Origin: Ascidia mentula
Lineage: Eukaryota > Chordata > Ascidiacea > Phlebobranchia > Ascidiidae
Direction of reading: 5' to 3'
Length of the DNA stretch: 64,000 nt
Assembly: GCA_947561715.1 (NCBI GenBank)
Contig: OX387197.1
Coordinates: 4,655,001-4,719,000 of the forward strand
Shown here: in pieces, positions 1 to 64,000 of the stretch
Position numbering within the stretch: the stretch's first letter is position 1
Layout: the number at the start of each line of letters is the position of its first letter
Position numbers and translations under genes: made by a program
The notes under the pieces: generated by a model
Seen by the model: only the letters and a program-made list of their open reading frames with translations
Databases searched by the model: none
What the model was told of the DNA's origin: nothing

Positions 1-1162
1 GATCAAAAAGCCACATCCTGAGAAAGTTTGAAAATTCAAACGTTTTATGTCAGCATTCAGATTTAAGCTGTCCATGTGATTCAATCAGAAGCTGCAGGGT
101 GTTGTAGGTGCAATGCGAAATCCTCAAACTCACCTCATTTACTCGTTTATTTTTCTCCCACATGGCCGTCGATCATTTAGTGAAGAAAATAACCCAAAAA
201 GGTTCGCGGGCATCTCCAAAATGGATAATTGTAAAAAACTCTGTTTTATATTGAATGTGCCGATAAAGCCCATATTTCGTTGCGTTGCTATTAAACCGCC
301 CAATGTACGCGTGTATGCTTGTTCTATGAGGTGTGCAACAATTTAGCAGGTACATAAATGGGTTTAATTATATCAAATGTTGTGTAATGTGTGACTCACT
401 ACACGGCCGTGTATATCGTGTATGGCCAAAACAGCGTCGCTTATTATTATTACCGCATACTGCAAACACTGCAGGGTTTGAACATGAATTCATGGCCTGA
501 CAAACGTTTTTCAATGGTTTTCTATACTGTTTACACCAATGCACGTTTTATCCCAAACGTATAGCCTAAGTGATTAAACTTCCCGGAAATAAGTCATGAA
601 TTTACAAACTGTTATATTGGTTTGATCTGTCGGGGTGATGAAATACAAGTGCCAGGGGTTAAATATCAGCTGTGTTTGTTGTCACAGTACAAATTTTTAG
701 CAAAGCACTCATGGTTGCATTCCTTGCATGTTCCTACTGACAATTACACTGAAATATGGAAAGACCACCTACGATTTACAAGATACAGGATTACGTAACG
801 AGCAGTGACGTGCGTAAACACTACCAATTTTGTTTATTATAATTTCAACGCAAATATTTGAATGCTGGTTTGTGTGAGGAAGCTCGCATTGCTTTATTTT
901 ATCAACTGCCCCTGTTTACCTCGCCAAATTTTTTTGCTCGTTGCTAAGACATTGCTCCAGAAACTACAACATAATTTAACGTCATTTATCAATTTCTTGT
1001 CAACCTATAAGAGTTGGGGAAGATACAGCGTGCGCACGTCTGTGTTCAAGTGTTTAGCATTGAGGTACGACAGGAAGATTTGTTCATATCCATTTATTTT
1101 TAATTACATATTCACAATACAGTATTTAGATTATTGCATCCGACAAAAACGGAATGAAGTAA
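1..1162. other. Intergenic, no gene recognised; copies of LCCL-array flank
   Basis: No coding exon could be supported here. Bases about 182-610 are a diverged direct copy of about 7724-8160, which lies upstream of the second LCCL gene. Bases about 725-1020 are a diverged copy of about 3925-4290, which lies downstream of that gene. The stretch is therefore made of duplicated flanks of the LCCL gene array. The open frames seen here lack homology and are judged accidental. Confidence 0.7.
1093..1098 (-). terminator. Candidate poly(A) signal of LCCL gene A
   Basis: The plus strand reads TTTATT (AATAAA on the minus strand), about 65 bases past the stop codon of LCCL gene A. This is a plausible cleavage signal for a short 3' UTR. 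It is a six-base match in AT-rich DNA, so it is only supportive. Confidence 0.4.
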
Positions 1163-3451
1163 CTAGCAGATCAGATATTCATGCCTCAGTACAATTGAAT
1201 ATGACCAGGTTTGTACAATTAGTCGCAACTTCACAGCTTCAACCGGATGAGGAAACAAGTTTGTTTTGGGTGTCAAGTTGTCATGGTTTCCAACAAAGAT
1301 CTACACAAATGATACTTAGTTTTTAGAGATTGCTTTTATAAAGCTACTCAGAAACAAAATAGAAAGACAGTTCAAAATTTCAAATGTAATGTTATTATCT
1401 GCAGCGGAATATTTTGTTTCAACTTACAATGGGATGATCCAAAGAGTTGCTTATTTCTCTCCAGGAAGTGTCAGCGGGACCCATGTATGCTATCTTGTAA
1501 GATGTAACCCTCTGGGCGATTCTGTTGTCACCTCGTCCTTGAGTGATTACACCCGCTACCAAATATATTCGGTTCAATTTGACCTGAATCCATTCGCCAG
1601 CTTGATCTGTCAGAATTTTAACATTTACGCAAAGTATTCGGCACCAATATACAGAAGCACACACGTTTTCCTCCTGCCCAGCCACCGGGGTTTAGGCCAG
1701 TAATGCCAGAAAAGTCTAATCTTCCAAATTTAGCCCCATTTCCAGGGTCATTGGCATAGAGTGACGACGCCGACAAAGCGCTGTCAGAAATGGTCCAGTT
1801 TTTCAGTCCCATATAATGGTTACAAGCTAAAAGTAAAATATAATATTTCTCTTGTTCATTATTGATTGTATTTTTAGCCGAAAAGAACTGATTTGCTCGG
1901 TGATCGACATGTCAAATGACAAATTAAACACAAAATTTAATTTAGTCTTCAGTTTAAGTGTGTTTGGGAATCACAAACTTCGCAAATTCTTTGGTAGATT
2001 AACGAATTTGTAATATGCCGTGCAGCGTCATTAACGAAGAAAATACCATTTTCACAACTTTTCCCAATGAAACCTGCACCACATATACATCCATAGTCTG
2101 CCAAGAGGTCAATGCAAGTCCCTTGATTTTTGCAAGGGTTGCCGTACGAACAAGAATCCACATCTGGAAAAGATTTGTTAAGATCTAAAGAAAATGATTA
2201 CAACTTCTTACCTGTAAAAGCGAACCAAGAAGCCTCCGTGCATCCGTTTAAATTATTTGTCATGAGAATGTTGCTCTCATTGACGTATTTGTAGAGAGTG
2301 ACACGACCCCCATCTACGTAACGAAATATAAGAGAAGGGACAATTAATTCCAGATTATTTTCTGCATTTGTGTCCTTCATGTGTTTGCAATACCAAAAAT
2401 ACAACTTACGAACAATAATATCAAAAACTCAAATTTTTTTGCAGTTTAATGAAAACTAACTGGATTTGCAGGTAAATTATGGCAAGCAGTTTTTCTATGT
2501 GAAAAGGTCAAATAGCTTTGAATTGCGATTGTGGCTGATAGCGTTTTGTTCTTTACTTCTATGTAATGTCAAAACTACTGTAATAAAGACAGCTCAGTTA
2601 AAGTTTTTTTCAAAAAAAATATATTTTGACACACCAAGCATCACTACCTTCTGCAACTTGTTCCAATAAATAAAATCTATTCAAATCTACCAGTTTTGTG
2701 GTAATAACATCATCCGAAACCTATAGCTCATCTCTATGATCGTTCAAACTACATATTACAAGCATCAATCGCAACCCAAATCAATACACGGTAAAAAAGT
2801 TACCTGTTATTTTGCCCGCTTGTTTGGCGGCGGCACAAACCGCACTAGTCACGTGATAAGCGTTGGTTCCGCATGGGTAAATTTGACCTTGACATCCAGG
2901 TGGACAGTTGACCTTCGTGATGGAATACTGGGTGTTTCCGTCGGTCGAACAAGTCACTTCAGACAAAGAGTTGGTGATACGTGTTACAGAGAGAATTAAT
3001 ATATATTTTTATAGATGTTACTTTGAAATGTGTAAAACGGTTCATCATGCGAGCATGTCTGACTTGTGACTCCATTTTCTGAGGTTCTAAAAAGACTTGC
3101 AGGCGCAGATGTCAGAAAAACTTCAACAAATCCACCCGATGCTGATGATTAGAAACTAAAGTATGTTAAAACATATCCATCGCCATTAAATTACTTGGAA
3201 ATCCTACCATCAATCAGTTGTTCCCGCATAGCTGCAAGACAAATTGGACCTTGGGAGTATACACCGTCACCACACAACCTGGAGTGTTGCTTCCAGCAGT
3301 TAGTAGGACATGTCAGCATTGAGATTGAGTGGTTCAATGAAGAAAATTCCGTTTCACATGTTACGGTAGCAGTAATGCTTTCAAATCGGATAGACAAAAC
3401 AAAGACCGCGAAAACGTGCTTATTAACTTGCCACAATAATGGGCCCGGCAT
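1163..3451 (-). CDS. Secreted LCCL-LCCL-EGF-discoidin (F5/8C) protein, copy A
   Basis: Eight exons (minus): 3451-3208, 3141-3022, 2956-2804, 2313-2212, 2163-2047, 1826-1665, 1600-1428, 1300-1163. They join in frame to give 402 residues. Residues 1 to about 27 form a signal peptide (start MPGPLLW). Two LCCL domains follow (about 30-121 and 122-206; CPTNCWKQ and CPPGCQGQ mark their first cysteines), each split over two exons. Then come one EGF domain (about 207-245, NPCKNQGTC) and a discoidin/F5-8C domain (about 246-402: GEWIQVKL, GVITQG, TNLFPHP) ending in Cys then stop. All introns are phase 1 except the last (phase 0), the usual pattern of exon-shuffled extracellular modules. With no membrane segment the product should be secreted. 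F5/8C domains usually bind glycans or phospholipid; that role is inferred. A paralogue lies upstream at 4851-7022. I do not recognise a named orthologue. Confidence 0.85.
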
Positions 3452-4850
3452 TCTTATTCTTTTGATGCTATTTATCGATAGTTTTCTATCAAAAGCGTAA
3501 CACGAACGTAATTGCGTGTATTTTAAAGAAAAAGCTGTGCACGCATCGCCCTTACAACCGTATGTCAATCTATAGGTCTTTGCTTCTTTAGTCAGTAGCG
3601 TATTGTTAGGGTTACACATATCTAGACGAAATCTTTACAGATAGTCCAAAAATATCAATTTACAATACGTCATGAGGGAATCTCCGGTATTCTGCAAGAA
3701 CGTCACGCGTAAACAGAAATAAAAAAAACGCACCGACGTGACTTTAACTTATTCAGTAAAAAGTTATGCAGTGTTCACATAATTATGTAACGTTTTCATT
3801 TAATTCTGCATCCATATAACGTACGCAAACACACTCACTGCCACAACGCAACTGAATTCTGTAACAAGAAACCAGAGTGTTATAATTGATGATCTCTTTC
3901 TGTACCGCGAAAAGATTTAACCATGAAGCGTGTTCCTACTGAAAATTACACTGAAATATAAAAGACCACGTACGGTTAACAAGATACAGGATTACGTAAA
4001 GAGCAGTGACGTGCGTAAACGCTACCAATTTTGTTTGTTATAATTCCAACGCAGATATTTGAATGCTTGTTTGTGTCTGGACGCTCGTATTGCTATATAT
4101 ATAATTTATCGACTTCCTCTGTTTATCTCGCCAAATTCTGGATATACGGAGGCTTTATGTTTTGCTGTCTGGGTTCGTTGCAACGACATTACTCCAGAAA
4201 CTACAACAGTAAATGTAAAATGATATAAAACCACTACAAAACCAGATAAATTCTGACATTGTATGAATTTCTTGTCAACCTATAGGAGTTTGGTAAAAGC
4301 TATCCAGACCGAATGCGATGCTCACAATGCAAAACATGTACGAAAAGAAGTAAAGCAGATTAGATATTTATGCCTCAGTACAGTTGTACAATTTGTTTTT
4401 GCACAACGCTGTACGGTCCAACAAAAGCATTTAAAACGTTTTTATGGTACAAAAGCATCAATTTTATGTTCTTCCAGTTTAATAGGATTTCAAAATTACA
4501 CGGGACATAAAGGTGATCCACAAACATCAGATACCTGCCTTTTCAGCTAGGCTTTGTTTAGCGAAACGTCATCAGGAAAGCCCAGCTAATTAGCAGCTAT
4601 ACCCGTCGGTATACAAGTATGCGTTTAATTGTGCCAGAAGAACAGAGTGATTAGAAAACAAATATGTACAAAAATCGTCAGGAATGAGATTTTTTTGCTT
4701 CGTTAAATATAATTTCGATTATTTTGATCATTCTGTTGCTTAATATATGGAATAACAAACGGAGTAAAGAATTATGTGACAAATTGCCTTATCGCAATAA
4801 ATTAGGCAAGTGTCTGGTGCAAAATGATAAGCAGTGCGGGGAAAACTAAA
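3452..4850. other. Spacer between the two LCCL genes
   Basis: No gene is recognised. Bases about 3925-4290 are a diverged direct copy of about 725-1020, so each gene carries the same 3' flank and the duplicated unit spans gene plus flank (about 3.2 kb). Open frames here (for example 4263-4550 plus) show no domain. Confidence 0.65.
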
Positions 4851-7022
4851 CTAACATGTTAGATACTCGTGTCGGAGAACAACAAAACCTGTAGGACTTG
4901 TTTCCACAATTAATCGAAGTTTAACAGCTGCAACAGGATGAGGAAACATGTTGGTCTTGAAACTGTAAGTATCCACATTTCCAGGAAAGATCTGTATAGT
5001 GAGAAATGAATTTTAACAATTGTTTGTAACCCCAAAGCTGAACACGGTAATGTGTAATTTACTTAGAACTGGAAAATGTATAATACGTTAAGGTTATGTT
5101 AAATGATTTACAACTCACGATTGGTTGTCCGGACGAGTTGCTCACTTCCTTCCAAGTTGATTCTGTGGGACTCGTGTAGTTGATTCTGTACGACGCGACG
5201 TAATGATGTCCTCTGTAATCTCCTTGAGTGATGACTCCTGACACCCAGCGTGTCTCATTCAAATCCACCTGAATCCATTCTCCCGCAACCCCTGTACCAT
5301 AAATGTTTTGATTGCAATGTCTTCATAGTTGCACGGTAAAAGTGCATTGCTTTGGTGTCGAACCAATCAATTAGTAGTTGTGCGTAATTTACACTGTGCA
5401 CAGAAAACCATTTGAGGCCAGCAATACAGTCATTTTTATTCAGATGTGTGCGCGTCTCCATCTGGCTGCAGGTGTGGCTTGGGCCCTCAAATTCACCATA
5501 AAGCAATAGCTACACTCACTGTCTTTTGCAGCGTGCCAAACACTTGTTTGATTAAGTCTCCCATTGTATGCTTCAAAGACCAATTGGTCAAACCACACCG
5601 ACGAGGCGGACATTGCGCTGTCTGGTACAGCTCCACTCTCCAGACCCAAGTAGCGTTGACAAGCTATGATGCAGATTTGTGTTATATTTACTGATCACAG
5701 TAACAAACATAAGCGATAAAAATACAATAATAATTATACGCCAGATTCCCTAGGGGAAGGTGACTAATAAAAAAACAATTTACCAACCTATCTGTATATT
5801 ACAGGTCTTGCCTTCGAACGGAGGTAAACAAGTGCAAGCGAAATCAGCCAAAAGATTAACACAGGTACCTTGGTTCTTACAAGGATTTCCCAAACTGCAT
5901 TTGTTGATATCTAAAAGCAACGATAATATCTTCAATGTAAATTATCTTTTGTTTTGCACCTCTTGGCAGTAGCCATGCTGAACACATGCCATTTGCAACC
6001 AATTATATTAGGTTACAAAAAATATATTTAGTGACTTTAAATCGGAGCTGGCAAAACCATTTTTTGAGTCTCACAAGTTAGCAATTTGCAAGCAATCATA
6101 GTTGGTGAGGCGCTGTAAGGTTTATTCACTACTTTTGTTTTTTCACATTATGATTTTACCTGTGAATACGAACCACGAGGTGGCAGTGCATCCATCATAA
6201 TTTGAAGTTAATTGAATGTTGCTTCCATTTGTATATTTGTAAACCGTTACCAGTCCTCCCACATCTAGAAATACATAAAACTTGAGTTCGAATTTAAATT
6301 TTACTCATGAATTTCTTCTGGATTGTTCATGTCAAAGTGGATGTTCGGCAAATGTTGTAACATTATGTGAATTACCGGATATTAATCCTGACTAAAAGGC
6401 GGCGGCGCAAACCGCACTGGTCAGGTGATAAGCGCTGGTTCCGCATGGGTAAGTTTGACCTTGACAACCGGGTGGACAGTTGACCTTCGTAATGGGATTC
6501 TGTGTGTCGCCGTCGGTGGAGCAAGTCACTGGTAAATTTTATGAATTTATTTTTAGTGGGAATGGAAATTTCAGATGCGTTTACTCGTACTTTCAAAGGT
6601 GTAACGTGGTGCAGCAATAGAACAAGTGTTACTTTCAACTCCGTTGCCATTTCCACTGAAAGATTGGAGTCCATCACTTTTTTTGTAAACGATGACAACT
6701 CCACCAGACACTGCGAAATATTCATTATTTGATACAAAATTGAACAGAAGTGAAATAGTTGCAACAAAACTTGACTTATAAATTTACCGTCGATTATTTG
6801 TGCCTGTTTAGCAGCAAGGCACACTGGACCTTGGAAGTAGACGAGTTGACCACATATTGCTGAATGTTGCTTCCAGCAGTCGGCCGGGCATATTAATTCC
6901 GAGATGGAATAATTTAGTGAAGAAAACTCCATGTCACAAGTAATAGTAACAGGAATGCATTTAAGTTTGAGGGAAAACACGATGACGTAGAAAACCACTT
7001 GTCTCCATGACAGAGTTTTCAT
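4851..7022 (-). pseudogene. LCCL-LCCL-EGF-discoidin protein, copy B, with in-frame stop
   Basis: Same eight-exon plan as copy A (minus): 7022-6788, 6710-6591, 6528-6372, 6264-6160, 5910-5788, 5663-5520, 5291-5119, 4991-4851. The exon 3 end at 6372 is the donor aligned to copy A. Signal peptide (MKTLSWRQ; an in-frame ATG 21 bases upstream is possible), two LCCL domains, EGF (NPCKNQGTC) and discoidin (GEWIQVDL, GVITQGDY) are all visible and introns stay in phase. Exon 3, however, carries TAG at 6394-6392, in the second LCCL domain, where copy A has a glutamine codon (CAA). The exon end and donor beyond it align without length change, so one base change from a glutamine codon would explain it. 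As written the product stops after about 160 residues, keeping LCCL1 and half of LCCL2. It may be a recent pseudogene, a segregating null allele, or a sequencing error; every other exon looks intact. Confidence 0.75.
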
Positions 7023-7723
7023 TGTTGATTTGAATCGATGCAATTTAACAAATGTTAAAATTCGTGAAAAATCTAGGAAATATGTTTTTAGTTTTTATTT
7101 TCGAAGTCATTTTGTTTCAAACCACACTTAGTTCAAATGTTAGCATGCAGCTGTGGCAACATTTGAAAAACACTTAATACATATTTTAAGTACGCGCAAC
7201 TGCGATGCGCCGGGTGTAGCTCAAAAATTCCAAGTCAGTTTCCTCTCTGCTTTCATTCCGGATGACTTCGATTTGAAAGTTTCACAAGACATTACACACA
7301 TTCTAACTACAACAACCGATTTCCTATGACAAGAAAATGCTTTGGCATTATTTATTGTGCCACATAGGTGTGACAACTACAATAAAACGTTGTACAGATG
7401 ATGTTGAAACTGCGAAAGACGTAATACAGTGTTGTATGAAGCTGCAATACAAAATGCCTGAGTCATTAATCTATACAGTTCAATAATCTGCAGTATTTCT
7501 CAACGAGCAAAAATATTGTGCTTCTCTCATACAACTTTTGCATCTACCCCGCATGTTGTCGTTTTAAACACATGTTTTAACCTTCCCGGAAGTGACATGC
7601 CGCTTGCATGACGTTTTTCAATTGTGATCTTCCTAATTGCTATTGCCTTTAAACGTTGCGAACTGCGTTCTTTTTTTCTTTTCTTTCCGTCTTGAATCTC
7701 ATTAGTAGCCGGCTGACCATAAG

Positions 7724-8160
7724 TTAAGAAAATAACCCAAAAAGGTTCGCGGGCAACTCCAAACTGGATATTTGTAAAAAAACTCTGTTTTATAATCTAT
7801 GTGCCGATAAAGCCCACATATCGTTGCGTTGTTATTAAACCGCCCAATGTACGCGTGTATGCTTGTTCTATGAGATGTGCAACAATTTAGCATGTATATA
7901 AATGGGTTTATTTAACCAAATTCTATGTAACGTGGGACTTTGACAATCCGAACAAATTTTTTAGGATATGTGTAAATACGACTGACAACAACGTGCTCAC
8001 TTATTATTTCCGCATAATGTAAACACTGCAGGGGGTGAAAATCAGTTCATTGCCTGACAAAAGTTTTTCAAAGGTTCCCTGCATTGCTGTAACCAATGCA
8101 GGCTGTCAGTTTTTGCCCCAAAGCAATAGTCAAGGTGATTAAACTTCCTGGAAATGAGTA
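7724..8160. repeat. Direct repeat of bases about 182-610
   Basis: A stretch upstream of LCCL copy B, from the AAGAAAATAACCCAAAAAGG start onward, matches about 182-610 with scattered mismatches and small indels. It is probably 5' flank shared by array members. The copy near base 182 would then belong to a further gene to the left of the window. Confidence 0.7.
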
Positions 8161-10076
8161 ATCAGTTACATCACTTCGCTTGGTAACGAAACATTGTAAC
8201 ACAAAGGGCACGAAACGTCACATTGATATGATATGTCTGGTAAACACGGTCAAACCCGGGCCGAAATTTAACTTTGATTCCGTTTCTTACGTTTTACTTC
8301 TTTAAATTAAATTACAGTTTCCGCTGGACCAATTAAGAAAAGTGCGATTTTTAGTGTGGACAAACACTGCCCCTCGTGGCCAATTTTGTTGGCGAATGTA
8401 TTTGTTGCTGTGATGTTACTTTGATAACGTCATGTTATAATTTCAAGATGAGTTATACTGTTCATGATTTCATTGCAGTTAACTCAAGGTTTCTCCATCA
8501 ACCGACAACAAACCTTTTTGTAGCTAAGCCTACAAGACCTTTCTAAATAATTATGATGTAAGCCTACAGACCAATTTCAAATATTGCAAACGAAATTCAA
8601 GAATAATACAAAGATAAATTTTTTTTTTCATAGCCGCCAGTTCAATGGATTTCAATAATAGATATTACAGCATGAAGAACAGACAACAAAGAACAACGGT
8701 AACACACTACACATTTTACTAAAATACGTGACGGAACATGGGAAGCATCACATAGTATTGAGCGACACAGTTGGCCTCAACAGAGTGGTGCCAGTATTTT
8801 TTTTTAATTTACAGCAACTACGTCAAAGCACAGATAGTCACTAATGATTAGAAACAGGTACTATAGGTTTATCACTACTTAAGCTTTTCGTAATTTCATT
8901 CACTACAATGTGTTTTTGCTTTATGTATGATACTTCATTTTATTTTTGCATAATATCTATTTTCCAGCTAAACTTTAGATAGGAGGGTCGTTTTGTGATC
9001 GTGTCCTGAGTTGTTTTCGGAAATTTATCTTTTTCTCATGTCATTAACCAGCACCCTATCACGTGATCTCTTTGCAGCCGCGAACGCAAATTTCGGAAAG
9101 TTGAAATATAATTTTAAATAATCCTGTTAATTGGAACAGCGTTTTTGAATTATTTATTATAATTTGTGATGAATTCTAAAAATATTTAGATGTGTTTGTT
9201 TCTCTATTCCGGCTGCAATGTGAATACTAGGACAGTATATTTTTTATAATGACCTTCAGCTTCAGCAACATCCAACATGCACAACTTATTTCAATCTACA
9301 TAATTGCGGTGATATGTTGTTTGTGTCAGTGTATGTATAAAAAGGATAATTAATAAAAACAAGATTTAATTTTGGGCATCTGTAAACTAAAACTAAAAAG
9401 AGGCGACTGTAAACTAATAAATTTGCAGCAAAACTCTTGAAATAGGCCTACAGTTTTTTCTTTTGAGAAAGTCGATTGCACAGCAGACAAACTGACAATT
9501 TCTGAATGTTGAAAAAGTATTTTTGCGTGAATTTCTGATAAAATTGGAAAATTTTTACTAAATTCTTTCCAATCAGGGTAGTTGCCTTGATAAATCAGCA
9601 GATCCCAGATTGGAAAACATGTTGTGTGCGGAAGATATATCGTTTGTGAAAATTTACTCATCATCCGTGCAATTAAAATTAGCTAATGCAATGACATAGG
9701 ATAAACGTTGCGATTCCCGCATTGTCCTTGCAAATAACAAACTTTCCAATTTGGGCCAGATCAAAGATCGGTATACTGCTTTGCTTATCTAAAGATTTTT
9801 TGGGGGGCTCGTTTTATTGCTGTCTTGATTTAAAAAATATATATTTGGCCTTGGTACCAAATTGATGAAAATTGTTTTCATTGAGTTGTAATTTGGACAG
9901 AGGATTTTTTTGGCATGCATTATTTATGCAGACAAACCAATATTTTTGTTATCTTAGCTAATTTTGTTTTCATGGATAAAATTTTTTCAATAGTGCATAG
10001 ACCTTATCTAATGACATTTTTTCCAATCTGAATAATTTTTGTTTTAAGCCTAAATGGTATATATATATCTATATAT

Positions 10077-10092
10077 ACTGATTGTTTTACAG
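10077..10092 (+). promoter_or_regulatory. Candidate 3' splice acceptor upstream of Miro start
   Basis: The sequence ATTGTTTTACAG ends at 10092, 59 bases before the Miro ATG. The Miro reading frame has no introns, so this acceptor would serve spliced-leader trans-splicing or a 5' UTR intron. Two very short upstream ORFs (ATG TAA at 10095, and a five-codon one from 10100) would lie in the resulting leader. Confidence 0.4.
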
Positions 10093-10151
10093 GCATGTAA
10101 TGTGGCAATATTTGTAAATATTCATTGTGCCTGTCTTGCTGCTGTTTGGGT

Positions 10152-12020
10152 ATGTGGAAAGACATACACATACTTCTACTAGGAGAACCAAAAGTTGGCA
10201 AAACATCGCTCATACTTTCACTTGTCAGCGAGGAGTTCCAGGAAGATGTCCCTTCCCGGGTAGAAGAAATCACTATTCCTGCTGATGTGACGCCAGAAAA
10301 AGTGCCTACCTATATTGTGGATTATTCAGAGGCTGACCAAGCAGAGTATAAGTTATGCGAAGAAGTGGCCAGGGCTAATGTAATATGCTTAGTGTATGAT
10401 TTAACGGACCTGGACACGCTGCAGCAGATCAGGGAAAGATGGCTGCCCTTGGTGAGAGAGTATTCAATGCACGATACCATGCTTCCTGTTATTTTGGTTG
10501 GAAACAAGTCAGATTTAATTCCAGACACAAAGATGTACGAAATTATGCCACTGATGAACGACTTCCCCGAAATTGAAACTTGCATCGAGTGTTCTTCAAA
10601 AACTTTGAACAATGTCAGCGAGATGTTTTACTTTGCACAAAAGGCAGTGTTGCACCCTACAGGCCCTCTATATTCTCCTCTCGACGGCTACCTTAAGCCT
10701 GAAAGCAAAATTGCTCTCACTAGAATATTTAATTTATGTGACAAGGATAATGATGGATTGCTCAACGATTCTGAGCTAGCGAATTTCCAGAAAATCTGTT
10801 TTAGTACTCCATTGGCATCACAGGCACTGCAGGATGTGAAAAATGTGGTCAAGAAAAATTGCCTAAATGGTGTTATTGATGAGTGTCTTACGCTGGATGG
10901 TTTTCTGTACTTGCATCTGCTATTTATTCAGAGGGGAAGACATGAGACTACATGGGCTGTTCTTCGCAAATTCGGTTACAATGATAACCTAACGATGTCA
11001 GATGAATATGTAGCTCCAGATGCGATACTGCCACAACAAGACTCCACACCACAACTCACATCTGATGCCAGGGATTTCCTGGTGGGAATTTTCCAAAAGT
11101 ATGACAGGGACGGTGATGGGGCCTTAAACCAATCGGAAATGGATAACCTGTTTAGTGTCTTTCCATATGAGCCATGGGGTGCAGATGTGTTGAATACAGT
11201 TTGCACTAACGACAAAGGCTACATCACTCTAAAGGGGTTTTTGTCTCAATGGATGTTGACAACCTATTTGGATGTACCACGGACCTTGGAGTACTTGGGA
11301 TACTTAGGGTATTCGACTTTGTGTGGCAAAACTTCACAACTCGATGGAATAGCTTACATGCACAATAACACAGCTCAAAGTACGGAACACACAAAGGATA
11401 TATACACTTGCAAGGTAGTTGGAACACGTGGTGTAGGAAAAACCACCTTCTTGCAAGGTTTACTACAGCGAGGATGGGATTCAAAGGCGTCCAAAGCTCA
11501 AGTGTCAGTATTGGCGATCAACGAAATTGCAGTCACCCAACGACCTCCGGTGTACTTGTTGCTCCATGAAGTTGAGATCACTGATGTGCTGTCCGCGGGC
11601 GAAGGCCTCTTCATGTGCGACGCCGTGTGTCTTCTGTATGACGTCACAGATGCCAACAGCTTTCAACACTGCATTGAATTGTACAAGAAGTACGTAGTCA
11701 ACTCAAACGTGGCTTGCTTTGTGGTAGCCATGAAGAGCGACTGCAGTCCCGTTCGTCAGCACTGTACAGTCCAGCCTGAAGACTTTTGTGTGCGCAACAG
11801 ACTTCCATTGCCGAAACCGTACACATCTCGCACCGGAGATTTAACTGTTTATGAACAAATAGCAGATGAAACGGCAAATCCCAGTGCAGCTAGTCTTCCC
11901 GACTCCAACATAATCAGTGTGTGCGTTAAAATCGGTTTCCTCGCTGTTGTGTGTGCAGCTGCTGGATACGGACTTTACAAGCTAGGCAAAGTCAAATTGT
12001 TCACTGCAAGTAGAGTATAG
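10152..12020 (+). CDS. RHOT1: Mitochondrial Rho GTPase (Miro)
   Basis: A single exon codes 622 residues collinear with animal Miro proteins. The start is the ATG at 10152 (MWKDIHILLLGEP); the open frame runs 9 codons further up but without an ATG. N-terminal GTPase: P-loop GEPKVGKTS at about 11-19, NKSD at about 117. Two EF-hands have canonical loops (DKDNDGLLNDSE about 197-208, DRDGDGALNQSE about 318-329). C-terminal GTPase has a full P-loop GTRGVGKTT (about 423-431) and MKSD (about 526). A hydrophobic tail anchor (about 588-610) is followed by 13 residues. Miro sits in the outer mitochondrial membrane and links mitochondria to TRAK-kinesin/dynein motors under Ca2+ control. Vertebrate RHOT genes have many introns; here there are none, so loss by retroposition or intron loss is likely. 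One gene probably stands for both vertebrate paralogues (inference). It converges on HEATR1. Confidence 0.97.
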   Translation: MWKDIHILLLGEPKVGKTSLILSLVSEEFQEDVPSRVEEITIPADVTPEKVPTYIVDYSEADQAEYKLCEEVARANVICLVYDLTDLDTLQQIRERWLPLVREYSMHDTMLPVILVGNKSDLIPDTKMYEIMPLMNDFPEIETCIECSSKTLNNVSEMFYFAQKAVLHPTGPLYSPLDGYLKPESKIALTRIFNLCDKDNDGLLNDSELANFQKICFSTPLASQALQDVKNVVKKNCLNGVIDECLTLDGFLYLHLLFIQRGRHETTWAVLRKFGYNDNLTMSDEYVAPDAILPQQDSTPQLTSDARDFLVGIFQKYDRDGDGALNQSEMDNLFSVFPYEPWGADVLNTVCTNDKGYITLKGFLSQWMLTTYLDVPRTLEYLGYLGYSTLCGKTSQLDGIAYMHNNTAQSTEHTKDIYTCKVVGTRGVGKTTFLQGLLQRGWDSKASKAQVSVLAINEIAVTQRPPVYLLLHEVEITDVLSAGEGLFMCDAVCLLYDVTDANSFQHCIELYKKYVVNSNVACFVVAMKSDCSPVRQHCTVQPEDFCVRNRLPLPKPYTSRTGDLTVYEQIADETANPSAASLPDSNIISVCVKIGFLAVVCAAAGYGLYKLGKVKLFTASRV

Positions 12021-12910
12021 TTAACGATACGCCGATTCGCCAGCGCATTTATTTTTAACAGATTTCGTCTCCTATTGACTTGTTTTAACCTAAACTACGC
12101 TTGCTGCGGGCGCGTACAGTTGTGCCTTGTTGTTCGATGGGAATACACTCATGCAAATGTAGTAGCGTGCTTGTGATGGTATGAAACTTACTTTGTGGCA
12201 AAATTATCGCCAGATTGACCTTCATTTCGGTTGAACTTGTAAACACGTTTCCATAACCAAGCAGTAAATTATTTGTTTGAAGAACATCCATATCATATTA
12301 CTGATATGAGAGTATCGTACAAGAAATTACGTTTGTTGATTTGTGTATGCCTTAAAACAAACAAGCACCGCCAACCCATCGAGTTGTACAGTAAGGAGAT
12401 TATCGGCAAAAAAATGTTAAATTTACATTTTTGGGCCTATCACACAATTTCTCCATTTCGTAATTCTGTTGTGTGGGTCTGGCGTATAAATTAACTGGTA
12501 GTCGTAGCCCGTTGCCGATGTGACGACCTTCCGGTTGTAACACAGCGACGTGGTTAAGCATGCCAGTCGTATACATGTCAACATCACAAAAGCGATAATT
12601 AGAACACGATACGCATCACCATAGCGTAGCGCTGATTTATCAACAAACATCAAATACTTTCTCTCCAGTCCGGGACAATAAGATTATCCGGTGTTGTTTT
12701 GACAAACTACAAGTTAGGAGGGTGATAATTTCTTAAAATTGTAATGCCATGCGTGGCTTGCAGATCTATAAGTTAACCGTAAAAAAAAAAACGGTCCATT
12801 CGCTTTGTAGTTACTGTGCCTAGTTTTTCTCGCACATATGTGTGGTCAAGTCGGTCAACAGTCTTGTAGTCTTGTAACAGTTTTATTGAAACACATTCGC
12901 AACAGAAATT
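12021..12910. other. Convergent 3' intergenic region (Miro / HEATR1)
   Basis: No gene is seen. It contains an 11-base A run at 12781-12791, about 760 bases past the Miro stop, and the HEATR1 poly(A) signal near its right edge. No AATAAA was found just after the Miro stop. Confidence 0.6.
12882..12887 (-). terminator. Poly(A) signal of HEATR1
   Basis: AATAAA on the minus strand (TTTATT on plus) lies only 23 bases after the HEATR1 stop codon, implying a very short 3' UTR, as expected in a compact genome. Confidence 0.6.
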
Positions 12911-15900
12911 TCAAAAAAACTTTTGCAAGGACTCCCCTAAAACTCCTTCCAACTTCGTGGTTATCACGTGACAGTGTTTTTCCACCTCTGCGTCGTCATC
13001 TGAATACAACGGTAAATGTTTCACAAAAAGTACAAAAAACTTTTATCTGCAGCAGTTTACAAACCTTCCATAAGTTCGGCCAAAAACGGTACTGTATCGG
13101 GGACGATTGACATGTAATCGTGGCCAAGTTTTTCAGCAATAAGGAGAACTGTGTCCAGAGCAAACATTCGAACCTGCGTCAAGTATTTTATATTATAACA
13201 TTCTCCAAAGCAGACCACAATGAACATTACAGAACACTAACAATTCTAAGGGTCAAGATATATAGTAATATATAAACAAGAAAAAAATGATTAACCTTTT
13301 TTGAGTTGTGTCTCATTTTCATTAGAATCTGGTTGTGTAAAGGTTGCCAGGCAACATTATTATTTGAACATGAAGCCAATTCGCCAATCAGTGGCACTAC
13401 ATACTTCTTGACATAAACATCATAGCTGTCATCCTTGGCCATAACAACCTTTTGCATCTAAAAAAGTTGAAATTTATTTACTACAACATCTCTGTGTCTT
13501 TTTGGCAAAATGCTGCAACACTACACAAAAAATTAAACTATAAAACATCTCAAAAAAATTGAAATACAAAATATCCCAAAAAAATAAATTACAAAATGAC
13601 GTAGTGAAAAAAAATTACTTCATACACTTATGTGTGAAGAACTTGGGAGCCAAATCTAAGATGCTGGACAAGTGGAAATATTAAGCATACATTTTAGGCA
13701 CTGATTTACAAATAGCACTGATTACGAACACAGTGTTCAGCACGATAGCTTTGACTTTCTTATTTCAATTTGTTGAATATACCTCCTCAACTAGGGGCTG
13801 ACATATCAGGTCAAATCTTTCTTGATTGACAAAAGAATCATCAGCTTGTAGCAAGGTGGTGAGTGCTTCCATGGCATTACTCATACGAAGCTTATATTCA
13901 GCAATAAACCTTTGAGAATCTGAAAGAATGCAACAGTTTATTGAATTGACACAGTGTGGGCGATGTCAAAATTTTTTCATACAAAATTTAAAAGTACACA
14001 TAACATACTTTTGAATTGTATATGAGACAACATTTAAGATAACACAAAAATTTTCAGTTAATCGTTTTGAGATGAAACAAAAACTAATTTAAAACCAGTA
14101 GTACTTGGACATTAATGTATGTGTTTTACCCTTTGTTTCGCCTTCATCTGAACCATCAAACATCTTTGCAATGTGCGGCAAGAGATCAACAGCCAATGCA
14201 GTGAAGAGAGATTTTAGTTTACTTGCGAGAATGTTGATGCACCGATAGAAGGTTGTTGATTTGGAAGCAGTACTCTCTGGTGAACAACCCCACAGGAAGA
14301 GCTGTAGGGCATAATAAACTTTGTGAATGAAATATATTATGGAACTTGTATTTAGAAAGTAGGGAAGAAAGAAAAGCAATGACCCTCAGTGTTTCAAAGT
14401 GTGACAGCTTCATCCATTTATAACTTGTTGATGGGATATTGTGTATTAAAAGTTTGCCAAGGGATAACACTTTTGCATGTAGTAATGTAAACTTTAAGAT
14501 TTGCATTTACTAAGCTTTTTTACGAACTTTGTGGTAAAGGATTTGGAATTCTTCCTCTGGGAGTTTAAGGAATAGGTTTATAATCCCATCCAACGCATGA
14601 TCTTCAGTTTTAGAAATCTCATCCAATGACAACTGGAAAAATCATCTAACTATTAGTAAATACACTGGTTATTTTAGACATGCACATATAGAACCATTTA
14701 ATAGTTTGTTGCAGCATCATGAAAAATCTACAAATTGAGTAGAGTACAGTTGTATTTTACTACAGTGTTGCTGTTTCAATTTTCAACAAACAAAACAGGT
14801 GCGTACCTGGTTTTGGGTTGATCTAAAATCAAGGGTTTCCATGTAAAATGAGAAGAATTGGGCAGAGTGGATGCTGAGAACTTTCTTGTTTAAACTTTTT
14901 AAATGTGTATTTGCCACTTCCAACAAACACAGCGTTGCCAATGGACATTTGTCTGCAACCTTCACATAGCAATGTATTTCAGCACAAAACATATAAAATT
15001 TATATATAAAAACATTAAAATGTGCACAAGTGTTGCAGATATGACAATAATTAATATGAACAAACACAATTTCCGATATTATGTTGGTACCTATAAATTG
15101 TTACTTTTGCATAGACCCTTTATGCAGCAAGTTAATTAAATGCACTTTTTTTCATTAAATATCTGCAAATCACTTTTTTACAGATATGAGTTTTGTGCTT
15201 CAGTCACACAAAATGAAAATGTTCATTGCTCACCTTTTCATAACACGATGCAAAGGCAGGAATGAGAAGACGCGGTGCAGTTTTCTTAGCTATGATATTT
15301 AGCACTGATTGCAAAGCTGTGTGCAGTTGTAATGCTGCGTCTTCTCCATGCTTGTTGCTTGATTTTAAACGTTTCTTTTGCACATTGACTACTTCTGGTT
15401 TTGCTGAAGAAGTTTGCTTGTGAATAAGGGCAAGAGGGGAAAGCTAGAAGAGGACAAAGTGGTTTTAGTACATCTTTGTATAAGTGCACTAATGTAAATT
15501 ATTGCATGCAATGTGAAACCTAATGCTGTGAAAAAAGATGGCAAAATTGTATTCCAACCAGAGATTATTATTAAACTAACCCACATGCTGCATGGTTAAG
15601 ATGATTTAGGTTTCCTTTCATTTTGATCAATATTAATTTACTGCAATAATATAGAATGGTGTTTTTCTTACAGTGGATCTTATCAACACACACTTGTGAA
15701 GTTATGAAAATTCGCATACCTTGGAAAGTAAATCAACAAGATATGGACTTAGAAAGTTTGCCACAGACTGGAACAGCGCAAGAACAGTTTTCACAACAGC
15801 ATGCAAAGCACTGGCTTGCTGCAGGATTGCCTTTGTGCTCAGAAGTTTTGAAACACAGGAACATATTCTGAAATAAATCATCAACACATTTAGTTTGCAA

Positions 15901-18900
15901 TTGACCCACATAAATATTATGTTTGTGGATATGAAACTTACATTGGCAAGTGAACAATGCAATGAGCTTTAAGAGTAACAATCAGAGCTCCTAAGCATTC
16001 AAGGAAGGCTGACAACACCTAAAAAAATGCAGTTGATTGATATGTCTTAAGAAGGATTCACCAATGTTCTGTTGAGTAATATCAATTGAGGGTATATAGC
16101 TTATTACACTCAGCCTTTATTACATACCATGACTAGTTTTTGTGACATAACAATAGGTGTCAACGTAGATCCCAGTTGTGGGAACATTAGCTTACTTTAC
16201 AGCATAAACCCACTATACCTCAATTTCGATTCCTTTCTTGGAGATTTGTCCACATAAAGTTGGAACTAATCCGACAAAATACGAGGAACATTCCATTCCA
16301 CAAACTTTGACGATTCGAGTGAGTGCAGCAGCAACAGCCACATAGTGTGATGAAGTGATCGTATTGCCGTCACTAAAAGTTTTCAAATACCTGTGTTACC
16401 AAAACTGCCACTTAACTATTGAAGATTTATTCTCACCTTCTGCTTGTAACCAAGTCGACCAAATGTTTTGCGACCTTCTCGAATAAAGTGACCTGTAAAA
16501 AGGTAAGAATTAAAACCAAATCAGTTGACTAGATTAAAATACAATCAGTTTTAAAGGCTATGATACTGAGCAATATTTTGAAGATGTATATACTAATACT
16601 AATATTAAGAATATAATGGCAGACGCACATTTTTATACCACTACAAACATACACGAAACATTTTATAGATACATACCTCAGTTTCTGAAAGTTTGAAGCC
16701 ATAAGAGATGTGTTTTGTAAAAATATGAATGACTTTGAGGTGAACTTGATGTGAGTGGATCTCCAGCAATCGACTCACAATTAGCAACATGGTTCCAGTC
16801 GGCAAAAGTTGATTAATCTTCAACAAATGATTAATGTTAAAAGAATAATTTTAACAAACAGTGAAGCTTTTCACCTTGTCCAGAATTTCACCAGTTTTTC
16901 CACATAATGCGTCGTAATATTTTTCCGACTTGTTGACAACAGAAGCTTGTTGCTTCATAACTGTTACTTGTTGGTCAAGTTGCAATGCAGTCAGAAGAAG
17001 ACTTTAAATGTTTGGGATGACAGTTAAACAATGGGACAATAACATCACAATATTTGTAAACCAGTATAAGGCACTTTTATATAATAACCTTTTTTACAAT
17101 AAAAATAAACGTGTATCGCCTTTAGACCAAACGTTTTTTATTTGGGTAATTTACTGGGTATACCATTCAAAAGCTTCCATTCTGGTTGTTATGGTTACAA
17201 TAGATTCTTCACTTTCGTCCTTTATTTCATTAAAAGCCTGCGAAATAGGGTTGCTCAGTGACAAGAGATGAGAAATGAGAGCAAGTGTTCCAAGTCGGAA
17301 GTTGCACAACTGGGCAAGTGAAAGTTTGTCAATGTTCATCAACTTTCTCAGGTCTTTGAATGTCACAATTCCTGGTGTTTCTTTGTCTGTGTCAAATTTA
17401 ACACAGTAATAATCAATTTTAACACTTTCTGTTATTCTATCACATAAATGGTAATTTTGCATACTACCACAAAACTTAATATACTTGAATTAAAAATACC
17501 GAAATTTGAGACATAAAAATACTTAAATTTACCATTCTGAAACATTGCCTGAAGTGTTGACCATTTTCATGTAAATACTGAACAACTATTAAGTGTTTTG
17601 GAATTTTCACTTTCGATATGCTTAAATAATCTACTTACCAAACTCATTTGGAAGCTCAAAAGCAAATTTCAAAATGTTTGAGACAATTTTAATTTGCAAG
17701 TCAACGGAAAATAATTGGGTCATCGCTTGGCAAATTTCAACTGTTTCTTCCATAGAAAATGCAGTTTGTGTTTCGCCATGCTGGGAACTCAGCTGTCAAA
17801 GAATAAATTACATTTGAACAACTTTTCAAGAGTAATGGACAAACAATCGATTAACGACAAAAACTCTCAAACATAAATGACCGGACTAGTTTTGGGTGAT
17901 CATTGTTATTTTTTTCAAAGAACAAAAAATTTCTACTCAAATGTTTAAGAGACAGCTTGAATAACATTTTGTTTAAAATATGACAAGTAAGGTCATAAAT
18001 TGAAGGGAAACCTGAGCTTTATCTGTGTTTATTTTTGTAAATCTTTGTCCCAGCAGCAGGACCATTGTCTGCCAAGTGTATTCTGATGGTCCAACAGCAT
18101 TAAGCAATTCTTTCAAAACAGTCAATCTGCAAGGAAATGCATACATGCCTTGAAAAAATTTAAATGATTGGAATTAAAAGCTATGGGTGCCTAACTTGAT
18201 AACCTTAATGGTTTTATCGTTGCCCAAGCCAAATTATTTCTAATGTATTTTGATCATCTGCATGATAGTTTTTTTACGACAAATCAAAAGAACCTAAAGT
18301 ACATCCTAAAGTTGATAAGAGAAGCATAAAAACTTAACATAGCTTAATTAGATCTCTGGCCACAACACTACACCAGATAAGAGGTAACAGTTTTTTACCT
18401 GCGATGTGCTGGTATATGTGGAAGAGCATCAACAAACACTTGCAGAATTTGTTCCACTGCATTTTGCTGTTGACTTTCTTTTGAACCCTGAATATAACAT
18501 GCCTTACAATAAACCATTTTTTTCAAATTTTTTAGACATATTGGTTATAAAAATTCAAAAACTTCGAATTAAAAAAAGGCTTAAAAACAATATCACATAA
18601 AGCATAGTTCACCTAACATGGCACATTTTTCAAATCCACGTTTTCAGATTTTAGTTCTTCACCTTATTGTAAAAAATATATGTACTGTTGAAATTCGTCA
18701 ACCAAAACTGTACCTTTAGTGTCATTAGGGCAGGGACAACTGATTGAATTGTTTGCGATATTACTTGGAATGAATAGGAATCATCTCTTCTCAATAAACT
18801 ACTGCCCATGAATGTGAATATAGACATGATGGTGTGGACGATCTTGTCCTAAAAACAACAATGTAACATGCTTCACATCAGAACATATCTGTCAGGTGGG

Positions 18901-21900
18901 CTGTCTGTAGTGGCACGTTGACTTACTGGGAAAAACTCCACAGATTCAGCTAGAAGTAGAATGGCTTCCCGATGAACTAGGGAGTTTTCAGTTTGTTGTA
19001 TAAAATACACAACAGGATCCAACTGCAACCAAAATGAAAGTAGCATGGTAATCTTTGCTCCAAAGCTTTCAAAAGAAAATTTGCAACACTAATATTTGGA
19101 TTTATTTCTGATTTATATTATAACATCAACAATAAAACAAAAGGAAAACTATTACACAAACTGATGATGACATAAGTTTTTGTCGAAACATCTTATTTTA
19201 ACATGACAGTGTTAATAACAATATGGGCCAGTCTCTTTATACTCAGTATTACACAAGGTTTTACAATTTCGTGAAAACAGTAAAACAATTTGTACACGTA
19301 GATGCAATAAACAAATTTTAAACTATATATTATGCCGCACATTGCAAAAAAAACAAAAAAATACCAACTTGTAGTGGATTGCCATCATATTAATACAAAA
19401 CCAGCATCAAACAACTTCTATGTTTAAAGCTTAACCTTTTTTGTGTGAAGTATCAAAACCACAAACCTGCAAACTTTTCTGAATTTCAGCTATAGGAACC
19501 TCATCCCTACTTCCAGCTTTACTTCTTTTCACTAAGTTATGAAGACATCCAATGATCAGCTGAGCCATGTACTCAGATGGATCAGTCAGTTTATCGATGA
19601 CGTAGTCATTTAACAGTGTGCAAAGCGGAGCTAGAATTTTCTGTAAAAGTTTATGGTAACCACTTTAACATTAAAAACCATCAAAACAACACAATAACCA
19701 AATTTTGCATCACACTCACATGTGGTTGAACAATTTGTTTCTTTTGCTGCAAAGTTTCCAATATAGCCAACATAAACGTCTGTCCATATTTCTCGCTGTT
19801 AACAGATTCTGAACATGCAAAGAATGTTAATTGAGACCTTTATTATAACATTAAAATATACAACAACTATCAATGACTGATACAGGATGAAAATAACATG
19901 TTATTTTAACAAAATAATACTTCAAACCCGAGTGAAAATTTGCTGTAAAGTTTCTGTACTAATAGTTAATGTAATTTAAATAATCCCACCTGTTTGAAGC
20001 TTCCGTCTTTTTGCAGGCTCTACAGAATCACCCGCAAGATTTTCCCGACACTTTTTAAGCTTCTCAATCACATGGTCAGCATGCAGAGGAATAATCTTTA
20101 CAGGAAAGCAACAGTTTAGACAACACAAAAGATATAAAAAACATTTGTGAAATTTTTGCATGCATTGTCTCCTAGCTTAAACCTAATTACAGTTTTAAAG
20201 TATATATAAGCTAACTGAAAGTATGGAAGTAAAAATTTAACATCTCACTTATGCAGCCAACAAAATTTACATATTTTGACAAACTGTGCAAACATAAGTT
20301 TTCAATTACGTACTGTTGTTCTTGTTTTAATCTATGTACCGATTGGGACAATTACAAAGTGTTCCAACAAACACAGTTAAACAAAAAGGTATGAAACAAA
20401 CCAAAATTGGTCAAATTTAACCAACCTTTAGGACTCTGTTAACTTTTGATGTGACTTCGACTGACTGTGATGTTGATTTGAGTTGAAGAACGAGATCGAG
20501 AAGTTGATTCTTTTCCGTTTCATTTAAGCGAAAGAAGAGTTTCTTGTTAATGTGCCCTGTAAAAATTTTTGAAATCCACTTTAACGTCCTCAAATATTTA
20601 ATCCAACTTGTTCAAAATAATTAGTAGATATAAACAGTTATATTTACAGACATCAGACTTTGACCATTTTTTTTGCAAGTTTATGCCAACAAAATCTCCT
20701 GTTATTTTATACCAAAGTTGTGAATGCAATTTTTACATAAATACACTTGTTTTGATTTGTGTAAAAGTTATCCACTTGAAACAAACTGCTTACTTAAGGT
20801 TGCACACTGTGTTGAACAGTTTGCATTTTCATCGAGCGGCTTCAAAGTTTTGGAAAACAATGACAGAAGCTTTTGTGAGGAAATTTCACATGTCGCAGCT
20901 TTGTGGACAACAACTGTAAGAAACTTATGATCTTTCTCTGTCAGTTCCGTGTCAGCTTTTTGTAGTAAAAGTTTGCTGGAGGCATCATTAAGATTGTCAA
21001 ACATTTTAACTGTACTGATCTGCAATCAAAACAAATAAATTTACATGTATCTACTATGACCAAAGACAATATAAAAATAAATATTTCACATTTAATAGTA
21101 GGCATGGGTAGTTTTTGTTACTTGTTAGTTTTCCACTAAAATAGAGGGCAAATTCAAGGATAATAAAACATGATCCAAACAACTTGCTATGCACACCTCT
21201 GGTAAACACTTGTTGAGCCAAGCTAGACCAAAGTCGTTGATTTGGATGTTGTCTGTAGTTCCAATAACGTGTTTCTCAACAATGTTTGACAACAAAGCAC
21301 TTCTTTTTTTTCTCACATCAGAAGGAACTACAAAAATAGAGAAATTTGTTTCAATGCAAAACAAATTGTAAATTCTCAATCAAACCTTTGCCCCTGACTG
21401 TGTGTTCCGGTACAAAATATTTTTTTAAACATTCTGCCAAATGCTGGGAGTCTGTCTTAATTTCATCGGAGTTTGAGTGCAAAAATGAAGCCAAGTCTTT
21501 GTAGCTACTGTAAAGGACCGAAAACCATTTAAACAAAATATAATTGAGTTCAAAAAATTGGATTTGACAACAAATTTCAATGACTTTTAAAAATCAAAAG
21601 TGCATATGGTTTTATAAAATTCTTTATTTGATAAATATGAAACATTTTAACAAAATTAATAAATTCACAAACCTGTGTATATCTGCTAACACTTTTATGC
21701 AATTTATCGCTGCAGATCGGATTCTTTCTTCCATAGAAGTGCAACACAAAATAAGCACAGGAACAAGCGCTGTTGATTCAACAACATCTTTCTATAAAAA
21801 ATTTTAAAAATACACCCAATAATAAAAGTTGCTTCCAAAGTTTGGTTGTCAAAACATCAGTATTGGCGTTTCTGCAAAGTATGCTTCAAAATTGTAAACT

Positions 21901-24900
21901 TACAATGCCTGAGTTGTTAGCTGTAGTCGACAACAGTACTGGCAGTAGGTGGAGAACCTGTAGCTTGATATGATTCTCTTGTAACTCATCATTATCATTA
22001 ACCAATAGATTGGTGAGGAACTGCATTAACTCTGAGGCACCATCAAACATCAGCTGGAAGAAGCTTCTAAATATGTCAGCAAGATTTTGCCCAACACTCC
22101 TCTGCAATCCTCCACTGATGGACTTGCGACGAATTGAAGAACTTACTTGAGTAAGCGTAACAAAAATATTCAAGCGTATGTTATTCCATTTGTCGCTGGG
22201 AGATTTAATATCATCCATTACTGCTACAATCTGGTTAAGAATGACAAACAGGAAATTCAAAACACAGCTATCACTTTCGTGTTTAATCATCCTGCTTAAA
22301 AGTGTAATTGCTGCTTCTTGGTCCAACTTCTGTACTTGACTGCTTTTTAGCTGGAAACTTAGTTCTTTCCTCACACATTCCAAAATTTTTTCGAAGCTTT
22401 CAAGACAAACTTCAATGGACCTTGACCCCGGAGAACAGCAGGCTTGCATGAGAAACCAAGCGAAAGGAGAAAAACACAAACTTTCATCTCCCACAAGGTT
22501 AGGGGTGTCAAGTGTGTACAAGAAAATTGATTGCAGTATCTCAGGTTTCAACTGTCCCAATGCATTCAGAAGTTTAGTGAGAAATTCTTCACTATCTGAA
22601 AAAAAGGAATATTAAAATTATAATTGTTGACAAAGACTTCAACTTGAAAAAGAGTGGAAATACTGATTATGCTAAGAATAAGAATTAGTGAAACAAAACC
22701 ATGAAGAAAATACTTCAAAAACTAGATTTTTTCAAACCAATTGGTACAGTCCTGATAAAAAATAGCAGACTTTTTGCATTTTTACCTGAGGTTTCCTTGA
22801 TATTAAACAACTTATTCAGCTTTACAAAATGAGACTTTGTCAGCGCCTTTGCCTGTTTTTTCCACTTAGTAGAATTTGTTGATTCCACAAACACTTTTAA
22901 CACCAAACAAAACACTTTGAGATTAATATCCTCGTTGTTACTTTCTTCAACATGTTGTAGTTTACCACAAAAAGTTTCACTCGTCAAGAGAAGCAAAACT
23001 TTGCACAAAGCTTCTGATTTAAACCTTTCAAAAGAAATGAAGTATTAATAAATAACTATGCCAAGCTGCTGCAACTGTGTATTAATTAATAGTAATTAGG
23101 TATTTTGTCATACACTATTTTATACATATTCTTATATACATCACTTAAAATTAGATGCACTATATCAAACAAAAAAATATTGCATATGTAGATGAATATA
23201 GTTTAGAAATAGTTTTTTCTGGTTACTTACCTTTGTGACAAAACAATGTCTATCAACAACTGTCCTACACCATTTAAATCATTCGCAAAAATATTTGCAT
23301 TGCTTTGTAGAACCTGGAATTTAACAGCAATATATGAAAACCCATTACTGTTCACAACATACGTATATAGCTTACTTTAAGGCATTCAACAAGCACTGAA
23401 TCCTCAGTCTCCAATTTTAGCAACCTTACAATACTGTTTTTAGCAAAATCCTGCAGATCTGATGAATCGCTTTCCGAGTTTAACAAGCGTTGTGATAATG
23501 CCTTCAAACTGTGGATTCGAATGGTGAAAGATGGATGTAATAAACCAATGGTCAAAGTTGCAATGGTGCTCTGCAACAAGTAAATATGTACATTAAAAAT
23601 TTCCAACCAAAAAAATATCTTTACATTTTCAAAATATTTGCGGGGAGAAAAATAAAATTGATACTAGTTTATGCAAGCTAAAGAAAAGCTAAGTCTTTTG
23701 TCGTTATGTTGTTTCTGATATGTATATTTTGTCAATAAAACGGCGCCATCAGTATTGCTAGTTTATGCAGGCATGAAATTTAGTTATATGTTTGGTAAAT
23801 TGCATGCCATTTATCTAAACAATACAAATCGTTTATCATAGAAGACATTTGATTAATGAGTATGCAGTAGAAATTTATTATTAATAACTTTAATATACTT
23901 TATTTTCTTTGGTCCATTTATATATACTCAGTTTATGCATAACAGCAAACCAAGAAATTTCGCTTACACATTCATTTGTTTGCAGAACGCTTGTCAGCAT
24001 GTCATTGGATGTTTCACCAACATCAAATTGTCGGCTTACAGTACTATCAAATACTTCTGCGTATCGCTGTTGCATGAACTTTAACACCTCGCCCCCAATC
24101 CTTAAACTTTCATCATTGGTTTGATTGGCATCAGAAAATAAACTTTGCATAACAAGTCTACACATGTAATAAAATGTTGTTGAACTTTGTATTGTGCAAA
24201 GGTGAAAGTGCATGTGCATGTATATTTGTTACAGATCCACTTGCCTGATTACCAGCTCTTGGGCTTTCACTGGCAATTCAACGTTTTTCAACAATTCCAG
24301 CAAAATGCCCTTTTCCTGTTTTTCACTGCCTAGATTTAAGGATGGAGCCGGTTAAACATAGAAAACATATTTTATGGTAATTGCTCACAAGATATGCGGG
24401 AAACTTCACATTTTATCATCAACTGAAGAAAGTTATCTGCAGACTGCTTTGATACAAGGTGTTGCAGTGTTTCAAAAAACGTTGCTGCTTTATACAGCTG
24501 ATCAACAACTCTGCAAAAGCAACAGAACAGATGAAAAAGAGTCATCATTTGCATTGTTAGTATATGTGTAAGTACTGAATATAGCTTAGTTTAAAAGCAG
24601 ATGTATTTATTTGTAAAACAGAATAGCACAGGCGTTCTACAAAAATGTCGTAAGTTATTTTACATATATGTATGCACATGTATATACAAACAATAACATT
24701 AGGAGTATCACTGTATTAAAAAATAAATAAGAATTTAAAGATACATCAAGCACATTTGTTAAAAAGCCTGTTTGAAGCAACTTACCTTGTTGGAATGAAT
24801 GTTAACTGGTCTTGTGTTTCACATATCAGAACAACAGTCTGAAAAAGCTCAGTTTGCAACTGTGGCAAACAGTGCTCCAAACAATGATCTATCATAGACA

Positions 24901-26851
24901 AGACAGCATCAGTTTCCAATGAAACAGTGGCACTTAATTGACAAACTATCATTAAAACAGCAGCTTGAAAGTTCTCCTCTTTCAGAGCAAAACTCTGAAT
25001 CAACAAAACATTTGTAAATATATCAATATTGAGTATAAACTGTTAATTTTGACAGTCTTACCTTGTTCAACAAAGGCATAATCCGGGTTAGTGTGTCATC
25101 AGATATTCGTTTTGAATAGTGGATCATACCCAAAATTGCACTGGCGAAAAATTTAACATGTAGTCGCACTGAAGAAGCATCAGACACTGCAACCTGAGCC
25201 AAACATACATTTATCATTGTTTTAACACAAGCTAAAAACAGTACATATGGCCAGCAAACATGCAGAGTGATCAGGGGTTGATTAAGTGACCAAATTTGCA
25301 TTGTGAGCAAATCCTGGAGTGGTGTGTTCACGATAATTAAATTGCAGTGTTGACTATTAACTGTGAGGATTTATATCCTGTATATATAATACACTACTTA
25401 ACAGCCCACTGCCACATTGTAGTTTTTAGTTCGAGGGTATGGTGTCTATTTTAAATATTTGCGGAAAATGATTAATGATTATAGTGCAGAAGCGCAACCG
25501 ATATTTTTTAATAAATCTGCTGACATAAATTAAAGGCTTGTTGCTTCACAATATATATATACCAATTGCAGTAATTAGCAGTCACTGAGACAAAGACAAT
25601 GCCCAACTGAGGGCCAGATTCTTGTACAGTTAATAAGCAAGTCATACACTAACTAATGTTGTTTTCCAATAAGTTCTTCAAACCATCAAACAAAAGCCTT
25701 ACCCTTATGGAACTTTGCATCATGTCACATACAAGATGAAAGAAGCTGGAATGAGAGTTGCACAGAAGCACGATGTTCTTCATAGAAAGGCCTGTGTTGT
25801 CCTCCTTTGAAATAAAACAAAGAAAAATATGTAGCTGAGAGACAAACAGGCCAGTATCAGCAGTAAGTAAAATACCTGTATGTTTTTTAGCCATGACCAT
25901 TTGACAGATTGTTCCTGTGGTTGAATTATCTGCACAGCGCGAGCAAACAGGTTTGATGCATGATAAGGAAGAATGCATTTCAAAAAACCACCCACATTAT
26001 ACGAGTGAATGTGAAACCTGAGAATGACAATGTTTATGTCCTTGAACCACAAATCTTATAATTGATTGGATGTTAACATTTGTGTGATGAATCTGGAGGA
26101 TATTTGGACAAAGTTACAAATGTAAGCAAAACATAAACAACATACATAACAGATTCTCACCATCCACTGTGGCAAAAAAGTTTGCATATAGACATAAATA
26201 ACTATATGAAACATCAAGCTTTAATTTTAAAATAAACTGGCAGTAAAATGTTAGTTTTAGTCCAACCTGTAAACCAGCCATTCCACACATTTCTGTGCAG
26301 GTCTCAAGAGAAAATACTGGGAAATAGACAACAAAAATTTGTCTATGGTTTTGTCCAGGTTCTTGTTATATTCCTTGGACTTCATCGTCCTTTCAAGATC
26401 CTTGGCTTTTTCGCTGAAGAGTTGATCAAAGAACTGTTCGTGTAGTTTGCTGTTGAGCTTGCACAATTCTTCAAATCCATTTAAACCTGAAAGATAACCA
26501 GATTGGAAAGTTTGAAAATGTATTTTTTTTGAACGTTTTTGTATATATGTTCAAATCAGGATATACAACACCTTTTTGCGAAAAGTAATCATGCAAAAAT
26601 CTTCAAATCACTGAGGGATTTTGCACATTTTCATAAAGCTTTATTAACAATAGACTTGTTAATGAGACTAGTTTTCTGTTTAGGTTGACAAATATTTTAA
26701 CATTTTCACCAAGTCCATAAATTGTGTCCTTGTCAAAAAGAACAGCTTCTTTTGAATCAAACAGAAGTGATGGTCTGCTTGTTCCATGGGTTCTGCCTAG
26801 AGATCCATCAGGCAAGGCCAGTCGCAGCAGTTGCTCACTCAACGAGGTCAT
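12911..26851 (-). CDS. HEATR1: HEAT repeat-containing protein 1 (U3 snoRNP UTP10/BP28)
   Basis: 41 exons, minus: 26851-26710, 26486-26267, 26017-25876, 25804-25703, 25193-25062, 24994-24786, 24510-24410, 24329-24245, 24157-23968, 23570-23376, 23313-23231, 23024-22786, 22595-21904, 21791-21673, 21507-21386, 21327-21197, 21019-20794, 20556-20426, 20095-19990, 19808-19720, 19640-19467, 19022-18927, 18848-18714, 18487-18399, 18126-18012, 17792-17639, 17386-17164, 17001-16875, 16817-16677, 16492-16437, 16390-16219, 16018-15942, 15867-15720, 15443-15234, 14959-14807, 14632-14528, 14301-14130, 13919-13783, 13457-13296, 13173-13065, 12999-12911. Phases agree throughout; 6,300 bases give 2,099 residues (human about 2,144). 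Landmarks shared with human from memory: MTSLSEQLLRLALP start, YFLLRPAQKC, IMSIFTFMGSSLLRRDDSYS, FVDALPHIPAHR, ETLDFRS and the C-terminus GVLGESLQKFF. The protein is made of HEAT-like helical repeats and acts in the nucleolus in U3 snoRNP/t-UTP assembly, rDNA transcription and 18S rRNA processing. All donors are GT except exon 8 (GC). An alternative site at any single small exon is possible. Confidence 0.95.
24240..24245 (-). other. GC-AG intron donor in HEATR1
   Basis: The exon ending at 24245 reads AG then GCAAGT, the usual context of rare GC donors, and joins phase 2 to the next exon at 24157 to keep the frame (VIR-LVMQ). A GT donor a few codons upstream would shift the frame. Confidence 0.75.
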
Positions 26852-28028
26852 AATATGTAAATTGTTAGACCTTAATTGCTTAATACCTTGACATTTAAAT
26901 TGTACGTTCAGAAATGTTCGTTTAAACATTTTTAGAATATACACAACAGTTCCTTTTAAGTGAGAGAGTCAAAGTACCTGTCAATGGCTTTACCCGTAGT
27001 TGCTAATAATCTTTTACATCTTAATGTTGGTACAAAAACAGCAAATAACCTACTCAAATGCCACACGTGTTCGTATGATTGTGCCGTAATAAACAAACCA
27101 CACGTGCGAAATCACGTGATATATAAGTCGGATGACGTGATCGCATCTTTGCCAAATGTTTTTGCCATGCTTTGTGGTAAGGCGTGATCAAAAAAAGTCG
27201 CACTAAAAATTATTTTCTGCAGGACTGTATTGTCAGGTTTGATGCTGTAGTACACTATGGTAAAACATTCACATGGCTGTACCCAAATTACAATTCTTAG
27301 TTGCGGTCATCCGATTTCGTTTAGACTGATACCACAAATGCATATGTGAAGGCTGTTCGCCTGATTTTCAAATGAATGCTGTAATGTAAATAATAAGAAG
27401 TTCATAAACACTAATTACAGGATAAGTATATTACAGAATGTGTTTACTTGCGTGTTATTCGGTTGCTGCACTAAAATTGCTCGATAAGTCTTATAGCACA
27501 ACGGAATGGTCTGCCAACTACGGTTAAGAACCGAGTTGCCATGTGGCCGGAAATACAAAGAAAACACGTTGCTGTTGTTAAAGAAAAGTATCATCCAACT
27601 GTAACATGCGGGATTTTTCTCACGATCGAGACCCAAGGCCAAGGACAAAACAACATTTGTTGAATGCTGTGCAAAGGTTACCTCTATTGCATTGTGCCAA
27701 AAGTGATGATATAATTTGTTGAATATGTCACATGTGTATACGTTCCCATATCCTTTTCAACTTTTCTCAGACTTTAGGTCAAACACTCGATACGTGATGA
27801 ACGGCCCAGAGCAAACGACTGCTGCAGTTTCGTTGTGTACTTTTCAACATAGACGTGTTTCGATACGACTTTCTTTGTTACAATCCCCTGGTCTATAAAT
27901 CGGCAGTACCGAGAATGCCGCGACGACAAAGTCTTTGGACAGGTAGATGCGAACGTATATTGATAAATATCACTAAGGTGTTACTGTATTTGTCGTTTTG
28001 GTATAACCTTTTGCAGAAAATTGACATC
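26852..28028. promoter_or_regulatory. Divergent intergenic region HEATR1 / CUB gene
   Basis: About 1.2 kb separates two divergently transcribed genes. No coding exon is supported. It holds the E-box cluster described separately. The small open frames (such as 27415-27648 minus) are not supported as genes. Confidence 0.6.
27064..27140. promoter_or_regulatory. E-box cluster in the HEATR1/CUB divergent promoter
   Basis: Three perfect CACGTG E-boxes lie at 27064-27069, 27101-27106 and 27113-27118 (the last inside the palindrome TCACGTGA), followed by a CRE-like TGACGTGA at 27133-27140. They sit about 215-290 bases upstream of the HEATR1 start. Myc/Max-type factors bind CACGTG and often control ribosome biogenesis genes; binding here is inference. 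Confidence 0.5.
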
Positions 28029-31000
28029 ATGGCTTTTGTAAACTTTTTGGCTGTGCTACTGCTGGTGGCTCCTATTGAAAGCAACGACCATCCACAAGAT
28101 ACTGAGAGCTTCGTTGTTGCTCTTTTACCCAAACCTATCTACGAAAAGGTAAATTTACGAGAATAAAGTTGTCAGTTGTTCTGTGTATAGGCCTATTTGT
28201 CAAGCAACCGAATTGGAAAAAAGTTACTTTTTATGTTTTGGCTACTTGTAATATGGTGGCAAGCAACAAATTAATTTATATATTTCTCACAATATGCCTA
28301 CATCGTTTATTTTGGCTACAGGTCAAAATCAGAAACCTTACAAGCAACATATCGCTTCGCAATATACACTTCTGTTATATGTTTCTTCGATATCTGTCAC
28401 CGTTTATTCTTAAAACAACGCAAGCGCCAGTATCTGTCCAAATTTTGAGTCAAATGCATACTTAACCACGCATTGTAAGCAAACATTACTATTTGTGTTT
28501 ATATTTGACTCCCGCAGGCGGACGTGACGTGGCCAATAAGCCCTCCCACAACCAACGACCTTCAAAACATCAAGGTCACCATTAAAAATTCTGGTGACGT
28601 AGATGATGACGTTGGTCTCCACACTTACTTTCCCGACGGTGTTGAAATGACGTCATTTACCGCGTTTGTTGACGGCGTCGCTTATTTAGCTAAGAAGTTC
28701 GGCCGCAAGGAGGCGCAAAGAGTTCTATATGAAGCAATGAACTTGGGTCAAATGGCTGCAGTGCTTTCTCCTCAGCGCTTAGAAGGTAAAAGCGTAAATC
28801 AATTTTTACAGTTTAGTGTAGGTAAAATCAATATAAAGCAACATGAAGCCAATAATATGAATCACGTGAGCAGCAGAAAGATGGCCATTGTTTCGACCTT
28901 TAAGATCTCATCAGTATAGCTTGGTGTTACTCTTGCAGACGAACTTGCCTACCAAACGGCAAAAGTCACTATATTAAGAATATATACAGTATTTACTGGT
29001 TTTCTGATTTTCAACTAAACGAAGATAAACATTTTATTATACAATGGGTGGTATTGTATACTGGCAATGTAGCGTTAAATGTACATCTTTTTTCAGACGA
29101 ATATGAAACTCAGACCATCCAGACAACAGAAAACTCGGTTCATATCAAAGGTAACAAGGAAATCACCTTCAACATCGAGTACAAGGAAACACTGCAGGAT
29201 ATGATCGACTCTGGGGTGAAAGTTCAAAACCGGGCACAGGTCGTTTTCGATTTTTTCGGCTCCACAGTAGAAAACATGGTGGGTGAGATATCGTCACCCA
29301 ACTACCCCCATCCTTACCCCAACTCAGCCGACATAGCTTGGTTGGTTCGAGTACCCAACGATAATATCGTTCAGCTAAGTATCGTCGACATCGATATCGA
29401 GCAGTGCTGTGACTATCTTACGATTTACGACGGTGGTTCGATTGGTGGTCGGGTGATCGCCAGTTTAGCAGGCAAAATGGCAGAACAAAATAACCTGATG
29501 TATCTTTCTTCCAAGAGTAGCATGTCATTACATTTGAAATCCGACTGTTCTAAAGCCAGTAGTGGGTTTAGGGCGGAGGTGTCTGTTGTTGGAACTTTGA
29601 ACGGAAAAAGTCCTGCAGCAGCTAAATCTAAATTTGCCATTTCCAATTTTTCCTCACGTGAAACGGTTAAAAGTAGTTATCCTGTTAATAATGGAAACTG
29701 CAGTGAAACGGAAAATCTTGACACCGATGTTGGTACTTACTATTACATATCATCACCCAACTACCCCAACGCTTACTATGACAATATTGACTGTACTTGG
29801 TATGTATCCTTATCTAGCGGTTACGAATCGGTGTCTATACAAATTTGGGCACTGGATTTGGAAAATGGGTATGATTATCTCAACATTGAAAACGCCTATT
29901 CCGACATGGTTGCTTCTTTAACGGGAACTGAATATCCAACCACACCCATTATTGTGCAGATGGGCGCGCGAATAACTTTTACGACCGATCAGTCGGTGAC
30001 CAAAAGCGGTTTCAACTTGCAGTATGAAGTTATTGACACGCCAAGTTGCGACGAGACCGTAACGTTGTACGCTAACACTTACTACGACGACCTTATGTCT
30101 ATGAATTATCCGGATGACTACTTCAATCTCCTGCATTGCACATGGGTCATTCAATCGCTTGACCCAGATAGTGTTGTTGAAGTTTATGTTGCCGATCTGG
30201 CAATTGAAGGGGCCGACCGTCTTACTTTTTACGATGGCCCATCCCAATACTTTGAACAAATTTCGTTTGCGTTCAAAAACGACTCGTACATCCATACTTC
30301 CAACTCTCATATGTATGTCATGTTTAATAGCGATGTCGTCTATACTTTACGCGGGTTTCATCTCATGTACAGAAGTGTTGCACGGTCTCCCCTAGTACTT
30401 CCCAATTATAACGGCCCATCGCTCGAAAACGCAGACCTTGCTTGTTACACAGGTCTAACAGTAGATGTAGATGCTTCTACCTATACCTATATACTTTCTC
30501 CTAACTATCCAGAAGAGTACAGAAGTAATCTGCGCTGCACTTGGTATATTCAAACCACAAACCCCGGGCATGGGATTCACATTGAGGTTAACGATGTGGC
30601 GCTTAATGACTACTCCGATGATTTAAATATATTTGAAAGCTGGGACGCGTCATCTTCCACTTCTGTTACTTCCAATAACCGCAGGAAATTATTCTATTCG
30701 TCTCCGCAGGTGAAAATAACTTTTTCGACCTATATGTCGTGGAGGTCAACGGGATTTCTTTTGCTTGTAAAATCCGTACCCATTCCTTCGAGTGTTGCGG
30801 GAGAGACACTCGACGTTTACTCTGGCCAATATTATCTTAGCTCACCGAACTTTCCCAAGGGTTACTATAACACCCTAAGTTACACGTGGACTGTTAACAG
30901 TCACGACGGTGATTTCATTCAACTGAGTGTGATTGATCTTGCTCTAACCATAGACGACAACGTTTACATTTACAGCAATGCTGCAGATTACGGTTCTCTT

Positions 31001-31489
31001 GTGTCAATGTTTGAAGCTAACTCATATCAATCTCCGTTGTACACTACAGGGTCTCAACTAAACATTCAATTTTATCCTCATTATTACAGCCAAAGCAGTG
31101 TGGGATTTCAGTTTCAGTATGCGTCAGTAAGCAACGTGGCTAATGATGGTTCTGTGCTGCAGGGAAATTGCTCCACCATCAACTATGTCCATGAGTCAAC
31201 TGGGACAATATATTCAAATGGTTATCCTTACAAAAATAACTTACACGAATGTTGGTTTTTTGACGTCAACTATGATTCTGTTTCGTTGTCAGTGTGGTTC
31301 TACACAGAGCTTGGCCACGATTATTTGAATATCTTTAACGGCGATAGAATGATAGGATATTATAGTGGGGTCGTACAACAAACTTACATTCAACGTACTT
31401 TGCCCGCTTCTGGGCTTTGGATTCAGTTTGTGACTGACGGCACTAATTCGAATTATGGTGGATTTTCCATCAATTACAGTGGAGTTTAA
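28029..31489 (+). CDS. Secreted six-CUB-domain protein
   Basis: Exons 28029-28148, 28518-28785 and 29097-31489 join in frame to 926 residues. The ATG at 28029 opens a signal peptide (MAFVNFLAVLLLVAPIES). Exons 1-2 and the start of exon 3 code an N-terminal part of about 185 residues that I do not recognise. The large third exon codes six CUB domains, at roughly 190-297, 330-445, 447-560, 577-690, 695-805 and 815-925, each marked by SPNYP-like and (C)TWxV-like motifs (SSPNYPHPYP, SSPNYPNAYY, SMNYPDDYF, LSPNYPEEYR, SSPNFPKGYY, SNGYPYKNN) and a Y/D-rich calcium-site region (CCDYLTIYDG, YDYLNIE). The first and fifth lack most of the usual disulfide cysteines. There is no transmembrane segment, so the protein is probably extracellular. 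CUB domains mediate protein or glycan binding; the ligand is unknown. All CUB domains in one exon is unusual, since CUB exons are normally separate. Confidence 0.9.
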
Positions 31490-33735
31490 TTTAAAAAACA
31501 TTCGGTGAAACATTGTTTGTTTGGACGCTGTGTTGCATAATTGTTTGGGAAAATGGCTTTGACACGTGATATTTCGTATAATTTGTGTTTGGTGCAATAT
31601 ACTTGAAAAACATTAATAAAGATAATAATGGTGTTCAATCAAAGTTGTTTGAGGCAACTTATCAAAGAACAGCGAGAGTGTAAACAAGTTAGATGAGAAA
31701 AATAATGTACCAGGAATAAGCAGACAGGACAAATTAATTAATCAGTAAATGACGCTGCTATAGCAATTATGCGGTTGTAGATATGTAAAGAAAGGATTTT
31801 TTTGTTAGGTATTATTTTATAACGACAGTAGATGCCAACCAACAGTAGTATAGCCAAAAGGCCCTATAACAAAAACGAAGTATTCGTCTGCTTCGCCCGC
31901 AGCATAAAAAACTTGCATCAGTCGATCAAAAATAGAATCCTTTCAGACAAGTTTCGGAAAACAAATGTTTAGTTACATTGCGCAACCACAAATAAATTTA
32001 TTTTAACATTACAAACTGATGCCTATCATTGTGTATTTAGTGTCTGCAATTTGTAATCACCGGTTGTGTACCGCTGTGTGAATGTCAGGTGAAGTTCATT
32101 ACCTTAAGTCAGACGAGCGGCATGTGTACGTTCCCACGCCACCTTCAACTTCCAACTGGTGTCAACAAGGCTTTTGTTACAACCTGATGGGAAAAGGCGA
32201 ACCTGGTAACACAAGCGATATTATCTATTTAGGGTCGAGTTTCGATGTCTATTCGTAATGCGAATTGTTTCTGTAAATACCGCACTAACTGGGAGAAAAA
32301 ATACATTGGCGTTAATGTTGATTGATTCGATTAACATCATCGCTATAGTGATGACAAAGCGCTCAACCTTTTTGGCTGAAGTGCCACACGTAGTTTTCAA
32401 ATAATTTCGCGAGTCACTTGAATTTACCGCATGTTCCTATGTTATATCCAGACGTTGCTGCAAAAACACATCAAATACTCGAAACGAAATAGCCACTGGA
32501 GACTTACTGCCAACGGCGTAACAATGAAAATGAAACATCGTGTCACCAGCACCACAATGCGGTTAATGCTGGTGAGAATTTGTGCACCATTGGTATAATC
32601 TTTATTTGCGAGACTGACGTACAAGGTTTCATGCCGCTAGGTACCTCCCTGCAGGCTACTGCCAGGTAGAAAGAAAAAATAAAATTGCATCATGTTTTCT
32701 GCTCATTGATATCGCACCTGTAATTTCATCTTAAATCCTCACAAAATGACTCGCACGTTGTCGCTGTTGTGCGTGCGACCACAGCATTTGGTCACTGCGC
32801 TTCAGCAATGATCCAAAATGGTATTTTTCAGACTTATTATCCGCAGAACGCAGCTGAATATTTATGTTGTAGTCATTCAACTAAAATAAAAGATTTGATT
32901 TGCATCGGCCAAGAAGTAGTTCATGAACACAGGCTGTCGAAAATCTTCAATCCTTGATTGCAAATCATTTTTGTTCAAAATTATCTACAAATACTTCAGC
33001 CGGATAAGTGCACTAACCTAATACCCCAAATAGGCAGATGTATATACGGAGACACACGAGGCAAGAGACTGCATAGTGAAGCTTTTTAGAAACGATGGCC
33101 TTTGCGGCCTCGCTCCTGTACACGCGCCATCGAGTCACTGTTGACTGCCTTCCGTGTATTACCAAGTCGATAGAATTGACAATGTCTTATACCCAGAAAT
33201 AGACGTATAGGAAGTTACATAACCGCGTTAGTGATCTATAGTCAGTTACATCGTATCGTGTGGCTTAAATAAGACAGCACTACGTGGAACAAACAAGAGG
33301 AATGAGCAGATGTGGAAAGATAATTAAATTTAAGTAAATTGAAAGCTTCTCAGAATCTTTTATGTTTTGCATAAAAGAAGAATAGTCCGCTGGAACGCGT
33401 TTTTGATGCCAGAAATTGTAGATAAGTGACGAGCCAATGCACAAAACATACATTTGTAGTGGATAATTTATCTCCATACCAACCTGGTGCCTAGTTATAA
33501 TTTTTTTTTAGTTAGTTGTTTTGTCAATTTAATTTAGTTCCGCAGTGCGTCTGTTGCAGGAAGGCACGGTAACATTATTTAGAACTCTTCTTCTGGCACA
33601 AAATAAAATAAAGAATTGATCTGTCTTATCCCTGTTATAGAGGCTACTACAAAGCTATATGCAGACGTCAGTGAAATGAAAGTTTAATATTATGATTTAT
33701 TGTTAGGTATTTGCCAACTTTCATATAACACTGCA
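31490..33735. other. Intergenic; 5' flank of 7TM gene 1, duplicated to the right
   Basis: No gene is supported. From about 31900 to 33310 the sequence recurs, diverged and shortened, at about 35030-35850. It is therefore the 5' flank of a gene-1 duplication unit. Confidence 0.65.
31615..31620 (+). terminator. Poly(A) signal of the CUB gene
   Basis: AATAAA 126 bases past the CUB gene stop codon is a good candidate for the cleavage signal of its transcript. Confidence 0.6.
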
Positions 33736-34620
33736 ATGTTGTCAAACAATACCAACACGGCTTCAAACAGCACTCTAAGCCGAACTGCACAATGTATCAT
33801 CGCAACATTCGACTTGACGTTTATTGTCCTGTCGCTTTGGATAGCAGTTGCACTCCTGAGCTACGGATTATCACGAAAGAAATTTTCAAAGAAAATGAAC
33901 TCGTCCCGAGCCTTATACATCGCAGGATGCGTTTCAGCAGTGTTGACAACCATTTACCACATATTTAACTTTGTTGTCCACCTGCCGTTGAGGAAACATG
34001 AAGCGTGCAAAAACGTAGCAAGGGCTGCCGTGGTAATGTTTGGTTATTCAATGACTTCCGTTTACGTCTTTCTTTGGATCAAGCAGAGAACTTTATACAA
34101 AAGTCGAGCGCTGGAGCACCTGTATACGCACAGAGTGATTCTGTTAAGTTACCTAAGCATCATTCTTTTGGTTATGGGTCTTAATATTGGCACGCTTGTG
34201 TTTATAATTATTAATAGTTATAATTCTGCCGGTATTGGTTGCAAACCAGCCGGAAAAATCCATACTTGGCCTTTTGTAGCAGGATCGGCATTTATTGCCA
34301 CTGGACAAGTCGTGATGCTCTGCCTCTTCATATATCCATTTTTGTGCGAAAAGGAGAAGCCAGGAATTGGTAGAGCGATGCGATTGGTGATACGATCCCT
34401 TGTGGTTGCGATGCTGTGTATTGTTACTGACATGGCTACCGGATTGGTGAACGCGTTTGTGCGCTTCGAGGCTTCCAAAACTATATTTGTTGCATACGGG
34501 TTTTCAGCTGCCATAAACTTGGTTGGAGTTTTAATCACATTTGAAACTTGGCGGGAAATTATTTTAAGTCCATTGAAAATTTGTAAATCTTCCGATCCTA
34601 TAGACATAACTGCAGTGTAA
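33736..34620 (+). CDS. 7TM receptor-like protein 1 (intronless)
   Basis: One exon, 294 residues; the ATG at 33736 follows non-ATG codons in frame. The N-terminus is rich in N-glycosylation sequons (NNT, NTNT, NST), fitting an outside N-terminus. Seven hydrophobic segments can be drawn. Cys before TM3 (HEACKNV) and in the TM4-TM5 loop (GCKPAG) match the GPCR disulfide pair. TM3 ends VFLWIKQRTLY instead of DRY; TM7 leads into TFETWREIILSP, with no NPxxY. The last residues ITAV fit a class I PDZ ligand. It is the most distant member of the cluster, sharing features with both subfamilies. A candidate 3' splice acceptor (TTATTGTTAG) ends about 30 bases before the ATG. Function unknown; receptor role is inference from topology. 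Confidence 0.85.
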   Translation: MLSNNTNTASNSTLSRTAQCIIATFDLTFIVLSLWIAVALLSYGLSRKKFSKKMNSSRALYIAGCVSAVLTTIYHIFNFVVHLPLRKHEACKNVARAAVVMFGYSMTSVYVFLWIKQRTLYKSRALEHLYTHRVILLSYLSIILLVMGLNIGTLVFIIINSYNSAGIGCKPAGKIHTWPFVAGSAFIATGQVVMLCLFIYPFLCEKEKPGIGRAMRLVIRSLVVAMLCIVTDMATGLVNAFVRFEASKTIFVAYGFSAAINLVGVLITFETWREIILSPLKICKSSDPIDITAV

Positions 34621-34727
34621 ACCCTATTTGCAACTGTATGTAGGCATTGCGAATGCAACTTGAACTACAGTCAATGCGATTTAGGTGATCTTGTATGCAT
34701 TTTGGTTTGTAAATATAACGCCGCCCA

Positions 34728-34733
34728 AATAAA
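34728..34733 (+). terminator. Poly(A) signal of 7TM gene 1
   Basis: AATAAA lies 107 bases after the stop codon of 7TM gene 1, a normal position for a short 3' UTR. Confidence 0.55.
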
Positions 34734-35898
34734 AGTAAACATGCCATACGTCAGTATCCGTTCAATGGTTAAAGCAGTCTTTGTTTTGGGGGGATTTCAT
34801 GGAAAAACTCCGTGTATTGAGCCACTATACTCGACTAGTGTGAATTTGTGCATTACACCACTGATATCTACTTCTGAACGTAAGGAAAACGCAAAGGGTA
34901 TATGACGTCTTCTGCAGGAAAGGAAAAAGGTTTAAGCGGTATTATGAAACACATAGTTCTATATTTTCTTAAAACAACATTTTAGGAGCACCTTGCTGTC
35001 TGTCAGAATAGTTCGCACTTAATAAAAACATAAAACATAAAAAATTGCGTCAGTCAATCAAAAATAAAAATCCTTTCAGACCATGTTTCAATAGACAACG
35101 GTCTAATTACATTGTACAACCACAAAGAAAAACATTTTAACATTGTCAATAATGCTTATTTACACCTTTGATGGGAAAAAGCGGGCCTGGCAAGACAAGC
35201 GATATATCTGTATTCGTAATGCAAATTGTTTCAGTAAATACCACACTTTACGAAGGGAAAATTGTATTGGCGTTAATGACACCAGGTATCTTCATTTAGG
35301 CAATTTCCAGGCAGCAAAAAAAAAAAATTTGCATTCGGTTTTTTCGTTCAATGAAACCAGCTGATTGTTTATGTTGCAGTCATTCAAGCGAAAATAAAAT
35401 AAATTGATTTGATTTGCAACGGACAAGAATAATTTTGATCACGTAGTCAAACAGACTGTCGAAAGTCTTTATTTAAAATTACCTATAAATGCCTTAACCG
35501 GATGAGTGGCCAACAATACCCCAAAATAGAGGTGTATATATATACGTAGCCTATACGGAGACAAATTAGACAAGAGACTGATGCACAGGAAACGCTTTTC
35601 ATAAACGATGGCTTTTACCTCGCTCCTCTGTACACACCATAAACTGAATAATGACTGCTTTCCGTATATTACCAGACCCATAAAATCGACATTGTTCTAG
35701 CCGGAAATGAACATAAAGGAAGCCACACTATACTGCACATGTGATAGTCAAGCTTCCTTATATTGGCCGACCTAACGTAACAAACAATGTACATACGGTA
35801 AATAAGGAAGCACCACATAGAACAAACAGGAGGAATGAGCAGAAGTAGAAAGCTTCACAGAACCTGTTTGCATTGCATTAGAGAGTCTGCGGGGTTAA

Positions 35899-35985
35899 CG
35901 TTTAGTTTTTCAGTGACTTCCGTTTACGTTTTTTCATAGATCAGGCAAGGAACTTTATACAAGAGGTTCGAACTGGTCCAAATTA
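35899..35985 (+). pseudogene. Relic of a 7TM gene 1 paralogue (TM3 end)
   Basis: Roughly 85 bases match 7TM gene 1 at about 34040-34118, covering the TM3 end and the KQR loop. The frame reads SVTSVYVF, then a stop, then IRQGTLYK. It directly follows a copy of gene 1's 5' flank, so a whole gene-1 unit was duplicated and all but this piece of the coding part was later lost or scrambled. Confidence 0.75.
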
Positions 35986-36250
35986 AACCATCCTACAATA
36001 CAACGTGAATAAAACAGTTTCGGCAGACTTTATAGACTTTATATTAATTTTGAAATATTTGCTTTTAACAAACGATACTTCACACTAAACACACGCGGTG
36101 GTAAAATTGAAAAAATGACGTCACGCCTGGGAAGTGGTTCAGCAGTTGTACGACGTTGAATTACGTTAAAATCTAACTTAGAGAAATGTATTCTTGCAAA
36201 CCTTCATTGTAGTAGAAGGTTGTTTTGTTGCTCATGTAATGGAATCAATC

Positions 36251-36336
36251 GGTCTTGTTTTGCAGAGCCTTACTATAGGAGTATTTACAACTGTAATATC
36301 AGTTGAAGGAAAAGTCAAAACGACAACAACAAGACG
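36251..36336 (+). promoter_or_regulatory. Conserved 5' module of 7TM gene 2
   Basis: It holds a 3' splice acceptor (CTTGTTTTGCAG then AGCCT), an AACTGTA motif and the start context ACAACAAGACGATG, all shared in order with genes 3, 4, 6, 7 and 8. The acceptor is about 70 bases before the ATG of a single-exon ORF. Confidence 0.6.
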
Positions 36337-37164
36337 ATGTCCACGTATGAACAATGGCTTGTGACATTGGCACTTGACCCAATCTGCCTACTTGTAACTC
36401 TTTGGATATTTTTGTCATTCCTGTGCTTTGGATTTCAACGAAGAAAGTTTTCAAAGAAAAATTCCTCACGAAATTTATATATATCAGCTTGTTTGTCGGC
36501 ATTTCTAACAATGATTTCCATTATTGGCCATTATTGTGTACATTTGCCTTTAAACGATGATCTCACCTGCAATATCATGACCAAAGCGACAGTGGCAATC
36601 TACGGCCTCGCAATGTCGTCAGTTTACATATTTCTTTGGCTCAAACAACGTTCTCTTTACAAGAGCAATTTATTAGAACATCTTTACAAAGGCATAGTGA
36701 AAGTGGCCAGTTATGTCGGCATCATTCTCTTAGTGACATCATTTAACATCGGCGCAATTGTGTTCATTAGCATTAACAACTTCGCCGCATCAAACATCAA
36801 TTGCAAGCCACTAGAACCTTTTCATGTCTGGCCTTTTTACATGGCATCTGTTGTAAATTTACTGGGTAACGTAACGATGTTGTGGCTTTTCGTCCATCCG
36901 TTTGTGTGCGCCAAAGACAAACCCGCAACCAAGGCTGCTTCCCGTTTAATCACCCGCACGCTTGTCTTGGTCGTCTTATGTGTTGCCAGCGACGTAGCAG
37001 TTGGATTTCTTAATGCTTTTTTGCCGCATATACTTACACGTCAGTTGTTCATTGGGTACGAATCCTCGTGTACACTCAACTTGATTGGGGTTTTATTGAC
37101 TTTTGAAATTTGGAGAAAAATTATTTTGAGTCCGTTTAAAATCTGTAAATCATCTTCAGGCTGA
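36337..37164 (+). CDS. 7TM receptor-like protein 2 (intronless)
   Basis: One exon, 275 residues, start MSTYEQWLVTLALDP. It belongs to the subfamily of genes 2-8: short N-terminus, RRKFSKKNSSRNLYISAC between TM1 and TM2, LTCNIMTKATV before TM3, VYIFLWLKQRSLYKS at the TM3 end, NCKPLEPFHVWPF in the TM4-TM5 loop, HPFVCAKDKPATKAASRL in the TM5-TM6 loop and LTFEIWRKIILSPFK after TM7. The tail is shorter than in genes 4, 6, 7 and 8, ending KSSSG and lacking the acidic end. Gene 3 lies convergently downstream. Role unknown; topology suggests a cell-surface receptor. Confidence 0.85.
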   Translation: MSTYEQWLVTLALDPICLLVTLWIFLSFLCFGFQRRKFSKKNSSRNLYISACLSAFLTMISIIGHYCVHLPLNDDLTCNIMTKATVAIYGLAMSSVYIFLWLKQRSLYKSNLLEHLYKGIVKVASYVGIILLVTSFNIGAIVFISINNFAASNINCKPLEPFHVWPFYMASVVNLLGNVTMLWLFVHPFVCAKDKPATKAASRLITRTLVLVVLCVASDVAVGFLNAFLPHILTRQLFIGYESSCTLNLIGVLLTFEIWRKIILSPFKICKSSSG

Positions 37165-38484
37165 CTTACTGTTATTCTTGTTTTTGACTGTAAAATTGAT
37201 TTGTGATTTCCACATATTATTATTATAGTTGGTAGAATGATAGGATATTATAGTGTTGTTACACAACAAATGTACATTCAACCTCTTCTGCCCGCATACC
37301 AGTGATGCTTCGAAAAAATGTGCAGCTTTGCTTTGCCTTGTTAGGACAATATTTTTTTCGAACTTTTCCTACTTGGTTTTACCCGTCGTACAGATGCTGG
37401 GCATACATCCCTGGCGTCACGTGTCTTTTAAAATGTCTTTTAGAGAATGAAACATTTTCTATTTATATGTTAACGAACGGCATTTTGTCAAAAGCAAATA
37501 TATCGAAACGAATATCAGCGTCCGCATACATTTTTGTATACTAAGCGAAAGTTGTTACTTAGTCATCAATTAAATAATGGCTGCTGTCCAGGAAAGTATT
37601 GTATCTTGCAATTGTTTTCCCGCTGTCGTCAAGTTTTGGCGGTTGGAAGGATACAACAATGGCCGATGCAGATCTTACCATTGATATACTGTGTAATCAT
37701 ATGTTTACTGTATATGCACATAGCTAACTTGGGATGGTTGATTTTTAGGGTGGGGTGGAAACATTAGGCCTGCTGTGTGTTGATCGATTCTTCCTAAAAA
37801 ACGACCACACGATGTCCAATACATAAATGTGTATTTACGGATATTTTTCTATTCCTACTTCTAAGAAAAGGTCCTTCCTACGACAAAGATTTACACCACA
37901 GCAGTAAATCATCGCTCAAGATAAATCGGATGTGGTGGCAATGTCCGTTGTTCGTTTAGTGTTGGGACGAACACAAGAGTTCAGGCAAACAACGTATGAA
38001 GTAGATTGAAGTACTGTCGGGCGCTTTGTGGACTAAATTGCCATCTAGTGTTGGTTTTTCAATGGAAAACCAGGTCCACACATAAATGATTTTGATTGGA
38101 ATGATTAGAATAAATATTTATATCAAAGCGGCAACAATAGAAGAGTGATACAACCGAACAGTTCACTTTGCGCCAACCTATAAAGAAACACTGACAATGC
38201 ACCTGTCTGCAATATTAACCAATCAGACACAAAAAGATTTTGCATAATTTAGCGAAAACATTTCATGTGATGATTAACCAGATACAAACTATTGACAGAA
38301 AAGAAAATGGCATCGAAAGTTGCAATATTTTCAAGCAAATACATGAATACAAAACAGTCCAATGGACGACCGCACCCTTCTGCATTGCAAAGGAATCGGT
38401 CAAGTCCTTCAATCCACGCGTTTGATATTTGAAGCTGAAGATGAGTCAAATATCATTCTCAAGTTCTGCATCGTCCGAAGGTTT
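37165..38484. repeat. Spacer of convergent pair gene 2 / gene 3
   Basis: About 37620-38460 matches the right part of the spacers after genes 4 and 6 (about 44220-44940 and 49075-49800) and, inverted, 53230-53955 after gene 8. No Penelope-like element is present here, and no gene is supported. It ends in the shared 3' tail sequence of gene 3. Confidence 0.7.
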
Positions 38485-39297
38485 TTAAAAGATTTTGAAC
38501 GGACTGAAAATAATTTCTCTCCAAGTCTCAAAAGTCATTAAAACTCCAATCAAGTTGAGCGTACACGAGACTCCGTACCCGATGAACAGCTGACGTTCAA
38601 GCTTATGTGGTAAAAACGCGTTCAACAATCCCGCCGCAAGGTCTGTGGTAACACATAAAACCACAGTAAAGAGGGTGCGTTTTAAAAGACGGGAAGCCGC
38701 CTTAGTTGCGAGTTTGTGTTTGGCGCACACAAATGGATGGACGAAAAGCCACAACATTGTTGCCTGACCCAATAAATTATTAAAGGATCCCATCAAAAAT
38801 GGCCATATGTGAAAAGGTTCCAATGGCTTGCAACTGGTGTTTGATGCGGCGAAGTTGTTGATGATACTAAAAAGAAATGTGCCGGAGTTAAATGAAGTTA
38901 CCAAGAGAATGATGCTGAAAAAACTGCCAACCTTCACTATGCCTTTGTGAAGATGTTCTAACAGACTGCTCTTGTAAAGAGAACGTTGTTTGAGCCAAAG
39001 AAATGTGTACACGGACGACATTGCGAGGCCACAGATTGCCACTATCGCTTTGGTCATAATATTGCAGGTGCTATCATTGTCCAAAGGCAAATGAACACAC
39101 AAATTGAGGAGGAAGCAAAATATTGACAGAAATGCTGCAGTACAAGCTGAAATAAATAAGTTCCGTGAGGAACTTGTCTTTAAAAATTTTCCTTGTTGAA
39201 ATCCAAAGCACACGAACGACAAAAATATCCAAAAAGACAGAAAAACGGAAAATGAGACAGATGCCAACGTTAAAATCCATTCATCATAAGTAGACAT
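38485..39297 (-). CDS. 7TM receptor-like protein 3, tail cut by a stop codon
   Basis: One exon, 270 residues, start MSTYDEWILTLASVS. It has all seven hydrophobic segments, STCNIMTKA before TM3, TFLWLKQRSLYKSS at the TM3 end, SCKPLEPFHIWPF in the second outer loop and TFETWREIIFSPFKIF at the end. The stop TAA stands where genes 5 and 7 have AAA (lysine). Beyond it the codons for KPSDDAELENDI and a second stop are still in frame, so one substitution removed the acidic tail very recently. The membrane core is intact, so the gene may still work without its C-terminal signal. It is convergent with gene 2 and divergent from gene 4. Confidence 0.85.
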   Translation of the reverse strand: MSTYDEWILTLASVSFSVFLSFWIFLSFVCFGFQQGKFLKTSSSRNLFISACTAAFLSIFCFLLNLCVHLPLDNDSTCNIMTKAIVAICGLAMSSVYTFLWLKQRSLYKSSLLEHLHKGIVKVGSFFSIILLVTSFNSGTFLFSIINNFAASNTSCKPLEPFHIWPFLMGSFNNLLGQATMLWLFVHPFVCAKHKLATKAASRLLKRTLFTVVLCVTTDLAAGLLNAFLPHKLERQLFIGYGVSCTLNLIGVLMTFETWREIIFSPFKIF

Positions 39298-39385
39298 CGT
39301 CTTGTTGTCTTTATAACTTTGTCCTCAGTTTTTTATGGAACTACAGTTATATATACTCTTACCCTGGTCTCTGCAAACAACAGAC
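39298..39385 (-). promoter_or_regulatory. Conserved 5' module of 7TM gene 3
   Basis: Read on the minus strand it holds an acceptor (TGTTGTTTGCAG), then AGTATATATAACTGTAGT, then the start context ACAACAAGACGATG, in the same order and spacing as in genes 7 and 8. Confidence 0.6.
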
Positions 39386-42312
39386 AAACGATATTTTATT
39401 ATAGCACAGTTGCATTAACAAATCAGTGGAAAAAACGTTTAATATCTCCACAAGCCTTTGAACTTTTCTAATGCCCCAAAATTTTCTAATGCAGTGTCTA
39501 AAGTTTTACTATAGTACAAGCATAGAGGTTTCGCAACGTAGCTATCACTTCTTAATTTGTTTCGTTTGCCATGACGACAGCAACCACGTTTAATTTGTGT
39601 TAAATTTCTTAGTCAATTAATAATTGTGCGACAAGTTTGTGACGCGAAAACACTTCTGAACCGTTGCATTACTCATCGTCACAAGAGTTTGAAGTTGTTA
39701 CTCAATTGCACTGATGAATAAACGAATTAAATATTCCTCTTTGAATCCATTGTATTGGCTCCATGCTTACATATAGGCTATTGCGTATTGTCTGCACAAT
39801 AAAAGATACAAAAAAATCATAATTTTTCAAACATTGTACAGATTTCAGTGAAAGTTTGCAGAAGTGCAACTTCTACTCCTGGAGCAATTACATAAGCAGA
39901 AAATTGGACGCACTTTTCCGGAGCGTCCCGTTACGGGTGCTGTTTAAGCTTTCACATACTTACATAGAAAAAAATCCCGAACCTTAAAGAAAGCATTTAA
40001 ATACTGAGTATCAAGAGTGCAAATATGGAAACTTTCTTGACTATATGGTTCAACTTTGTCCGTCGTACAGCTGCTGCACTCATCTCCCTGGGTCGCGTAC
40101 CTACAAATGCCTACCAAAGGTTGTGACATTTCCTATTTAAATGTTGAGGATAGGCAGGAAAAACGTTGGCAGCACTGCCATTTGTCAAAAGCAAATATAT
40201 CGTAACGAATGTCAGAAATATCAAAACATTGAACCTCATATTATTGGAAAGCTACCTTAAATCTTTCCTGTTTTAATTTTTTAAATTTTTGAAGTATTGT
40301 TACACTTAAGCGACGTTTAGATTTAATTGTTCTCTCCTTTCGCCCCCTTCATTAGTAAATGGCAAACATTAACAATTAATTGTTTATAAGCTGCACACAG
40401 ATGGCCACTGTTTCAACCAAAAAGGTCTCATCAGTGCAGCTGGTGTGACTATCAGACGACTTTGCTGACCAAACGGCCAAGCAAAGACCTCCACTTTGTG
40501 GTGACTATACAATCACCGTCATCCGTTGGGCACCAACCTAGGTGCAACCTTACGGAGAAAACAAGGTGGAAACACTATGACCAAGCAAAGCTCAACCAAT
40601 AGTGCCGACAGGCCCCGTGTCACAATAATCATATGATAAGCAATTAACAATTTAATTTGGACCAATTTAAACGCAGTTTGAGCTACACTGACAATGTAGT
40701 GACCGGTGTCATTCGTAGTGAAGGTAAATAAAGCCACTCTAAACCCACCAATTGCATGCTGATGCCGCTGTCAAAATTTTTAGGCTGATCACAGTTGATA
40801 GCCCATGTTATTCGTCTATAATTTGCTGAAACACAGTAAGTGGAATTCGAATATAAACATAATCAATTCTGTCCGCTTCACATGGCTCTGTTGCCTTAGT
40901 CGCGATATTTGCCAAAGACGACCATCTCCGAAAATCATGCTTGTTTTATTCATGCTCGACGGTTTTGTTGCGGTTACTCATGATGATAATTAACAATAAT
41001 CATAAAGGCCAAGATTGTCACCCGTTCACTCATAGTTTCATGATAAATCATGTATACATCAACTATAAATTATGTACGGATCTATTCAGGATATACTTTT
41101 TTGACTGGATTTTCCTTGATTAACTTGTAACCTTTATAGACAGGAAAAAGAGAAAGTGACTGAATAGTGTCACGAACCCTTTGCGGTTACCTGACATTCG
41201 AACGACCGAAGAAGAAATAGCGGACGTACGTACCAATTCCCATAAGTAACCTAACGGTTCCTTATACCGTGGAGTCAGTATTTTCCATAGTGAAGACATT
41301 CACTCAGAATGCAATATATGCTGTCTTAACAAAGGCCCCGATAAAAGGATACACGCGGAAATGCTAAGATGAAATTGTGCCATACAAATGTTTGTTTAAG
41401 ACAAGGACTTTCCAAACTTTTTTATCCTATATAAAATCACCAATCTGTAACATAAATCAAGCAGTAAGTTAGTCCCACTGTTCATTAAATCCTGGGAGTT
41501 CTTTTTCTCATCTATACTCGTTTTTACCCAAACTCTTTTCTGATTGACATTGCATTAGCGGGCATCGCAGGTAAGGCATTGCAGAAACAACTTCTGTGTT
41601 TTTCTTTGATAAGTTGCTTCTACATTACTTCGATTGAACACCATTATTCTCTTCTTTTTCATTTCTTGCAGATATATATTGCACCAAACACCAGTTATAC
41701 ACAATACCACTTCTCGAAACCTTGTTCCAAACAAAAAATACTTTTAATGTTTCTTTTATTGTGCAGACAATACGCAATACATATAAGCAGTGAGTCAATA
41801 ATATAAATTCTGTGAAAAATAACCATTTCATTATTCACCAATGTGGAGGTGAATACAACCCCAAACCCGCAATCATTAGTTGTTAGCGAGATATTCAGCA
41901 GCTACATTTTCTCTGCGGTTTCCGATCCTTTGGAGAATGATATTGGCTCTTAATTTTCCTCCGTTTATTTTAGAGCAACCAACAACAAAGTGTGGCAGCT
42001 CCAATGATAAACAACTTTAAATTTTTGCGCCGATGAGTAATATCACGCAAGTGTTTCTGCGTCATGTAACTGAACGCACAATCATGACTCAGAAATTTCA
42101 AACAAATTAAAACGTGGTTGCCGTAATCAAGAGAAACGAAAGGAAGTTTATGTTACCGCTAAGTCGCGAAACCTATGCGCTTGTACTGCAGTTAAACCTT
42201 TGACACAATATTAGACAATTTGGGGAAATCAGAAAAGTTTCAAGGATTGTGGAGATTAAGACATTATTTCCTCAGCATCAGGGCTACAGCCCTGTCATAG
42301 AATCATAGTCTA
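39386..42312. other. Divergent spacer gene 3 / gene 4, no gene
   Basis: No coding gene is supported. The left part (to about 40200) resembles the 5' flank of gene 7 (50642-51900). The right part, from about 40870, recurs in direct orientation at about 45755-47450 before gene 6. The two sides are partly inverted copies of each other, as expected if a 5' flank was duplicated head-to-head. Confidence 0.65.
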
Positions 42313-42398
42313 TTGTTTTCAGAGCATATACTAAGGGCTTAAATAACTGTAGTACCCTGTGAAGTTGCGGACAAAGTTAAAAGGACGACAACAAGACG
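42313..42398 (+). promoter_or_regulatory. Conserved 5' module of 7TM gene 4
   Basis: TATTGTTTTCAG (acceptor), ATAACTGTAGTACC and GACAACAAGACGATG appear in order, nearly identical to the module before gene 6 and similar to genes 2, 3, 7 and 8. Confidence 0.6.
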
Positions 42399-43250
42399 AT
42401 GTCTATTTACGTTGAATGGATTGAGACATTGGCAACAGGCCCACTTTGCATTTTTCTGACGTTTTGGTTATTTTTATCGTTCGTGTGCTTTGGATTACAA
42501 CGAAAAAAGTTTTCAAGGAAAAATTCTTCACGGAACTTGTACATATCAGCTTGTACCGCAGCATTTCTATCATTGATTTCCGTCCTCTTCAATTTGTGTG
42601 TGCATTTGCCTTTGAACGATAATCGCACTTGCAATATTATGACCAAAGCGACAGTGGAAATGTACAGTCTAGCTAGTTCGTCAACTTACATATTTCTTTG
42701 GCTTAAACAACGTTCTCTTTACAAGAGCAATTTGTTAGAACATCTTTACAAAGGCGTAGTGAAGGTGGCCAGTTATTTCAGCATTATTCTCTTAGTGACA
42801 TCGTTTAACATTGGCACAATTGTGTTCATTAGCATTAACAACTTTGCCGCATCAAACATCAGTTGCAAGCCATTGGAACCTTTCCACACTTTTTCATTTT
42901 TGGTGGCATCTGCTGTTGATTTCCTGGGTCAGGCAACGATGTTGTGGCTTTTCGTCCATCCGTTTGTGTGCGCCAAAGACAAACCCGCAACCAAGGCGGC
43001 TTCCCGTCTTTTAAAACGCACACTCTTCATTGTGGTCCTATGTGTTACCACAGACCTTGTGGCGGGAATGTTGAACGCGTTGTTACCGTATGAACTTACA
43101 CGTCAGTGGTTCATTGGGTTCGGATCCACGGTTACATTCAACTTGATTGGAGTTTTAATGACTTTTGAGACTTGGAGAGAAATTATTTTCAGTCCGTTCA
43201 AAATCTGCAAAAAGCCTTCGGACGATGCAGATCTTGAGACTGATATTTGA
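42399..43250 (+). CDS. 7TM receptor-like protein 4 (intronless)
   Basis: One exon, 283 residues, start MSIYVEWIETLATGP. It is nearly identical to gene 6, its tandem copy. Motifs in order: RKKFSRKNSSRNLYISAC, RTCNIMTKATVEMYSL, YIFLWLKQRSLYKS, SCKPLEPFHTFSF, HPFVCAKDKPATKAASRLLKR, LCVTTDLVAGMLNALLP, LTFETWREI-like TM7 end MTFETWREIIFSPFK. The acidic tail ends ETDI, which fits a class I PDZ-binding motif (T at -2, I at 0). The two outer-loop cysteines are present. There is no N-glycosylation sequon in the short N-terminus. Function unknown. Confidence 0.88.
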   Translation: MSIYVEWIETLATGPLCIFLTFWLFLSFVCFGLQRKKFSRKNSSRNLYISACTAAFLSLISVLFNLCVHLPLNDNRTCNIMTKATVEMYSLASSSTYIFLWLKQRSLYKSNLLEHLYKGVVKVASYFSIILLVTSFNIGTIVFISINNFAASNISCKPLEPFHTFSFLVASAVDFLGQATMLWLFVHPFVCAKDKPATKAASRLLKRTLFIVVLCVTTDLVAGMLNALLPYELTRQWFIGFGSTVTFNLIGVLMTFETWREIIFSPFKICKKPSDDADLETDI

Positions 43251-44934
43251 CTCAAATATCAAACGCGTGGATTGAAGGTCTTGACCGATTCCTTGGGAAG
43301 GAAATACAATTGATCGCTCAGCATGCCTATACAGTACAATGTTCGCACCAACCCTTCAAAAATCAACCATCCCAAGTTAGTTATTGGTCGCCGCTATGGA
43401 GTTTCTTTTCTGCGTAGTTTACGCAGTCTTGAACAGCTGCACTTGAAGCTAGCAAAACCACCTCCCTTTTCAAGCTCTTCACCAAGGACAAGCAACTCCA
43501 TCGCTGTAATGTTATATACCAACTTACCTACTCCTGTGGGGCCACCTACATCGGTGAGACCACGAGAAACCTTCCCATTCGCATGAAAGAGCACCATCCC
43601 TCAACGAAAGCTAAAAGCGTGGTCAGCAACCACCTGTGGGATAACTCGGATCATGTGGTCAATTTCAATTTGCCAAAAGTTCTACATAATTGTAACATCA
43701 AATCTAAACTGCACATACTGGAAATACTTTACATCCAGCACAATAAACCAACACTGAACATTGATGAAAGCTCTAAACCCCTATACCTTTTCAACACCTA
43801 GGTTTGCACTGCAGCTTGACTCTCTGCAAATGATGACGTCACTCTGTGCTAGACGCTGCCATCACGCTACACGCCTCCGGCTTGTTGCTCGTTGTTGTTG
43901 CTGCTGTTTCCTTTCTGCCTTTCAGTCCCTCATTAAATCCACGCTTTTCTGCAACCTGCTGTAGTAGTACTGATGGTGAACCAAGTATAGGTTCGAAACG
44001 TTTACTTGAAATAATTAACAGCATCTTAGCTTTGGCTTTTTTATTCCAAGTTAGTTATGTGTATAAAAACACAAGATATATGATTGCTTATATTACAAAA
44101 GGAAATCTGTAATGGCATTGGCGTAAAATCATGACTTCAATTCCACGACAACACTGTCTTGATGTTAAGCCATTATTTAATTAATGACTAAATTAACGAC
44201 TTCCGCTTAGTACAATTTTTTCCCGCTGTCGTCAAGTTTTGGCGGTTGGAAGGATACAACCGTGGCCGATGCAGATCTTGCTAGTGATATACAGTGCAAT
44301 CGTATATTTACTCTATATGTGTAAACATTTTCTATTGCTACCTAGAAATGCCTAAGACAAAGATTTACACCAGAGCAGTGAATTATCGCTCAATATAAAT
44401 CGGATATGATGGCAATGTCCGTTGTTCGCTTATTGTTGGGACGAACACAAGAGTTAAGGCAAACAACGTATGAAGTAGATTGAAGTACTGCCGGGCGCTC
44501 TGTGGTCGATTACTAAATTGCCATCTTGTGTTGGGTTTTCAATGGAAAACCAGGTCCACGCAAAAATGATTTTGATTGGAATGATTGGAATAAATGAAAA
44601 TTTTCATATCAAAGCGGCGACAATAGAAGAGCGATACAACCAAAGAGTTCACTTTGCACCAACCTTTTAAGAAACGCTGACCATGCACCTGTCTGTAATA
44701 TTAACCAATCAGACACAAAAAGATTTTGCATAATTTAGCGAAAACATTTCATGTGATGAGTAACCAGCAGCTACGAACTGTGAACAGAAACGAAAATTGT
44801 ATCGAAAGTTGCAACATTTTCAAGCAAATACAAGAATACAGAACAGTCCAATGAATGACCACACCCATCTGCATTGTAGAGGTATCGATCAAGTCCTTCA
44901 ATCCACGCGTTTGATATTTGAAGCTGAAGATGAG
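43251..44934. other. Spacer of convergent pair gene 4 / gene 5
   Basis: Both ends carry the same 3' flank sequence in inverted orientation (around 43250-43280 and 44892-44940), since each lies just after a 7TM stop codon. Between them lie the Penelope-like insertion (43372-44058) and the spacer sequence common to the cluster. Confidence 0.7.
43372..44058 (+). mobile_element. 5'-truncated Penelope-like retroelement, GIY-YIG end, copy 1
   Basis: Flanked by a 13-base direct repeat CCAAGTTAGTTAT at 43372-43384 and 44046-44058. It codes the end of a Penelope-like polyprotein: RCNVIYQLTYSCGATYIGET, then RMKEH and SNHLWDN (GIY-YIG endonuclease motifs), ending in TAG at 43799-43801. A 3' tail of about 245 bases contains GGTTCGAAACGTTTA, a sequence type common near Penelope 3' ends. 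A TGA at about 43427 breaks the frame upstream. The reverse transcriptase part is absent, so it is a dead 5'-truncated insertion. The related site after gene 8 (about 54040) is empty. Confidence 0.75.
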
Positions 44935-44937
44935 TCA

Positions 44938-45607
44938 AATATCAGTCTCCAGTTCTGCATCGTCCGAAAGTTTTTTAAAGATTTTGAACGGACTGAAAAT
45001 AATTTCTCTCCAAGTCTCAAAAGTCATTAAAACTCCAATCAAGTTGAGTGTACACGTGGATCCGTAACCGATAAACAACTGACGTGTAAGTTTATGTGGT
45101 AACATCGCGTTCAGCAATCCCGCCGTAACGTCTGTGGTAACACATAGAACCACAATTAAGAGCGTGCGTTTCAAAAGACGGGAAGCCGCCTTGGTTGAAG
45201 GTTTGTCTTTGGCGCACACAAACGGATGGACGAAAAGCCACAGCATCGTTGCCTGACCCAGTAAATTGATAGCTGATGCCACCAAAAATGGCCATGTATA
45301 AAAGGGTTCCAATGGCTTGCAACTGATGTTCGATGCGGCGAAGTTGTTAATGATACTGAACACAATTGTGCCAATGTTAAAGGAAGTCATTAAGAGAATG
45401 ATGCTGAAATAAATTAGAGAGAACGGAAAACATTGACAGAAATGCTGCGGTACAAGCTGAAATGTACAAGTTCCGCGAGGAATTTTTCTTTGAAAATTTT
45501 CCTTGTTGAAATCCAAAGCGCACGAATGACAAAAATATCCAAAACGACAGAAAAATGCAAAATGGGCTGAGTGCCAATGTTACAATCCAATCATCGTAAG
45601 TAGACAT
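44938..45607 (-). pseudogene. 7TM receptor-like gene 5, 179-base deletion
   Basis: It starts MSTYDDWIVTLALSP and matches gene 7 until the end of TM2 (VLSNL). It then jumps to the TM4 sequence FSIILLMTSFN in another frame, continuing to the normal tail SDDAELETDI. Compared with gene 7, 179 bases are missing, covering the outer cysteine, TM3, the KQR motif and the second inner loop (about 60 codons). The length is not a multiple of three, so the frame breaks. Only two bases (AA) are shared at the junction, as in end-joining repair. All downstream sequence is well conserved, so the loss is recent and followed the 5.1 kb duplication. Confidence 0.9.
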
Positions 45608-47446
45608 CGTCTTATTTTAATATGTTCATCGATTAAAAAACTTTTGATGATTTTCCATTAATCCACGCCACTCCTCACAATTTTCTATTAGTAAGGGGAA
45701 TTGCTCCTGACTGTAGTGTTAATAGAGTCCAAAAAATGATTCCATTTATTTATCATATGGCCCTGTTGCCTTTGTCGCGATATGAACAAAACGTATATCA
45801 GCTAATAATCATTAAATATAATTTCATGTCGTTAACAATTGTCATAGACGACCATCGTTCAAAATCATGCTTGTTTTATTCCTGCTCGACGCATGTTGTG
45901 GTTACGCACAATGATAATTAACAATAATCATAAAGGCCAAGATTGTCACCCGTTCACTCATGGTTTCATGCTCAGTCATCTATACATAAACTAGAAATTA
46001 TGTACGGATCTATTCAGGGTATATTTTTGACTGGGTTTTCCTTGATTAACTTGTAACCTTTATAGACAGGAAAAAGAGAAAGTGACTGAATAGTGTCACG
46101 AAACCTTTGCGGTTACCTGACATTCGAACGACCGAAGGAGAAATAGCGGACGTGCGTACAAATTCCCATGAGTAACGATTCCTTATACCATGGAGTCAGT
46201 ATTTTCCATAGTGAAGACATTTTCTCAGATAGCAATATATGCTGTCTTAACAAAGGCCCCGATAAAAGGATACACGCGGAAATGCTGCGATGAAATTGTG
46301 CCATACGAATGTTTGTTTAGACAAATACTTTCCAAACGTTTACATCCGGTGTAAAATCACCAAGCTGTTACATAAATCAAGCAGTTATTTAGTGTTCATT
46401 GTTAATTAAATCTTGGGAGTTATTTTTCTCATCTATACTCGAATTTACCCAAACTCTTTTCTGAAAACTAGGTCCACTGGCATCGCAGCTAAGGCATTGC
46501 GGCAACAACTTCTGTGTTTTGCTTTGATAAGTTGCTTCTACATTACTTCGATTGAACACCATTATTCTCTTCTTTTTCATTTCTTACAGATATTTTGCAC
46601 CAAACACCAGTTTTACACAATACCACTTGTCGAAACCTTGTTCCAAACAATTGTGCAATAATTTCACAAGAAAAATTTTGGTCTTTGAACCAAATAGGGA
46701 AAAAAATGAATACATTAGCACTCTTGATACTCAATATTCAAATGCTTTCATTCGAGTAATTTCTCTGCGTCAATATTTGATAGCTTTTCCAACACCCGCC
46801 GTAACGGGACGACCCGAAAAACTGCGCCTATTTTGTTGCTTGTTTAATAGCTTTGAGATTAAGTACGTTGCACTTTTGAAAACTTATACTGAAATATGTA
46901 CAGTGTTTGAAAAAAAGTTCAAATGTTTCTTTCATTGTACAGACGATACCCAATGCATATAAGCAGTGAGTCAATGATATAAATTCTGTGAAAAATAACC
47001 AATTTATTTCTTCACCAATGTGGAGATAAATACAATTACAAACCCGCAGTCATTATTGGTTAGCGAGATATTCAGCAGCTACATTTTCTCTGCGGTTTCC
47101 AATGCTTGGAGAAAGATAACGGCTCTTGATTTTCCTCTATTTAATTTAGAGCCACCAAGAATACGTCATGTGTGCTCCTATGATAAACAACATCAAATTT
47201 TTGTGGCGATGAGTAATGCCATGCAAGTGTTTTTGCGTCATAAGCTTGTCGCATAATTGTTAAGTGATTTAGGAAGTTATAAAGTCACGACTGCGTCGCG
47301 AAACCTATATGCTTGTACCATAGTTAAGTATTTGACACAACAACAGACAATTTCGGTCCATCAGAAAAGTTCAAAGCATCGTGAGGATTAGGATGTTTTT
47401 TCCTCACCATTAGTGCTACAGGCGTATAATAGAAACGTCCGATTCT
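45608..47446. other. Divergent spacer gene 5 / gene 6, no gene
   Basis: From about 45755 it repeats the 5' flank of gene 4 (about 40870-42312). It carries an extra stretch at about 46650-46930 that resembles, inverted, about 39830-40060. No coding gene is supported. Confidence 0.65.
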
Positions 47447-47534
47447 ATTGTTTTTCAGAGCTTATACTAAGAGCCTAAATAACTGTAGTACCCTGTGAAG
47501 TAGCGGACAAAGTTAAAAGGACGACAACAAGACG
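47447..47534 (+). promoter_or_regulatory. Conserved 5' module of 7TM gene 6
   Basis: TATTGTTTTTCAG (acceptor), ATAACTGTAGTACC and GACAACAAGACGATG in order; a near copy of the gene 4 module. Confidence 0.6.
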
Positions 47535-48386
47535 ATGTCTATTTACGTTGAATGGATTGAGACATTGGCAACAGGCCCACTTTGCATTTTTCTGACGTTT
47601 TGGATATTTTTGTCATTCGTGTGCTTTGGATTACAACGAAAAAGGTTTTCAAGGAAAAATTCCTCACGAAACTTGTACATATCAGCTTGTACCGCAGCAT
47701 TTCTATCATTGATTTCCGTCCTCTTCAATTTGTGTGTGCATTTGCCTTTGAACGATGATCGCACTTGCAATATTATGACCAAAGCCACAGTGGCGATCTA
47801 CAGCCTGGCTAGTTCGTCAACTTACATATTTCTTTGGCTCAAACAACGTTCTCTTTACAAGAGCAATTTGTTGGAACATCTTTACAAAGGCATAGTGAAG
47901 GTGGCCAGTTATTTCAGCATCATTATCTTGGTGACATCGTTTAACATCGGCACAATTGTGTTCATTAGCATTAACAACTTCGCCGCATCAAACATCAGTT
48001 GCAAGCCACTAGAACCTTTCCACACTTTTCCATTTTTGGTGGCATCTGCTGTTGATTTCCTGGGTCAGGCAACGATGTTGTGGCTTTTCGTCCATCCGTT
48101 TGTGTGCGCCAAAGACAAACCCGCAACCAAGGCGGCTTCCCGTCTTTTAAAACGCACCCTCTTCATTGTGGTCCTATGTGTTACCACAGACCTTGTGGCG
48201 GGAATTTTGAACGCGTTGTTACCGTATAAACTTACAGGTCAGTGGTTCATTGGGTTCGGATCCACGATTACATTCAACTTGATTGGAGTTTTAATGACTT
48301 TTGAGACTTGGAGAAAAATTATTTTCAGTCCGTTTAAAATCTGTAAAAAGCCTTCGGACGATGCAGATCTTGAGACTGATATGTGA
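47535..48386 (+). CDS. 7TM receptor-like protein 6 (intronless)
   Basis: One exon, 283 residues, the tandem partner of gene 4 with only a handful of amino-acid differences (for example RKRFSRKN for RKKFSRKN and the tail end ETDM for ETDI). All hallmarks are present: RTCNIMTKA, YIFLWLKQRSLYKS, SCKPLEPFHTFPF, CAKDKPATKAASRLLKR and TFETWRKIIFSPFK. The frame is uninterrupted, unlike the minus-strand gene of the neighbouring unit. Its spacer downstream carries the second Penelope-like copy. Probably a plasma-membrane receptor by topology; ligand and coupling unknown. Confidence 0.88.
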   Translation: MSIYVEWIETLATGPLCIFLTFWIFLSFVCFGLQRKRFSRKNSSRNLYISACTAAFLSLISVLFNLCVHLPLNDDRTCNIMTKATVAIYSLASSSTYIFLWLKQRSLYKSNLLEHLYKGIVKVASYFSIIILVTSFNIGTIVFISINNFAASNISCKPLEPFHTFPFLVASAVDFLGQATMLWLFVHPFVCAKDKPATKAASRLLKRTLFIVVLCVTTDLVAGILNALLPYKLTGQWFIGFGSTITFNLIGVLMTFETWRKIIFSPFKICKKPSDDADLETDM

Positions 48387-49789
48387 CTCAAATATCAAAC
48401 GCGTGGATTGAAGGTCTTGACCGATTCCTTACAAGGAAGAGAAATACAATTGATCGCTCAGCATGCCTATACAGTAAAATATTCGCACCAACCCTTCAAA
48501 AATCCCAAGTTAGTTATTGGTCGCCGCTATGGAGTTTCTTTTCTGTTTACGCAGTCTGGAACAGCTGCACTTGAAGCTAGCAAAACCACCTCCCTTTCCA
48601 AGCTCTTCACCAAGGACAAGCAACAGCTTCTCCATCGATGTAATGTTGTATATCAACTCACCTGCTCCTGTGGGGCCACCTACATCTGCAAATGATGACG
48701 TTACTCTGTGCTATCGACGCTGCTGTCACGCTACACGCCTCCGGCTTGTTGCTGCTGTTTCCCTTCTGCCTATCAGTCCCTCATTAACTCGACGCTTTTC
48801 TGCAACCTGCTGTAGTAGTACTGATGATGAACCAAGTATAGGTTCGAAACGTTTACTTGAAATGATTAACAGCATCTTAGCTTTGACTTTTTTATTCCAA
48901 GTTAGTTACGTGTATCAAAACAGAAGATATGATTGCTTATATTACAAAAGGAAATCTGTAATGGCCTTGGTGTAAAATCATGACTTCAATTCCTCGACAA
49001 AACTGTCTTGATGTTAAGCCATTATTTAATTAATGACTAAATTAACGACTTCCGCTTTGTATCACTGTTTCCCGCTGTCGTCAAGTTTTGGCGGTTGGAA
49101 GAATACAACCGTGGCCGATGCAGATCTTGCTAGTGATATACAGTGCAATCGTATATTTACTCTACATGTGTAAACAGTTTCTATTGCTACTTCTAGGAAA
49201 AGGTTTTTCCAACGACAAAGATTTACACCAGAGCAGTGAATTATCGCTGAATATAAATCGGATATGGTGGCAATGTCCGCTATTCGTTTATTGTTGGGAC
49301 TAAAAGAGTTAACACAAACAATGTATGAATTATATTGAAGTATTATCGGGCGCTCTATGGTCGATTACTAAATTACCATCTTGTGTTGGGTTTTCAATGG
49401 AAAACCAGGTCCACGCAAAAATGATTTTGATTGGAATGATTGGAATAAATGAAAATTTTCATATCAAAGCGGCGACAATAGAAGAGTGATACAACCAAAC
49501 AGTTCACTTTGCACCAACCTTTTAAGAAACGCTGACCATGCACCTGTCTGTAATATTAACCAATTAGACACAAAAAGATTTTGCATAATTTAGCGAAAAC
49601 ATTTCATGTGATGAGTAACCAGCAGCTACAAACTGTGAACAGAAACGAAAATTGTATCGAAAGTTGCAACATTTTCAAGCAAATACAAGAATACAAAACA
49701 GTCCAATGAATGACCACACCCATCTGCATTGTAGAGGTATCGATCAAGTCCTTCAATCCACGCGTTTGATATTTGAAGCTAAAGATGAG
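48387..49789. other. Spacer of convergent pair gene 6 / gene 7
   Basis: Tandem copy of 43251-44934, shorter because of the 282-base deletion within its Penelope-like insertion. Otherwise the same order of blocks; no gene. Confidence 0.7.
48505..48909 (+). mobile_element. Penelope-like retroelement remnant, copy 2, internally deleted
   Basis: Same insertion as at 43372-44058, duplicated with its host unit. Flanking repeats CCAAGTTAGTTAT (48505-48517) and CCAAGTTAGTTAC (48897-48909) mark the ends. The frame is open from the left edge through LTCSCGATYI, then a 282-base deletion removes the rest of the GIY-YIG domain and joins directly to the 3' tail, giving a stop at once. The upstream frame break of copy 1 is absent here, so the copies decayed independently. 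Confidence 0.75.
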
Positions 49790-50641
49790 TCAAATATCAT
49801 TCTCAAGTTCTGCATCGTCCGAAAGTTTTTTAAAGATTTTGAACGGACTGAAAATAATTTCTCTCCAAGTCTCAAAAGTCATTAAAACTCCAATCAAGTT
49901 GAGTGTACACGTGGATCCGTAACCGATAAACAACTGACGTGTAAGTTTATGTGGTAACAACGCGTTCAGCAATCCCGCCGTAACGTCTGTGGTAACACAT
50001 AGAACCACAATTAAGAGCGTGCGTTTCAAAAGACGGGAAGCCGCCTTGGTTGAAGGTTTGTCTTTGGCGCACACAAACGGATGGACGAAAAGCCACAACA
50101 TCGTTGCCTGGCCCAGAAAATTGATAGCAGATGCCACCAAAAATGGCCATGTATAAAAGGGTTCCAATGGCTTGCAACTGATGTTCGATGCGGCGAAGTT
50201 GTTGATGATACTGAACACAATTGTGCCGATGTTAAAGGAAGTCATTAAGAGAATGATGCTGAAATAACTGGCCACCTTCACTATGCCTTTGTAAAGATGT
50301 TCTAACAACTTGCTCTTGTAAAGAGAACGTTGTTTGAGCCAAAGAAATATGTAAACAGACGACATTGCGAGGCTGTAGATTGCCACTGTCGCTTTAGTCA
50401 TAATATTGCAGGCGCGATCATCGTCCAAAGGCAAATGCACACACAAATTAGAGAGAACGGAAAACATTGACAGAAATGCTGCGGTACAAGCGGAAATAAA
50501 CAAGTTCCCCGTGGAATTTTGCTGTGAAAATTTTCCTTGTTGATATCCAAAGCACACGAATGACAAAAATATCCAAAACGTTAGAAAAATGCAAAGAGGA
50601 CTGAGTGCCAACATTACAATCCAATCATCATAAGTAGTCAT
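49790..50641 (-). CDS. 7TM receptor-like protein 7 (intronless)
   Basis: One exon, 283 residues, start MTTYDDWIVMLALSP. It is the intact counterpart of pseudogene 5. It shows QQGKFSQQNSTGNLFISAC, RACNIMTKATVAIYSLAMS, YIFLWLKQRSLYKSKLLEHL, SCKPLEPFYTWPF, CAKDKPSTKAASRLLKR, LCVTTDVTAGLLNALLP and MTFETWREIIFSPFK. The acidic tail ends ENDI. Outer cysteines are both present. It is divergent from gene 8 and convergent with gene 6. Receptor role is inferred from seven hydrophobic segments and the disulfide pair. Confidence 0.88.
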   Translation of the reverse strand: MTTYDDWIVMLALSPLCIFLTFWIFLSFVCFGYQQGKFSQQNSTGNLFISACTAAFLSMFSVLSNLCVHLPLDDDRACNIMTKATVAIYSLAMSSVYIFLWLKQRSLYKSKLLEHLYKGIVKVASYFSIILLMTSFNIGTIVFSIINNFAASNISCKPLEPFYTWPFLVASAINFLGQATMLWLFVHPFVCAKDKPSTKAASRLLKRTLLIVVLCVTTDVTAGLLNALLPHKLTRQLFIGYGSTCTLNLIGVLMTFETWREIIFSPFKIFKKLSDDAELENDI

Positions 50642-50731
50642 CGTCTTCTTGTTTTCGTTTCAACTTTGTGCTCGACTTTATATGGGACTACAGTTATATA
50701 TACTCTTACTACAGGCCCTGAAAAACAATAG
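50642..50731 (-). promoter_or_regulatory. Conserved 5' module of 7TM gene 7
   Basis: On the minus strand: TATTGTTTTTCAG (acceptor) then GGCCTGTAGT, AGAGTATATATAACTGTAGT and the start context AACAAGAAGACGATG. It mirrors the gene 8 module on the other side of the divergent spacer. Confidence 0.6.
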
Positions 50732-52290
50732 GCTATGATTCTAATATGGGAGAGTTGCACTAACAAATGCTGAGGAAAAACATCTGATGTCTCCAAAATC
50801 CTTTTGAGCTTTTCTAATGCCCCGAAATTGTCTAATGTTGTGTGTTGTGTTAAAGGTTTAACTATAGTACAAGCGTATAGGTTTCGCAACGTAGCCGCGC
50901 GACTTCCTAACTGGTTTCGTGTGTCATGATTACAGAAACCACGTTTAATTTCTGAGTAAATTATTAATTGTGCGACAAGTTTGTGACGTCATAGCACTTC
51001 TGAACCGTTGCATTACCCATCACCACAAGTTGTTTATCAAAGGAGAATATAATTGTATAGTAAATTATGGGCTGCCTTTCTTCTCCAAGGCATCGGAAAC
51101 CACAGACACAATGTAGGTGCTGAAAAATATTTCGCCAACAAATAATGGCTGCAGGTTGTATATATATTTGCACTGGAGGATAAATGAATTAAACATTCTT
51201 CCTTGAATCCATATTATTGGCTCTATGCTTACATGTAGGCTATTGCGTATTGTCTGCATAATAAAAGATACAATTTTTTTTTTAAACACTGTACTTATTT
51301 GAGTTTAGGTTTACAAACGTGCAACTTTTACATAATCCCGACCCAATTAAATAAGCAGAAAATTGGACGCATTTTTCCGGGTCGTCCTGTTAGGCCGGGT
51401 GTTGAAAAAAAACTACATATACTCACATAGAGAATTCGCGAACCATACAGTGAAAATGCGTTCGTTTTCGTGACTATTTGGTTCAACTTTAAAGAAAGTG
51501 ACAACCTACATTTTCATTTGCACTGTAGCATAATCCAAAGAAGATTTAGCTCATCTACCTGCATCATTCTTATAAATTATGAGCAAATCCGCAAAAAGTA
51601 TTCCTTGCCTGAAACATGCACTTAGGCAGCAGTATAGAACATACAAGAGAAACTTTCATCATAGTATGCAAGAAATAATTTTTCCTGCTTGGTTCTAACC
51701 GTTGACCCTGGCGTGACGTCGCGTACGTACAAATGTCTACCAAAGAATGTGACATTTCCGTTTTAAATGTTGAAGAACGGCGTAAACAGGACCCAGGAAA
51801 ACGGCGGCGGCACTGCCATTTGTCAAAAGAAAACATATCGGAACAAATATTAGAAATATCAAAACATTGAACCTCACATTATTGGAAACCTACCTTGTTA
51901 GCGAGATATTATGTAGCGAGCTACATTGCCTCTGCGGTGCCGATGCTTTGGAGAAGAATATTTTTTTACAGCAACCAACATCATGCAGCTCTATTGAAAA
52001 CAACTTCAAACTTGGTGATGAGTAATGCAACGTTTCAAAAGTGTTTTGGAGTCAGAATTGACCCGGAAATTTCTAACAAATTTAAACGTGGTTGCCGTAA
52101 TCAAGACGTACGAAAGAAAGTTTATGTTACCGCTAAGTCGCGAAACCTGCGCGCATCTGCTATACTGAGTTGAATATTTGCCACAATATTGGACAGTTTC
52201 GGGACATGCTCAAAGTACTGTGGAGACACCAGAAGTTTTTTCCTCTGCATTTATTAGTGCAACTGACCTATATTAGAATCATAGCCCATT
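50732..52290. other. Divergent spacer gene 7 / gene 8, no gene
   Basis: The two sides are diverged inverted copies: about 50732-51060 resembles the reverse complement of about 51890-52290. No coding gene is supported in the middle part. Confidence 0.6.
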
Positions 52291-52378
52291 GTTTTTCAGA
52301 GCCTGTAGTGAGAGTACATATTATAACTGTAGTTCCATATAAAGTTGAGAACAAAGTTGAAACGACAACAACAAGACG
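52291..52378 (+). promoter_or_regulatory. Conserved 5' module of 7TM gene 8
   Basis: ATTGTTTTTCAG (acceptor) then AGCCTGTAGT, ATAACTGTAGTTCC, ATATAAAGTTGA and ACAACAAGACGATG. The order and spacing equal those of gene 7 on the opposite strand. Confidence 0.6.
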
Positions 52379-53227
52379 ATGTCAACTTACGATGAATGGA
52401 TTGTAATATTGGCACTCAGCCCATTTTGCATTTTTGCGTCTTTTTGGATATTTTTGTCATTCGTGTGCTTTGGAATACAGAAAAGAAAGTTTTCAAAGAC
52501 AAATTCCTCACGAAACTTGTTCGTTTCAGCTTGTACCGCAGCATTTCTGACAATGATTACCATTCTCTTCAATTTGTGTGTGCATTTGCCTTTGAACGAT
52601 GATCTCGCCTGCAATATCATGACCAAAGCGGCAGTGGCAATGTACACCATTTCGATGTTGGCAGTTTACATATTTCTTTGGCTCAAACAACGTTCTCTTT
52701 ACAAGAGCAGTCTGCTGGAACATCTTTACAAAGGCATAGTGAAGGTGGCCAGTTATTTCAGCATCATTCTCTTCATGACTTCAGTTATCGGAATACCTGT
52801 GTTCAGTATCATCAACAACTTCGCCGCATCAAACATCAGTTGCAAGCCATTGGAACCCTTCAACTCATGGACATTTTTGGTGGCATCTGCTATTAATTTC
52901 CTGGGCCAGGCAACGATGTTGTGGCTTTTCGTCCATCCGTTTGTGTGCGCCAAACACAAACCCGCAACTAAGGCGGCTTCCCGTCTTTTAAATCGCACAC
53001 TCTTCATTGTGGTCTTATGTATTATCTCAGACCTTACGGCGGGATTGCTCAACGCGTTTTTGCCGCACAAACTTACACGTCAGTTGTTCATTGGGTACGG
53101 AGTCTCGTGTACACTCAACTTGATTGGAGTTTTAGTGACTTTTGAGACTTGGAGAGAAATTATTTTCAGTCCGTTTAAAATCTGTAAAAAACCTTCGGAC
53201 GATGCAAAACCTGAGAATGATATTTGA
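52379..53227 (+). CDS. 7TM receptor-like protein 8 (intronless)
   Basis: One exon, 282 residues, start MSTYDEWIVILALSP. It has KRKFSKTNSSRNLFVSAC, LACNIMTKAAVAMYTI, YIFLWLKQRSLYKSSLLEHL, SCKPLEPFNSWTF, CAKHKPATKAASRLLNR, LCIISDLTAGLLNAFLP, VTFETWREIIFSPFK and the tail end ENDI. One residue is missing in TM4 relative to genes 4, 6 and 7 (MTSVIGIPV against MTSFNIGTI), the only length change in the core. Its 3' flank is a mosaic of cluster spacers and it has no convergent partner. Confidence 0.87.
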   Translation: MSTYDEWIVILALSPFCIFASFWIFLSFVCFGIQKRKFSKTNSSRNLFVSACTAAFLTMITILFNLCVHLPLNDDLACNIMTKAAVAMYTISMLAVYIFLWLKQRSLYKSSLLEHLYKGIVKVASYFSIILFMTSVIGIPVFSIINNFAASNISCKPLEPFNSWTFLVASAINFLGQATMLWLFVHPFVCAKHKPATKAASRLLNRTLFIVVLCIISDLTAGLLNAFLPHKLTRQLFIGYGVSCTLNLIGVLVTFETWREIIFSPFKICKKPSDDAKPENDI

Positions 53228-54240
53228 CTTAACTTCAGCTTTAAATATCAAACGCATGGATCAAAGGAGTTAATTGAAACCTTTACAATGCAGGAGGGTG
53301 CGGTCATTCATTTGGTTGTTTTGTATTCTTGTGTTTGCTTGAAAATGTTGTAACTTTCGAAACAATTTTCTTTTCTGTCAATAGTTTGTATCTGGTCATT
53401 CATCACATGACATTGTTTCGCTAAATTATGCAAATCTTTGTGTCTGATTGGTTAATATTGCAGACAGGTGCATTGTCAGTGTTTCTTGAAAGGTATTGTG
53501 CGAAATGAACTCTTCAACTTGGTCGCTCTTTCCAGCCATTGAATGTTCACAATGCAAAAATCCCTAATTTTACCCCCTATTGAAGTTTCCATTTGTTGCC
53601 GTTTTGATATCAATGTTTTCATCATTCAGATTAAAATCACCTCATTTTTGCGTGGACTCACTTCTAAAATCTCTACGTTTTCCAATGAAAAAACAAATTA
53701 AATGGTAACTTAGTAAAAGGCTCTAGTGCGCCCGACAGTACTTTATTCACAACTATACATCATAAGCTGTTTGCCTTAACTCTTGTGTTCGTCCCAACAA
53801 TAAGCGAACAGCGGACATTGCCATCATATCCGATTTATATTCAGCGATGATTTACTGCTCTGGTGTAAATCTTTGTCGTAAGCAGGACCTTTTCTTAGAA
53901 GTAGCAATGGAAAAAATGTGTTAACACGCATTTATGTATTGGGCATCGTGTAGTCGTTTCCTAGGGAAGGAAATACAATTGATCACTGAGCATGTCAATG
54001 CATTACAATGTTCGTACCAACCCTTCAAAAATCAACCATCTCAAGTTATTATGTGCATACAAACAAAATATATATGATTGCACTATATTACAAAAGCAAA
54101 TCTGTAACGGCCTTGTAAAACTATGACTTCGGCGGGAATAAATTGCAAGATGTAATAATTTCCTGGGCAGCAAATTCTTAATGTTAAGCCATTATTTAAT
54201 TGATGACTAAATTAACGACTTCCGTTTTGTACACAAAAAT
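53228..54240. repeat. Rearranged spacer after 7TM gene 8, with empty Penelope site
   Basis: About 53230-53955 is the reverse complement of spacer sequence at about 37800-38440. About 53960-54235 is then a forward copy of the sequence after gene 4 (43290-43380 joined to 44055-44200) but without the Penelope-like insertion. At about 54040 a single CTCAAGTTATTATG stands where genes 4 and 6 have an insertion flanked by direct repeats. Confidence 0.75.
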
Positions 54241-54818
54241 GTATGTGGAAGTGACGACAATAACGGAAAATTAGATTAACATGTTCAAACAAGGGTTTAG
54301 CAGAGAATGTATACTTGTATCATTGATAGGACAAAAAAAGCAAAGGCAACCGTAAACAAATGCATGGTGTTGAAGTATAAGTTCTAGAAGAGCACATACA
54401 CAAAGGTGTTTTCGTACACGAACAGCTGCACTTTGGGTAGTTGTGTTTGGCGTTTAACGAGAGGATGTTTTTATTTTGCTTTAGGTATATGATAGCAAAC
54501 CACATAGAGGATATATGGATATATCGTAGTTTCCCTGCACAAAAGCTAAATTTTATGAGATGTTTTTTTGAGGTGAAGCTTTAGTACTTATTAGCACAGA
54601 TTTTCTCTGAAACGCCGTGGTTCGCGACAACTGTGCTTAGAAAGTTGGCATACGATGAAATTAAGGCTGGTAACCATAGCGTACGTAAACTTTTGCATGT
54701 TTTATGGAGTGTGAAAGCAAATTCGTACATGCTTCCCAAAGCAACCTATCTCTTGATTTACCATTAAACAAGGAATAAAATCAATCTGATAAAACTTTTA
54801 ATCTCAAGGTTTTTAGTA
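54241..54818. other. 5' flank of 7TM gene 9, no gene
   Basis: No coding gene is seen. A motif pair (GACTAAATTAACGACTTCC at about 54205, then ATGTGGAAGTGACGACAATA) also occurs upstream of gene 11 (about 60364-60420) and in part of gene 10's flank (about 57515-57565). Right before the ATG stands GGTTTTTAG, a possible splice acceptor only two bases from the start codon. Confidence 0.5.
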
Positions 54819-55736
54819 ATGGGTGAAAATCAATCTGACAATGGTTTGTTGATCGTCAACGGGACGACTGCAAAACAAATCCCGTGGATTGCAGCGACAT
54901 CATCCGACGCAGTTTGCTTTCTACTGTCTTTGTGGATATTTCTCTCCTTCCTGAGTTATGGAATCCGACGCAGAAAGTTTGCGAACAAAGTAAAGTCTGT
55001 CCGCATTTTATACATATCTGCATGTACAGCGGCCTTTTCAACGACCGTTTATCTCCCAATTAAAATCGCGTTGGATTTGCCGTGGAAGAGCAACAAGACT
55101 TGCGATGTTCTCTCGGAAATTGCGGTCGAGTTTTACGCCATTTGCACTTCCTTCGTGTATTTGTTTCTATGGATCAAGCAACGGTCATTGTATCAAAAGC
55201 GATTGTTGGAAGATCTTTTCAAGGGCTGGGCGGTGGTCTTAAGTTACCTCAGCGTAATTTTTATGATTTTGGGCCTTAACTTAGCCGCAATTATTTTGAA
55301 CGTGATCAATGAATATGGATCGTCTGTTTATGGTTGCACGCACATAAACACTTACCACACCTGGCCATTTCTCGTCGGTTCAGCCATCAATGCTTCAGGA
55401 CAAGGCATGATGCTTGTTTTGTTTATTTACCCCTTAAAGAAAGCCAAGAACAAGTCTCAAACCGGTACAGGGTTTCGTCTGCTCAAACGTTCCCTTGTGA
55501 TAACAGTAATGTGCATTATAAGTGATGCTGTCACCGGTATTGTCAACACGTTTGTGCCTTTTTCTCTTTACCGAACGCCCTTCGTTGCGTACGGCCCTAC
55601 AACTGCTTTAAACTTAATGGGAGTGATGCTGACGTTTGACACGTGGAAGGAAATTATTATGAACCCGCTAAAGAAGTCCCGACCACAACAGCGCAGCGAG
55701 ACGTTAGCAAGTCGAAAACACGTGACTAACACTTAA
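54819..55736 (+). CDS. 7TM receptor-like protein 9 (intronless)
   Basis: One exon, 305 residues, first of the second subfamily (genes 9-11). The N-terminus has sequons NQS and NGT (IVNGTTAKQIPWIAAT). Then RRRKFANKVKSVRILYISAC, DLPWKSNKTCDVLSEIAVE before TM3, VYLFLWIKQRSLYQKRLLEDL at its end, YGCTHINTYHTWPF in the second outer loop, GQGMMLVLFIYPLKKAKNK, LLKRSLVITVMCIISDAVTG and LTFDTWKEIIMNPLKK. A basic tail replaces the acidic tail of genes 4-8. The outer cysteine pair is kept. All three members of this subfamily point the same way with spacings of about 3 kb, so they arose by direct tandem duplication. Confidence 0.87.
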   Translation: MGENQSDNGLLIVNGTTAKQIPWIAATSSDAVCFLLSLWIFLSFLSYGIRRRKFANKVKSVRILYISACTAAFSTTVYLPIKIALDLPWKSNKTCDVLSEIAVEFYAICTSFVYLFLWIKQRSLYQKRLLEDLFKGWAVVLSYLSVIFMILGLNLAAIILNVINEYGSSVYGCTHINTYHTWPFLVGSAINASGQGMMLVLFIYPLKKAKNKSQTGTGFRLLKRSLVITVMCIISDAVTGIVNTFVPFSLYRTPFVAYGPTTALNLMGVMLTFDTWKEIIMNPLKKSRPQQRSETLASRKHVTNT

Positions 55737-57891
55737 TCAGTCTGTTGGCAAGCATCCGTTGGAAGTTTATGTATACGTTATTCTGTTTGGTCGTCTGCCG
55801 TTAAGTAACGCTACCAGGCTACTTGTACTTTCGTTTCATATCTAGTACTTTTTCCTTCAAAGTGAATTGATGCATGTTTACCAAACTGATTTACCATCAT
55901 GTACGTTATGAAACTTACAAGTTGTATTGTCTCACATTCGCAAAATCTTTTTGCCTACCATTATGCCTATGTCTATAAGAATCACGTAACTGTAAATTTC
56001 ACGACAAAGAATGCGTGAATCGTTTTATCTCGGGGCCGTATCATCTAGGGACGAATTCAATAGAAATTGCAATGAAAAAATGCATCTTGCTTTAGTGTTG
56101 TTGTTTTTGTTTTTCTGTACGGAAGCACAGAGGTCAAGATGAAATGCTCAAGCGACATAAAGATGTTGATAGCTTTCCATTTCAGTGATTTCTTTACATA
56201 CAACCAAAGGACGATTTTTTTTAACTGAGTAACTGCATGTGGTACACGGCTATGCGACACGGTGCAGTTTATTTATTTTTCTATCAAAATGAACCAAATC
56301 GTAAGGGTGCACGATAAGTCACTTCGACTAAAGGTCTGAGAATTTTGATCAAAGCATTAACAGTACAATATAAAGAGAGATCCAAAGCCCCACAGTTAAA
56401 TGTCAATCAATTGTAATTATACATGCCAGTTATTTTGCTGCAGAAAGTTTAGTTTTCAGAATTTGATCAGTTACCAAATGACCCTGACGACGAAGACGCA
56501 ATGATTGTTATGGCAAAGGTCTATCGAGTGACTGCCTGGGTGTATGTCTCAACAATCAATCTTGTGCATTCAATGGAATACTCTTTAATCCAAATAAATG
56601 GGTCAAAACGCCAAGCCGACGAATAGCTTGTTGCGTCTCAGTATTATAGCACTGTCTTGTCACAGTGATCATAGAATCGAATTAGCCATGTAATGAGACT
56701 ACCGATAAACTTATAGACTGGTTTGAAAAAAGCAAAATGAAGGGATTTTTTTCAATCTCATCTTTACTGCATACACATACATGAAATCAAACGGTCATAA
56801 CAGTAAAACAACGGGCTCCACTTCCTCGTTCCCTAGTTGAACCAATCAGCAACTAAAAGTTCAACTCCCACCAACTCATCAAATGCTTCGTGCAAAAAGG
56901 CGGTATCACGTGACGTGGCTGGAACAGCGACACAAAAGGGAAGAGGAAAAAGGTAACTTTAAGCAAATTGAAGTATTTTTTTTATCGCTTATCAACATTG
57001 ATTTCATTTTGCCAGACCCTATATGTGATTTTTCTAACCGTGTGTTTCTCAACACGTCATTTATAAACAATGAAATACCCTTAAAAGTCAAATTAGTTGG
57101 TTTTGCTGACAAGCCTAAGATGAACAAATACAAAGCTTTTTGAAAATTGCACGAATGGGAGTTTGTGGTTGGTGCGAACGTAGAGTTTAGAAACCGCCAC
57201 GGAACTGATACTGCCTCAACCATGGTAGCGTTTTGTTATTTGTTTACGCCAGAGCATTATGATATCATTGGTAATCACCGGACAATCAACTCCCATAGTG
57301 GCATATTACTCTGTGAGATCAATCTTCAACACAGGAAAGACAGCGACCTCATCTTTTTGGTACAACAGGTTATTTACCGTTTTTGATAGAAATGAAACTC
57401 TGTAAAATGGCAACTGATTTTTCCTTACAAAAATACGCCTTAAATGTAAAGTCATATTTAGTCGCTGAAACGTTCTTTCAAACTATACTTTTGGCCCTCA
57501 TAAAAAAACTAAACGAGCGATTGCCTCCCTTGCAATGAAATATATGCGGAAGCGATGACTAACACCAGGTCATCAAATTTAAATAAGGACGGATCAAAGT
57601 TTTAAACCTGCTTCTCTCCGGCGAAGAATGACATAGAGAAGAAATCATTTGTAGAGATGCAGGTTTCAGGTTGCATAATCCCGTACATGCTTTGTAGCGA
57701 CAATGGTATACAACTAGCAAAAAGTGACATAATTTGTATGAATTTATGTAGCATGCTGCAGAATGTATCACATTGTTTAGTGATTTTCTGATGACGAAAA
57801 ACTGTAAATTCCAATTACTTTATGACCAGTCAGACATTTAAACAAAAATCAGTACATTTCCTCAAAAATATAAGATATAAAAGTGTTCAAA
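55737..57891. other. Intergenic gene 9 / gene 10
   Basis: Nothing coding is supported. Two adjacent plus frames at 56883-57143 and 57147-57386 show no domain or signal and are left out. A fragment of the shared upstream element lies at about 57515-57565. Confidence 0.55.
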
Positions 57892-58791
57892 ATGAATAAA
57901 AGTAAATCTAACGATGTTATGTTGATTGTCAACGGGACGATTGAAACCCAGATATCGTGGATTGCAGCGACATCAACCGACGCAGTTTGCTTCCTAATAT
58001 CTTTGTGGATATTCATGTCGTTCCTAAGCTATGGAATCAAGCGCAAGAAGTTTTCAAACAAGACGAAGTCTGTCCGCATTTTATACACAACAGCTTGTGC
58101 AACGGCATTTTTCACGACCGTTTTCCTTCCAATTAAAATCGCGTTGAATTTGCCTTGGAAGAGTAACAAGACTTGCGATCTTCTCTCCTTGTTTGCGGTT
58201 GAGGTTTACGCCGTAGCTGTTACGTTCGTGTATTTGTTTCTATGGATCAAGCAACGAACATTGTATCAGAAGCGATTGCTGAAAGATCTGTACAAGGGCT
58301 GGGCGGTGGTGGTAAGCTACCTCAGTGTAACTTTAATGGTTATCGGAGTCAACTCAACAACAATAATATTCAATGTGATAAACGAATATGGATCGTCTGT
58401 TTACGGTTGCAGGTTCGTAAACAAATTTCACACCTGGCCCTTCTTGATGGGATCCGCAGTCAATGTTTTGGGACAAGGCATGATGCTTGTTTTGTTTATT
58501 TACCCCTTGAAGAAAGCCAAGAACAAGTCCCAAAATGGTACAGGACTGCGCCTACTCAAACGTTCCCTTGTGATAACATTGATGTGCATTATGAGTGACG
58601 CTGTCGCCGGTATTGTCAACACGTTTGTGCCGTATTCTTTTTACCGCACGTCGTTCGTTGCCTACGCCCCCACAGCTACCTTAAATCTAATTGGTATTCT
58701 GCTCACATTTGAAACGTGGAAAGAAATAATTTCCATCTCTTGGCGCAGATCCGGACCACCTGCAGGGCAGCGGGGATTCAGTATGTCATAA
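57892..58791 (+). CDS. 7TM receptor-like protein 10 (intronless)
   Basis: One exon, 299 residues; the ATG at 57892 (MNKSKSNDVMLIVNGT) is chosen because the three codons before it contain no ATG. Second subfamily: KRKKFSNKTKSVRILYTTAC, LPWKSNKTCDLLSLFAVEVY, VYLFLWIKQRTLYQKRLL, YGCRFVNKFHTWPF, GQGMMLVLFIYPLKKAKNK, LLKRSLVITLMCIMSDAVAG, LTFETWKEIISISWRR. After TM7 the NPL of genes 9 and 11 is replaced by an ISW stretch, and the tail is unrelated to theirs. The N-terminal NGT sequon is conserved. It is the most diverged of the trio. Confidence 0.87.
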   Translation: MNKSKSNDVMLIVNGTIETQISWIAATSTDAVCFLISLWIFMSFLSYGIKRKKFSNKTKSVRILYTTACATAFFTTVFLPIKIALNLPWKSNKTCDLLSLFAVEVYAVAVTFVYLFLWIKQRTLYQKRLLKDLYKGWAVVVSYLSVTLMVIGVNSTTIIFNVINEYGSSVYGCRFVNKFHTWPFLMGSAVNVLGQGMMLVLFIYPLKKAKNKSQNGTGLRLLKRSLVITLMCIMSDAVAGIVNTFVPYSFYRTSFVAYAPTATLNLIGILLTFETWKEIISISWRRSGPPAGQRGFSMS

Positions 58792-60958
58792 ATAGATGAC
58801 AAATGGCCGATTAGTTCGTTCATGAGTATACGTCGTTTGGTTTATGGTTTACGTATGTCCGGCCCCGAATCTATGGGTAAACTTACCCGACAATTAATCT
58901 GCTCATTCTAAAGGCCTTTGCTATAAAACCTGACAATCGAAAATGAATTGGAAAATTTAACATCATCTTATAATGGCAGCAGATAATTTGAACCACAGCA
59001 ATATCATTAACACTTTGGTGTGGTTATTTAATTTGTGTCGAAAATTTTTCGCTTCCGTCGCTCTAAATATTATTGTCCTTTTATGCTTGAGATTTCTAAT
59101 TTGCCAGAGAAAATTTTTCGAACCTTGTATATATTACATGGAGAATTTTGTTTGGTTTGCAGGCTTGGCAACCCAGGCGATGCAGCCTAGCTGGATCAGT
59201 CACTTTTTCCTGACAAGTCGGAGCAAGATTCAAATCTTGTCTGGGCTGCCAAGCTTGCAAACCTAATGATCGTGATACGATGGCTGCGATCGCCAAGCAA
59301 GGACCTGCGCAGTGGGGCTATCCTGCTGATCATGCCATTGCATGAAATATTACTGCGTAGCCTATATGGGAAATTATTTTCAGTTAGTTTCAAACCTCGG
59401 AAAATGCTTGGACGCATGCCAATACTTATAAGATGTGCAACCTCATCAATGTAGCATTCTCCTCCATTTGCTTTTATTGTGTTTCTTACTGGATTTTGAG
59501 CGTGATGTAAAATACTTGAACCCATGTATTTTGGATTGTTTTTGCAGGCGGGAGCGTAGCTAGCGTAAGAACAAAATCACGCAGAGTGTTAATTTGTTTT
59601 TGTTTATATTGTTAAGATTCAAACGATGTGCTTGCTTCCGAAACTAAATTTTCTGATGTTTTTTGCGTATTTCTAAATATTTGATCAATTTTCAACAACC
59701 AGTCAAGCTAACGACGGGCGATGGGAGATGGGAATGTGTTAAATGCACGTTTAATTGTCGGTTGCATGTTGCACCCATCAGAGTGAGGATGGTGTAAACC
59801 TGATGAATGCAGCCAGGATGTTTTTAATATAGCAGCTTCACTATTCCTAATAATGAACAACGTTAACTGTGTCCCGCGCAAAAGCTGATGCTTGTCTAGA
59901 CTGCATCAGTAGAGTTTGTTAAAGTTAATACTTGTCCGGATCGCAGTTGTAGCATTTGCAGTGGTGTTTTCTTACGTTTTTTAATCAGTTTGCTCTCTCG
60001 TTCTTAATATTATTTTTTCAAACGCAAGTTTTGAAAATCTCACACGATAATGCAATTTCGAATAAGAAAACAAAGTTTTGATGGCTCAGTTCCCTGAATC
60101 TTTTTTGAGTTAGTGATCTCACTCGTTGTCCCTAAGCACAACGTCCTTCTTGTGTACGCCAGGGCATCAGATAATCACCGGTAAACACCGATGGACCATC
60201 ACCTATGTGATAACTTTACTGCGAAATAATCGTCGTTTACGATGCAAACAGGACTGAAAACCACTCAAGTATTGCTGGTATAATGAATCGTTGCAATGAT
60301 TTGATGCAAAGTCATTTGTTGGACACCGTAATCCGTAACTGTCATTTTAATGCACCTTTTCGTGACTAAATCGACGACTTCCTTTCCTTGCACAAAACTT
60401 GATGTGGAAGAGATGACTAACGGAAGACCATTTAACATACTATGATGAGGAAGCACCACCGTGTGTCTGAGCTAATATATTTACCTCTGCTACACGGTCA
60501 TAGAGAATTTATTCGTTGCAGAGATACGATGGACAATGTATATAAAGGAAGGTAGTGTGATAAACATCGTACAATGTGGTGTTGTGTCCGAATGAAGAGC
60601 ATTAGTTCTAGTTGTGTCAATAAGTAAATATATTATAAAATATTATGGAAACCTACACCAGTGGATCGTAAAGCAGCAAGATAGGTTTTATTTATCAATA
60701 TATGATCCTAGACACAACCAAGGAAAAAACGAGTTGGATTTTGATTTAGTTGAGGCAATACGCTACGCCAGACATCCATACTTGTATGTATAGCCCTTGG
60801 TAAAATGTATCGCAAAAGCTATTTTCTTACATACACGTGCACATGTACATGTAAATTAATTATTACTGACTTGATTGTTTGAGCCCTTTTCCAATGATCG
60901 ATCTGCTGATCACTGGTAGACACATTAGGCTACAAAACCCATTGAATGACATCGCTAA
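58792..60958. other. Intergenic gene 10 / gene 11
   Basis: No gene is supported. It contains the foldback described at 59154-59263 and, at about 60364-60420, the GACTAAATCGACGACTTCC / ATGTGGAAGAGATGACTAAC element shared with the flank of gene 9. Confidence 0.55.
59154..59263. repeat. Foldback with tRNA-like box A and box B
   Basis: Two 23-base arms (59154-59176 and 59241-59263) are inverted copies with two mismatches. Between them TAGCTGGATCAG (about 59188) resembles a polymerase III box A and AGATTCAAATC (about 59227) a box B, 28 bases apart. It could be a tRNA pseudogene or part of a tRNA-derived SINE. A convincing anticodon arm was not found. Confidence 0.35.
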
Positions 60959-61888
60959 ATGGAAGTATTCAAAATGAATGAAAATGATTCCAGTGACGGT
61001 TTACTCATTGTAAACGGGACAATTGAAACCCAGATATCGTGGATTGCAGCGACATCATCCGACGCAGTTTGCTTTCTACTGTCTTTGTGGATATTCGTGT
61101 CGTTCCTAAGCTATGGAATCAAGCGCAGAAAGTTTTCAAACAGAAGAAAATCTGTTCGCACTTTATACATATCAGCTTGTGCATCGGCCTTTTCAGCGAC
61201 AGTTTATCTTCCAATTAAAATCGCGTTGGATTTGCCGTGGAAGAGCAACAAGACTTGCGATGTTCTCTCGGAAATCGCGGTTGAGTTATACGTGATATCT
61301 ACTTCGTTCGTATATTTATTTCTATGGATCAAGCAACGGTCATTGTATCAAAAGCGATTGCTGAAAGATCTGTACAAGGGCTGGGCGGTAGTGATAAGTT
61401 ACCTCAGTGTAATTTTAATGATTTTTGCGCTTAATTCTGCTGCAGTCGTTTTTAACGTGATAAACGAATATGGATCGTCTGTTTATGGTTGTACGCACTT
61501 AAACAGATTTCACACCTGGCCATTCCTTGTTGGATCCGCAATCAATGCCACCGGACAAGGCATGATGCTTGTTTTGTTCATTTATCCCTTAAAGATAGCC
61601 AAGAACAAGTCTCAAACCGGTACAGGGTTTCGTCTGCTCAAACGTTCCCTTGTGATAACAGTGATGTGCATTATAAGTGACGCTGTCACCGGTGTTGTCA
61701 ACGCGTTTGTGCCGTTTTCCTTTTACCGAACACCCTTCATTGCGTACGGCCCAACAACTGCTTTGAATTTAATCGGAGTGATGCTGACGTTTGACACGTG
61801 GAAGGAAATCATTATGAACCCATTGTATGGAGGCAGGCCACTGCAGCGCGGCGGGGCTTTTAGCAGGTCCCAAACACGTGACTCATAA
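60959..61888 (+). CDS. 7TM receptor-like protein 11 (intronless)
   Basis: One exon, 309 residues from the first ATG (MEVFKMNEN); the in-frame ATG at 60974 (MNENDSSDG) aligns better with the starts of genes 9 and 10 and would give 304. Second subfamily, close to gene 9: KRRKFSNRRKSVRTLYISAC, LPWKSNKTCDVLSEIAVELY, VYLFLWIKQRSLYQKRLLKDL, YGCTHLNRFHTWPF, GQGMMLVLFIYPLKIAKNK, LLKRSLVITVMCIISDAVTG, LTFDTWKEIIMNPLYG. N-glycosylation sequons NDS and NGT lie before TM1. It is the last member seen in the window; no further 7TM gene was found in the remaining 2.1 kb. Confidence 0.87.
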   Translation: MEVFKMNENDSSDGLLIVNGTIETQISWIAATSSDAVCFLLSLWIFVSFLSYGIKRRKFSNRRKSVRTLYISACASAFSATVYLPIKIALDLPWKSNKTCDVLSEIAVELYVISTSFVYLFLWIKQRSLYQKRLLKDLYKGWAVVISYLSVILMIFALNSAAVVFNVINEYGSSVYGCTHLNRFHTWPFLVGSAINATGQGMMLVLFIYPLKIAKNKSQTGTGFRLLKRSLVITVMCIISDAVTGVVNAFVPFSFYRTPFIAYGPTTALNLIGVMLTFDTWKEIIMNPLYGGRPLQRGGAFSRSQTRDS

Positions 61889-64000
61889 GCGCGCACTTGG
61901 TCAATTTAGTTCGTCTTTCTGAGGCACCCAATAAGAAAATTTACTGTTTTTGTATATTATGTATTCGTTTTCGAACAACACACCCGATTTTACAAAAAAT
62001 ATCGTCTATTTGCAAAACTGATTATGTATGATGTATTGCTGCGATGTTTGGGGTATAATTGCATCACAAAACGTAATATCTATTTCCTGTTGCTTTTGTA
62101 CATGACTGCGCAAGACTGAGAAGAAATACAACACACACGAGTCACCAAAAGGCAGCATCATTCCCCTGTTGCGTGTGTGGAAGCAAGTGGTTGCTGACTG
62201 GTTTCCTTTTTAGTGTCTGCTTGACCTGCCATGACTTCAATCAAAAAGTCCCTTTAGAAAAGCGAGTAAATCCATGCGTTAGTTTAATTGATGTTTGGAT
62301 CCAAATATAAACATGACATTTGGCGGCCAATGCAATTGAAGGGAAAATTGGAATGGATTGAAATGAATGTCGTCACTTTTACATGACCCAAAAATATATT
62401 TCCAGGCACCTACGAAGCACCTGTTCAAGTGTTGGTGACATAGTGATAGTATTATTGGACACTCTCTCACAAACAAACACTACAGAGTGTAAAACAAACT
62501 CGAAAGCGCATCGTATTTGTCGCGTAATCACTACGCATGTGTAATACGGGTAAGTTTTGTCATCTGAAAAGGCTTAGTCAGCCGGAAGCAACTGGCTTGT
62601 AATAAAAATAAATAATATCATTAGTGTTGTTTCTTGGTGACGAGCAAATAGAGAGCTCAAAAGGTTTGTTGTTGTTGTTTTGCGGCCTGCACGTATTGAA
62701 TGGAAACAGTGCTCATATGAAAGCTTCCTATTTGAATTTAAATACAATATTAGATCTATTCTATTTAGAGAGGAACTCGCCTCATCTCAGTGCGGTGAAA
62801 TAAAGGTAATATTATAAAACTCAAGCAAGGCTGTATGAGTATTGTATATATATAGGACCCAGTGAATGGTGTAGGTTATCACTTAACTGGGAAGGTTGCC
62901 ATGAGGTCAATGAAGAGAGAAATATAGACAAGTTGTTTTCACAAGAAGTTTGTGTCGTCACGCATGTTATAAGGTCAAAGGATTAGCGCATAGAAATCAT
63001 CAGCATAAAGTTAGTCAAACTTTCCTCGCCTCGGCAACGCATCAGCTATCAAGAACGGTAAATTAATTAAGCCTCCCTAACCAACAGCCGTAGAAAAAGG
63101 TAAATGTTTCAAATACATTTGTTAGATGTGTATTGCGTGTCATCCGTTTGTGATCAAAACCACGTAGCACGACATGCCAAAAATCACGTCGCAAAAATGA
63201 CGCGAGAATAACCGACAAAAGTGAAAGAAAGGAGTGAGTAAATGTAATCATGGGGCGGTTGCGGTTTAGCTGCGACGAAACAGCGGGAAACAAAATTTGT
63301 CATCTGGGAAAGCCCTGGCGCACAGTTGCGTTTACGTCACTGAGAATCGTATATGAGCCAGTCCATTGTCACTTGACGCGTTGCTGGGACAGGAGATTTT
63401 GCGCCAGAACTGCTTGATTGTTTTAAGTAAAATGATTGTTTGATGCATTAGTTAGGACACTGATACAGAAAGGCTACATCGAGCAGGTACCCTAAACCGT
63501 TTAAGTTGGTGAATAAATAGGTATTTCGAAAAGCTAAAGTATGACAAACGTAAATTAATCATAGTGGTTGATTTTCTGATAGTCGTGGATTAAGTTTTTA
63601 CCAAATGCCAAACTAGTTCTGGGTACGGAACATGGGTCTAAACAACGGAGATTCCTTGAATGAGGTGAATAAGACATATTGGTAACGAGTAGCTAATCAA
63701 AAACTTGAACGTATGATCAGTAAACAAACAGTAAAGTCATTTTTTGTGAAACATTTTTTCGAAATAGTAACTTTTTTTGCAACCTAGCTTTTAAACTGGT
63801 AGACACGCAGATTTCCACTTTGTGGCACCTTTCGGTCAACGTTAATCCGTTGGGTACCACAGGTAACAGCTCACAATGATTATGGCTGTTTTACACAAAC
63901 ATTTTGGAATGTTTTTGATTTCCTTTAAACCTATTTTATTAATATTGGTGTGTTGTAGTTTGTAAAGCATACAATTCATCTTTAGTATTTTTTAACGCAG
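61889..64000. other. Right end of window, no gene recognised
   Basis: No reading frame with a recognisable domain and no RNA gene could be supported. The 7TM array may continue beyond the window. Confidence 0.55.

Follow-up and report, generated by a model that had tools for sequence, protein, structure and literature searches.

What do the intronless seven-transmembrane (7TM) genes clustered on chromosome 1 of the sea squirt Ascidia mentula encode, and might they serve its chemical senses? Tunicate smell and taste receptors are an open question. According to the available text of one report, the vertebrate, insect and nematode families are missing from tunicates, with OR, V1R, V2R and the insect and nematode chemoreceptors not found there, and alternative receptors are therefore expected (PMC7776563).

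Within positions 33736-61888 of the window (the whole 64,000-nucleotide stretch of DNA that was analysed), ten ATG-started intronless frames of 270-309 aa, eight on the plus and two on the minus strand, lie together with one pseudogene (Table 1). The frame listing and alignment thus confirm the ten intact one-exon frames and single pseudogene with shared motifs described in a first-pass annotation. Ten frames of at least 265 aa occur between 33.0 and 62.5 kb, and any frame of that length arose in only 1 of 100 second-order Markov resamplings (longest, 269 aa). Gene 3 lacks the 13 final residues of its 283 aa siblings owing to its early stop. The pseudogene retains a readable gene start and 3' half, but in different frames, and its middle, including TM3 and the FLWxKQR motif, is missing; judged by eye, its 3' half and gene 6 are about three residues apart. 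The array continues past the window, with three further family frames of another subfamily at 4.728, 4.751 and 4.755 Mb of chromosome 1.

Table 1. Positions of the receptor-like genes and the pseudogene in the window
Feature	Position	Strand	Description
Gene 1	33736..34620	+	P0001; intact, 294 aa, 7TM receptor; alone on its branch in the tree; AF2 model
Gene 2	36337..37164	+	P0002; intact, 275 aa; subfamily of genes 2-7
Gene 3	38485..39297	-	P0003; 270 aa; early TAA shortens C-terminal tail
Gene 4	42399..43250	+	P0004; intact, 283 aa
Pseudogene near gene 6	44935..45607	-	Coordinates worked out from matches
Gene 5	47535..48386	+	P0005; intact, 283 aa
Gene 6	49790..50641	-	P0006; intact, 283 aa
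Gene 7	52379..53227	+	P0007; intact, 282 aa
Gene 8	54819..55736	+	P0008; intact, 305 aa; subfamily of genes 8-10; AF2 model
Gene 9	57892..58791	+	P0009; intact, 299 aa
Gene 10	60959..61888	+	P0010; intact, 309 aa

Identity values support the division into two subfamilies and a lone gene 1 that had been read from the sequence: 71-95% among genes 2-7, 72-82% among genes 8-10, and 42-48% between gene 1 and the remaining window genes. Common to the window genes are seven hydrophobic segments, an outer Cys pair, FLW[IL]KQR[ST]LY at the end of TM3 and TF[ED]xW at the end of TM7. In the alignment of the ten window proteins (A1), the residues identical in every sequence include the Cys pair (C91 and C169), W114, K116, Q117, R118, Y121, F269 and W272 in gene 1 numbering. 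For the family as a whole the signature reads Cys, W-x-[KR]-Q-R-x-x-Y at the end of helix 3, Cys, L-F-x-[YH]-P at the end of helix 5, S/T-D in helix 6 and N...F-x-x-W at the end of helix 7. Among 44 members tested, all carry both cysteines of the pair, one Arg in helix 6 and, 25 positions beyond the TM3 Cys, a basic residue that would occupy the place of R3.50. One later-found member (L082) apparently lacks the loop 2 Cys, and another (L084) carries W-x-R-Q and then departs from LWxRQRxxY.

Searches of the A. mentula genome found 211 family places, 158 of them with open frames of at least 265 aa, both counts being lower bounds. The 158 derive from the joined matches (E <= 1e-3) of seven queries, weak matches included and repeated rows removed; three places where a fuller match shows a stop are left out, and gene 3 is counted as open, though its genome match crosses the early TAA. 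The last query was still turning up new branches, and these searches therefore did not exhaust the family. The other 53 places hold fragments, stop-containing frames or short frames. As many as 114 of the 158 open frames lie within 30 kb of another, compared with a mean of 7.5 and a maximum of 22 in 500 random placements. The chemoreceptor-like genomics noted earlier (tandem arrays, near-identity within subfamilies, and decay) is supported.

The first-pass annotation had left the family unassigned, and sequence searches against Pfam, NCBIfam and the PDB likewise name no family. None of the ten window proteins reaches a Pfam cut-off, NCBIfam has no match for the four proteins searched, profile A2 finds no PDB sequence at E <= 1 or <= 10, and a protein search with P0001 alone gave 0 matches among 2906 candidates. 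Eighteen stray Pfam families appear at E <= 0.1, each on one or two of the 44 members, the best being DUF4501 at 2.6e-4; family cut-offs were compared for the first of the 44 members, and the DUF4501, Srsx and Srv matches were judged on E alone. Membership of a known Pfam or NCBIfam family was rejected, Anthrone_oxy (0.019), DUF4501 and Srsx (0.02) each falling on 1-2 of the 44. A non-receptor membrane family with a strong match would have spoken against the receptor reading; one was sought and not found. A viral origin was also rejected, as a scan of viral contigs with A1 returned 48 pattern-matching stretches, none of them a relative. By eye, no lysine is seen in helix 7 of any of the ten window proteins, which therefore offer no retinal site, and opsins were rejected as well.

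Structure prediction supports a GPCR fold for the 7TM proteins encoded by the window genes. AlphaFold (AF2) models of gene 1 (pLDDT 73.5) and gene 8 (pLDDT 68.5), which represent the gene 1 branch and the subfamily of genes 8-10 at moderate confidence, gave 20 and 26 Foldseek matches, respectively, against the PDB at E <= 1e-3; every one is listed as a GPCR entry. Matches to the gene 1 model include endothelin ETB, NTSR1, CXCR3 and CCR5, and those to the gene 8 model include FPR1/2 and C3aR. Both models contain helix 8, and the gene 1 model a loop 2 hairpin. An assignment to one GPCR class from the fold was dropped, as classes A, C, D and T and microbial rhodopsins tie in a further fold comparison. 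In all 44 members an excess of Lys and Arg on the predicted inner side places the N-terminus outside by the charge rule, and 33 of the 44 have a glycosylation sequon in the N-terminus. The receptor topology proposed from the sequence is thus upheld by two models and by charge. The Cys at the top of TM3 is probably bonded to loop 2.

Paralogues within the two subfamilies show constraint, with NG86 dN/dS values of 0.20-0.70, the lowest including genes 4 and 5 (95% identical, dN/dS 0.20). Outer helix halves are more variable than inner ones, with entropies of 2.39 versus 1.94 bits in the 44 proteins and 1.19 versus 0.73 bits in the ten window proteins; neither gap was matched in 10000 shuffles. 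Such a pattern is expected for receptors with varied ligands and one coupling partner. Each one-exon gene would yield a seven-helix protein that starts with a short extracellular N-terminus and closes with a short helix 8, and in which a putative disulphide ties extracellular loop 2 to the top of helix 3. The outer helix halves, the most divergent between paralogues, might form the ligand-binding region, since it is there that GPCRs bind small ligands. The better-kept inner halves, with the helix 3, 5, 6 and 7 motifs, could present the G protein-binding face.

Profile searches reach proteins of Ciona and Phallusia that are labelled uncharacterized or generic GPCR: the uncharacterized Ciona intestinalis LOC144743464 and LOC144742452, a Ciona ‘GPCR family 1 profile’ protein, and a Phallusia mammillata protein named after LOC100187425. 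Two such searches, each scoring about 8000 candidates sharing most words, found six proteins, four of them from named tunicates. The relatives sit in branches other than those of the window genes in a quick tree with long branches, as are all the family trees here. The family had been put forward as possibly undescribed, which is not supported as worded: Johnson et al. 2020 describe, in the text available, a large family of tunicate-specific 7TM proteins around Ciona KH.C3.516, propose chemosensation, and localise a member at the exposed apical tip of papilla cells (PMC7397655). That family resembles ours in being 7TM, large and tandemly arranged, is described as having no BLAST hits outside tunicates, and may be the same family; the accessible part of the paper gives no signature motif or fold (PMC7397655). 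A tunicate receptor family of this kind is therefore not wholly new. Literature searches, judged by title and abstract start, found nothing on a tunicate receptor family beyond that paper, and the signature motif strings gave no match.

We consider it fairly probable that these genes form a tunicate GPCR family, probably chemosensory and presumably expressed in sensory cells. Peptide and chemoattractant receptors (ETB, NTSR1, CXCR3, CCR5, FPR1/2, C3aR) are prominent among the fold matches, and tandem arrays with decay would suit immune receptors as well. The genes might accordingly encode GPCRs for internal ligands, with arms races and not smell or taste driving an expansion, in blood cells or gut, of receptors for peptides, lipids or danger signals comparable to formyl peptide and chemokine receptors. 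However, fold matches do not separate class or ligand, and the family has many members for a set serving internal signals. The proposed Ciona counterpart, if of the same family, also lies in exposed papilla cell tips according to the text available (PMC7397655), and we regard internal ligands as rather unlikely. High divergence between subfamilies and near-identity inside them would also fit receptors for gamete attraction, spawning or the recognition of individuals, roles that favour rapid turnover. Approximately 160 members are many for such a role, though, and A. mentula is called solitary in the title of one paper (PMC11109543), making this reading improbable.

The single-exon structure of the members read and the 53 places with fragments, stop-containing or short frames might instead reflect amplification of retrogenes that are mostly inert and share no function. 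Open frames at 158 of 211 places, dN/dS well below 1, residues invariant across 44 divergent members, and relatives that persist in Ciona and Phallusia make this the least probable of the readings weighed. Seven-helix proteins that do not couple to G proteins, whether transporters, light-driven rhodopsins or ligand-gated channels of the insect odorant receptor kind, are only slightly less improbable: the charge-based orientation is opposite to that of insect odorant receptors, the window proteins have no retinal site, and GPCR features are seen in the Cys pair, in helix 8 and in the loop 2 hairpin modelled for gene 1.

On the preferred chemosensory reading, this family of roughly 160 may do the work of the odour receptors that sea squirts are thought to lack. 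We give about even chances to a broader proposal, that it is the main tunicate chemoreceptor repertoire: a separate GPCR class with W-x-[KR]-Q-R for D-R-Y, of which A. mentula has some 160 or more intact genes of one exon each, which spans at least Ascidia, Phallusia and Ciona, and which took over from the odorant receptors that the vertebrates' sister group lost. Through a named signature, a GPCR fold and a set of genomic places, what was a suggestion about one Ciona family becomes a group of concrete candidates for staining, knockout and screening. These findings also suggest that a chordate evolved an odour-receptor class of its own, drawn from a lineage that escapes the standard GPCR profiles tested.

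Compared with known receptors, the family shares fold, orientation, the TM3-loop 2 Cys pair and helix 8 with class A GPCRs, but Pfam 7tm_1, which detects three class A proteins of the A. mentula genome at 1.2e-26 to 1e-57, is silent on all 44 members (E <= 0.1). N1.50, D2.50, DRY, CWxP and NPxxY are absent from its consensus and invariant columns (A1, A2), and five class A sequences from the same genome, two of them partial, align to it with an hhalign probability of 0.4%. Class T bitter receptors (TAS2Rs) have a similar fold, but no TAS2R profile matches the family, and TAS2Rs are not known to have its Cys pair. Insect odorant and gustatory receptors differ in that neither 7tm_6 nor 7tm_7 matches and the charge rule is opposite in all 44 members, the N-terminus of insect odorant receptors being inside. 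Nematode serpentine profiles give only stray matches (Srsx, 0.02, in two of the 44; Srv, 0.015, in one), and the Srsx and Srx profiles score better on ordinary class A receptors of the A. mentula genome than on family members; nonetheless, the serpentine receptors are likewise a lineage-limited, chemoreceptor-like expansion. Vertebrate odorant receptors differ by their Pfam 7tm_4 match, which is absent here, but they too are one-exon genes in arrays, like this A. mentula family.

The cluster of intronless 7TM receptor-like genes described in the first-pass annotation was correctly recognized and, indeed, understated: it holds ten intact frames and a pseudogene, and the family to which these belong extends far beyond the window. 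The ten ATG-to-stop frames at 33736-61888 specify proteins of 270, 275, 282, 283 (three), 294, 299, 305 and 309 aa. Frames of at least 265 aa thus number ten in the real stretch, versus any at all in only 1 of 100 second-order Markov resamplings of the region. All ten proteins can be aligned over their whole length, with identities of 42-48% between gene 1 and the others, 71-95% among genes 2-7 and 72-82% among genes 8-10. The stop codon of gene 3 comes 13 residues earlier than in its 283 aa siblings, and the pseudogene has lost its middle portion, including TM3.

Location of the window, the pseudogene and the larger gene arrays of the family in A. mentula (C67, C70 and C71 are contigs of the genome assembly)
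Feature	Location	Strand	Genes	Remark
Window	chromosome 1, 4.655-4.719 Mb			phlebobranch sea squirt
Pseudogene, gene 6-like copy	window 44935-45607	minus		start and 3' half kept, in different frames
Window array with continuation to 4.755 Mb	chromosome 1		13	
Largest other array	C71 6.43-6.48 Mb		15	
Array	C71 4.45-4.48 Mb		7	
Array	C67 8.56-8.58 Mb		7	
Array	C71 4.68-4.70 Mb		6	
Array	C70 9.58-9.59 Mb		6	

Genes 3-7 have AACTGTAGT in common ∼50 bases upstream of the ATG, where gene 2 carries the counterpart AACTGTAAT, and in all of genes 2-7 a shared leader ends in AAGACG directly before the ATG. The duplications therefore took the upstream region along. To judge from these sequences, AACTGTAGT and the AAGACG leader possibly constitute a common promoter element that was copied with the genes. 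Elsewhere in the window, a single 622 aa open frame at 10152-12017 (+), apparently of one exon, has Ras, EF-hand-associated and Roc domains, a make-up that we take to be that of the mitochondrial GTPase Miro (RHOT). A 762 aa one-exon frame with six CUB domains (29201-31489, +) adjoins the receptor array.

To establish the extent of the family, we pooled searches with seven member queries over a genome of 195.84 Mb in 79 contigs; the published assembly, kaAscMent1.1, comprises 197.0 Mb in 95 scaffolds (PMC11109543). The family occupies at least 211 places, at least 158 of which have an open frame of at least 265 aa with no stop in the match, and both counts are lower bounds, since new branches were still emerging with the last query; some weak matches may be false. 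Fragments, short frames and frames with a stop make up the remaining 53 places. Of the 158 open frames, 114 have another such frame no more than 30 kb away; 500 random placements gave 7.5 on average and 22 at most. By eye, none of the family places overlaps a 7tm_1 match among the matches listed; one 7tm_1-matching (class A) frame, at C70 13.976 Mb, lies ∼7 kb from family members (C70 13.968-13.991 Mb). Open frames of ∼1,080-1,680 aa that match 7tm_1 are clustered at C69 0.81-0.91, C69 15.11-15.23 and C70 10.34-10.52 Mb. Such arrays of large class A receptors may resemble the LDLRR-GPCR expansion that the available text on Ciona describes (PMC2396169).

A signature runs through the 44 members used for alignment (gene 1 numbering). 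C91, W114, K or R at 116, C169, R220 and S or T at 231 occur in 44/44, F269 in 43, Q117, Y121, L197 and P201 in 42, D232 and N261 in 41, R118 and F198 in 40, and W272 in 38. Six more distant members retain W-x-R-Q in every case and the full W-x-R-Q-R-x-x-Y in five. K/R116 follows C91 by 25 residues, the spacing of C3.25 to R3.50 in class A, and a basic residue therefore stands at the place of the DRY Arg. D-R-Y, N-P-x-x-Y and other class A marks are absent from the family.

None of the ten window proteins matches a Pfam family at its cut-off, and four proteins tested against NCBIfam gave no match. Across the 44 members, 18 Pfam families are each matched by one or two members (best E 2.6e-4), with no GPCR families among them except Srsx and Srv at 0.015-0.02. 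The 44-member profile matches no PDB sequence even at E ≤ 10, and when it is compared with five class A sequences from A. mentula (two partial) the probability is 0.4%. Conversely, it finds every one of 59 family rows, including 15 left out when it was built (weakest 2.9e-17), versus none of five class A and 59 reversed controls at E ≤ 10. This recovery, together with the lack of a known-family match, argues that the family is coherent and, as judged by profiles, separate from the profiled GPCR families tested. The window genes are predicted to encode a tunicate receptor family of GPCR fold.

Outer helix halves are more variable than inner halves, both in the 44 members (2.39 versus 1.94 bits) and in the ten window genes (1.19 versus 0.73 bits), a difference matched by 0 of 10000 column shuffles in either set; TM6 in the 44-member set is opposite (2.08 outer, 2.29 inner). 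This is consistent with the pattern expected of receptors that have different ligands and a shared inner partner. NG86 dN/dS values of 0.20-0.70 inside the two subfamilies indicate that the copies are constrained on average; dS between subfamilies is near or past saturation. The genomic habits of the family are those of chemoreceptors. Of the explanations considered, detection of chemicals from the environment ranks first, and we consider it rather probable. According to the accessible text of a paper on Ciona metamorphosis (PMC12176390), divergent G-alpha-i proteins (dvGai) are encoded on three chromosomes of that animal, and proteins of this type might be the partners of these divergent receptors.

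In the portions available, Poncelet and Shimeld 2020 (PMC7776563) report that tunicates had yielded no OR, V1R or V2R and no receptors of the insect or nematode kinds, describe the presence of TAAR as disputed, and call alternative chemoreceptors probable. The 2008 survey of Ciona GPCRs, as far as its available text goes, lists no olfactory receptors and sets apart 23 “other rhodopsins” (PMC2396169). Among titles and abstract openings, mostly of papers other than subscription articles and preprints, we found none that defines the family by motif or fold. The proposal of an undescribed tunicate receptor family holds as to tunicates but is not supported as to undescribed, for a 7TM family of such kind has probably been glimpsed in Ciona. 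The accessible text of Johnson et al. 2020 (PMC7397655) presents KH.C3.516 as an orphan 7TM protein gene with tandem relatives, part of a large family for which, it reports, BLAST finds no match outside tunicates. The gene is specific to axial columnar cells of the papillae, its GFP fusion accumulates at their exposed tip, and tunicate chemosensory receptors were suggested. That this is the A. mentula family is a strong lead, drawn from the description of KH.C3.516 rather than its sequence; the present analysis establishes the family's size in A. mentula, its signature, its predicted fold and its spread to three genera.
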